A DNA stretch of 41,450 nt, from assembly GCA_025361145.1 (NCBI GenBank), contig JANYAV010000021.1:1-41450 (forward strand). Reading direction: 5' to 3'. The notes under the pieces are model-generated. The model was not told the origin of the DNA, ran no database searches, and saw only the letters and a program-made list of their open reading frames with translations. The DNA is from Dehalococcoidia bacterium (GTDB lineage Bacteria > Chloroflexota > Dehalococcoidia > Dehalococcoidales > UBA3254). The position numbers were made by a program, and so were the translations under genes. Positions 1-41,450 of this stretch are shown in pieces; the first letter of the stretch is position 1, and every line of letters begins with the position of its first letter.

Positions 1-162
1 AATCGTAACCTGATGGAATATCTAATCTGGTATAATACGGAAAAGCCTCATCGCGGTATCGGGAAATTACCACCTTTAAAATATTATCTAAATAATTTCT
101 TTAAGCCCAAACAAAAGTCCGATATGTTATGGACGCTTACAATAGGTTGCCGATACAGCTAA
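1..162 (+). CDS. IS transposase, C-terminal fragment (rve-type integrase core), 5' end outside window
   Basis: The frame is open from the first base and ends with TAA at 160-162, giving 53 residues. The segment WYNTEKPHRGIGKLPPLKYY matches the end of DDE integrase-core transposases (IS3/IS481-like), where a YN..RPH..lG...P.. signature follows the catalytic Glu. The DDE residues themselves lie upstream of the window, so the family cannot be fixed and I cannot tell whether the element is intact. The tRNA gene begins 27 bases after the stop, so the IS end must lie within that gap if the element is complete. No terminal inverted repeat could be identified from one end only. Confidence 0.7.
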   Translation, partial: NRNLMEYLIWYNTEKPHRGIGKLPPLKYYLNNFFKPKQKSDMLWTLTIGCRYS

Positions 163-188
163 AGTATGATAACATATCAAAGGATAGT

Positions 189-265
189 CGGGATGTAGCG
201 CAGCCTGGTAGCGCACTTGTATGGGGTACAAGTGGTCGGCGGTTCAAATCCGCCCATCCCGACCA
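189..265 (+). tRNA. tRNA-Pro (anticodon GGG), CCA encoded
   Basis: A full cloverleaf can be drawn. The acceptor stem is 189-195 with 255-261 (7 bp). The D arm is 198-201 with 211-214. The anticodon stem is 216-220 with 228-232 around a 7-base loop whose positions 223-225 are GGG. The T arm is 238-242 with 250-254 around TTCAAAT. The gene ends in ACCA, so the CCA tail is encoded. GGG reads CCC/CCU proline codons. It stands alone, downstream of the transposase fragment. Confidence 0.96.
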
Positions 266-480
266 TTTTTAACCTCAAATCGGACCCACCAAAAACCGCT
301 TCAAATGAAGTAAAATCATTTGATAAGCGTTTTATTTACAACATATCCTTGTCGCTTTGAGTGGCTTCGCATTTTGTTTAACCTTCAAGAAAAAGGGTTG
401 ATATCACCGAATGTGAACGGGATGGCTCTATATTACTATCTGATTAAAGTATTTAAACAAAAAACATTCTGCTAAAAACA

Positions 481-511
481 AGATGCCCGGGAATCTCATT
501 CCCGGGCATCT
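481..511 (-). terminator. Rho-independent terminator of the 3479-532 minus-strand unit
   Basis: A perfect 14-bp stem (481-494 with 498-511) closes on a 3-base loop. Read on the minus strand it follows the stop codon at 532 by about 20 bases and is followed by TGTTTTTAG, a short U-rich tract. This fits intrinsic termination of the amidohydrolase/cupin transcript. The rest of 266-480 holds no convincing gene or RNA. Confidence 0.8.
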
Positions 512-531
512 GTGTAAACCCTTGATTTAAT

Positions 532-1593
532 TTACTTTGATTTCGATTTCTTGACCTTGATATTGTAGAGTTTAGCCGCAGCTCCACCCATAACCAAATC
601 AAGTTCTTTCTTACTGATATTCAATTCCTTCATGTACTCAATACCCTTGGTGATGCCTCCCATCCTGACAGGATAGCAGCTTGAGTAAAAGACATGATCA
701 GCGCCCAATTCTTTAATGGCCAGCTCCAGCTGACCCTTGGTCCAGCGCAGAGGTGAAGTAATATCATGGTAAATATTATTCTTCATGTAGCCTCTGATCT
801 TATCACCAATGATTTCAACACGATCTACGTTCTCGGTTACTCCCTGCTGGGGAGGAGCAAACATATTAGTATAGGCAAAGAAACCTCCGCCAATATGGGT
901 ATATGTAAAGGTCAGATTGGGGAATTGTTCCAGAAGGTCAGAGAAGATTACTCTTCCTAATGAGGTCATTACATCAACGCATCTACCGAAAGATCTTCTT
1001 AAGTTGGTGTATTCGTAGATATGCTGGTAATCAACCGGCATGGGAGTATGATGCACACGTACGGGGATATTCAATTGGCTGATTTTCTTAAAATGGGGGC
1101 GGAAAAGTTCATTATCATGATAAAGAGTGCCGTAATGAGCGGCCATTTCAACACCGCAGCATCCCAGTTCTTTAACGCATCTTTCCAATTCTTTAAGACA
1201 TTCCTTATCCCCATATGGAGGAACAATGGCCAATGCTACGTAACGATCCGGATGCTTCTTAACAACTTCATGCAACATGTTGTTAACTTTTTTACAGGTT
1301 TCCAGATCGAGCCATTCTTCCCAGATAGGTAAGCTTAAAACAGAGATATCTACACCGGCTTTGTCCATGTATTCCAGGCGGGCATCGGGATCACACATCA
1401 GCTCATCAAAGTTCAAAATGTCATAGCCCTTTGGTTTAGCCAGAACGACCTGTTTCTCTGTTTTGCCGGGGATGTTTACCACCGAAATATTTTCTCCGAA
1501 GATGCGAGGGCACGAACGGAAAAAAGAATTCATCAAAGCCTCGTCCCTGAAGAAATTTTCGGGCATCCACATGTTGTTTAAATCGATAATCAT
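532..1593 (-). CDS. Amidohydrolase-2 family protein with replaced metal ligands
   Basis: The 353-residue protein has the length and layout of the amidohydrolase-2 family (ACMSD, gamma-resorcylate decarboxylase, LigJ-type enzymes). An IID strand opens the barrel, IPVRVHH lies at 176-182, THIGGGFFAYTN at 232-243 and a final YSSCYP motif at 303-308. In active members the first strand carries HxH or ExH and the last motif carries Asp (SDYP type). Here these are N6/M8 and C306, while H181/H182 and H233 remain. The canonical mononuclear metal site is therefore probably absent. It may be a pseudo-enzyme, a binding protein, or use other chemistry. The ATG start has GAGGAG upstream. It is last in the unit after the cupin (45-base gap) and before the terminator at 481-511. 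Confidence 0.85.
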   Translation of the reverse strand: MIIDLNNMWMPENFFRDEALMNSFFRSCPRIFGENISVVNIPGKTEKQVVLAKPKGYDILNFDELMCDPDARLEYMDKAGVDISVLSLPIWEEWLDLETCKKVNNMLHEVVKKHPDRYVALAIVPPYGDKECLKELERCVKELGCCGVEMAAHYGTLYHDNELFRPHFKKISQLNIPVRVHHTPMPVDYQHIYEYTNLRRSFGRCVDVMTSLGRVIFSDLLEQFPNLTFTYTHIGGGFFAYTNMFAPPQQGVTENVDRVEIIGDKIRGYMKNNIYHDITSPLRWTKGQLELAIKELGADHVFYSSCYPVRMGGITKGIEYMKELNISKKELDLVMGGAAAKLYNIKVKKSKSK

Positions 1594-1638
1594 ACTAAAA
1601 CTCCTCTATTTTTATTTTCACACTAATTAATATTAAAT

Positions 1639-2160
1639 TTATCCCTGGATACCTTGAATAGATGGATTAGCCAAACATTGAGGGCAATCTACCGTTTTCG
1701 GTCGCATTTCGCCAGCTTCCAAAGCAAAGATTACCAGTAATAAAGGTTTTTTAACATTCCGGTAGATCAATGGCATATGAGGGATCCCCGGGGGTATCCA
1801 GATCAAGGAAGAGGTGTTGAAACTGATCTTATCGGCATCCTTACCTTCTCCCATCCATAATTCAACATCGGCTCCCAGGTCATTTGGATCGTCCTTATTA
1901 GTGCCTAAGAAGAGAAATATCTCCTCCAAATCATGTTTGTGCGGCGGTTTTTCTACGGTAGCACCCATGGCGGTGTCTTTCCATATCCACAAGTGTTCCA
2001 CCATGTGAGTGACCCCAGCGATAGGCTTGCTATTCTCCATCCACATAAAAGGCGGAGCAGTGCGGCTATTTTCGACTGTGGACCAGGCGGACACAGCTAC
2101 ATTGTGTTTAGAGCGTGTAGGTTCTCTAACGATATACTGTTCGTATTTTGATACTGCCAA
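1639..2160 (-). CDS. Cupin-domain protein
   Basis: The 173-residue protein contains both cupin motifs. Motif 1 is PPHKHDLEEIFLFLG (H-x-H-x3-E pattern) and motif 2 is IPPGIPHMPL, so a single metal-binding cupin barrel is expected with three His and one Glu as ligands. The start is TTG, seven bases after AGGAGG; there is no better ATG. It lies between two amidohydrolase genes in the same orientation. The family includes dioxygenases, isomerases, hydrolases and decarboxylases. In this anaerobic context an oxygenase role is unlikely, and an isomerase, hydrolase or small-molecule binding role is more plausible. The substrate is unknown. Confidence 0.85.
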   Translation of the reverse strand: MAVSKYEQYIVREPTRSKHNVAVSAWSTVENSRTAPPFMWMENSKPIAGVTHMVEHLWIWKDTAMGATVEKPPHKHDLEEIFLFLGTNKDDPNDLGADVELWMGEGKDADKISFNTSSLIWIPPGIPHMPLIYRNVKKPLLLVIFALEAGEMRPKTVDCPQCLANPSIQGIQG

Positions 2161-2231
2161 TATTTGCCTCCTATAAAATTAAATATTAGTTAATTTTTAG
2201 TACTAAAAAACAATGCCAAGATTTAGATGGA

Positions 2232-3479
2232 TTAAGAATTCCTACGATCTATCTTAACCTGACCTTCCATCATCACTATCTTGATCTTTTCCGGATTTCG
2301 CAAGATCTTGATATCAGCCAGAGGATCTCCGTCTACGACGAGAATGTCTGCTAATTTGCCGGGCTCTATAGTGCCTATTTTATCACCCATAAAGCAGGCT
2401 AAACCTCCGTTTTTGGTAGCCGCAACAATAGCCTCCATGGGCGTAAAATCAGCATAATTAACCAGCAACTCGAGCTCAACGGCGGAACCCCCATATTTTT
2501 GAACCAGACTTTCGCCTCCGCTATCAGTACCCGTGGCGACAATACCCCCGGCTTTGCGAATCTTTTTAAAGGCTTTAGATGAAAGTTCGAGCTGCATCTT
2601 GCCGCGTTCAATTTCATTTGCTCTACCGGTTTCAGCGCCAAAATCAGTGGGGGATTTATAGACAGTTAGAGTTGATACAAAAATAATGCCCTTCTTATTG
2701 GCCATTTCCGTCATTTCTTCATCAACACCAACAGCATGGTCAACGGTTTTGACGCCGGCGGTAATTGCCGATTTGGAAACCTTAGCGCAATCACAATGGA
2801 TTGTAACAAATTTATCATTTTGAGCGGCAGTTTGGATAATCGCCTGTAATTCATCCGGATGGAAGTAGGAATTCCGGCGAGTCCAGAGTTTGATAAAATC
2901 AGCTCCGCGATTTAAGACATAGCGAGTGCCTCTGATACATTGATCAACCCCATCGCAAATAAGAGCCTGGCCTCCGGCTTCACCAATAATATCACTGGTA
3001 CGGCCATCAACATATTCCTGGGGCATGAAATTGAACGGAGTACCCAGAGAATTTTGAATCATTAAACCGGAACCGATAATACGAGGCACATTATTTAAAG
3101 TACCCTCAGCAGCTGACTGCTTTATATATAATCCATTCATTCCACCGCAATCTTTTACTGTAGTAAAACCGCAAGACAGAAAGTATTGTGCATCAAAAAC
3201 CGCTTTAATTAACCCAACTTCTCGAGGATGAGTCAGACGATCCATCACTCCATGCTCAAATTTAGATCCAAAAAAATGCGCGTGAGAATCAATCATCCCA
3301 GGCATCACCGTTTTACCGGTTGCATCAATAATTTCTGCCTCAGGGGGAATTGGGATATTCTTACCTACGGCTTTGATTTTGTTGTTTTCAATTATTATGG
3401 TAGCATTTTCAACAACTGCCCCTCCATTTCCATCGATGAGTCTGCCACCTGTGATAGCTTTTATTTTTAAATTAGCCAT
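2232..3479 (-). CDS. Metal-dependent amidohydrolase (imidazolonepropionase/prolidase-like)
   Basis: The 415-residue protein has the complete metal set of a binuclear amidohydrolase: MPGMIDSHAHF gives H66 and H68, ADFIKLW gives K197 (likely carboxylated), TIHCD gives H228, VDHAV gives H248 and GTDSGG gives D319. The C-terminal GTIEPGKLADILV strand is typical of the urease/imidazolonepropionase branch. It probably hydrolyses a cyclic amide, lactone or peptide-like bond in the cytoplasm; no signal peptide is visible. The ATG is preceded by GGAGG. It heads the three-gene unit running to 532, and its neighbour at 532-1593 is a distant relative that has lost these ligands. The substrate cannot be named from sequence. 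Confidence 0.9.
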   Translation of the reverse strand: MANLKIKAITGGRLIDGNGGAVVENATIIIENNKIKAVGKNIPIPPEAEIIDATGKTVMPGMIDSHAHFFGSKFEHGVMDRLTHPREVGLIKAVFDAQYFLSCGFTTVKDCGGMNGLYIKQSAAEGTLNNVPRIIGSGLMIQNSLGTPFNFMPQEYVDGRTSDIIGEAGGQALICDGVDQCIRGTRYVLNRGADFIKLWTRRNSYFHPDELQAIIQTAAQNDKFVTIHCDCAKVSKSAITAGVKTVDHAVGVDEEMTEMANKKGIIFVSTLTVYKSPTDFGAETGRANEIERGKMQLELSSKAFKKIRKAGGIVATGTDSGGESLVQKYGGSAVELELLVNYADFTPMEAIVAATKNGGLACFMGDKIGTIEPGKLADILVVDGDPLADIKILRNPEKIKIVMMEGQVKIDRRNS

Positions 3480-3616
3480 GTATTTCCTCCTATACCTGAT
3501 AAAGATCCAGCAAGATATATTTTATAATCCCTGACACAATCCTATAACCAAGATAACATTAACAATCTTGTACTGTTTTAGCTACTTAGTTACTATTATT
3601 TATTTTGTAGTTATCT

Positions 3617-4273
3617 TTACAACTCTATTTCTTTAAGATCTTTGGCAATTATCAATTTGGGTTCTGTGGATGCTTGGACCTCTACAGGGGTTAGACCTGG
3701 GGCTACCTCTTTCAATAAAAGTCCTTGCGGTGTGACTTCAATAACTGCCATATCAGTAAAGATAGTATGAACTACTTTGGAAGCAGTAATCGGATAAGAG
3801 CAATTTTTCACTATTTTGGGTTTTCCGTCCTTGGTAGTGTGAGACATGGCAATGAACAATTTCTCAACTCCAGTGGCCACATCCATTGCTCCTCCAATCC
3901 TCCCCACTCCTCTCTCAGGCACCATCCAATTAGCAACATCGCCTTGTTCGGAGACCTCGAGAGCTCCCAGTACCCCAATGGCGATATGCCCACCTCTGAG
4001 CATGACAAAGGCTTCAGCTTGATCAACAATGGCAGCACCAGGCAAGAGGGTTACAAACTCCCCTCCGCTATTAACAAGCTGAGAGTCTTCCTCTCCTGGC
4101 TTAGCACGGGGTCCATAACCTAAAAGCCCATTTTCACTTTGGAAAATGACTGTTCTACCCGCAGGAATATAGTTTGAAGTCAAAGTCGGCAATCCAATGC
4201 CCAAGTTGACAAAAGAGTTATCCGGAAATTCTTGAGCTATCCTTTTAGCTATTTGTTCATCGGTTAATCTCAT
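3617..4273 (-). CDS. Class I CoA-transferase, subunit B
   Basis: The 218-residue protein matches the beta subunit of 3-oxoacid/acetoacetate CoA-transferases (ScoB/AtoA type). SENGLLG carries the catalytic Glu (E47), which forms the glutamyl-CoA thioester, and NLGIGLPT sits at 23-30. The ATG overlaps the stop of subunit A by one base (TAATG), so the pair is translationally coupled. It would transfer CoA between an acyl-CoA and a 3-oxo acid in the cytoplasm. With the thiolase just upstream it fits activation and thiolysis of acetoacetate-like products. The exact acceptor (acetoacetate, 3-oxoadipate, glutaconate or a longer diketo acid) cannot be told from sequence. Confidence 0.93.
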   Translation of the reverse strand: MRLTDEQIAKRIAQEFPDNSFVNLGIGLPTLTSNYIPAGRTVIFQSENGLLGYGPRAKPGEEDSQLVNSGGEFVTLLPGAAIVDQAEAFVMLRGGHIAIGVLGALEVSEQGDVANWMVPERGVGRIGGAMDVATGVEKLFIAMSHTTKDGKPKIVKNCSYPITASKVVHTIFTDMAVIEVTPQGLLLKEVAPGLTPVEVQASTEPKLIIAKDLKEIEL

Positions 4274-4956
4274 TAGCTTTCTTTCCTTGGAATCTTAACT
4301 ACTCGATCCACGTAAATTGCTGAGGTTACAATAGCCTCTGGGTCCAATGCTCCGATTTCGACAATCTCATCTACTTCAACTAACACCGTCTTACCGGCAA
4401 TTGCCATAACGGGGTTAAAGTTTCTCTGCGATCTCCAATAAGTTAGATTGCCCATTTTATCAGCTTTATGAGCTCTTATAAAAGAAAAATCAGCCTTTAA
4501 GGGTAATTCCAAAATATAATCCTTATCTCCAATCCTTTTCGCTTCTTTTCCTTCTGCTATAGCTGTTCCCACACCAGTACGAGTATAAAATCCCCCGATT
4601 CCTCCTCCAGCACAGCGCATTCTTTCCATTAAAGTTCCCTGAGGGACTATTTCAAGTTCAACCTCTCCTGCTAGATATTGTGCTTCAAAAGGACTCATCG
4701 GTTTTCGTGACGCAGGTACTGGGGCAGAAGCTATGGCTTTCCGTACTTGTCTGGCTTCAAATAACATGTCCAGATCTACACCACCACATCTATTGGTTAC
4801 CACTGTTAGATTCTTTACGCCTTTATCTCGCAAAGCCCTAATAAGATTAGTTGGCGATCCCGGTTTACCGATAAAACCGCCAAACATTATAGTAGCTCCA
4901 TCGAAAACATCTGCTACCGCTTCTTCGAAACTTTGAACAACTTTATTTATTGACAC
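4273..4956 (-). CDS. Class I CoA-transferase, subunit A
   Basis: The 227-residue protein is the partner of the downstream subunit B. It has the glycine-rich segment MFGGFIGKPGSP near residues 21-32, where acetoacetate CoA-transferases have GGFG..G.P, and the ALRDKGVKNLTVVTN strand that follows. The start is GTG with GGGAGG upstream. About 110 bases with a perfect palindrome (5029-5060) separate it from the thiolase. I infer a heteromeric A2B2 enzyme that activates a keto acid as its CoA ester for the neighbouring thiolase. Divergence in the glycine loop suggests a substrate different from plain acetoacetate, but this is only a hint. Confidence 0.92.
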   Translation of the reverse strand: MSINKVVQSFEEAVADVFDGATIMFGGFIGKPGSPTNLIRALRDKGVKNLTVVTNRCGGVDLDMLFEARQVRKAIASAPVPASRKPMSPFEAQYLAGEVELEIVPQGTLMERMRCAGGGIGGFYTRTGVGTAIAEGKEAKRIGDKDYILELPLKADFSFIRAHKADKMGNLTYWRSQRNFNPVMAIAGKTVLVEVDEIVEIGALDPEAIVTSAIYVDRVVKIPRKES

Positions 4957-5028
4957 ACAAACCTCCCCTGGAATGACACGACCAATACTTTAACCGATCT
5001 ATTTTGTAACTATCTTCAATAAAACACT

Positions 5029-5060
5029 GTCAACAACTCAAAATATTTTGAGTTGTTGAC
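5029..5060 (-). terminator. Perfect 32-bp palindrome between thiolase and CoA-transferase
   Basis: Bases 5029-5044 are the exact reverse complement of 5045-5060. On the minus strand it begins 7 bases past the thiolase stop and is followed by GTGTTTTATTG, so a hairpin terminator or attenuator is the simplest reading. Its lower end also contains TTGACA on the minus strand, so it may instead be an operator overlapping a promoter for the CoA-transferase genes. The -10 partner is weak (TACAAA at 19 bases). Confidence 0.6.
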
Positions 5061-5067
5061 ATCACGA

Positions 5068-6330
5068 TTAATATTTTTCCACAACAGCCGCGATACCTAG
5101 GCCTCCACCTCCGCAGATGGTCTCCAAACCGAATTTGGCTTTGCGTCGTCGCATTTCATGCAGCAAAGTAACCATACGCATGGTACCAGTAGCTGCAATA
5201 GGATGACCCAGAGAAATCCCCGATCCGTTTACATTTAATTTGGCATCATATTCAGCTTCCGCAATCCCCATCAACCTGGCATCAGCCAACATCTGACAAG
5301 CAAATGCTTCCTGAATTTCTATAAGCTCCATATCCTTGATAGTCAAACCTACCTTTCCAAGGGCTTTATTCACAGCGGCAGGAACAGACGGATAGGTTAG
5401 AGTCGGATCAGACCCGGCTACTGCAAAAGATCTGATATAAGCCATAGGCTGAAGATTCAGTTCCTTAGCTTTGGCAGGAGTTGTAATCACTACGGCGGCT
5501 GCACCATCATTCTCGGTCGATGAATTACCAGCAGTACAAATGCCATCCTTGTATACTGTGGCTAATTTAGCCAGTCCCTGGAGTGAAGTATCTCTTCTGG
5601 GTGTCTCATCTGCGTCGAATACTAAAGTCTCTTTGCCTTTCTGCGGCATCTCTACTGGAACAATCTCTTCCTTAAATATACCGGAATCCATGGCTTTAAT
5701 AGCTTTCTGGTGACTGCGTACTGACCATTGATCGGCTTCCTGTCTTGTAATACCTTCCTTTTTCGCTGCAGCTTCCGCCCAGCTCATCATAGAGTTCAAT
5801 TCGCCGAATCTATCAATAGGTTGAGACATTACCCTGGCTCTTTGAATGCGGTCAAAAATAGGCATACCCCACATCGAAAGGCTGCCGTGTCCTCTGGGCA
5901 TAAATCCCCACTTGGGGTCGTTTTGACCACCGATACCCCACCTTATTTGTCCGGGGAGGTAAAACTCGGCGTTGCTCATAGTGTCAATGCCTCCGGCAAC
6001 CACAATATCGGCATTTTCACTCATTATTTTCATGGCAGCGAAGCAGATTGAGTCTAACCCAGAACAGCAACGCCGGTCTAGGGTTACTCCCGGGATTTCA
6101 ACCGGCCATCCAGCTTGCAACAAAGACATTCGAGCGATATTAACATATTCCCCACTTTGGTAAGCTTGACCCATAATCACGTCATCAACACTAGCAGGTT
6201 TTACGCCTGCTCTTTTAACAACTTCATTCAGAACCAAAGCCCCCAAATTATAGGCTGGGATATCTCGTAAAGTTCCCCCAAAACGGCCAATAGGAGTCCG
6301 CACTGCGCCAACAATTACTACTTCCCTCAT
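5068..6330 (-). CDS. Thiolase (acetyl-CoA acyltransferase), catalytically complete
   Basis: The 420-residue protein is a degradative/biosynthetic-type thiolase. VVIVGAVRTPIGRFGG is at the N terminus, the nucleophile C88 is in RRCCSG, H376 is in GHPIAATG, and the second cysteine C406 is in ICGGGGLG. The usual NEAFA motif reads QEAFA, a mild change. It would cleave a 3-oxoacyl-CoA with CoA to acetyl-CoA plus a shortened acyl-CoA. The ATG is preceded by AGGAG. It lies between the molybdoenzyme operon and the CoA-transferase, all on the minus strand, so it is the natural last step after CoA activation. It is about 25 residues longer than the commonest thiolases. Confidence 0.93.
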   Translation of the reverse strand: MREVVIVGAVRTPIGRFGGTLRDIPAYNLGALVLNEVVKRAGVKPASVDDVIMGQAYQSGEYVNIARMSLLQAGWPVEIPGVTLDRRCCSGLDSICFAAMKIMSENADIVVAGGIDTMSNAEFYLPGQIRWGIGGQNDPKWGFMPRGHGSLSMWGMPIFDRIQRARVMSQPIDRFGELNSMMSWAEAAAKKEGITRQEADQWSVRSHQKAIKAMDSGIFKEEIVPVEMPQKGKETLVFDADETPRRDTSLQGLAKLATVYKDGICTAGNSSTENDGAAAVVITTPAKAKELNLQPMAYIRSFAVAGSDPTLTYPSVPAAVNKALGKVGLTIKDMELIEIQEAFACQMLADARLMGIAEAEYDAKLNVNGSGISLGHPIAATGTMRMVTLLHEMRRRKAKFGLETICGGGGLGIAAVVEKY

Positions 6331-6458
6331 AAATATTGCTCCTTATTTTATTCACTGGCTTTTATTCAATTTATCTACTCAAAAAGAATCTAAATTATAA
6401 TTGTTTGACTCTAATATTTTAGAATAGATCTACGACAAAATCAAAAATTTGAACAAGA

Positions 6459-9080
6459 TTATTCTATGACCCAGCCGTTAAAATCTAACCCTGAAGCGGG
6501 ATCATATTTTCTCTGAAAAGGCTCCGGATACTTTTCCTGCCATGACTGCATCTCAGACTCAGTTAGTTGTTGCACTTCTACCAAGAATCCGCTGGTAGCT
6601 TCTCCAACACAATTTTTTGAGATAATCCCGTCCGGTGAAATCAAATCGATAGCTCCACCCCGATCCAACTTCTCAGGAATGATGAAATCGCACCTGGAGC
6701 CATGATCGACATATACCACACCAGGCATAATTCTTTCCCAAACAATAGCCCCACATAAAACTATGCCCCGTTGGTTGTAGGTTTTAACAATATCACCGTT
6801 CTTGATATTCCTCTTGGAAGCGTCAGAAGGATGTATCCACAAAGGCTCATAAAGGTAACCATCCCAGCCTTTAACCTTGCAAGTCATGACTTCCCTAGTC
6901 CAGGAGATATCATCGCACTGAGCGTGTACTCTCCACCTGCCGTGATTGGACATCATCAGCAAAGGATATTCCTTCGACCTTTCACTGGAAAGCCTTTCGG
7001 AATGCGTTTCGCTATTTTCTACCCAGTGAGGTATCGGTGGCCTTTCTTGATCATCCGGGAAGTATTTAGCCAATCGTTCAGAGTAGAATTCCAGTTTACC
7101 CGATGGGGTGGATAACGGATTAGCCACAGGATCTTTATAGAATTTTATCAGACCCGCGGGATCACTCTCCCAATCTTTATCAATAGGAAAAACAAAGTAT
7201 TCCTTTTCTTTGAACTGTTCCCAGGTGGTAAAATCCCCCAAACCCATCACGTTAAACACAGATTTCTCTAAATCCTCAGTAGTTTCGCCTTCAGTGACCT
7301 CTTCTAAAAGGTCGAATTGTTTAGCGATTTCACAGACAACCTCAAAGTCACTCTTCGATTCTCCGATAGCTGGTATTGCTTGTTTTTGCAGCTGTACACT
7401 CTGAAACTGAACGCCCTCTCTAGTATTAGTCACTATATCTTCCACTTCAAAGGTAGTGCTTACTGGCAAAATAATATCGGCCAACACGCAATCATTCTCC
7501 ATCCAGGGATGCTGGACAACGATGCATTCAACCTTCGAATTTTTCATGGCTTCCACTGTTTCAAACCCGCCATTCCAACAAGTAGTGCGACAAGGAGAAT
7601 CAGTCCAGATCATATGTATCTCGGTCCCGCCCTCTTCCTTAGGGATAGGATACTGATATTTTTTAAATTGGTCTTCAACTGTGGTCATAATAGCCCCGCT
7701 TCCATAAAAGGTCACGGGTGGATTCGGGATAACCTTATGAAGTAGCGTTTTTGGAATGATTTGCCTTGATCCATTAGTAGCTGTTACATTAGCAGGTTTG
7801 CGTATTCGATCACTTAAGATCGGGTTAAAGCATGAACGTTCTTTAATGCCTGCACTCCGGGGCATGCCACGGTAGGTGATCTGGCATTGATGAACTCCGG
7901 GTTTCCCGAGCCCCTGCATACCCAGTAAGATGCATTCCAGTCTGGCCGGCTCATGAGAATACGCTCCGCGGATGTAAGAACCGCCGAAGTAATGAGCGAT
8001 AGAAACAATCTTTTTTGCCCAATCCCTGGCCAAGGCTTTAATAGTTCTTGACGGTACGCCGCATTTCGCAGAAGCCCAGGCTGGAGTTTTAGCGATGCCA
8101 TCTTTATCTTCACCCATGACATAAGCTTTAACCTTGTCGAAACCTATAGAATGGGTTTCAATGTATTGTTTATCGTAAGTTCCTTCTTTAATCCAGGTAT
8201 AGATAATAGCCAACTGCATAGCAGCATCGGTATTGGGAAGTATGGGAATCCATTTGTCGGCATGTATAGCAGCCCCGTAATTCAGGTCTGGACAAATATA
8301 GATCTGTTTTATGCCAGCTTCTGTCCAGAAAAAGCTGAGACGGCTGGGGAATTGACCTACGAATCCCCAGGGAGTGGTTTCCGGATCACAACCCCAAAAC
8401 AAAACCATATCGCAGTGATCAGTCATGTCTTTAACTGTGTTGTCCCCGGGAGCCATCATGCCTACTGAACCTTCTCCCCAGACGTGTTTTGACCCCCAAT
8501 ACCACCCTTCCCAGCTATCCGGATTACGCTGTTGCAGGGTAAATCCACCTAATCTGTCCAGAAGTAAACTAGCGCAACCGTGAGGTGGATTAATACTCTT
8601 GCATTCACCATGTCCGTCACCCTGATAAAGGAGACCATAAGGACCATAAGCTTTATGTACTCTGCGGATTTCACCCGCAACTAAACGTGAGGCTTCGTCC
8701 CAAGAGATCCTTTTGAACTTACTTTTCCCTCTATTCTCGGTGTGCCTGTCCCCTTCTGGATCCCAATCTACTCTCTTCAAAGGATACAGGATGCGGTTGG
8801 GAGAATAAGCTCGCTTTTTATAAGCTAATGAGAACGGAGCAAGCAAGGTTTTCCAATTTGGCTCAAGGGTTACTCCATTTCTGGAAAATTTCCATGCATT
8901 GAATTGCTCTTTCTCATACTTCCAGTCGTAGTGTAAAGGTCTAATCCGGACTATTTTCCCGTTCTCAACATCAACAGCCGCTGGATTACCCCCTCCCAAC
9001 ACACCACCAAGCCCAAGCGACCGCATATATGTTCTTTCAGTTCCCTGACTAGGTTGAGATTCTTCTTTTTGGTTAGGCAA
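6459..9080 (-). CDS. Molybdopterin oxidoreductase alpha subunit 1, pyrogallol-phloroglucinol transhydroxylase type
   Basis: The 873-residue protein belongs to the DMSO reductase superfamily but lacks the N-terminal CxxC...C iron-sulfur motif, as does the transhydroxylase large subunit (about 875 residues). Residues 186-196, NPDSWEGWYWG, reproduce the transhydroxylase active-site segment. S189 is the expected Mo ligand, D188 the conserved acid and W190 its neighbour; H157 lies 32 residues before the Ser, close to the known spacing. The C-terminal part, from about 720, is the molybdopterin dinucleotide-binding domain. There is no Tat signal, so it should be cytoplasmic. The start is TTG after AAGGAAGG. 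It follows the ferredoxin subunit by 21 bases. It likely rearranges or hydroxylates a polyhydroxybenzene without net redox change, or hydroxylates with water. Resorcinol hydroxylase is the main alternative within the family. Confidence 0.9.
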   Translation of the reverse strand: MPNQKEESQPSQGTERTYMRSLGLGGVLGGGNPAAVDVENGKIVRIRPLHYDWKYEKEQFNAWKFSRNGVTLEPNWKTLLAPFSLAYKKRAYSPNRILYPLKRVDWDPEGDRHTENRGKSKFKRISWDEASRLVAGEIRRVHKAYGPYGLLYQGDGHGECKSINPPHGCASLLLDRLGGFTLQQRNPDSWEGWYWGSKHVWGEGSVGMMAPGDNTVKDMTDHCDMVLFWGCDPETTPWGFVGQFPSRLSFFWTEAGIKQIYICPDLNYGAAIHADKWIPILPNTDAAMQLAIIYTWIKEGTYDKQYIETHSIGFDKVKAYVMGEDKDGIAKTPAWASAKCGVPSRTIKALARDWAKKIVSIAHYFGGSYIRGAYSHEPARLECILLGMQGLGKPGVHQCQITYRGMPRSAGIKERSCFNPILSDRIRKPANVTATNGSRQIIPKTLLHKVIPNPPVTFYGSGAIMTTVEDQFKKYQYPIPKEEGGTEIHMIWTDSPCRTTCWNGGFETVEAMKNSKVECIVVQHPWMENDCVLADIILPVSTTFEVEDIVTNTREGVQFQSVQLQKQAIPAIGESKSDFEVVCEIAKQFDLLEEVTEGETTEDLEKSVFNVMGLGDFTTWEQFKEKEYFVFPIDKDWESDPAGLIKFYKDPVANPLSTPSGKLEFYSERLAKYFPDDQERPPIPHWVENSETHSERLSSERSKEYPLLMMSNHGRWRVHAQCDDISWTREVMTCKVKGWDGYLYEPLWIHPSDASKRNIKNGDIVKTYNQRGIVLCGAIVWERIMPGVVYVDHGSRCDFIIPEKLDRGGAIDLISPDGIISKNCVGEATSGFLVEVQQLTESEMQSWQEKYPEPFQRKYDPASGLDFNGWVIE

Positions 9081-9101
9081 TTCGACACCTTCCTTTAAGG
9101 T

Positions 9102-9935
9102 TTAGGCAACTTTATCCAGTTTTATATTCCCTAAATGGTTGTACTCAATATCAAGACGGATATCAGCTATGGTTTTGGAACGATAACCCTTACATTTAAT
9201 CTCGAGGGAATATTTTTCGTCTTGTTTCAAGTAAGTAGCTAAAATGTTCCCAGATTGATTACTTTTAAGAGCTACCTTCTCACCAGTCTTTGAATTGGTG
9301 ATTGCCACATCGGCATCGGCGACATCCATCAGACTATGGGCATCAATTATGTGTCCGGCCAGAGATATTGAGGGCAGGCCCACGTAATAAATTTTGGGTC
9401 CAGTTTTATATTCTGGATTCATCTGTCTGGCGCCTCTTTTTTTGGCCATTTCCTTGACCTTTGACTCTTCATCCAGAAAGAAAACTCCAGATGGGCAGGC
9501 GTCGACACAGGCAGGCAGCTTACCTTCCTTGAGCTTATGCTGGCAAAGGGTACATTTCTGGCAGATATTCTTGTCATCATTAAAATTAATGGCATCATAG
9601 GGGCAAGCTTTCATACAAGCCTTACATCCAGTACATTTTTCCGGATCCAGAATAACCGCTCCCGTGTCGGTTTTATAGGCACAACCAGGAACTGGGCAAA
9701 CCTTGATACAGGGTGCATCCTCACACTGCATACATAACTTGGGAACCGCATAAACCTTAACGTGCGGATATTTACCTTTCTCTATCTCGGAAACACTTAT
9801 CCAGGCCGGTTGCCTATCAGTCTGAGAGTAGCTAAAAGGCGGATATACATTGCCCACGTATTCGTCTTTACAGGCCATCTCGCAAGAATAACAGATGCTG
9901 CAACGGCTGACGTCTATAAGCATCGCGTATTTCAA
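9102..9935 (-). CDS. Transhydroxylase-type beta subunit: four-cluster ferredoxin with C-terminal beta domain
   Basis: The 277-residue protein has four cysteine motifs: C12/15/18/22, C68/71/76/80, C101/104/107/111 and C128/131/143/147. These are enough for four [4Fe-4S] clusters as in DmsB/PsrB-type subunits. After residue 190 comes a beta-rich segment (DVAITNSKTGEKVALKS...) resembling a transthyretin/Cna-B or carboxypeptidase-regulatory fold, the same layout as the 274-residue small subunit of Pelobacter transhydroxylase. The start is TTG with AGGAGGG upstream. It overlaps the stop of the preceding alpha subunit by four bases (TTGA). It sits between two alpha subunits, so it could serve either or both. 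No membrane anchor gene is present, so the complex should be soluble and cytoplasmic. Confidence 0.93.
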   Translation of the reverse strand: MKYAMLIDVSRCSICYSCEMACKDEYVGNVYPPFSYSQTDRQPAWISVSEIEKGKYPHVKVYAVPKLCMQCEDAPCIKVCPVPGCAYKTDTGAVILDPEKCTGCKACMKACPYDAINFNDDKNICQKCTLCQHKLKEGKLPACVDACPSGVFFLDEESKVKEMAKKRGARQMNPEYKTGPKIYYVGLPSISLAGHIIDAHSLMDVADADVAITNSKTGEKVALKSNQSGNILATYLKQDEKYSLEIKCKGYRSKTIADIRLDIEYNHLGNIKLDKVA

Positions 9936-12505
9936 TTCTCTCCCTCCTGCTTTATAACTTCCACCATCATGTGTTCAATCCTATGTAAATGGGAATGACA
10001 GGACATTGGCTTGTTAGTTGTCAGTACATTGGCTGAACCGCCCCTATCAAGACTCCCTGGCTTAGTCGGATCTTCAGGCTCCCAGAACGCGCCGTAATAC
10101 ATTCTGATGGTCCCTGGCATAATCCTTTCGGTCACATAAGCCCCTGCCAGTATCTGCCCTACATCATTAAAGACTCGCAATATGTCACCGTGCTTTATTC
10201 CGCGAGCTTCTGCATCCACTGCACTTATCCAAATAGGTTCATATTGATGACCGCTGTCACCAGGCACTTTGTGCAGATCCCGTATCCAGGTTACATTCTC
10301 CATCATAGAATGAATTCTAAACTTGGGGTGAGAGAAAAAACCCACCAGAGGATATTTTTTAGCCAACGGGCTATTGCGGCCATCCTGAGGCTCACGGTAC
10401 TTGGGTACAGGCCCTATATCAGGGTTATTCTCGCCCCAACGGTCAGCTAGTACCTGGGAATAGAGTTCTATCTTACCTGACGGTGTGGCTAACCCGGTGC
10501 GATCCTTGTAAAACCAGCTCAATGGAGGAGTCGCTTCATATTTTTCCGGCACGGGGAAGAAATGAACACCTTTCTTTTTGAATTCTTCAAAAGAAACAAA
10601 TTCAGGAAGAGAGGAAACCTGGAACAATTTTCTGATCCAATCCTCTTCGGTATTTCCTTCTGATAACTCTTCGTAAATACCCAGCTTTTTTGCTAGGTTA
10701 TAGAATATCATCATATCCGGCATAGACTGTCCCAGAGGTTTGACGCATTGCTCCTGATAGATAGACATTTGGTGATTGCAGTTTCCCAAGTAAGGGATAT
10801 ACAATCCTCCTGTGCACGGCATGCTGATATCATTACGCTCTAAGTCGGTGCAGGCTGGCAGCACAACATCAAAACAGTTCATCAACGGTTCCATGAAAAG
10901 GGTTGTGGCTATCGTGGTTTCCAGCTTAGGAGACATGAAAGCTTCAGCCCTCTTGTTGGTATTAGAGTAGGAAACAAAATGCCCACCACCACACCTGAAT
11001 GAAAGCTTTATTTCAGAATAACCTTTCATCGGGTAGTTGTATTTAAAGGCTGATTCATCTTGCCAGTAGGCAGCGCCGGTAGTGCCACCCGTCCATTTCA
11101 CAGGCGGGTTTAAAATGCCTTCAGCGAATTCCAGGGTGTGAATTTTTTGGGGTATGGGATTAGAATACAGATTTTTGGCTGCTGGATTGACACCCGTGGC
11201 GTAGCCAGGCATACGGATGTTCTTATCAAACGGAGCCGCTCCTACCTGTCCCCAAGAGGTTAGATTTACACCCGGTTTTCCCAACCCTTGGAGAGTTTGC
11301 AAAGCTACCATCATGCGGGTAAATTCATGACCATACCAACCACGGTTGGCAGCTGCTACATGGCAGTTAATGCTGACTGGGCCTGCTGCCCATTCACGAG
11401 CTAAATTATAAATGTCTTCGGCTTTGACGCCGCAAATCTTTTCTGCCCACTCAGGTGTCTTGGGAATGCCGTCATCTTTGCCCAGGATGTAGTTCTTCAA
11501 CGGCTCAAACCCTACTGTATGAGTTTTGATGTATTCCTTATCATAGGTTCCTTCGTTAATCCAGACGTTCATCAGCGATGCTGCCAGAGCGGCGTCGGTC
11601 CCAGGGTATACTGCAACCCATTTATCGCAATGTGTGACTGCGGTATCATGCAATTCAGGTGAAATGCTGACGGTCTTGATGCCAGCTTCATTTACCCAAT
11701 GTCTCCAAACCTCTGACTCATGTCCTATGTACATCCGCGTCGATTTGGTCGCATCCAGGGCCCAGAAGACCACCATGCGAGAATTTTGTAGTGTATCTGC
11801 AAGACTGTCGGTACCCTCTGATGTCCCGTTTGTCCACCAGTAACCATACATGAAGGTAGCACCGGTTACCCATCCTGCCCAACTGCAGGTCCCTGGTACA
11901 TACTCGGTAAAACCTCCCAGAAGATTGAAGAAACGAGGAGCTATGGTATAACAGGTTCCCATACCATGGATGGTGCCCCAAGTTTGATGAAAGGTATCCT
12001 GAAAGCATAGGGCAGAGGGGCCATAATCATCCCTAACTCTTTTTATTTCACGGCTGACCTGTTCAAGAGCTTCGTCCCAGCTCATGCGGACAAATTCGCC
12101 CTTTCCGCGATTATCGTAGGTGCCTTTTCCTCCAGGCTCCCACCCCACTCTTTTCATGGGGTACCTCAAGCGGCTGGGATCATAAACCCATCTCCGGTAG
12201 CTGTGGCCCACCATGTCAGTAAGATACTTTCGGGGTGGCTCAAAGACTTTACCATGGGCTTCGATTTTAAAGTGACGAACCTCTTCAGGGATAGTCAGAT
12301 TCTCAAGGCCTATAACCCGGCCGTTTTTTACACGAACAGAAGCCGCCCCACCCAGTGTGCAAGCCACAAAGGATTTTTCTTTTTTAATCTCTTCTATCTC
12401 ACTATGGGTGATGCTTTTCATCAGGCTTTCACTTGCAGAGAAGGAGCTAAACACACCACCCAGCAAATCGATTAATTTTAGGTTGGTATTCTTTACCGTA
12501 GCCAT
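9932..12505 (-). CDS. Molybdopterin oxidoreductase alpha subunit 2, transhydroxylase-like with altered active site
   Basis: The 857-residue protein is a second member of the transhydroxylase branch: no N-terminal cluster motif, a homologous LGGFT...SWAGW segment, and an MPT-binding C-terminal domain containing VDAEARGIKHGD. At the position of the conserved Asp-Ser-Trp it has C207-S208-W209. The presumed Mo ligand Ser is kept but the catalytic Asp is replaced by Cys. H173 occupies the region of the active-site His. It shares overlaps with the genes on both sides (TAATG upstream, TTGA downstream), so it is translationally coupled to the unknown 189-aa protein and to the beta subunit. It may act on a different substrate from alpha 1 or be a non-catalytic partner. 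Confidence 0.9.
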   Translation of the reverse strand: MATVKNTNLKLIDLLGGVFSSFSASESLMKSITHSEIEEIKKEKSFVACTLGGAASVRVKNGRVIGLENLTIPEEVRHFKIEAHGKVFEPPRKYLTDMVGHSYRRWVYDPSRLRYPMKRVGWEPGGKGTYDNRGKGEFVRMSWDEALEQVSREIKRVRDDYGPSALCFQDTFHQTWGTIHGMGTCYTIAPRFFNLLGGFTEYVPGTCSWAGWVTGATFMYGYWWTNGTSEGTDSLADTLQNSRMVVFWALDATKSTRMYIGHESEVWRHWVNEAGIKTVSISPELHDTAVTHCDKWVAVYPGTDAALAASLMNVWINEGTYDKEYIKTHTVGFEPLKNYILGKDDGIPKTPEWAEKICGVKAEDIYNLAREWAAGPVSINCHVAAANRGWYGHEFTRMMVALQTLQGLGKPGVNLTSWGQVGAAPFDKNIRMPGYATGVNPAAKNLYSNPIPQKIHTLEFAEGILNPPVKWTGGTTGAAYWQDESAFKYNYPMKGYSEIKLSFRCGGGHFVSYSNTNKRAEAFMSPKLETTIATTLFMEPLMNCFDVVLPACTDLERNDISMPCTGGLYIPYLGNCNHQMSIYQEQCVKPLGQSMPDMMIFYNLAKKLGIYEELSEGNTEEDWIRKLFQVSSLPEFVSFEEFKKKGVHFFPVPEKYEATPPLSWFYKDRTGLATPSGKIELYSQVLADRWGENNPDIGPVPKYREPQDGRNSPLAKKYPLVGFFSHPKFRIHSMMENVTWIRDLHKVPGDSGHQYEPIWISAVDAEARGIKHGDILRVFNDVGQILAGAYVTERIMPGTIRMYYGAFWEPEDPTKPGSLDRGGSANVLTTNKPMSCHSHLHRIEHMMVEVIKQEGEN

Positions 12506-13074
12506 TATTTACCCCCAATTAGAGCTGCCAGCTCTTTATAATGTTTTTCGCCGCCAGGGGCCGTGATCTTTAGTTTCTTATCATTTACTAACCAGTTCAA
12601 AACGCGCTGGACTTCTTTAGCTTCTTTGGCACATCCTTCTCCTTTTAAAACCCAGAGAGAGTCATGTACATAGGTAACCTCGTTTTTAATGAGGTCTACT
12701 GTCGCGCCGCGCGGAAAGTCTTTTGTCCTAATATTTATAATGCAATTTTCAAGACTGATAATACTTTTTAGATTCATCCTGGGTAAACGACGGCCAAAGT
12801 CAAAATCCAATTTATAAGCAAAACCGCCGCGAGGAGCTTCGTAGCTCTGCCAAATATAAGATGCGGCCTCAATATCAATCTCCATGACTGCTCTTCCATG
12901 ACTGTCTATCAAAAGGTATTTAAAATCTTTTTTATCCAACTCGTCAAAGAAAACTTTAATGTTGGGAACATGGGAACATAACTCATCAAAGGTTATAAAC
13001 CTTTGAGTTTCAACTTGTAATTTTCCACCCATAGTGCCAGTGCGTGGAGGAACAATAGGAACGACGCCAGCCAT
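12505..13074 (-). CDS. Uncharacterised 189-residue protein of the molybdoenzyme operon
   Basis: I do not recognise this protein. It is soluble by appearance, with no signal peptide, membrane segment or cysteine cluster motif. The middle is beta-rich (KYLLIDSHGRAVMEIDIEAA; FDFGRRLPRMNLKS), and the C-terminal third looks like a small helical/winged domain (EAKEVQRVLNWLVNDKKLKI). It has a strong GGAGGG start, lies 4 bases after the TorD-like gene and overlaps the alpha 2 start by one base. That position suggests a maturation factor, substrate-handling protein or small accessory subunit of the molybdoenzyme. Function is unknown. Confidence 0.85.
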   Translation of the reverse strand: MAGVVPIVPPRTGTMGGKLQVETQRFITFDELCSHVPNIKVFFDELDKKDFKYLLIDSHGRAVMEIDIEAASYIWQSYEAPRGGFAYKLDFDFGRRLPRMNLKSIISLENCIINIRTKDFPRGATVDLIKNEVTYVHDSLWVLKGEGCAKEAKEVQRVLNWLVNDKKLKITAPGGEKHYKELAALIGGK

Positions 13075-13078
13075 GTTA

Positions 13079-13759
13079 TTACCCTCCTATCCCTTTGAGA
13101 ATATCGTCAGCCGAAGACAGGCTTATCTTTAAAAATTCATCGGTCAAGACAGCGATGCCTTTATAAAAGGGAGTGTGGGAATATTGAAGGACATCTTTGA
13201 CCAGTTTGGGTACCCATTTGATTAAATGATTGGCCAGAAAGTTCTTTTGGGCCTCGGCATATTCCTTAGCTTTTTTAATATCACCTTTTTTGAATGCCTG
13301 GTTGGTTTTTTTACACAAGAAAGCCATAAAACTTAGTTCCGTAGCGATATGGTCCTCGGGTTCAGTAAATTCTTGCCCGGCAGTCATTCCAAAACTCCAG
13401 TAAACCTCCAGAACTTCATCCCGGTGATGCATCATCATGGTGCCTTCGCGGTAAGTGGATTCCGAAGGATGAGCCGGCACTTTGTTCAGACTAAGAAACA
13501 ACCTGGCGTAATCAGCAGCCAATTGAGTCTCAACAGTATCCAGCTGCTGTGAAGGAATAGAACTACAAAATTTAATAAATTCTTCAACCAATATTTTTGA
13601 TTTTTTATCGGAGAGCAACTCTGCTACTGCGGCCAGTGGTTTCATCTTTTCTGGCATCTCTGCGAGACACTGCTTATTTACCTCTTTTTCATAAATTCCC
13701 TGCAGAAAAGAATAAATTGTTTCCTGTTTCTGGATTAACTGAGAAAGATTATCAACCAT
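13079..13759 (-). CDS. TorD/DmsD-family molybdoenzyme chaperone
   Basis: The 226-residue, all-helical protein carries the family landmarks: YARLFLS at about 105-111 followed by HPSES, the signature EPEDHIATELSFMAFL near 143-158, and HLIKWVP followed by a PFYKGIA segment near the end. Such chaperones bind apo-molybdoenzymes of the DMSO reductase family and help cofactor insertion in the cytoplasm. Neither alpha subunit here has a Tat signal, so its job is probably cofactor loading, not export proofreading. It is first in the operon ending at 6459. Its ATG has only a distant GGGAG, and a 168-base gap with a strong hairpin precedes it. Confidence 0.9.
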   Translation of the reverse strand: MVDNLSQLIQKQETIYSFLQGIYEKEVNKQCLAEMPEKMKPLAAVAELLSDKKSKILVEEFIKFCSSIPSQQLDTVETQLAADYARLFLSLNKVPAHPSESTYREGTMMMHHRDEVLEVYWSFGMTAGQEFTEPEDHIATELSFMAFLCKKTNQAFKKGDIKKAKEYAEAQKNFLANHLIKWVPKLVKDVLQYSHTPFYKGIAVLTDEFLKISLSSADDILKGIGG

Positions 13760-13855
13760 TATCTCATTTCTCCCGTGTTATTTACCCAATCAAAACCTAT
13801 TTCTTATCACTAACTTTTATTTGCATTCCTTGCCCACAATGGAACATGGTGCTGA

Positions 13856-13895
13856 GAGGGTACATTCTCTTCGATAGTGGAAAGAATGTACCCTC
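13856..13895 (-). promoter_or_regulatory. Strong hairpin in the gap between the metallolyase and the TorD-like gene
   Basis: A perfect 13-bp stem (13856-13868 with 13883-13895) has a 14-base loop. On the minus strand it lies about 30 bases past the stop at 13928, but it is not followed by a U tract, so it may be an mRNA-stabilising or processing element instead of a terminator. On the plus strand it is followed by CTTTATTTATA, but no plus-strand gene needs termination here. Confidence 0.55.
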
Positions 13896-13927
13896 CTTTA
13901 TTTATAAGTTTATCCCGTGGATAAAAA

Positions 13928-15199
13928 CTATTTCCCAGCCTCTGCTTTCTCAACCGCCGCTTTTAAAAGAGCCTCTTTCCCAAGCACTTCGGTCAAAATT
14001 TGTCTGAATTGTATTTTCGATAATGACCATTTGCAAATGTAAGCTTCTTCTTTGACTTTGTCAGCAATCTTTCCCATTTGCTCTTTTGTAGCTGGAATAC
14101 CCATTTTCTCGAGCTCGTGTTCTACGATGCCCTTGCCGCAGCCCACGCCTAAAATGACTTCCATCTCATCCTTACCAATAGTCTGAGGAGCGAAGGGCAT
14201 GTTATACCACGGTTTTCCCATTTTTTCCCATCTAAACTGGTGCCAGGCTATCATTCCTGAGCCTTGGAGGAACACATTTTCTCCGATGACTGCTTTATTG
14301 GGGGATATCGGCAACTTGGTTAGTCTTGAAACCAATTCAGCAGTAGGATAGATTTGAGTAAGGTCAATACCGGTGTCAATATGCATAAGAAGTTCCAGTA
14401 CCATGGCCACTTCTTCTGTGGCGGCATTACCTACCCTTTCACCGATGTTATTGATCGAAGTATGAACTACTTCAGCTCCCCCCGTTATTGCGCCAATCAT
14501 CATTGCTGTAGACATACCGAAATCATTATGCCCATGATGTTCGATTCTGGTGTTAGGAACCCAGCTTTTTACCTTACGTACCATCCAGGCGGCAGTCCAT
14601 GGTAAAACATTGGCAAAGGTATCGCTTAAGGCTATGGAATCGGTACCTCCTTCGTAAACCAGGCTCTTAAATACTCGCTCCATATAATCTAAAGGCATGC
14701 GGTAAGTATCATAAATCTGAGCAGTAAAATAGAGCCCGTTCTTTTTAGCATAGGAGCTAATTCTGGTTAATCGTTTCACTGCTTCATCTGGGGATACACC
14801 GTCATTCTCTTCCAGGGTCACAGGATTACCATTAGCTGACATCAATACTCTATCAGCTCCGGTTTCCAGGGCAATATCGATATCTTTTTCTACCCAGTGG
14901 GCCAGAGGCACGATCTTGGCTTTTATCTCCCCCTTTTTATGCATCTTGACCAGCTCGGTGGTTACTTCCTTTTCGGTTGGTGTCATATAGGCGCCATTTT
15001 CAATACTGTAAACACCCAACTTGTCGAGGGCTTTTGCCACCCTTATTTTTTCCTCAGGTCTCAGACATAAACGGGGGCTCTGCATTACCTCCCGGATAGT
15101 GACGTCATGTATTAAAACTTTTTTGGGTAAGGTGAACTGACTGCGTACTTCTGGAACATCGTTGTATTGTGTTAAAAATAACTCTTCTTTGCTATTCAT
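13928..15199 (-). CDS. DRE-TIM metallolyase family protein (HMG-CoA lyase / isopropylmalate-homocitrate synthase-like)
   Basis: The 423-residue protein has the DRE motif as D32-V-T-I-R36-E37, the metal-binding HxH as H222-G-H224 followed by ND, and INNIGERVGNAATEEVAM, which is typical of the isopropylmalate/homocitrate synthase branch. An extra C-terminal segment of about 100 residues follows the barrel. It either cleaves a 3-hydroxy-3-methylacyl-CoA-like compound or condenses acetyl-CoA with a 2-oxo acid; sequence alone does not decide. The MQSP after the DRE motif differs from the usual EGEQ/DGEQ, which suggests an unusual substrate. The ATG has AAGGAG upstream. It follows BKACE by 29 bases in the same operon, so a role in carbon-carbon bond chemistry of the same pathway is likely. 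Confidence 0.85.
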   Translation of the reverse strand: MNSKEELFLTQYNDVPEVRSQFTLPKKVLIHDVTIREVMQSPRLCLRPEEKIRVAKALDKLGVYSIENGAYMTPTEKEVTTELVKMHKKGEIKAKIVPLAHWVEKDIDIALETGADRVLMSANGNPVTLEENDGVSPDEAVKRLTRISSYAKKNGLYFTAQIYDTYRMPLDYMERVFKSLVYEGGTDSIALSDTFANVLPWTAAWMVRKVKSWVPNTRIEHHGHNDFGMSTAMMIGAITGGAEVVHTSINNIGERVGNAATEEVAMVLELLMHIDTGIDLTQIYPTAELVSRLTKLPISPNKAVIGENVFLQGSGMIAWHQFRWEKMGKPWYNMPFAPQTIGKDEMEVILGVGCGKGIVEHELEKMGIPATKEQMGKIADKVKEEAYICKWSLSKIQFRQILTEVLGKEALLKAAVEKAEAGK

Positions 15200-15228
15200 A
15201 ACTAATCTCCTTTTCTACTTATCTGCGT

Positions 15229-16104
15229 TTATTTACTATTATTTAGCAACGGTATACCCAGTAAAGTCCGGGTTTCATCAGGTGTAGCTAATGTTCTCCC
15301 TAATTCTTCGCCAAGTTTTGCTACCCTCGCAACCAATTGAGCATTACTTTTTGCCAGAATGCCTTTTTGATAATAATAATTATCTTCAAAACCTACTCTG
15401 GCATGCCCTCCCAGTAACATACTCTGTAGTACTGTGGCGGTTTCTAGAGCCCCAACCCCCAGAGCCATGAACATCGAGTCTGACGGTAGCTGCTCTACCA
15501 AATGAAGGAAATTCTTAGGAGAAAAAGGTGTTACATTCTGGGCAGTTCTTTGCATACCCAGAGGGAAATCAAACCAGTAAGGTTTAGCGAGATTAGGAAT
15601 CTTTTCTATTAGATAGGTGACTTGCCCTATTCCCCCTACGCCATATACCTCAAACTCCGGTTTAATTCCTTTTTCAGTTAGAGTTTTAGTAAGTTTTTCA
15701 CAAAAGGAACGAGTCCAAAGAGTTACCTTTTCCTTTCCCTCATCCATAAAAACCATAACCCCAACGTCAACGGTGGCCATCTCCGGCCCAGCTTCAAGTA
15801 CCTTAAAACCATCCTCAACGCTAGAAGAAGGCTCTCGCCCCGGAGAAGTTGAGAAGTTGAGTATGATATCACAACCTTTTTCCCTAATAATACGTTTAAT
15901 TTCCTTAAAGACACGGGGATCGGTAGTAGCCTTGCCATCTTTGCCTCGCGCATGAATGTGAGCGATAGAAGCTCCCTCATTCCAGGAACGATAGACTTCC
16001 TCTGCGATCTCATCAGGCTGCATAGGAATGGCTGGATTAGCTTCCTTGGTTAGAAAGCTCCCGCACGGAGCTACACAGATTATTAATTTATCAGTTGCAA
16101 TCAC
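15229..16104 (-). CDS. BKACE-family beta-keto acid cleavage enzyme (DUF849)
   Basis: The 291-residue protein matches the BKACE family: a TIM barrel with the Zn-binding HIHAR motif (H49, H51), the GGHARVGFEDN motif carrying E240, and LNFSTSPG in between. These enzymes condense a beta-keto acid with acetyl-CoA and release acetoacetate plus a new CoA ester (first described as Kce of lysine fermentation). A family member, triacetate acetoacetate-lyase, has been described in anaerobic phloroglucinol breakdown. That would suit this locus, but the residues that set substrate choice cannot be judged here. The GTG start has GAGG upstream. It lies between the crotonase and the metallolyase in one operon. 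Confidence 0.92.
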   Translation of the reverse strand: MIATDKLIICVAPCGSFLTKEANPAIPMQPDEIAEEVYRSWNEGASIAHIHARGKDGKATTDPRVFKEIKRIIREKGCDIILNFSTSPGREPSSSVEDGFKVLEAGPEMATVDVGVMVFMDEGKEKVTLWTRSFCEKLTKTLTEKGIKPEFEVYGVGGIGQVTYLIEKIPNLAKPYWFDFPLGMQRTAQNVTPFSPKNFLHLVEQLPSDSMFMALGVGALETATVLQSMLLGGHARVGFEDNYYYQKGILAKSNAQLVARVAKLGEELGRTLATPDETRTLLGIPLLNNSK

Positions 16105-16158
16105 GTTGTTTTCCTCTGTTGGTAGCCAAATCCTGATGGATACTGATTAACGTTTAAT

Positions 16159-17010
16159 TTATGCTTTATTTTTGCTGTCTTCCCAGGCTTTCTTTACCAG
16201 ATCGAAATCGTGTTTGCTTTTCTCCAGAGCGAAGCCGTACATTTCGGAGGTAATGTGGAACATGTAATCCTCAGTAAATAATTTCTTCAAAGGTCTAACA
16301 ATAAGCTGATGGGTCATTCTGCGGGTGGCGCGGGGCTGCTTGATGATTTTCTCAGCATATTCCATGGCTTTTGCCATTATCTGATCGTTGGGCACAACTT
16401 CATTAACCAATCCTAATTCCAGAGCACCTTTCGCATCAATGGCTTTAGTCAGATTGTACATGGTACCAGCTGCCCTTTTTGAACCGATCAAACCCTGCAA
16501 AATTAAACCCCCGCTATCTCCAGGGATATGTCCGCCTCTGAAGTGCTCATCATGGAAGACAAAATCAGGAGTACAAATAGTGACATCGCATAGCATACCA
16601 AAATTGAAATGAACGCTACCAGGACCATTGATAGCACCAATAGTTGGAATATCGATACCCCAGAGGAAATTCTCAACTGATTTCAAAGGACGATAAAGGC
16701 CATTAAAACGCAGATCAGGATCAGTAACAGCATCCCATTCCTTGAAAGATTCCCTATCAAAGTTGGATATCCAAGATTTACCTGTGGAGGTCAGAATTAA
16801 TACTTCATTATCAGGATCCAGACCGATCGTAACCCAGGCTTCCAGCAGCATATGATGGGCCTGCGGTGACCAGAAAAAGGGACCATCATTGGTATGCATG
16901 CGGGCCACCAGAATGCCATTCTTTCTCTCGAACTTCAGGACTTCGGCAAATTTCTTTGAATAGTCCTCTAATTTGGGTGTGGCTGAAGTGTAAGAAAAGT
17001 TCATTTCCAT
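16159..17010 (-). CDS. Crotonase-fold beta-diketone hydrolase, 6-oxocamphor hydrolase-like
   Basis: The 283-residue protein is a crotonase but resembles 6-oxocamphor hydrolase more than enoyl-CoA hydratases. The residues that matter in that enzyme (H45, H122, H145, D154) have counterparts at H52 (WSPQAH), H134 (NGPGSVH), H156 (DEHF) and D165 (HIPGD), in the same local contexts. The usual hydratase Glu pair is absent. 6-Oxocamphor hydrolase cleaves a cyclic 1,3-diketone by retro-Claisen hydrolysis to a keto acid. I infer the same type of ring opening here, for example on a dihydrophloroglucinol- or cyclohexane-1,3-dione-like intermediate. It is first in the operon behind the promoter at 17159-17188. 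A second in-frame ATG two codons later is possible; GGAGG lies upstream. Confidence 0.85.
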   Translation of the reverse strand: MEMNFSYTSATPKLEDYSKKFAEVLKFERKNGILVARMHTNDGPFFWSPQAHHMLLEAWVTIGLDPDNEVLILTSTGKSWISNFDRESFKEWDAVTDPDLRFNGLYRPLKSVENFLWGIDIPTIGAINGPGSVHFNFGMLCDVTICTPDFVFHDEHFRGGHIPGDSGGLILQGLIGSKRAAGTMYNLTKAIDAKGALELGLVNEVVPNDQIMAKAMEYAEKIIKQPRATRRMTHQLIVRPLKKLFTEDYMFHITSEMYGFALEKSKHDFDLVKKAWEDSKNKA

Positions 17011-17351
17011 TAGCGCTTATTCCTCCATATTAAAAATATTTGTTTATCTTTCAAATTTACCATGGGTTTAGTTGCAGAAGTGCTTAAATTAACCAAACGT
17101 GTGTTCGTAAAAATTAATGTTAATTGAAGTTTATTAACAGGTGGGAACTTCAAGTAAAATTATATACATTTATTGAACAAGATGTCAAGGCAGATAGCCT
17201 TGATGCAAGAATAGCTTATTCCTCCTTAATTTAAAATTCTACGATATCTTTCAAATATATCTCGATTTTAAATATACCAACAAAATAATTTCAATCACGT
17301 ATTAAGTGTAGCAGGGGAGTATGAGAAGTCATTGCTATCATCGAATTGTTC
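17011..17351 (-). promoter_or_regulatory. Regulatory region between marR-type gene and catabolic operon
   Basis: On the minus strand a promoter with both consensus hexamers is present: TTGACA (17183-17188), an 18-base spacer, and TATAAT (17159-17164). Three inverted repeats surround it: TCAAGGC/GCCTTGA (17185-17203) overlapping the -35 box, TTGAAGTT/AACTTCAA (17124-17153) at the expected transcript start, and ATTTAAAAT/ATTTTAAAT (17229-17273) upstream. The first two are good candidates for the MarR-type operator. The leader to the crotonase start would be about 140 bases. No gene is seen in the rest of the gap. Confidence 0.7.
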
Positions 17352-17885
17352 TTACATTGCGCTATTCTTAACAGGATATATTTCCTTGCTCTTTTTTCCC
17401 GTAAGATCAAACAGATGATCCATTATTTTTTCTAATAATATTTTCAATTCCCGTGATTCTTCTTGAGTTAAAGTACTAGTGGCTTCCTCAAAAATATCAT
17501 GCCGTATAGGAACAATCTTTTCTAATGCTTGGAGACCCATCTCGGTTAGTGTGACCCGTCTTAGTCGGCGGTCTACTGTGGTTCTTGAACTTCTGGTAAG
17601 TCCAATTTTATCGAGAGTGTTTAAAGTCATAGAAATGGCGTTATCGGATCTAAAGACTTTATTTCTTAATTCCGTGGGGGTTATTGTACCGCCGTTGGCC
17701 AGAATAAAACTAAGAACCATAACCTGGTTCCTTTTTAACTGCAACTTTCGGAAACCTAAATCCAGGTACCTATCCATCAAACCGGCGGCCCTGAGTAATT
17801 CAAAAGAGGTATCAATACGGATATTATTACGCTGGTCTTCAAGGGCCTCGGCCAAAGCGTCCAAATTCTCAAGGCGCTTTCTCAT
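17352..17885 (-). CDS. MarR-family transcriptional regulator
   Basis: The 177-residue protein has the MarR winged-helix layout: an N-terminal dimerisation helix, a recognition region (TPTELRNKVFRSDNAISMTL near residues 91-110), and the wing SSRTTVDRRLRRVTLTEMG that ends with the conserved D-R-R-x-x-x-x-x-L-T pattern. Such proteins usually repress nearby catabolic or efflux genes until an aromatic or other phenolic ligand binds. It lies directly upstream of the crotonase operon on the same strand, with operator-like repeats in between. I infer it controls that operon and perhaps itself. The ATG has AAGGAG upstream. Confidence 0.9.
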   Translation of the reverse strand: MRKRLENLDALAEALEDQRNNIRIDTSFELLRAAGLMDRYLDLGFRKLQLKRNQVMVLSFILANGGTITPTELRNKVFRSDNAISMTLNTLDKIGLTRSSRTTVDRRLRRVTLTEMGLQALEKIVPIRHDIFEEATSTLTQEESRELKILLEKIMDHLFDLTGKKSKEIYPVKNSAM

Positions 17886-18151
17886 ATTTTTCTCCTTTTG
17901 GTATCTGTGAAGCGACTCTATTTATAATTTGTTATTCGCTTATATAATTATGACAAACTAAAAAAGGCACGTTAAAAATATAAACTCAACCATTAAAATA
18001 ATGTTTAACTTAGTCCGAATTAATGCAGAAAAATGGATCAACAAAATAGTCTGAGAGGCAATTCATCCTTTTGATGAAATATACTGAAAATTATAATATA
18101 TGTCTACCCTAGCATAAGTCAAATCACCTTACCTGAAAACACTAGGACAAT
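17886..18151. other. Intergenic region upstream of the MarR-type gene
   Basis: This A+T-rich stretch lies between the ftsA terminator and the marR-type start. A TTGTCA box near 17950 and a short TTTGT...ACAAA repeat are present, but no -10 element at good spacing could be chosen, so the marR promoter is only presumed to be here. No gene is seen. Confidence 0.4.
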
Positions 18152-18183
18152 AAAAAAAGGCAGGAGTATTCGAGCTCCTGCCT
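18152..18183 (-). terminator. Rho-independent terminator of ftsA
   Basis: The stem AGGCAGGAG/CTCCTGCCT (18158-18166 with 18175-18183) with an 8-base loop is followed on the minus strand by seven T residues (18158-18152). It lies 36 bases past the ftsA stop and is a textbook intrinsic terminator. Confidence 0.9.
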
Positions 18184-18218
18184 CTCTAATTTATCTTACT
18201 AATGACAGTCCTGATATC

Positions 18219-19418
18219 CTATCTAAAAATAGCCAACACCTGATCGAGAAAACCCATAAACCCCTTGCGCTTAGTAAACCAATTGGAGGTGCCTTTGTTT
18301 TTCATACTGTAAAGGATCAACCCCACGCTGGTCGCGTAAGCCGGATCACTGAGTGCATCTATGGATACGCCACTAAGTGTGATGGGAGTGCCGATTCTAA
18401 CCGGCAACCTGGTCAGCTTTTCAGCTACCTGAGCTATACCTGGAATGTTGGCGCAGCCTCCAGTCAATACGATACCAGCCGGAATAAGACCACCTGCTCT
18501 CTCGCCTGGAATATCCAGGATGATCAAACGGATGATTTCTTCAACTCTGGCCTGCATTATTTCGCAAAGCGCACTGAAGTTTACGTTTTTGCCGTTTTCT
18601 CCTACCGTTCGGTCCTGGTCCGCGTTCTCACCGGTAGGAACGAGTGTACCGTATCTCTTCTTCATTTCCTCAGCCAGATCGAAATTCAAACCTAGGCCAA
18701 CCACCAGATCATTGGTGATTTGTTGTCCGGCTGCTGGTATCACAGACGAGTGGTAAATACTGCCATCTTTGACAATAGCAATGTCGGTAGTCCCGCCGCC
18801 GATATCGGCGATCAGAACACCGGCCAACTTCTCTTCTTCAGCCAGTACAGCTTCAGCTGAAGCCAGCGGTTCCAGAATAAGGTCTTCGATGCTAACGTTC
18901 AGTCCTTTGATAATACCGGTCAGATTTTGTACAGAAGCGGTGGATGCAGTAATGATATGGACTTCAATTTCCAGTTCAGAGCCATTCATGCCAACCGGAT
19001 TCTTCACTTCCTGGCCGTCCAATCTATAAGAACGGGGAATGACATGCAAGATCTTCTGTTCTTCATTTATCTTAATGTTTAAAGCAACATTCAGTGCCCG
19101 CTTCATGTCCTCATCCCGCACCACCCCTGCTCCGGTAATAGCCACGGTACCTTTGCTGTTTGTAGAGCCCATATGCCGACCTGTTACACCGATATAAGCA
19201 GAATCCAGCTTATAACCGGCCATAACCTCAGCCTTACGGATGGACTCCTTTATGGACTCTTTAGCTTTAGTCGCATCCGCCACCAAAGCTTTCTCTATAC
19301 CGTGAGACGGGGCGATACCTACACCGAGGACTCTCAACCCTGAGGTACTGTCCAGAACACCCATAATCGTACAAACCTTAGTCGTCCCAATGTCAATGGC
19401 TGCTATTTTTTTCTTCAT
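18219..19418 (-). CDS. ftsA: Cell division protein FtsA (actin-like ATPase)
   Basis: The 399-residue protein has the actin-fold phosphate loops of FtsA: AAIDIGTTKVCTIMG at 6-20 (phosphate 1), VLIADIGGGTTDIAIV near 201-216 (phosphate 2) and the adenosine motif GIVLTGGCANIPGI near 320-333. The C-terminal GFMGFLDQVLAIFR looks like the amphipathic helix that holds FtsA on the membrane. FtsA recruits FtsZ to the inner membrane and starts divisome assembly. The ATG has GGAAG upstream. It follows a 70-aa gene by 22 bases. ftsZ and the mur/fts genes that often accompany ftsA are absent here. A related pilus-type ATPase (PilM) is a less likely reading, given the SHS2-like insert at about 85-160 and the membrane helix. 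Confidence 0.88.
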   Translation of the reverse strand: MKKKIAAIDIGTTKVCTIMGVLDSTSGLRVLGVGIAPSHGIEKALVADATKAKESIKESIRKAEVMAGYKLDSAYIGVTGRHMGSTNSKGTVAITGAGVVRDEDMKRALNVALNIKINEEQKILHVIPRSYRLDGQEVKNPVGMNGSELEIEVHIITASTASVQNLTGIIKGLNVSIEDLILEPLASAEAVLAEEEKLAGVLIADIGGGTTDIAIVKDGSIYHSSVIPAAGQQITNDLVVGLGLNFDLAEEMKKRYGTLVPTGENADQDRTVGENGKNVNFSALCEIMQARVEEIIRLIILDIPGERAGGLIPAGIVLTGGCANIPGIAQVAEKLTRLPVRIGTPITLSGVSIDALSDPAYATSVGLILYSMKNKGTSNWFTKRKGFMGFLDQVLAIFR

Positions 19419-19440
19419 TTCTCTTCCTGCTTCCTAAATT

Positions 19441-19653
19441 TTAGGTCCCGGAACGATAATGGACATTCCACTTAGCACAAAGGTCTTCAAACCACTGCTG
19501 AGCTTCCGGGGAATGCTGCTTCTTTAATTCAGCCAGAAAACCATGAAGTAATTCTCCGCCGCTCATACCTGGTGTTGGTTCACCTGGTCCCGGAATGTTA
19601 ATGTATACGGTCTCTGTCATCTGTTTTTTGAAATCAATAGCGGTTCCCATCAT
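19441..19653 (-). CDS. Small 70-residue protein upstream of ftsA
   Basis: I do not recognise this protein. It is hydrophilic, with a Pro/Gly-rich centre (NIPGPGEPTPGMSGGELL) and a helical C-terminal half rich in Trp and charged residues. No membrane segment is visible. AAGGAG lies 2 bases before the first ATG and 5 before the second, so translation may begin at the second codon (19650). It shares a promoter (19759-19787) and a transcript with ftsA, 22 bases downstream. The coding call rests on the ribosome site, promoter and operon position. Confidence 0.65.
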   Translation of the reverse strand: MMGTAIDFKKQMTETVYINIPGPGEPTPGMSGGELLHGFLAELKKQHSPEAQQWFEDLCAKWNVHYRSGT

Positions 19654-19681
19654 TACTCCTTAAAATATTATATTTTCCAGT

Positions 19682-19787
19682 CGGAAGGTCTTTAACTTCC
19701 TTCCGTTCTAGCTTCCTAAGTTAACTCTTTTTGTTTACAGTACAGTCTCTGATAACGTATGATATCACTTGATATCATACATGTCAA
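19682..19787 (-). promoter_or_regulatory. Sigma-70-type promoter with embedded palindromic operator for the small gene-ftsA unit
   Basis: Minus-strand TTGACA (19782-19787) and TATCAT (19759-19764) are separated by exactly 17 bases. A perfect inverted repeat, GTATGATATCA/TGATATCATAC (19757-19767 with 19770-19780, two bases apart), fills the spacer and -10 box, so a bound dimeric repressor would block RNA polymerase. The leader of about 100 bases also forms CGGAAGG/CCTTCCG (19682-19688 with 19699-19705). The region is divergent with sbcC, so the operator could affect both directions. Confidence 0.8.
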
Positions 19788-19906
19788 TAGGCATTTTAAT
19801 TTTGCGCAATATTACGAAAACCACGCGGGGGTACCTGTAATTTCCATCAGTAGTTTTTAAATGCTAAAATAATCAATATAAATTACTCACGTTTAAGGCG
19901 TATAAG

Positions 19907-22477
19907 ATGATCCCACTCAAGTTAACCTTACGCAATTTTATGTGCTACCGCGACAATGTGCCGCTGATCAACTTTGAGAGCATCCACACCGCCTGTATAA
20001 GCGGGTCTAACGGCCACGGCAAGTCGGCTTTAATAGACGCTATGACCTGGGCACTCTGGGGACAGACTCGGGCTACCGGTGACGACGACCTGATCCACAC
20101 TGGACAACTGGAAGCCGAGGTTGATTTTGAATTTGGAATTGGCGATCAGCGTTATCAGATCGTCCGCAAACACGCTAAACCTAAAAGTCAGAAATTTTCT
20201 GGGCAGACCATCCTGGAATTCCATATGGTCACCCCGGAAGGTCTTAAAGTTCTGACTGGAGATACCGTCATCCAGACTCAGCAAAAAATCATTCAGGTCC
20301 TGCATATGGACTACGATACCTTCATTAACAGCGCATTTATCCGGCAAGGTCACGCCAATGAATTCACCCGCAAGCGACCCGCTGAGCGTAAACAAGTCTT
20401 AGGCAATATTTTACAGTTGTCGGTTTATGACGCTCTGGAAGAAAGTGCCAAAGCCCTCTCCAGGGAGCAGCAGCACAACATAGAGCAAATTGAAGTGGTT
20501 CTTGGCGGGATACAGGAAGAACTGGCCAATAGGCCGGAATACGAGGCTGAATATTCCAAATATAGCCTGGAATTACAGCAGCAGGAATCCATAACTGCCG
20601 ATTTTGTAGCTCGTCTGGTCTTGCTGCGGGAAGACAAGGGGCTTCTGGAGAATAAAAAAGCCCTATTAACCGAGATCACGGGACACCTTCAGGACACACA
20701 AGCGAATTATCAGAAGTGGCAGGAGCAAGCCCAGCAATGCCGTATCCGTATTCAGTCTTACGCTGAGATATTGGCTCAGAGAGAGAGTATAGAACGGGAA
20801 TCCAGCAAATTAATTGAAACCAGACAGGCGATGGAGGTTGCCGATGGTAAATTAAAACAATTTAATACCCTCAACGAAGCAAAACACAACTTGGATATGG
20901 CCATAGTTAAAGCCGGAGCGGAGTTAAACAGCGTCCATGCCATTGCCCAAAACAACCTTAAAGAGATTATGAAAACTGCTGAAAAACTGCCCTCGCTCCA
21001 GCTCGAACTCCAGCAATTAGCAGAATATGTTAAAAAAGTCGATGAGGCCGAAAAACAGACCCTGTTAAAACGGCAAAAGAGCCAGGAAATAAAATCGCGT
21101 TTGCAGTGGTTAACTATTGAGCAAGCCCGCCTGAAAACTGAACTCCAGGAGATTGAAGAGAAACTAAAAATGTTGGCTCACCGCGAAGGAGCTACCTGTC
21201 CCCTTTGTGAGACGGGGTTGGGACATGCGGGACAGGCGCGCCTCGAAGGAAAATATCAAGCTCAGAAAACTGCTATTTCAGAAGATCTACAAAAGAACCT
21301 GATAGAAATTAAAGTGCTCAATACAGAAGCACTCGCTCTGGACAGCGAAATACAGCAAACGGATGATAAAATAAAACGGGCTCGTCTGGCCAGCCAGACT
21401 AAACAGGGACGTCTGGAGAAAGCCGCCGCGGACGCCGTCGATGCCGACCAAAAATGCCAGGCTGAAAGAAAAGCTTTGGCAGAAATCGAACGCCGCCTGA
21501 AGTCCCTGGAATTCGCGCCAGTCGAACAAGCTTCACTGGTCACTATCCAGAAAGAAATGATTGACCTGGCTTATGACCCTCAATTGCATGAACAGCTTAA
21601 ATCGCTCGCTGGTGAGCTAAAACAATATGATAACCTGATGCGCAAATTGCAGGAAGCCGATCGTTTGATTGTTGAGGGAAAAACCAGCGAAGAACAAGCC
21701 TGCCGCACCCTGGAAGAACTGCGCCTTAAGATCGAAACTGACAATCAGCGCAAGCAGGGATTGACGCTTGAATTGGAAGGCCTGGCAAGAATAACTGTCG
21801 AGTTGCAGCAAGCGGAAAGCGACTATCAGTCCCGCTTGTCTGAGCAAAGACACCTCCGTGAGCTGATGGGTGGTGCTAAGGCCCGTTTAGAGAGGTTAGC
21901 CGACCTCGAAAAACGTCTCAAAGACCGAAAAGCCCAATTGGACCAGGCTGTCAAACAGGACCAGGTTTATAAAGATTTGGCGCAGGCCTTTGGCAAGAAA
22001 GGCCTTCAGGCTATGTTGATTGAAATGGCCATTCCTGAGATTGAATCGGAGGCCAACCGGCTTTTAATGCGCATGACGGACAACCGCATGACTATCAAAA
22101 TGGAACCTCAGAAGCTTACCAAAAAAGGCGAAATCCAGGAGACGCTGGATATCAATATTTCCGACGAACTGGGAACACGTAACTATGAAATGTTTAGCGG
22201 CGGAGAAGCCTTTAGAATCGATTTTGCTATCCGCATCGCTCTTTCCCGCTTACTGGCCCGCCGCGCCGGCGCTCCCCTGCCTACTCTGATTATCGACGAA
22301 GGTTTCGGTACTCAGGACACTAATGGTATTGAGAAAATCAAAGAGGCCATCACTTCTATTCGGGACGATTTTGAAAAGATCCTGGTCATCACCCATATCA
22401 GCGATTTTAAAGACGCCTTCCCACAGCAAATCGAGGTCGTGAAAACCGCGGACGGTTCTATGGTTTATCTGAATTAG
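19907..22477 (+). CDS. sbcC: SbcC/Rad50-family exonuclease ATPase subunit
   Basis: The 856-residue protein has the SbcC/Rad50 plan. The N-terminal half-domain has Walker A SGSNGHGKSAL near 33-43. A very long coiled coil is broken by the zinc hook CPLC around residue 430. The C-terminal half has the ABC signature FSGGEAF near 763 and Walker B LPTLIIDEG near 791. It would dimerise through the hook and drive the SbcD/Mre11 nuclease on hairpins and broken ends. No sbcD is adjacent, which is unusual because the two are commonly paired. Its last 20 bases overlap the convergent MFS gene. The ATG lies 11 bases after an AAGG-like site. Confidence 0.93.
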   Translation: MIPLKLTLRNFMCYRDNVPLINFESIHTACISGSNGHGKSALIDAMTWALWGQTRATGDDDLIHTGQLEAEVDFEFGIGDQRYQIVRKHAKPKSQKFSGQTILEFHMVTPEGLKVLTGDTVIQTQQKIIQVLHMDYDTFINSAFIRQGHANEFTRKRPAERKQVLGNILQLSVYDALEESAKALSREQQHNIEQIEVVLGGIQEELANRPEYEAEYSKYSLELQQQESITADFVARLVLLREDKGLLENKKALLTEITGHLQDTQANYQKWQEQAQQCRIRIQSYAEILAQRESIERESSKLIETRQAMEVADGKLKQFNTLNEAKHNLDMAIVKAGAELNSVHAIAQNNLKEIMKTAEKLPSLQLELQQLAEYVKKVDEAEKQTLLKRQKSQEIKSRLQWLTIEQARLKTELQEIEEKLKMLAHREGATCPLCETGLGHAGQARLEGKYQAQKTAISEDLQKNLIEIKVLNTEALALDSEIQQTDDKIKRARLASQTKQGRLEKAAADAVDADQKCQAERKALAEIERRLKSLEFAPVEQASLVTIQKEMIDLAYDPQLHEQLKSLAGELKQYDNLMRKLQEADRLIVEGKTSEEQACRTLEELRLKIETDNQRKQGLTLELEGLARITVELQQAESDYQSRLSEQRHLRELMGGAKARLERLADLEKRLKDRKAQLDQAVKQDQVYKDLAQAFGKKGLQAMLIEMAIPEIESEANRLLMRMTDNRMTIKMEPQKLTKKGEIQETLDINISDELGTRNYEMFSGGEAFRIDFAIRIALSRLLARRAGAPLPTLIIDEGFGTQDTNGIEKIKEAITSIRDDFEKILVITHISDFKDAFPQQIEVVKTADGSMVYLN

Positions 22478-23723
22478 GTTTATCCGGCTGGTGTACAAAG
22501 AAACTAAAACTTAAAGCAATAATTGCCGCAAGGGCACAGATTAAAAACGCCCACCGGTAGCTTCCACCAGTATCGAAGAGAAAACCCGCCATGACTGGTC
22601 CGACCGCCCCTCCGATGTTGTAACTGAAACTGAAAAGGGCGGTAATCACCCCCATTGAAATCAGCCCGAACAATTCCACCGCGATTAATGATTGCAGACA
22701 GGACAAACCGCCGTAGCCGAACCCCATGATCCCTGCAAAGAGATATAGTTTCCACAGGCTGTCAGCGAATTGCAACCAGATCAGTGCCCCAGTCAGAATA
22801 ATCAGTGAGATAATGGTTGTAATCCTGACCTTGAGCTTGTCCACCATTGCGCCCATGATAATGCGAGCGGCCAGGCTCACTCCTCCTATAATAGACAGGA
22901 TTCCGGCTGCGTTGACAGCGCTTATTTTCAGATCCTGAGCGTAAGGTACAATGTGCACCACCACCGCTGTCTGAAAAAGGCCGAAACATAGATAAATCAG
23001 GCAGACCATCCAGAACTGGCGTGTCTTCATGGATTGCGCCATGGACAAACCTCTTAAAAGATGCGGTTTAGTGGTGATGGACGCGCCTAGAGGAGTCAAC
23101 CCCATAGTGTGCGGATCAGAACGGAAAAACCATAATACCACCAGATCTATCACCAGTACTAACACCCCGATGATGATATAGGTCATTCTCCAGTCCACTG
23201 CATTTATAAGATGCGCTACCAGCGGAGGCAGAACCAGTGTGCCGAAGCTGATACCGCCGCTGACAATGCCAGTCATCATGCCCCTGCGTTTCACAAACCA
23301 GCGGGAAATTGCCGCTACCAGTGGCGCCCAGTATCCGGACAACCCCGCCGCCACTATGACACCGTAAACCAGATAAAACTGCCACAGATCCTGGATAACG
23401 GACATCATTACGTATCCCAGAGCTAAAATCACCGTGCAAAAGACCAGCACTATCCTGGGCCCTAAGCGGTCGCTCAAACGTCCAGCGACTATCCCCAAAA
23501 TGCCGGAAACTAGGATGGAGATAGAAAATGCCCCTGAGGTCATGGCCCGGGTCCAACCGAAGTCCTGAGAAAGCGGATTAAAAAAGACCCCGTAGATATA
23601 GAAGATGCCCCATCCCATCATCAACATCAGGAAAGCCGCCAGAGCTATCACGTATCCATAAAATAAACTCCGGCTTCCGGTGTTTTTCCCATTGGGTAGA
23701 TCATCTTCTTTCAAATTATTCAT
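22458..23723 (-). CDS. MFS transporter (OFA/monocarboxylate-type)
   Basis: The 421-residue membrane protein has about 12 hydrophobic segments in two halves. GRLSDRLGPR near 81-90 is the MFS loop 2-3 motif, and GSRSLFYGYVIALAAF starts the first helix. The repeated glycine-rich helices and WAPLVAAISRWFVKRRG resemble oxalate:formate-antiporter-like and monocarboxylate carriers, so uptake or exchange of a small organic acid is a reasonable guess. It follows uvrA by 44 bases on the same strand and could be cotranscribed, though the functions are unrelated. The ATG lacks a clear Shine-Dalgarno site. The 3' end overlaps sbcC tail-to-tail. Confidence 0.85.
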   Translation of the reverse strand: MNNLKEDDLPNGKNTGSRSLFYGYVIALAAFLMLMMGWGIFYIYGVFFNPLSQDFGWTRAMTSGAFSISILVSGILGIVAGRLSDRLGPRIVLVFCTVILALGYVMMSVIQDLWQFYLVYGVIVAAGLSGYWAPLVAAISRWFVKRRGMMTGIVSGGISFGTLVLPPLVAHLINAVDWRMTYIIIGVLVLVIDLVVLWFFRSDPHTMGLTPLGASITTKPHLLRGLSMAQSMKTRQFWMVCLIYLCFGLFQTAVVVHIVPYAQDLKISAVNAAGILSIIGGVSLAARIIMGAMVDKLKVRITTIISLIILTGALIWLQFADSLWKLYLFAGIMGFGYGGLSCLQSLIAVELFGLISMGVITALFSFSYNIGGAVGPVMAGFLFDTGGSYRWAFLICALAAIIALSFSFFVHQPDKPNSDKP

Positions 23724-23767
23724 GCGGTTTATTGTTTATTTATTAGGATTTTGTAATTTGAATTTGT

Positions 23768-26638
23768 TTAATATTTAATATTAGGATTTAGGATTTTTAT
23801 TCTCTCAGCTCTTAGATCGAAACTCGCAGCTAAATATTGTCCTGTCGGCGATCCTTTCTTACCCGCCACTTCCTCCGGCGTCCCCGTTGCGATAACATAT
23901 CCCCCGCTGTCTCCCGCCCCCGGCCCCAGATCTATAATATGATCTGCGTTCTTCATCACGTCGATGTTGTGTTCTATCACTACCACGCTGTTGCCCGCGT
24001 CCGCCAGCCGCTGTAATACAGTCAGTAAGGCTGCCACGTCGCCGAAAGCCAGTCCAGTGGTCGGTTCATCCAGAATATACAGCGTCCTACCCGTCGACCT
24101 CCGTGACAGCTCTGTAGCCAGCTTGATGCGCTGCGCCTCTCCGCCGGAAAGAGTCGTGGCACTCTGCCCGAGGTGTAAATATCCCAGCCCCACATCCCTT
24201 AGGGTTTCCAGTTTGCGTCTTATCCCCGGGAAATATTCAAAAAATTCCAGCGCCTGCTCAACTGTCATATCCAGTACTTCCGCGATGTTCTTGCCCTTGA
24301 ATTTGATCTCCAGGGCTTCGCGATTATACCGCTTGCCTTTGCAGACCTCGCACGGCACCGTCACATCGGGCAAAAACTGCATTTCTATCTCGATAAAGCC
24401 CTCTCCGCCGCAAGCTTCGCAACGTCCGCCTTTAACGTTGAAAGAGAAGCGTCCCGGACCATAGCCGCGCAGACGAGCTTCTGGGACTGTAGCAAAAAGC
24501 TCACGAATTGGACCAAACATACCGGTATAAGTTGCGGCGTTACTACGTGGAGTGCGCCCGATTGGCGATTGGTCAATATCGATCACTTTATCTATCTGTT
24601 CAATGCCTGTAATCTCGTCGCACAAGCCCGGACGGTCTTTAGATCGGTAAAATATCTGAGCTAACTTTTTATGTAAAATATCTGAGATCAGCGTGCTCTT
24701 TCCGCTGCCTGAAACTCCGGTCACGCATACAAATTTGCCCAACGGTATCTCTACATCTATGTTCTTTAAATTATTTTGCCGAGCTCCCTTGATCGTTATG
24801 TGTTTGCCATTACCCGTACGACGTTTGGCTGGTAAAGGAATCCACTTCCTGCCGCTCAGGTATTGACCGGTTATCGATTTTTCCGTATCCATTATGTCTA
24901 TTATCGTTCCGGTGGCAACCACCCAACCGCCATGTTCTCCCGCCCCCGGGCCCATATCTATCACATGGTCGGCCGCGCGCATCATGGCCTCATCGTGCTC
25001 TACCACCAGTATCGTGTTCCCCAGATCGCGCAGCCTCTTGAGTGTAGCGATCAGGCGTGAATCGTCGGCTGGATGCAGCCCGATGGTAGGCTCATCGCAG
25101 ATATACAGCACTCCCATCAGCCCGCTGCCGATTTGTGTCGCCAGGCGGATGCGCTGACCTTCGCCTCCGGAGAGCGTCGCGGCGGCACGATCTAAGGAAA
25201 GGTAGTCCAGGCCAACGTCATTTAAGAAGCCCATTCTGCTCTGCAATTCTTTGACTATCTGATGGGCAATCAGCTGCTCTCGCTCGGAGAGAATCGGTTT
25301 ATCACCCTTATTGAGCTGTTCTATCCATTTGATGCCCTGCCTCACCGGCACCCCGGTGACCTGGATAATATTGCGGTCGCCAACTGTCACTGCCAGTGCT
25401 TCTGGTCGCAATCTTTTGCCCTCGCAGACCACACAGGACCTGGCGATCATATAGCGCTCTATATCGGCTTTGGAACTTTCTGACTCGGTGTCACGGTGCA
25501 ACCTTTCCATGCGGGGTACTACCCCCTCAAAACCTTCCCGGTGTTCCCGCACCTTGCCGAAGCGGTGGTAGTGATTAACTTTGCCACCCTCACCGTATAA
25601 TAAAACTTTAAGCTGGTCTTCCGTCAAGTCTTTTATGGGCATGTTCATGCTGAAACCGTACTGACCGGCCAGATTTTCCAGCGAATATAAATACCAGTTC
25701 TGAAATTGCCACGGCCGTATAGCACCCTGGTTAAGGGACAAATCTCTATCAGGGATAACTAAGTCTGGATCTATTTCTAGTTTGATTCCCAGCCCGGTAC
25801 ACTCAGGACAGGCGCCGTGAGGATTATTAAAGCTGAAGGTGCGTGGCGCTATTTCCCCCAGACTGATGCCGCAGTTCACGCAGGCAAAATGCTCGGAAAA
25901 CAGCATCTCTTCCCCGTCAATAATGGATACTAGCACGACACCAGACCCCAGTTTTAAAGCTGTCTCCACCGAATCGGCGATCCTGCCGCTGCTTCCGTCT
26001 TCCCCGGTCACCACCCTGTCCACCACAACTTCAATCGTATGTTTTAAGGTCTTTTTAAGCTGGAAGTCGTCACTCAGGTCGTGTATTTTCTTATCTACCC
26101 GCACCCGGGAATAGCCGCCTTTGCGCAAATCGTTAAAAATAGCCGTATATTCGCCCTTGCGGTCTTTAACCAGCGGGGCCAGTATCATGATTTTGGAACC
26201 GGCAGGGATCTTCTGAATAGCGTCCACTATCTGCTGCACTGTTTGCACAGTGATTTCCCGTCCGCACTGCGGGCAGTGGGGATGCCCCACCCGGGCAAAA
26301 AGCAAACGCAGGTAGTCGTAGATTTCGGTAATGGTGCCCACGGTTGAACGGGGGTTTCTGCTAGTTCCCTTCTGGTCAATGGCAATCGCCGGGCTCAAGC
26401 CCTCAATGTAATCCACTTCCGGCTTTTCCATTTTGCCTAAAAACTGGCGGGCGTAAGCGGAAAGCGACTCTACATAGCGCCTTTGCCCCTCGGCATAGAT
26501 CGTATCGAAAGCCAGTGAACTCTTACCCGATCCTGAGGCCCCCGTAATTACCACCAGTTTATCGCGCGGAATTGTGACATCGATGTTTTTGAGGTTGTGC
26601 TCTCGGGCTCCCCGGACAATTATTGAATCTAGCGGCAT
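23768..26638 (-). CDS. uvrA: UvrABC excinuclease subunit A
   Basis: The 956-residue protein is full-length UvrA: two ABC ATPase modules with Walker [13 protein letters not shown] (near 32) and [11 protein letters not shown] (near 645), signature motifs [13 protein letters not shown] and [13 protein letters not shown], and the UvrB-binding/insertion domain. Zinc fingers are seen as CVNC...CPEC and CEAC...CEVC. It recognises bulky DNA damage and loads UvrB. The ATG has GGAAGGGGAG upstream. uvrB and uvrC are not in the window. A TTCTAA/TTAGAA repeat lies 30-43 bases before the start. Confidence 0.98.
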
Positions 26639-26667
26639 GAAATTTCTCCCCTTCCTGACCTCTCCAT

Positions 26668-26681
26668 TCTAACATTAGAAC
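26668..26681. promoter_or_regulatory. Inverted repeat in the uvrA leader
   Basis: TTCTAA-CA-TTAGAA is a perfect 6-bp inverted repeat, directly followed by the palindrome ACACGTGT (26681-26688). uvrA is a classical SOS gene, so this may be a damage-response operator, but it does not match the usual LexA boxes I know. The rest of the 252-base divergent gap shows no gene. Confidence 0.35.
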
Positions 26682-26890
26682 ACGTGTACCGCCAAATGTA
26701 GTCAGATAAATTTAATCAATAATTAATAGTTATTTATCAGTCACATAAAACCCAAAAAATTCAATTAACAACCAAAACCTAGCTTATAGACTTACCCTTC
26801 TGATAAGATTGAACTCAAGGTTAACACTAATATGAATATACCAATAATTATTTTTAAATCACATAAAGATTTAGGTAGAGAAGAAAAGAA

Positions 26891-27391
26891 GTGCCCTATA
26901 TTCATTCATTTGCCCCGATTATAAACCAGGATTCCCGGGTATTGATTCTGGGTTCGATGCCCGGTAAGACTTCGCTGGGAAAAGGACAATATTACAGTCA
27001 TCCGTTTAATCAATTCTGGACTTTCATTTACTCTATTTTTAAACTTCAACCGGATACTACTTATACGGCCAAACAATTATCATTGAAGTCCAGGCATATT
27101 GCTCTTTGGGATGTGATTAAAGATTGTGAAAGATCTGGCAGCTCCGATTCCGAAATCATCAACCCCAGTATCAATGATTTTGCCAGTTTATTTACCAAAT
27201 ATTCCGGTATTCAGTAAATTTCCTTCAATGGTAAAAAAGCGGCGCAATTATTCAAAACTCATCCGAACAAATTATCCGAATCCGATATTCAATTTATTAC
27301 TTTGCCATCAACCAGCCCCGCTAACCCCGGTATCAACCAGTCCGAGAAACTTAAAGCCTGGAGTGTCATCAAAGATTTAGTTCAACAATAA
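26891..27391 (+). pseudogene. DNA-deoxyinosine glycosylase (uracil-DNA glycosylase superfamily), interrupted by in-frame TAA
   Basis: A GTG start gives IHSFAPIINQDSRVLILGSM, the N terminus of the hypoxanthine/deoxyinosine-DNA glycosylase family, with the LGSMPGKTSL loop and the QYYSHPFNQFW motif. Translation stops at TAA (27215-27217) after 108 codons. The same frame continues for 57 more codons with the expected C-terminal motifs: FNGKKAAQLF and LPSTSPANPG, ending at TAA 27389-27391. The total of about 166 residues equals the usual family length. A single base change (AAA to TAA) would explain it. It is either a recent pseudogene or a sequencing error. No stop-recoding signal was evident. 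Confidence 0.85.
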
Positions 27392-27543
27392 GCTGACTCT
27401 CTCTTCTACCAAGCCATATATAGTATCCCGCCTGTGCAAAGAAAATCAAGAATATTAGTTGTCTTTTTCTAGGTATTCGTTTTGAAAAGGTTATTATAAC
27501 GTATACCAAAACAAATAGTCGGGATAATAGAGAAAGAAGTAAG

Positions 27544-28278
27544 TTATTTAGAAACTTTTACAATAAAAAAAGGAGGGCGCCGTCGGGCTTCTTTGAGCTC
27601 CGGCCAGATTTTTTCATCTTCTTCCGAGGCCACCGGCTCCTCAACAGCCTTTATGATGAATCCTGCTTCCAACAAGCTATTCAAAATGGTAGAAATACCT
27701 CGGTGATACTTTATCACTCCCTTTACAAACCAGTGGCTTTCCCGAATCCCTTCTAGGTGATACTCATCCAGCGGCCAGTAAAGTTTCTTGCCCGCGCTAT
27801 CTTTAATCCAGCCGTGATGAATACCCTGTGAACAGGTGGAGACAGGATGTTCAGTGGAAAAAAGTAAAAACCCTCCAGGTTTCAACCAATCGTAAATATT
27901 ATTCGCTAAATCCTTGAGATCTTTAACATAGTGAAAGGCTAGTGAACTTACCACCAGGTCGAAGGTTGCCACCGGAAATTTTAGGTCTTCCATGGCGCTG
28001 TGCTGGAAGCTAACACCGGCTGGAATATCGGATGCTGCTAACTCAAGCATTTTACTGGATATGTCCACACCAATAACGTTTTTTGCACCCAGCGCGCTAA
28101 TCCTGCGGCAAAGCTCTCCGGCGCCACAACCCAGATCCAGAACAGACATCCCTTGAACCTCTGGCAAGAGCGCTAGAATGGCGGGCTGTTCCAATACTGC
28201 ATTCAAGCCATGCTGCTTGTCTCGCATTCGTTGGTAACTTTCAAAAAAACCGGGTATGTCATAAATGTTTTGTTTCAT
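27544..28278 (-). CDS. Class I SAM-dependent methyltransferase
   Basis: The 244-residue protein has the Rossmann SAM-binding motif VLDLGCGAGEL at 46-56, the acidic end of strand 2 at GVDIS, and the motif FDLVVSSLAFHYV of Methyltransf_11 proteins. The YQRMRD...LLP N terminus and the WLKPGGFLLFSTEHP strand also match small-molecule methyltransferases. The substrate is unknown. The ATG has no strong Shine-Dalgarno site. It is a single gene, divergent from the crotonase at 28563 and convergent with the broken glycosylase gene. Confidence 0.88.
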   Translation of the reverse strand: MKQNIYDIPGFFESYQRMRDKQHGLNAVLEQPAILALLPEVQGMSVLDLGCGAGELCRRISALGAKNVIGVDISSKMLELAASDIPAGVSFQHSAMEDLKFPVATFDLVVSSLAFHYVKDLKDLANNIYDWLKPGGFLLFSTEHPVSTCSQGIHHGWIKDSAGKKLYWPLDEYHLEGIRESHWFVKGVIKYHRGISTILNSLLEAGFIIKAVEEPVASEEDEKIWPELKEARRRPPFFIVKVSK

Positions 28279-28452
28279 GGATAAGAATAGTATAAGAAAT
28301 CAAAAGTTAAAAGGCAAAGGTCAAAAGTTATATTAAAAAGTGTATTAATAGACAAATAGGTGAAAGCTACCGGGTTAAATAAGTTGGTCAAAAGGATAAG
28401 GAGGCTACACGTCACCTACAAAGAAGAAGGATTTTATTACGCTTGAAGTTAA

Positions 28453-28481
28453 TTGAAATCACCTATAAGGTAAACTATAAT
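28453..28481 (+). promoter_or_regulatory. Sigma-70-type promoter of the crotonase-thiolase pair
   Basis: TTGAAA (28453-28458) and TATAAT (28476-28481) are separated by exactly 17 bases. The spacer contains ACCT-ATA-AGGT, a small inverted repeat. Transcription would start near 28488, about 75 bases before the TTG start at 28563. The rest of 28279-28562 contains no gene; a direct repeat TCAAAAGTTA occurs twice near 28300-28330. Confidence 0.75.
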
Positions 28482-28562
28482 ATGTAATGTTCGTATCATC
28501 GTTATTTACTGCATTTTTTGAACACTCAATAAACAGCCTCACAGGGCAAAAGGGGGAAATAT

Positions 28563-29345
28563 TTGGCTTATCAAACTATCCTTTTCGAAAAAGACCACGG
28601 TATCGGTATCGTCACGATTAATCGTCCTCAGGTTATGAACGCCCTTAACGACCTGGCTTACGCCGAAATCTACCAGTTATTCCAGGAAATTGAAAAGGAC
28701 CGCGAAGTAAAAGTGGTCATCATCACCGGTAGCGGCGAAAAAGCCTTCGTCGCTGGTACAGATATCACCTATATGTCAAAATTCAACACAGACGAAGCGC
28801 GTACCTTCTCGGCCACGATGAAAAAGACCTGTGATTTAATCTGGAATCTGCCAAAACCGGTCATCGCGGCCATCAACGGCTTCGCTCTTGGTGGCGGGGC
28901 CGAACTAGCTATGTGCGCCGATATTATCATCGCCTCTGAAAACGCTAAATTCGGCCAGCCCGAAATCAACCTCGGGATTATTCCCGGCTCAAGCGGCACA
29001 CAACGCTTACCCCGCCTGATCGGTATCAGTCGCGCCAAAGAACTGATTTATAGCGGGGGCATAATTGACGCTAAAACAGCTCTCAGCATGGGCCTGTTAA
29101 GTAAAGTGGTCGCTCCTGCTGAACTGATGAAAGAAGCTAAAGCCCTAGCTGCCAACCTGTCGGAAAAGAGCAGTGTCATTTTGAAACTAGCCAAGTCCGC
29201 CATTAACAACGGTATGAATGTTGATCTGAACACAGGAATAAATATTGAGATAGAATGTTTCTCACAGTGCTTTGCCACAGAAGATCAGAAAGAATCTATG
29301 AAAGCCTTCATGGAGAAAAGAAAACCAGAGATTAAAAACAAGTAA
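28563..29345 (+). CDS. Enoyl-CoA hydratase/isomerase (crotonase)
   Basis: The 260-residue protein is a standard crotonase. The oxyanion-hole segments are FVAGTDITYM near 65-74 and NGFALGGGAELAMCAD near 105-120. INLGIIPGSSGTQRLPR carries the second catalytic region. One of the two usual hydratase Glu positions (A-x-E before the oxyanion loop) reads GGGAELA and the other (PE-x-N-LG) reads PEINLG, so hydratase chemistry is plausible. The TTG start lies 6 bases after GGGGG. It is followed 70 bases later by a thiolase, forming a small beta-oxidation-like unit behind the promoter at 28453. Confidence 0.92.
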   Translation: MAYQTILFEKDHGIGIVTINRPQVMNALNDLAYAEIYQLFQEIEKDREVKVVIITGSGEKAFVAGTDITYMSKFNTDEARTFSATMKKTCDLIWNLPKPVIAAINGFALGGGAELAMCADIIIASENAKFGQPEINLGIIPGSSGTQRLPRLIGISRAKELIYSGGIIDAKTALSMGLLSKVVAPAELMKEAKALAANLSEKSSVILKLAKSAINNGMNVDLNTGINIEIECFSQCFATEDQKESMKAFMEKRKPEIKNK

Positions 29346-29415
29346 ATAATTTACAGTTTTTAGCCCACCAACTTGTTAGCTGTTTTCAAAACAATTGAAT
29401 TCATGGAGGTGAGCA

Positions 29416-30642
29416 GTGGTCAATAAGAATAGCGATGTTGTTATCGTAAGCGCGCTCAGAACCCCCTTCGGCAGATACGGCGGTTCTCTCCAGAATATCG
29501 ATTATTTCGATCTGGGTGCCATCCCTATCCGGGAAGTCCTGAAAAGGGTTAACGTTGCTCCCAATAGCGTTGCTGAAGTTTTCTGGGGCGTCGGCGATAC
29601 CTCAGTCTGTAAAGATGTTTTTACTCCGGTCGCTGCTCGCCAAACCCTGATTAAAGCCGGTCTGCCTCATGAGACTACTTCTATCTCCTTAGATATGGCT
29701 TGTGTTTCAGCAATGCATGCTGTGAAACTGGCTGCTCTGGAAATGAAGGCTGGTGAAATCGATTGCGCCATCGCCGGAGGTTGCACTTCTTTCAGTCGTG
29801 AGCCATTTATAGCTAGAAATATGAGATTCAAGGGCTTTCACATTGGCGATGTCAAGATGGAAGACCCACTTTATGCTCTGGGTTACAAAGACTTTAATCC
29901 AGTGTCTGTGGATAGTGATATTATCGCCCTGCAGCATGGTGTTGAAAGGGCGGAACAAGATGAATGGGCTGGCCGTTCTCACGCCATGTACGGCGAATCT
30001 TGGCAAGCAGGTAAATTTAAAGATGAAATTTTCCCAATCGCTATTCCGCAAGATAAAGGCATACCTAAAATTTTGGATATCGACGAGCAATACCACCCAA
30101 AGTCTACGATAGAATCTCTTGCCGAATTAAAGACTGTTTATAATACCAGGACCATTACCACCGGTAACGCCTCCGGCTTGAATGACGGAGCTACCGCTAT
30201 TTTATTGATGACTCGTGAGAAAGCAATGGATATGGGACTCAAACCTTTGGCCACTATCATCGCCAGTGTCCATTATGCGATGAAACCCAGCCATATACCG
30301 GAGGCTCCCGGGTACTGCATGTTGATGGCCCTTAAGAAAGCCGGTTTGTCTCTGGATGATATGAAAGTTATGGAAATCAATGAGGATCTCGCCTGTATAC
30401 CGCTGGTATCTCTGAGAATTCTAGCCGGCGGCGACAACGAGAAAGCCGAACTCGCTAAGCTAAAAGATAAGACTAATGTTAACGGTTCAGCAATCGCTAT
30501 CGGAAATCCCACTACCGCTTCAGGAGCCCGCATAATTATGAACCTTATGTACGAGCTGCAAAGAAGAGGTGGAGGCTACGCCATCGGTTCTCTGGGTGGT
30601 GGACTGGCCCAGGCCAACTCCTGCATTATTAAAGTAGAATAG
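29416..30642 (+). CDS. Thiolase-like protein lacking two catalytic residues
   Basis: The 408-residue protein folds as a thiolase: VVIVSALRTPFGRYGGSLQN at the N terminus, the nucleophilic cysteine C96 in MACVSAMH, and N322 of the NEAFA motif (here NEDLA). The conserved GHP histidine is replaced by N364 (AIGNPTTASG), and the second cysteine before the final GGG is S392 (SLGGGLAQ). Ordinary thiolysis needs that His and Cys, so the enzyme may be inactive, use a modified mechanism, or carry out a different acyl-transfer reaction. The GTG start follows GGAGGT. It is cotranscribed with the upstream crotonase. A complete thiolase is present at 5068-6330. Confidence 0.9.
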   Translation: MVNKNSDVVIVSALRTPFGRYGGSLQNIDYFDLGAIPIREVLKRVNVAPNSVAEVFWGVGDTSVCKDVFTPVAARQTLIKAGLPHETTSISLDMACVSAMHAVKLAALEMKAGEIDCAIAGGCTSFSREPFIARNMRFKGFHIGDVKMEDPLYALGYKDFNPVSVDSDIIALQHGVERAEQDEWAGRSHAMYGESWQAGKFKDEIFPIAIPQDKGIPKILDIDEQYHPKSTIESLAELKTVYNTRTITTGNASGLNDGATAILLMTREKAMDMGLKPLATIIASVHYAMKPSHIPEAPGYCMLMALKKAGLSLDDMKVMEINEDLACIPLVSLRILAGGDNEKAELAKLKDKTNVNGSAIAIGNPTTASGARIIMNLMYELQRRGGGYAIGSLGGGLAQANSCIIKVE

Positions 30643-30668
30643 ACCCAAGTTGAAAATTAAAATCGAAA

Positions 30669-30694
30669 GGGGGGTATGGTTGACACACCCCCCC
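30669..30694. terminator. Bidirectional terminator between thiolase-like gene and serC
   Basis: GGGGGGT (30669-30675) pairs with ACCCCCC (30687-30693). Downstream on the plus strand is ATGTTTTAG, and on the minus strand TTTCGATTTT. The two genes converge here, so one hairpin can serve both. Confidence 0.75.
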
Positions 30695-30720
30695 ATGTTT
30701 TAGCTATATCATGATCTTGC

Positions 30721-31806
30721 CTAAGCTGATTTACGGAAGCGAGTCATGAAATCGACGGTCCTTTGAATATCCTCAAGAGAGACCGCATTATAAATTGAGA
30801 AGCGGATACCTCCAACAGAACGATGGCCTTTAAGACCTATCAAACCTTCCTTCTGCGCTTCAGCGATAAATCTATTCTCTAATTCTTCGGTAGGCAAACG
30901 CATAGTAACGTTCATCCAGCTCCGGCTGTCCTTATCAACAGGATTTTTATAGAAATCTGCTGCGGAATCGATCGCGCCGTAGAGTAAATTTTTCTTGGCC
31001 TCATTGATTTTTTCTACTCCCTCCAGACCACCCTTGCTCTTGATCCATTCAAGTACCAGTTTCATGATGTAAATACCGAAGGCCGGGGGTGTATTATAAA
31101 GTGATTTGTTATCAGCGTGAGTCTTGTAACTTAATAGGGTAGGAAGACCTTTGTTGGCCTTAGCCAGGAACTCATCACGAATAACTACCAGAGTCACACC
31201 TGCGGGACCGAGGTTTTTCTGAGCTCCAGCATAAATCAAGGAAAACTTTTTAAAATCACGCCGCCGAGAGGCGATATCTGAAGACATATCAGCGATCAGC
31301 GGAATCTTACCCGTCTCCGGATACTCACTAAACTGAGATCCCTCGATAGTGTTATTGGAGCAAACATGGAGATAGGCTACGTCCTCTGGATATTTGATCT
31401 CATTCATCTTAGGAACCCGGCGATATTTTTCCTCTTTAGATGAAAAGGCTACATGGGCTTTAGCCACGATCTGGCATTCTTTGAGCGCCCTGGCGGCAAA
31501 ATCTCCTGTATCAACGTATGCGGCAGTCTGGCCAGCTCCAATAAAGTTCATGGGTATAAGATCAAATTGGGTTGAGGCGCCGCCACCCAGGAACAGAACA
31601 TGGTATTCCGGACCAAGGCCGAGCACCTCACGGATTAAAGCTATCGTCTGATCGTTGATCGCTTCAAACTCTTTGCCGCGATGGGAGCTCTCAATAATTG
31701 ACATTCCTGTGCCTTTGTAATCAAGCAATTCATCCTGTACAATTTTGAGGACATCAAGCGGAATAGCTGCTGGACCAGGATTAAAATTGATATTTCTTTT
31801 TACCAT
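30721..31806 (-). CDS. serC: Phosphoserine aminotransferase
   Basis: The enzyme is a class V PLP aminotransferase: FNPGPAAIPLDVL at the N terminus, the cofactor-phosphate region GGGASTQFD, and the PLP lysine in AGAQKNLGPAGV. It converts 3-phosphohydroxypyruvate and glutamate to phosphoserine in serine synthesis. I start it at the ATG at 31806, giving 361 residues, instead of the in-frame GTG four codons upstream: that GTG lies inside AGGTGAGGGAG, the Shine-Dalgarno site of the ATG, and the protein then begins MVKRNINFNPGP as in relatives. An extended -10 promoter precedes it. serA and serB are not in the window. Confidence 0.95.
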   Translation of the reverse strand: MVKRNINFNPGPAAIPLDVLKIVQDELLDYKGTGMSIIESSHRGKEFEAINDQTIALIREVLGLGPEYHVLFLGGGASTQFDLIPMNFIGAGQTAAYVDTGDFAARALKECQIVAKAHVAFSSKEEKYRRVPKMNEIKYPEDVAYLHVCSNNTIEGSQFSEYPETGKIPLIADMSSDIASRRRDFKKFSLIYAGAQKNLGPAGVTLVVIRDEFLAKANKGLPTLLSYKTHADNKSLYNTPPAFGIYIMKLVLEWIKSKGGLEGVEKINEAKKNLLYGAIDSAADFYKNPVDKDSRSWMNVTMRLPTEELENRFIAEAQKEGLIGLKGHRSVGGIRFSIYNAVSLEDIQRTVDFMTRFRKSA

Positions 31807-31836
31807 TTTCTCCCTCACCTTCTAACTTTAATCGTA

Positions 31837-31845
31837 ATTATAGCA
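31837..31845 (-). promoter_or_regulatory. Extended -10 promoter of serC
   Basis: Minus-strand TGCTATAAT (31845-31837) is a perfect extended -10 element. The -35 region is weak, as is common for this class. The transcript would start near 31830, leaving a leader of about 24 bases with a single good ribosome site, which supports the serC start at 31806. Confidence 0.65.
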
Positions 31846-31946
31846 TTACAATATCTAATAAACCATCTAGCAAATACAATTCCCCATTACACTGATTGAT
31901 AACAGTATACCTGAATATTCCGCCAGGATTTTTATTACAATTATTT

Positions 31947-32768
31947 TTAGACTTTCTTGTTAAGTGCGATATCACCGACATTGATATCTTTCTCGGTGTT
32001 TATTTTTTCCATCGTCTGGGACAGGTGGCCTGCCTTCACTATCTCTAAGGAATAAATACCCACAGCTAACCCATCGAACCAGAAGTCTCCAAAGTTGTCC
32101 GTCTTTACCGAAGCGACCTTCTTCCCCTTAGCATCCTTTAATGTTACAGTAACATCTTCCAGGCATTCATCCGCTTGAGGGTCATAAACTCCACCGGCCA
32201 CAAACCTCCTGGGTATGCCGATGTAATACGTCCTCGGATTGGCCTTATTTTCCGGTTTTAGAATCTCCGCTTTGGCAATCAAATCCTTAAACTCTGCTTC
32301 TTCTCCGAATTTCAAAGCCCCGGTAGGACAGGCATCCACACAGCGGGGTTCTTTCCAGCCTTTATCCAGCAGATGAGCGCACCAGGTGCATTTCTGAGCT
32401 AAATGCAGGTCTTGATTAAAATAGATAACTCCGTAAGGGCAGGCATCCAGACATAGCTTCTGCCCTGTACACTTGGTGGGATCGATGATGACTGCGCCAT
32501 CTTCTCGCTTATAGATAGCTTTGCTGTTACAAGCCGTCAGGCAGGGCGCATCTTTACAGTGCTGGCACATGTGATGCATGTAGGCTACCTTAACCCGGGG
32601 CACCTGCCCTCTGACATGCTCCTCAACCTTCGTCCAGAACTGTCCGGTATCCGGCTGAGGTTTCGCTATGGGGGTCCAATCATTACCCACATGTTCGTCT
32701 TTGCAGGCGATCTGGCAGTTGTAACAACCGTTACATTTGGTGATATCGATGATCATTACTTTAGACAC
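31947..32768 (-). CDS. Second transhydroxylase-type beta subunit (ferredoxin plus beta domain), one cluster Cys missing
   Basis: The 273-residue protein is collinear with the subunit at 9102-9935: CNGCYNCQIAC, CQHCKDAPCLTAC, a third motif at C100-Q103-C106-C110, and CTWC...CVDAC. A C-terminal beta domain follows (ECLEDVTVTLKDAKGKKVAS). In motif III the second Cys is Gln (Q103), which leaves one site with three Cys ligands. In nitrate reductase beta subunits a substitution at this place goes with a [3Fe-4S] cluster. The start is GTG, about 11 bases after AAGGAG. No molybdopterin subunit adjoins it. It is last in an etfB-etfA-hbd operon, so it may pass electrons between ETF and a distant partner, or dock with the alpha subunits at 6459-12505. 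Confidence 0.9.
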   Translation of the reverse strand: MSKVMIIDITKCNGCYNCQIACKDEHVGNDWTPIAKPQPDTGQFWTKVEEHVRGQVPRVKVAYMHHMCQHCKDAPCLTACNSKAIYKREDGAVIIDPTKCTGQKLCLDACPYGVIYFNQDLHLAQKCTWCAHLLDKGWKEPRCVDACPTGALKFGEEAEFKDLIAKAEILKPENKANPRTYYIGIPRRFVAGGVYDPQADECLEDVTVTLKDAKGKKVASVKTDNFGDFWFDGLAVGIYSLEIVKAGHLSQTMEKINTEKDINVGDIALNKKV

Positions 32769-32840
32769 TTCTCACTTATCTCCTTTGGCCATTACTCTTT
32801 ATAATCTTAAGGCGGAACCTTAACTAAACTCAACTAAGTC

Positions 32841-33692
32841 TTATTTATATTCGTAAAAACCTTTACCGGTTTTTCTACCCAGCCATCCCGCCGATATCAT
32901 TTTTTTAACTAATACCGGAGTTATAAACTGGGGATCCTTCAATTCCTCGTAGCAAGCGATAGCAATAAAATTCACAACATCCAATCCAATCAGATCAGTC
33001 AAAGCCAGCGGACCTATAGGATGATTACCTCCAAGTTTCATAGCTGTATCTATTTCGTCTTTATTAGCTACTCCATTTTCAACTAAACGAATGGCACTTA
33101 AAAGATAGGGTATCATCAATCTATTAACTATGAATCCAGGAGCATCTTTAACCATAATCACAGTTTTACCTAGAGAAGTGCCGAAGGTTTGGACCTGCTG
33201 GATAATATCCGGGCTGGTCATCAGGGTAGGAACTACTTCTACTAAGGCCATAACCGGCACAGGGTTAAAGAAATGCATACCCAGTACTCTTTCCGGCCTA
33301 TTAGTAGCTTTGGCGATATCAATAATCGATAGACAAGAGGTGTTGGTCGCTAATATCATGTCATCGTGGTCTATTTTGGCAAGATTACCGAAAATCGCTT
33401 TTTTAGCAGCTATATTTTCGGTAGCTGCTTCAATAATCAAATCACAATCATGCAAATCCACCATATTGATGGTGCCTCTAATACGCTTTAATGTAGAATC
33501 CATTAGTTCTGAGGTTATTTTTCCTTTTTCAACGGCTTTGTTTAAGGAAGAATTGAGTGAAGCTAAGCCTTTATCCAAAAAGGCTTGACTGACATCCGAC
33601 ACAATAACTTGATAACCGTTTTGAGCGCAGAGCTGAACGATACCGGCTCCCATAACTCCACAGCCGATTACTCCGACTTGCTTGATACTCAT
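32841..33692 (-). CDS. hbd: 3-hydroxyacyl-CoA (3-hydroxybutyryl-CoA) dehydrogenase
   Basis: The 283-residue, single-function enzyme has the NAD-binding GVIGCGVMGAGI at 7-18, the substrate-side HFFNPVPVMALVEVV with the catalytic His, the acidic partner in the IIEAATE segment, and C-terminal GRKTGKGFYEYK. Size and motifs match Hbd/PaaH-type enzymes that interconvert 3-hydroxyacyl-CoA and 3-oxoacyl-CoA with NAD(P). It lies between etfA (172-base gap) and the ferredoxin gene (72 bases). Together with the crotonases and thiolases it completes a beta-oxidation set in the window; no acyl-CoA dehydrogenase gene is seen. Confidence 0.95.
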   Translation of the reverse strand: MSIKQVGVIGCGVMGAGIVQLCAQNGYQVIVSDVSQAFLDKGLASLNSSLNKAVEKGKITSELMDSTLKRIRGTINMVDLHDCDLIIEAATENIAAKKAIFGNLAKIDHDDMILATNTSCLSIIDIAKATNRPERVLGMHFFNPVPVMALVEVVPTLMTSPDIIQQVQTFGTSLGKTVIMVKDAPGFIVNRLMIPYLLSAIRLVENGVANKDEIDTAMKLGGNHPIGPLALTDLIGLDVVNFIAIACYEELKDPQFITPVLVKKMISAGWLGRKTGKGFYEYK

Positions 33693-33864
33693 CTTTTTAC
33701 TCCCTTTATAAATATGGATATTGATATGTTTCAGAAAATACCTGTTTAATAAGTTGTATTTTCAAAGAAATGGCTTTTATCAATATGTTATATCATCTTG
33801 ATCTGCCACTACAATATTCCATACGATCTTTGGCGATGGAATTACCATTAGCACTCGGGACGGA

Positions 33865-34884
33865 TCAGGAAACTAGCTTCTTCACTTCAGCCAAAAAGAC
33901 GGGTAATACTTTCTTCCAGTCTCCCACTACCCCATAGTGGGCTACTTTAAAGATATTAGCTTCTGCATCCTTGTTAATGGCTACTATTACCTTAGCTCCC
34001 GAGTAACCGCTTAAGTGCTGGCTTGAACCGGAGACAGCCACGGCAATACACATCTTCGGACTAACAATCTTACCGGTTAAGCCTACCTGAAGATTATCTG
34101 AAACCCATTTATTATCGCAGGGTGGCCTAGAAGCACCAACTGCTCCCTTCAGGATTTGAGCTAATTCTTCCAATTGTTTAAACCCTTCTGGGCCTCCAAT
34201 GCCTCTTCCGCCAGTCACTATTACTTTAGCTTCTTCCAACTTAATCCCGGATACCGCTTCGGTCTTTCTCTCCAGGAACTTGGTCCGGGTAGAGGCAGGA
34301 TCAATAGCTACCGATATTTTTATTATTTCCCCTTGCCGACTTGAATCTTTAACAGGAGGTGAAAAAGCTTTACTCCTCAGGGTAACGATCTGGGGACTAA
34401 CCTCACACATTTGAATAGCCATAGCATTCCCGCCGAAGACCGGCTTTGTCATTAACATTCTTTTTGTGGCTGGATCAATGGTTAAGGCTGTACAATCCAG
34501 AGTTGCCGCTGTTTTCAGTCTAAAAGCCAGCCTAGGAGCTAAGTCCCGGCCAATTTGGGTCTGCCCAAGCAAGACTATTTCTGGGGAAGTTTCGCTGATT
34601 ACTTTAGCCAGACCTACTAGATAAATTTCGGTGATATAATCTTTAAATAAAGGGCCTTCCACCACATACACTTTGCTGGCGCCATAAGCTAGAGGTTCAG
34701 AAGCTATGGCACCAACATCCGTCCCGATTAAGAGGGCACTTAAACTCTGCCCGAGTTCTGTGGCTAGCTGGCTACCCGTTCCAAGCAATTCTGTATCTAA
34801 AGGGGATAATTTGCCATTAGCTGTCTCACAGTAGGCTAAGATTCCCTGATATCGTTCCATGGTCTGATCTCTTCTACTCTCCAT
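33865..34884 (-). CDS. etfA: Electron transfer flavoprotein, alpha subunit
   Basis: The 339-residue protein has the EtfA domain plan, with the C-terminal FAD domain visible as GGRGIGGPEGF, VGASRPPCDNKW, QVGLTGKIVSP, SGSSQHLSGY and AINKDAEANIFKVAHYGVVGD. The common QVGQTG and GISGAIQH motifs read QVGLTG and AVSGSSQH, small changes around the flavin that could shift its potential. It starts 7 bases after etfB. A second ATG eight codons on (34860) is a possible alternative start. It carries electrons between acyl-CoA-type dehydrogenases and other redox partners in the cytoplasm. Confidence 0.95.
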   Translation of the reverse strand: MESRRDQTMERYQGILAYCETANGKLSPLDTELLGTGSQLATELGQSLSALLIGTDVGAIASEPLAYGASKVYVVEGPLFKDYITEIYLVGLAKVISETSPEIVLLGQTQIGRDLAPRLAFRLKTAATLDCTALTIDPATKRMLMTKPVFGGNAMAIQMCEVSPQIVTLRSKAFSPPVKDSSRQGEIIKISVAIDPASTRTKFLERKTEAVSGIKLEEAKVIVTGGRGIGGPEGFKQLEELAQILKGAVGASRPPCDNKWVSDNLQVGLTGKIVSPKMCIAVAVSGSSQHLSGYSGAKVIVAINKDAEANIFKVAHYGVVGDWKKVLPVFLAEVKKLVS

Positions 34885-34891
34885 AAAGCTC

Positions 34892-35695
34892 TTAAATTAC
34901 TTTATTCGCTCTTAATTTAGCCACCAGTTTACGGGCAGCTTCTTCAGGTGTATCGGCACTCACCATTTCACACTTAGTATATCTAGCCGATTGAAAAAGC
35001 CTGGTTAGCTTGACCCGTCTTCCCCGCGATCCAATCATGGCTGGGTCGACTCCAATATCCGCCGGTTTCCATACGATGGGTTCTTTGCGCTTGGCCGCCA
35101 TTATGCTTCTAACATTCGGATAACGAGGGGCAGCATGCTCATTACCTAAAGTGACGACTCCAGGTAAACTCATCTCAATAAGTTCATAACCATCAGGAAT
35201 CACCCTTTCGACCCTGGCTTTACCCTCAACTATCTCTACTTTGCGAGCAACGGTGACACTGGGTAAACCCAGTATCTCGGCAATACCGGATCCCACCTGT
35301 CCTGAATCCCAATCCACAGCCTGTCTGCCACACAGGATCAAATCATAATCTCCGATCTTTTTAATAGCCATAGAAAGAGCATATGCCGTAGACCAGCTAT
35401 CCCCATCTGCAAAAGCAGGGTCTTCCAGTAAGACTAACTCATCAGCCCCCATCGAAAGGGTTTTCTTCACTACATCCCGGAGCAAGTTTACTCCCAGGCT
35501 TAAAGCTGTAATCTTCCCACCTACTTTATCTTTAATCCTTAGAGCAGCCTCCATGGCATACTCGTCAAAGGTGCTTATTACCGGAGGGATACCAGCAGGA
35601 AAAATGACTCGATTGGCAGATGAATCAATCTTAAAGCTGCAAGGGGGAGCTTCTGGATCAGTGGTCTGTTTCACACAGACTATAATATTTATCAA
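34892..35695 (-). CDS. etfB: Electron transfer flavoprotein, beta subunit
   Basis: The 267-residue protein matches EtfB: IIVCVKQTTDPE at the N terminus, FDEYAMEAALRIKD, and CGRQAVDWDSGQVGSGIAEILGLP around residues 122-145. This last segment is the nucleotide (AMP or bifurcating FAD) region. The start is TTG, 5 bases after GAGGT. It heads the etfB-etfA-hbd-ferredoxin operon. Whether this ETF is of the bifurcating type cannot be settled by eye. Confidence 0.95.
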   Translation of the reverse strand: MINIIVCVKQTTDPEAPPCSFKIDSSANRVIFPAGIPPVISTFDEYAMEAALRIKDKVGGKITALSLGVNLLRDVVKKTLSMGADELVLLEDPAFADGDSWSTAYALSMAIKKIGDYDLILCGRQAVDWDSGQVGSGIAEILGLPSVTVARKVEIVEGKARVERVIPDGYELIEMSLPGVVTLGNEHAAPRYPNVRSIMAAKRKEPIVWKPADIGVDPAMIGSRGRRVKLTRLFQSARYTKCEMVSADTPEEAARKLVAKLRANKVI

Positions 35696-36027
35696 TAATA
35701 CCTCTATTAATCTCTATGTTCTAAATGCCATTCTTGGATCTTTCGATTTAATGGTTTTAATCTGATAAAAACATTAAAAAGAAAATAATTTATGTTTGGT
35801 CTCTCTGTTAAATTAACTAACCTTAAAGATGGGTATGCTTCTCTACTGAAGACCATTTATTCCCTCTCAATAATCTAGTGAACCTCCAAATATGATCATA
35901 TTATAGATAAATTTAATCCAAATTGTCGATTATATCGAATGAACATATAGAAAGTGGTTAAATACCCACAACCTTTAATCTCAATTTAGTTTACACGGAT
36001 GTAATATAACGTTTACAATTACAAAAT
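35696..36027. promoter_or_regulatory. Divergent regulatory region between etfB and the exporter gene
   Basis: This 332-base A+T-rich gap contains no gene. A perfect 14-bp palindrome, AATATGATCATATT, lies at 35889-35902 and could be an operator for either side. A TTTACA box followed by TAATAT near 35990-36010 may be the exporter promoter, but the spacing is short. Confidence 0.4.
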
Positions 36028-37398
36028 ATGCAAGCGATTTTAGCGTTTACCGCGGTCCAGGTGGTCGTGCTGCTTTCTTCGATAAGCAGCACCGCAGTCG
36101 CGGTAGCCTTCCCCAATATCACCGCTCATTATAACACCTCGCTGGTTTTGGCCGGCTGGGTATTAAGCATCTATCAATTAGTTGCCGCCTGTTCCATGGT
36201 TTTAATGGGAAAGATAGGTGATGTCCTGGGACATAAAAACATTTTTTTGATTTGTTCGGGTCTCTTTGTTATAGGATCCCTCTTGGCAGCTCTAGCGCCC
36301 AACATTCAACTATTGATAGCCGCCCGTTTTATCCAGAGCATAGGAGGAGGAGGCTTTATGCCCACTATGGTGGGTATTACAGTGGAGATGTTTCCTCGTC
36401 ATCGGCAGCAACTTATCGGAGTAAACATGAGCATCAACAGCCTCGGAGGAATCATAGGGCCCAATATTGGCAGCTGGTTAGTTACCAGCTTTGGCTGGCA
36501 ATCCATATTCTGGTTTAACGTACCCATCGTAATCCTGGCCGTTATTCCTCTCTTCTTTATTCTAAAATCCACGCAAGGGAAAAAAGTCCATATCGATTTT
36601 TCAGGAGCTGGATTATTAAGCGCCTTTCTTTTTACATTTATGATCGGACTGTCTCAGATTGTTCACAGCGGGAACGGCCCTGGCTGGTTGATCACTGGGC
36701 TTTTATTTGTGGCCAGCATAGTTTTTCTCGTCATGTTTATAAGGCATGAACTCAAAACCAGCGACCCCATTATTGACCTGGCATTGCTGCGATTAAAACC
36801 CTTTGCAGCAGCAAATATCTATAATTTTATATATGGTTCCTGTGTCTTCGGATTCACTTCTTTAATCCCTCTCTACGCGGTTTCCGTTTACGGTATGACC
36901 ACTATCCAGAGCGGTTATGTTTTGATGGCAAGGTCAATCGGTTTTGTGATGGCTTCAATGGCAGGCGGGTTTTTGCTGGTGAAATGGGGTTACCACAAGC
37001 CGATGCTTGTTGGGTCGATAATTGTGTCCGCTAGTCTTTTATTCTTCGCTTGTGAGTTTTCTCGGGTAAAAATATTAGAGATAGACATCAGTTCAGTAGC
37101 GCTGGTTTCCACTATCGCCCTTGCGATTGGACTTGGAATGGGAGTTGCCAGCCAGGCCTCTGCCAACGCCTGCCTGGGGTTGATGCCTCACAGGGCTTCC
37201 ACCATGTCCGGCGTCAGGGGGATGTTTCGTCAAAGCGGGGGGGCAATCAGTATCGCAGTCACAACCTTGATACTTCAGTTTGTTGGCGATATGTCACTCG
37301 GTTTTGCTATCGTTTTTATATCCACCGGTGTAATAGCCTTGCTAACTATTCCATTTATCTTCGCCATGCCGGACAAAGATACCCGTATTCTGGCGTGA
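36028..37398 (+). CDS. MFS multidrug exporter, DHA2 (EmrB/QacA) type
   Basis: The 456-residue, very hydrophobic protein has WVLSIYQLVAACSMVLMGKI followed by GDVLGHKN (motif A, near residues 48-73), and RFIQSIGGGGFMPT (motif B). Motif C appears as GGIIGPNIGSWL. These features and the length point to the 14-helix drug:H+ antiporter branch. A role in exporting toxic organic compounds is likely; the substrate is unknown. The ATG has no Shine-Dalgarno site, but an in-frame TAA lies 27 bases upstream and no better start is available. It is monocistronic and convergent with the beta-propeller genes. Confidence 0.88.
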   Translation: MQAILAFTAVQVVVLLSSISSTAVAVAFPNITAHYNTSLVLAGWVLSIYQLVAACSMVLMGKIGDVLGHKNIFLICSGLFVIGSLLAALAPNIQLLIAARFIQSIGGGGFMPTMVGITVEMFPRHRQQLIGVNMSINSLGGIIGPNIGSWLVTSFGWQSIFWFNVPIVILAVIPLFFILKSTQGKKVHIDFSGAGLLSAFLFTFMIGLSQIVHSGNGPGWLITGLLFVASIVFLVMFIRHELKTSDPIIDLALLRLKPFAAANIYNFIYGSCVFGFTSLIPLYAVSVYGMTTIQSGYVLMARSIGFVMASMAGGFLLVKWGYHKPMLVGSIIVSASLLFFACEFSRVKILEIDISSVALVSTIALAIGLGMGVASQASANACLGLMPHRASTMSGVRGMFRQSGGAISIAVTTLILQFVGDMSLGFAIVFISTGVIALLTIPFIFAMPDKDTRILA

Positions 37399-37549
37399 GA
37401 AAAGTAATACGACTTTATACATAATTCAACTTATCGATTCCATTGGTTAGAAAAAACTTATTTTTCTTAATTATTAGTTTAACAGATGATGTGGCGCTTA
37501 GTTTATTTTTTGCTTTTTAAAAAGTCCCAGGCTACCAGGTGTTAAAGCA

Positions 37550-38659
37550 TTATTTCTGGTACGGCCAGGGAAAACCCACCAGAGCAGCATTCGTGTTATC
37601 CACTGTATACACCATCCCATTGGTCTCGTCATAAGCAACTTTTTTAGCACCTGTAGCGGTTGGCACGCAGGTGATAAACTTCTCATCGCTGCCATTAAAG
37701 ATTGCCATCACCGGGCCGCTATCGGTAGCACAGGCAGCAAAGTACAGATCCGCAACAAGATCGTATGCCACCATATCGGCGCCACCTGCAACCTCGCTGG
37801 TGGATTTCACTTTCTGCGAGCTAAAATCCCAGAAGGTCAAGTGCAAGGGGGAAGTGGTATTCCCGAGTAGTCCCACGTTGGTCTTTGGGTTAATGGCCAG
37901 GCCATGCGGTTCAGCATCGTCTATAATATCCATCTTCTTGACCAGAACATCGGTCTTCGGGTCGAACTGAAAGAGCAAATTCTGAGCCCCAGAACACATA
38001 TACATAAACCCGTCTTTGGCATTGTAACGACTTTGCACAAGGCTAGGCCCAAGTCCCGTGAATTGTTTGATCATTTTGTCAGTTGCCCCGTCAATGACCG
38101 TCACAAGCGCATCGCTGTTGGCTACGTACAGCTTATTGTCCACCGGGTCGTAGTCCATTTCGGCGGATTTTGATGCACCTCCGGCAGTGACCGTCGCGAT
38201 AATCGAATTGAACTTGGCAGAGGACGGGTTAATATCAATGATAACAATTGTGTGATTCGCAAGACTGGCGTATAGTTTGTTGACCTTCTTGGCCACGGCA
38301 ACCCCGCTCGGCGCACTACCAGTGAGTATAGTAGTGATGAAAACTGCCTGTTTCGTAGTTATATCAAACACATCAACCCCTTCGGCGGTCTTGTCCGCTA
38401 GATAGAGTCGGTGGGCTTGCTGGTCTATGTCCATTACCCCGGGAGCCAGTACCTTTCCGGTATCTGGTAAAATGGGAGTGCGAGTCAGCGGCACAACTGT
38501 CGTCTTTTCAAAAACTGGAGTGCTAGAAGTAGTTGTAACGGTTAAAGAGGCTTCCTTGGTTTTAGAGGGTACAGCAGGGGCTGCGCAGGCCACCAAAAAC
38601 AGGGCCATAATCAGAATAGCGCAAAGAAACAAGAAACTCAGTCTAAGCAACCTCCGCAT
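37550..38659 (-). CDS. Lipoprotein beta-propeller (YncE/NHL-like), copy 1
   Basis: The 369-residue protein has a lipoprotein signal with lipobox LVAC (C25), then a Thr/Ser-rich linker (about 36-60), then repeated WD-like blades such as RLYLADKTAEGVDVFDITTK, KLYVANSDALVTVIDG and GFMYMCSGAQNLLFQFD. It is likely a surface-anchored propeller of 6-7 blades that binds a ligand or protein. It lacks a catalytic signature. It is the last of three tandem paralogues and is close to copy 2 in length and sequence. A 151-base A+T-rich gap separates it from the exporter gene, with only a weak A/T hairpin. Confidence 0.85.
   Translation of the reverse strand: MRRLLRLSFLFLCAILIMALFLVACAAPAVPSKTKEASLTVTTTSSTPVFEKTTVVPLTRTPILPDTGKVLAPGVMDIDQQAHRLYLADKTAEGVDVFDITTKQAVFITTILTGSAPSGVAVAKKVNKLYASLANHTIVIIDINPSSAKFNSIIATVTAGGASKSAEMDYDPVDNKLYVANSDALVTVIDGATDKMIKQFTGLGPSLVQSRYNAKDGFMYMCSGAQNLLFQFDPKTDVLVKKMDIIDDAEPHGLAINPKTNVGLLGNTTSPLHLTFWDFSSQKVKSTSEVAGGADMVAYDLVADLYFAACATDSGPVMAIFNGSDEKFITCVPTATGAKKVAYDETNGMVYTVDNTNAALVGFPWPYQK
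37797..37834. repeat. 38-bp identical segment shared by propeller copies 1 and 2
   Basis: Bases 37797-37834 are identical to 39023-39060, in the same reading frame of the two adjacent genes (encoding part of FWDFSSQKVKSTS). Many neighbouring stretches also match. This indicates recent tandem duplication or gene conversion. Confidence 0.8.
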
Positions 38660-38708
38660 CTACTTAACCTCCAATTTATTTGAGATAAGCTATAATATCA
38701 TATATATA

Positions 38709-38746
38709 GGGGGAAAGAAGAACCCTTGCGGGCTGTCCTTTCCCCC
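38709..38746 (-). terminator. Hairpin after propeller copy 2
   Basis: GGGGGAAAG (38709-38717) pairs with CTTTCCCCC (38738-38746), with an inner CCC/GGG. On the minus strand it begins 30 bases past the copy 2 stop and is followed by TATATATATG instead of a clean U tract. It is probably a terminator or attenuator between paralogues. Confidence 0.55.
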
Positions 38747-38775
38747 TTTGTTCTAGACTACCGGTTGTTTAAGTT

Positions 38776-39885
38776 TTATTTATTATAGGGCCAGGGAAAA
38801 CCGACCAGCTCGGCTTTTGAGGTGTCTGCTGTATACACCATCTTATTGGTCTGATCATACGCTACTTTATTGGCACCTGGCGTAGTCGGCACCAGAGTGA
38901 TGAACTTCTCATCGCTTCCATTGAAGATTGCCATCACCGGTCCCTGATCAGCAAGGCAAGCGGCAAAAAACAGATCCGCAACTGGGTCGTAGGTTACCAT
39001 GTCAGGGGAACCAGCTACATCACTGGTGGATTTCACTTTCTGCGAGCTAAAATCCCAGAACGTGAGGTGTTGGGGCGTACTATGAACCCCCAATAAACCC
39101 ACGTTTGTCTTTGGGTTGATGGCGAGACCGGTCGGATTAGAATCGTCTACAATATCCATTTTCTTGACGAGTACATCGGTCTTCGGGTCGAACTGTAAGA
39201 TCATATTCTGGGCACTTGAGGCCAGATACATGAACCCGTCTTTGGAATTGTAACGAAATTGCTGAAGGCCAAGGCCAAGGTCTTTGATTTGTGTAATCAT
39301 TTTATCCGTTGTCCCATCAACGACCGTAACAATATTATCACCATTAGCAACGTAGGCTTTTTTATCCACCGGGTCGTAGTCCATTTCGTCACAACGTGTC
39401 CTGCCTCCGGTGGCAATCGTCGTGATTACTGAATTGAATTTTGCGGATGCAGGGTTAATGTCAATAATCGCAATTGAGCTATTTTCGAGGCCTGCGTATA
39501 GTCTATTCACGTTCTTCGCCACGCTTACTCCGCTGGGTGCGCTGCCAGTGGGTATAGTAGTGACGTAGACTGCTTGTTTCGTAGTAATATCAAAAACATC
39601 CACACCCGTTAAGGTGGTGTCAGCTAGATAGAGCCGGTGAGCCTGCTGGTCGATGTCCATAATATCCGCCTTAAGAGTCTTTCCTATTAATGGCGAAATT
39701 GGAGTTCGAGTCAAAGGCACAACAGTCGTCTTGTCAAAAACTGGAGCGCTAGTGGTAGTGGTGACAACTCCAGAGGGTGCCGTGGTTTTAGAGGGGGTAA
39801 CTGTGCCAGTGCAGCCGCCCAAAACCAAGGCGACGATGAGAATGACGCAAAGAAACAAAAACCTCAGACTAAGGAACTTCGGCAT
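38776..39885 (-). CDS. Lipoprotein beta-propeller (YncE/NHL-like), copy 2
   Basis: The 369-residue protein has the same plan as copy 1: signal peptide with lipobox LGGC (C25), Thr-rich linker (TTTTSAPVFDKTTVVPLTRT), then blades such as RLYLADTTLTGVDVFD and KAYVANGDNIVTVVDG. Identity with copy 1 is high along the whole length by eye, while the signal peptide and some loops differ. It is expected on the outer face of the membrane as a lipid-anchored binding protein. No enzymatic motif is seen. Its start follows GGGAGG at a suitable distance. Confidence 0.87.
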   Translation of the reverse strand: MPKFLSLRFLFLCVILIVALVLGGCTGTVTPSKTTAPSGVVTTTTSAPVFDKTTVVPLTRTPISPLIGKTLKADIMDIDQQAHRLYLADTTLTGVDVFDITTKQAVYVTTIPTGSAPSGVSVAKNVNRLYAGLENSSIAIIDINPASAKFNSVITTIATGGRTRCDEMDYDPVDKKAYVANGDNIVTVVDGTTDKMITQIKDLGLGLQQFRYNSKDGFMYLASSAQNMILQFDPKTDVLVKKMDIVDDSNPTGLAINPKTNVGLLGVHSTPQHLTFWDFSSQKVKSTSDVAGSPDMVTYDPVADLFFAACLADQGPVMAIFNGSDEKFITLVPTTPGANKVAYDQTNKMVYTADTSKAELVGFPWPYNK

Positions 39886-39920
39886 ATTTTAACCTCCCAT
39901 TTTGCTTATAATTACTATTT

Positions 39921-39974
39921 ACAAGAACTCCGTTCTTGTAGCAACGGGGAAGAGCAACGTTACCTGCCTTCCCC
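39921..39974 (-). terminator. Two hairpins after propeller copy 3
   Basis: GGGGAAG/CTTCCCC (39946-39952 with 39968-39974) lies 11 bases past the copy 3 stop on the minus strand, followed by a second stem ACAAGAAC/GTTCTTGT (39921-39928 with 39932-39939) with a 3-base loop. No U tract follows. The position and the G-rich stem resemble the hairpin after copy 2. Confidence 0.5.
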
Positions 39975-39985
39975 TTGATCTAGCA

Positions 39986-41450
39986 CTATTTAGTAATAAA
40001 CTTGGCTGGAAGCGGGAAAGAACATACCTGGATAGGGGTCGTTGGGGCAGCATCTAAATCCGTGGTATACACGATCTTATTGGTTTCGTCGTATACTACG
40101 CTTTTACCTCCCTTTATTCCCGAGGGTACATTGGTCAGAAACTTGCCGTTCCCATCGAGGATCGTTATACAAGTTCCACGGGAAAACTTGGTTGAAGCGG
40201 TAAAGAAGAGATCCACCACAGGATCGTAGGTTATGAAATCGCATTGGCCAACATTAGTAATAACTGAGGCAACTTTCATCAGCTTAAAATCCCAGATCAC
40301 TAAATGTTCAGCTTTGGCATTCTCACCGGTTATTACCGCTAAATCAGATCCCAGTTTAAGCCCGACATGAGCCGGATCGAGGGGGCCGAGGGGATCAACA
40401 ATATCTGTCGTCGATATCTGGGTATCGGTTGTCGGGTCGAATTTGTAGATTTTATTGGTGTCTTGACCAGGCAGATAAACCATTTTATCATTTGGGTTAT
40501 AAATAGCCGGTTCAAGACCAGTACCCAACTCGAAGGTTTTAATAACCGTTTTAGTTCCGAGATCTACAACAGAAAGCTTTCCTGAGCGATTACTATTACA
40601 ATAGAGTTTGTTGACCCCGGGGACATAAGTAGCCGCGTCTAAGGGTTTATTGGCAGTATCAATACTGTCAATAACGGTATTAAAAGTCGCTGAAGTTTGG
40701 TCCATGTCAATGACTTCCACTTTCCCGTTAATCTCAGGGGCAAACATCTTTTTGAGAGAAGGTACAATCTCAATAACAGGCGATCCAGCTGATAGAGTTA
40801 TTTCTTTGACGAAGACTGCTGTCGGTGTTGAAACATCAAATACTTCGATCCCTGGAGCATTCAAGACGGTTATATAGAGTAAATGGCTTGCCTGATCCAT
40901 TACCATGCTGTCATTAGTCATAGTAGCCAGGCCTTTGGGATTCGGAACATCAACATGTGAAAGTGTAACGACAGTCGTATCAGCGGCAATGGGGGTTGTT
41001 GATGCAGCCGTAGTCGTCGGCGCAACAGTGGTAGTAGAAACTGCAGTAGTGGTGGGAGCAACAGTTGCACCTGACGGCTTTCCATCTATCAAAAGCTGTG
41101 ACGCGGCTGTGATATTAAAGATTTGGAGTCCTTTATTAGCTAACATTTGGCCAACCTGAACTTTACCGGTTGCAGTCGCCGTTTTATTCAGCCAAGCGGT
41201 TTGAAAGTCTGCAGGGAATTGGGATTGATCATAAATCTCGATATCAAACCCATTTGGGAATGGCTTACCTAGAGAAATTAGCCAGTGGGTAGTCCAACCA
41301 GGGACAATCTGAACAATCGGACCAGTGACAGTTATTTTTTGATTGACGTATTTCGGATCTCTAGCTTGTTCCCAGGTAACGGTAGGTACTTCTGCTGCTG
41401 TCGTTGTTGGCACAACAGTCGTGGTTGTGGGCTTAACAGTGGTAGTTGCA
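39986..41450 (-). CDS. Beta-propeller protein, copy 3, with extra N-terminal OB-like domain; 5' end outside window
   Basis: The frame stays open to the window edge (ATTTVKPTTTVVPTTTAAEV), so the GTG at 41413 is not the true start; the signal peptide must lie beyond 41450. In order it shows a Thr-rich linker, then a domain of about 100 residues (VTWEQARDPKYVNQKITVTG ... ATATGKVQVG) that looks like an OB-fold as in extracytoplasmic nucleic-acid- or sugar-binding-like domains. A second Thr-rich linker with repeated TTTVAPTTTA follows, then propeller blades (HLLYITVLNAPGIEVFDVST, KLYCNSNRSGKLSVVDLG) related to copies 1 and 2. It is probably surface-anchored and its function is unknown. Confidence 0.85.
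   Translation of the reverse strand, partial: ATTTVKPTTTTVVPTTTAAEVPTVTWEQARDPKYVNQKITVTGPIVQIVPGWTTHWLISLGKPFPNGFDIEIYDQSQFPADFQTAWLNKTATATGKVQVGQMLANKGLQIFNITAASQLLIDGKPSGATVAPTTTAVSTTTVAPTTTAASTTPIAADTTVVTLSHVDVPNPKGLATMTNDSMVMDQASHLLYITVLNAPGIEVFDVSTPTAVFVKEITLSAGSPVIEIVPSLKKMFAPEINGKVEVIDMDQTSATFNTVIDSIDTANKPLDAATYVPGVNKLYCNSNRSGKLSVVDLGTKTVIKTFELGTGLEPAIYNPNDKMVYLPGQDTNKIYKFDPTTDTQISTTDIVDPLGPLDPAHVGLKLGSDLAVITGENAKAEHLVIWDFKLMKVASVITNVGQCDFITYDPVVDLFFTASTKFSRGTCITILDGNGKFLTNVPSGIKGGKSVVYDETNKIVYTTDLDAAPTTPIQVCSFPLPAKFITK

Follow-up and report, generated by a model that had tools for sequence, protein, structure and literature searches.

Positions 532-17885 of the window (the whole 41,450-nucleotide stretch of Dehalococcoidia DNA that was analyzed) carry 15 genes, all on the minus strand and placed as in the first-pass annotation. 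Every family named there was matched by Pfam, NCBIfam or PDB searches, except a cupin that was recognized by its motif. Gaps within the run are below 170 bp and several genes overlap; the exception is the 341 bp between a MarR-type winged-helix regulator (17352-17885) and a crotonase. The regulator matches are weak (HTH_27, E 8e-5; MarR_2, E 1.5e-4), and its best NCBIfam model, of the Saro_0803 type, scores 34 bits. Upstream of the crotonase lies a promoter-like element, TTGACA-N18-TATAAT (17188-17159, minus strand), so called from its match to a sigma-70-like consensus at 12 of 12 positions. Its -35 box is overlapped by a palindrome, TCAAGGC-N5-GCCTTGA (7-5-7; 17185-17203), which on its sequence is a candidate MarR operator; it has a single exact copy in the window, and the one further match there, with three mismatches, is at chance level. 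Promoter and palindrome together make the previously suggested MarR control of the operon plausible. At the other end, 3' of the last gene, is a terminator-like hairpin (481-511, minus strand) with a 14 bp stem, eight GC pairs and a T-rich tail. The short gaps, overlaps, promoter and hairpin, with two adjacencies that recur in unrelated genomes, argue for a gene run rather than a chance grouping.

The crotonase and a proposed route to acetyl-CoA

The crotonase (16159-17010) most resembles 6-oxocamphor hydrolase (OCH) and the Anabaena beta-diketone hydrolase (ABDH). Its best PDB sequence matches are 1o8u (116 bits) and 2j5g (111 bits), the next scoring 62 bits. The AlphaFold model has a pLDDT of 90, and its 12 best Foldseek matches are all OCH/ABDH structures (TMt 0.86-0.90). 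Aligned to these enzymes, it retains W47, H52, H134, H156, D165 and E256. These include the equivalents of OCH W40 and H122 and of the whole ABDH catalytic set, D153, H144, E243 and H43 (PMC3584854). The positions of the enoyl-CoA hydratase glutamates, Glu144 and Glu164, are instead Asn and His, and that identity was rejected on these residues. Sequence, predicted fold and catalytic residues thus support membership of the CoA-independent 6-oxocamphor/beta-diketone hydrolases. The same features make it likely that the protein is, as had been proposed, the ring-opening enzyme; it is a candidate CoA-independent hydrolase of cyclic 1,3-diketones. A literature search found no paper linking OCH-type crotonases with anaerobic phenol breakdown.

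The neighboring gene encodes a beta-keto acid cleavage enzyme (BKACE; 15229-16104; PF05853, 257 bits) in which the equivalents of the zinc and catalytic residues H46, H48, E230, R226 and D231 are intact. At the position of Glu14 in the aminohexanoate enzyme KCE it has Phe. The known triacetate lyase CsTAL has Trp at this position (PMC10470551), as does a Flavonifractor BKACE from a cyclase-containing cluster. The window protein thus combines a non-acidic residue at position 14 with conserved zinc and catalytic residues, as expected of a triacetate acetoacetate-lyase, a combination insufficient to prove substrate. The loss of Glu14, together with a KCE model score of 246 against a cut-off of 382, led us to reject a role in lysine fermentation. 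A neutral beta-keto or diketo acid is a plausible substrate, in line with the diketo acid first suggested.

Further along are a thiolase (5068-6330; Thiolase_N/C; TIGR01930, 397 bits, cut-off 241) and the two subunits of a 3-oxoacid CoA-transferase, A (4273-4956; TIGR02429, 259 bits, cut-off 128.5) and B (3617-4273; TIGR02428, 277 bits, cut-off 243.6). Their presence supports the earlier view that the pathway ends at acetyl-CoA.

Molybdoenzyme subunits and accessory genes

Two transhydroxylase-type alpha subunits are encoded, alpha1 (9932-12505; 4v4c_A, 456 bits) and alpha2, of a second subfamily (6459-9080; 4v4c_A, 380 bits). Between them is a single 4Fe-4S beta subunit (9102-9935; 4v4c_B, 132 bits) with Fer4_11 and a C-terminal barrel-like CarboxypepD_reg domain. 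The AthLS architecture is present: alpha with a Ser molybdenum ligand and His144, and an Fe-S beta with the C-terminal domain. The active site of the transhydroxylase AthL presumably comprises Asp174, Tyr404, Tyr152 and Arg153. Alpha1 keeps Ser175 (the molybdenum ligand), H144 and Y404 and shows D174C, Y152T and R153C; alpha2 keeps the NPDSWEGW motif, H144 and D174, shows Y152P and R153P, and has lost Y404. In a tree of 12 rows, drawn without resorcinol hydroxylase RhL and 3,5-dihydroxybenzoate hydroxylase, both fall outside the AthL clade (clade support 100/99), and alpha2 pairs with the second alpha of genome G210 at 100/100 (G210 identity 50-52%). The suggestion of a pyrogallol/phloroglucinol transhydroxylase was therefore abandoned for both alphas, on active-site residues and tree position. 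The complete AthL set is found in two alphas encoded elsewhere in this genome, on contigs C24 and C11, which on sequence are the better transhydroxylase candidates, and in one on C2 of genome G155. Catechol dehydroxylases group with acetylene hydratase, apart from transhydroxylase (PMC7028382); this identity was also rejected for alpha1, which scores 456 bits to AthL against 87 to acetylene hydratase.

A TorD-like molybdoenzyme chaperone (13079-13759) matches PF02613 (Nitrate_red_del, 110 bits) and a TorD model (102 bits). Between it and alpha1 lies a gene for a 189-residue orphan protein (12505-13074) that the first-pass list had omitted; the orphan gene overlaps alpha1 by 1 bp. The orphan had no Pfam or NCBIfam match and no homolog among the fetched loci, and its predicted fold is of very low confidence (pLDDT 33.5).

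The run also encodes a divergent LeuA/NifV-like DRE-TIM enzyme (13928-15199; HMGL-like, 155 bits; best NCBIfam score 259 bits, below the cut-off of 517). In this protein and both of its relatives (three of three) the metal-ligand Asp is replaced by Glu, giving Arg-Glu for Arg-Asp. One relative, a 72% ortholog, adjoins an OCH-type crotonase in the 'Deltaproteobacteria' MAG G294; the other, at 44% identity, lies beside 3-hydroxyacid dehydrogenase (3HCDH) and thiolase genes in G657. No ortholog was found in 399 other genomes of the phylum.

At the end of the run are an Amidohydro_1 amidohydrolase with the N-terminal HxH (2232-3479; PF01979, 101 bits), the cupin-like protein (1639-2160), which has no Pfam match and whose metal-binding motif, PPHKHDLEEIFLFLG...IPPGIPH, was recognized directly in the sequence, and an Amidohydro_2 protein of the aromatic decarboxylase type (532-1593; PF04909, 81 bits; PDB 4inf, 5-carboxyvanillate decarboxylase, 72 bits). 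The last lacks the N-terminal HxH and aligns a Cys to the catalytic Asp, so that its metal site has apparently been lost.

A second cluster in the same genome

The first reading had noted a missing ring reductase, and none is present at 532-17885; more broadly, neither an NAD(P)-linked reductase nor a hydroxyacid dehydrogenase is encoded in the operon, which would be incomplete by itself if its substrate needs reduction. A PF04199 cyclase, a short-chain dehydrogenase (SDR) and a 3HCDH, all absent from the run, are clustered with a BKACE and CoA-transferase genes (CtfAB) on contig C11, in a host genome that was covered by targeted searches and selected stretches. The anaerobic phloroglucinol pathway of Clostridium scatologenes runs PGR-DPGC-TfD-TAL (PMC10470551), and the C11 cluster appears to match it, as a complete-looking, phloroglucinol-type gene set. 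The same set lies near an AthL-like alpha in G155. Orthology of the C11 SDR, or of the SDR at clostridial locus L132, to the solved phloroglucinol reductase could not be shown, since the best PDB match of both is gluconate 5-dehydrogenase (1vl8); the C11 enzyme also has Asp-Ile-Ser in place of the TR(S/N) of the known enzymes (PMC10470551).

With a phloroglucinol-type cluster elsewhere in the genome, the window operon has the look of an additional module running in parallel. It is probably not the phloroglucinol pathway of this genome and seems to be equipped with a ring opener non-homologous to the PF04199 cyclase. The polyhydroxybenzene or cyclic-diketone pathway originally proposed for these genes is supported in part, for the ring opening, the BKACE step and the end in acetyl-CoA; the polyhydroxybenzene substrate stays conjectural.

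Recurrence in other genomes

The exact gene set of the window occurs in one genome only. Crotonases near BKACE, CoA-transferase and thiolase genes are also found in unrelated Clostridia: BKACE and an OCH-type crotonase are 4 bp apart at locus L152, about 1 kb at L131, adjacent at L120 and 4.2 kb apart at L132, and these loci also carry CoA-transferase, thiolase or SDR genes. In two genomes, G304 and G306, the crotonase-linked BKACE is the only one found (E<=1e-12). The clostridial crotonases share only 31-36% identity with the window protein, and the residue corresponding to OCH Trp40 is missing from some of them, so that their substrate may differ. Of the 80 crotonase loci, most are without a BKACE in the vicinity. 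The crotonase-DRE-TIM adjacency recurs in G294 (63% and 72% identity), and at L137 an AthL-type alpha/beta pair lies near an OCH-type crotonase. G292, a genome of the same order, has retained both the crotonase (57%) and the BKACE (66%), but on separate contigs, beside a xanthine-oxidase-type molybdoenzyme and a TRAP transporter, and no PF04199 cyclase was found there.

Proposed pathway and alternatives

From the computed family memberships, catalytic residues, fold, gene order, two recurring adjacencies and second cluster we infer the reactions, substrate and regulation, and any service of the C11 reductase and dehydrogenase to the operon. Our preferred reading, held with moderate confidence, is a MarR-controlled catabolic operon for the anaerobic breakdown of a ring that bears, or is given, meta-related oxygen functions. 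The alpha/beta molybdoenzyme or enzymes would shift, add or remove ring hydroxyls. A cyclic 1,3-diketone, either the keto tautomer or the product of an outside reductase such as the C11 SDR, would then be opened by the crotonase to an oxo-acid, in a CoA-independent hydrolytic retro-Claisen cleavage. With acetyl-CoA as co-substrate, BKACE would split a beta-keto or 3,5-dioxo acid, and the resulting acetoacetyl-CoA-type products would be taken on to acetyl-CoA by CoA-transferase and thiolase. The operon would work beside the separate C11 cluster, with its unrelated cyclase.

The operon might instead be an accessory to the C11 pathway: its molybdoenzymes would convert gallate- or pyrogallol-type phenols, the C11 SDR would reduce them, and either the C11 cyclase or the window crotonase, as redundant isozymes, would open the ring. 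C11 does provide the missing SDR and 3HCDH, BKACE and CtfAB occur in both modules, which would both end at acetyl-CoA, and Flavonifractor and E. ramulus genomes also have both an OCH-type crotonase and the cyclase. We nevertheless regard this as a tentative possibility, since the AthL residues are missing in the window alphas but kept in those on C24 and C11, the presence of a second BKACE/CtfAB set points to a different substrate, and no shared regulator was seen.

An alicyclic or terpenoid ring, hydroxylated by the molybdoenzyme and opened by the crotonase as OCH opens 6-oxocamphor, is unlikely to be the substrate. The closest characterized crotonases do use alicyclic diketones, and phenol-pathway genes are missing from the loci of most related crotonases; however, those RhL/PgtL-type enzymes whose function is known use phenols (PMC10100899), and the BKACE/CtfAB/thiolase setting is like that of the published phloroglucinol cluster (PMC10470551).

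We give little credence to reductase-free cleavage, in which the crotonase would directly hydrolyze the keto tautomer of a polyhydroxybenzene (phloroglucinol, as cyclohexane-1,3,5-trione, to 3,5-dioxohexanoate in one step), skipping reductase, cyclase and dehydrogenase. Molybdoenzyme, crotonase, BKACE, CoA-transferase and thiolase would be enough, and the operon holds these five gene types and no NAD(P) enzyme. L152, in G306, groups BKACE and crotonase with thiolase and CtfAB; neither the C11 SDR nor the C11 3HCDH has a match close by, and the cyclase has none in the whole genome.

That the crotonase is an ordinary acyl-CoA hydratase or hydrolase, in a beta-oxidation-like or amino-acid (lysine/KCE-type) pathway, seems very improbable: its general fold, and the thiolase, CoA-transferase and BKACE that also feature in lysine fermentation, would fit, but both hydratase glutamates are replaced, the OCH catalytic set is kept, and BKACE departs from KCE in residue 14 and model score.

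Should the preferred reading be correct, anaerobes would own at least two unrelated enzymes for the hydrolytic opening of phenol-derived rings, and searches for the cyclase only would therefore miss part of the polyphenol-degrading microbiota. An uncultured Chloroflexota lineage that probably stands close to Dehalococcoides would gain a concrete, testable aromatic catabolism, and CoA-independent crotonases a role in anaerobic carbon cycling.

Comparison with known systems

The Amidohydro_2 protein resembles LigW/gamma-resorcylate-type decarboxylases in family-level sequence, without their N-terminal HxH and catalytic Asp. The DRE-TIM enzyme shares the HxH and GERxGN motifs and catalytic Arg of LeuA/NifV-type Claisen-condensation enzymes; unlike them, it and its relatives carry Glu at the metal-ligand position and are linked to crotonase or 3HCDH/thiolase genes. 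Pelobacter acidigallici AthLS (PDB 4v4c) has the same alpha/beta architecture, Ser molybdenum ligand, His144 and beta C-terminal domain, whereas the window alphas are 37% and 33% identical to it, lack several active-site residues, fall outside its clade and are two in number beside a single beta. To OCH and ABDH the crotonase is similar in fold, in sequence (about 30% identity) and in its His/Asp/Glu catalytic set, but its setting is an operon, apparently anaerobic, that also encodes a molybdoenzyme, BKACE and CoA-transferase. Finally, the C. scatologenes pathway (PMC10470551) offers the same retro-Claisen logic, a BKACE with a non-acidic residue at the Glu14 position, thiolase, CoA-transferase and a nearby regulator; the window operon differs in having neither a PF04199 cyclase nor a reductase of the SDR type nor a 3-hydroxyacid dehydrogenase, and in having a crotonase in the cyclase's place.

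Results

The window is an entire contig, C25 (41,450 bp), of a 1.70 Mb genome in 25 contigs that is 96% complete. From 17885 to 532, fifteen genes run on the same (minus) strand with small gaps; three adjoining pairs overlap and a fourth is separated by 4 bp. The gene families named in the first-pass annotation were all recovered by family searches except the cupin, for which the support is a motif. Judged by consensus match, a promoter-like site (12/12), whose -35 box is overlapped by a 7-5-7 palindrome, lies upstream of the crotonase gene, and a 14-bp hairpin lies downstream of the last gene. Another palindrome, with 15-bp arms (5028-5061), sits between the thiolase and CtfA genes and resembles a terminator or a regulator site. 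Within 1-265, the operon end is flanked by a fragment resembling a transposase, located at the contig start, and by a tRNA-Pro(ggg) (189-265), together as at an integration site. The Amidohydro_2 protein (532-1593), a relative of aromatic decarboxylases, lacks the HxH motif at its N terminus, and a Cys stands where the catalytic Asp would be; it is apparently a metal-less member. A second FtsA gene (18219-19418) has no adjoining FtsZ; the FtsA on contig C11 of this genome, 64% identical to it, adjoins an FtsZ-like gene (locus L072, 15041-17338).

The top PDB matches of the crotonase are 6-oxocamphor hydrolase (OCH) and Anabaena beta-diketone hydrolase (ABDH), with enoyl-CoA hydratases far behind. 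Its predicted model (mean pLDDT 90) gave the same picture: all twelve top Foldseek matches are OCH or ABDH. The ABDH catalytic set comprises D153, H144, E243 and H43 (PMC3584854). Crotonase residues W47, H52, H134, H156, D165 and E256 align with this set and with OCH Trp40 and His122, none being lost, and the enoyl-CoA hydratase glutamates were not found at the aligned positions. Given this match in sequence and fold, the retained catalytic residues and the absent glutamates, our best inference is that the crotonase would hydrolytically cleave a cyclic 1,3-diketone.

A gene for a beta-keto acid cleavage enzyme (BKACE) lies within about 5 kb of the crotonase in 4 of 80 named-genome crotonase loci (L120, L131, L132 and L152), flanked by CoA-transferase and thiolase genes or by SDR and 3HCDH genes; in two genomes, G304 and G306, it is the sole BKACE (E<=1e-12). 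Chance would give about 0.6 in 80, assuming about three BKACE genes per 4 Mb; because we estimated that rate ourselves, and two of the four loci (L131 and L132) are related, we regard the link as suggestive. Orthologs of the crotonase (57%) and the BKACE (66%) also occur, not adjoining each other, in G292, a genome from the same order in which no cyclase was found. The neighbors of its crotonase ortholog are a Mo hydroxylase of the xanthine-oxidase type and an ABC transporter of the branched-chain type (L074, 18615-20000; L075, 1-9629).

In the window BKACE the residues for Zn binding and catalysis are retained, and Phe takes the place of Glu14 of KCE, the aminohexanoate-pathway BKACE. At this position a known triacetate lyase has Trp (PMC10470551), as does a Flavonifractor BKACE from a cyclase-containing cluster. 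The operon's CoA-transferase and thiolase are ordinary members, scoring above family cut-offs.

In genome G294 a crotonase (63%) adjoins a DRE-TIM ortholog (72%), and in G657 a 44% DRE-TIM relative lies downstream of thiolase and 3HCDH genes. In each of the three DRE-TIM proteins, Glu replaces the Asp that serves as metal ligand. They form an Asp-to-Glu subfamily (window, 13928-15199; L200, 623-1876; L219, 1751-3037), each member neighboring an OCH-type crotonase or 3HCDH/thiolase genes. No other carrier of the window gene was found among 400 genomes of the phylum (E<=1e-70), which suggests acquisition by horizontal transfer.

Among solved structures, AthL, the alpha subunit of Pelobacter pyrogallol-phloroglucinol transhydroxylase, is nearest to both operon alpha subunits, which retain the Mo ligand Ser175 and His144. 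Relative to AthL, alpha1 has Cys at 174, Thr at 152 and Cys at 153; in alpha2 both 152 and 153 are Pro, and Tyr404 is absent. In AthL, Tyr152, Arg153, Asp174 and Tyr404 belong to the active site. In a tree, both fall outside the AthL clade, alpha2 grouping with a G210 protein. The alphas on contigs C24 and C11 of the same genome are 50-53% identical to AthL and retain H144, Y152, R153, D174, S175, W176 and Y404. A pyrogallol transhydroxylase, if the genome has one, is more likely to be the C24 or C11 alpha than either window alpha. C11 also carries a transhydroxylase-type beta subunit (L071, 16459-17385) without an adjoining alpha, the alpha being ~27 kb off.

Discussion

Transhydroxylase-type genes were already known from sediment Chloroflexi (PMC3971608, PMC4959651), so that part is not new. 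We found no open-access report of the crotonase-BKACE-molybdoenzyme combination. A Rhodobacteraceae MAG has an AthL-type alpha/beta pair near an OCH-type crotonase. The whole pathway scheme is one that we infer from the operon's parts. Since none of the operon's genes encodes an NAD(P) enzyme, ring opening without a reductase is an attractive reading, but genes on C11 could account equally well for that absence. The ring reductase noted earlier as missing is indeed not in the gene run; outside the window a candidate lies on C11, an SDR whose best PDB match is gluconate 5-dehydrogenase (1vl8). There, at about 22,089-27,563, are genes for CtfB, CtfA, a 3-hydroxyacyl-CoA-dehydrogenase-type protein, a cupin, the SDR and another BKACE, together with the only PF04199 cyclase that the genome encodes. 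The class-mate G155 has the same set near an AthL-like alpha, and contig C95 of G294 groups SDRs, cyclases, 3HCDH, thiolase and BKACE. The C11 cluster matches the published phloroglucinol pathway (PMC10470551) in gene content, and the window operon therefore looks like a parallel module beside it.
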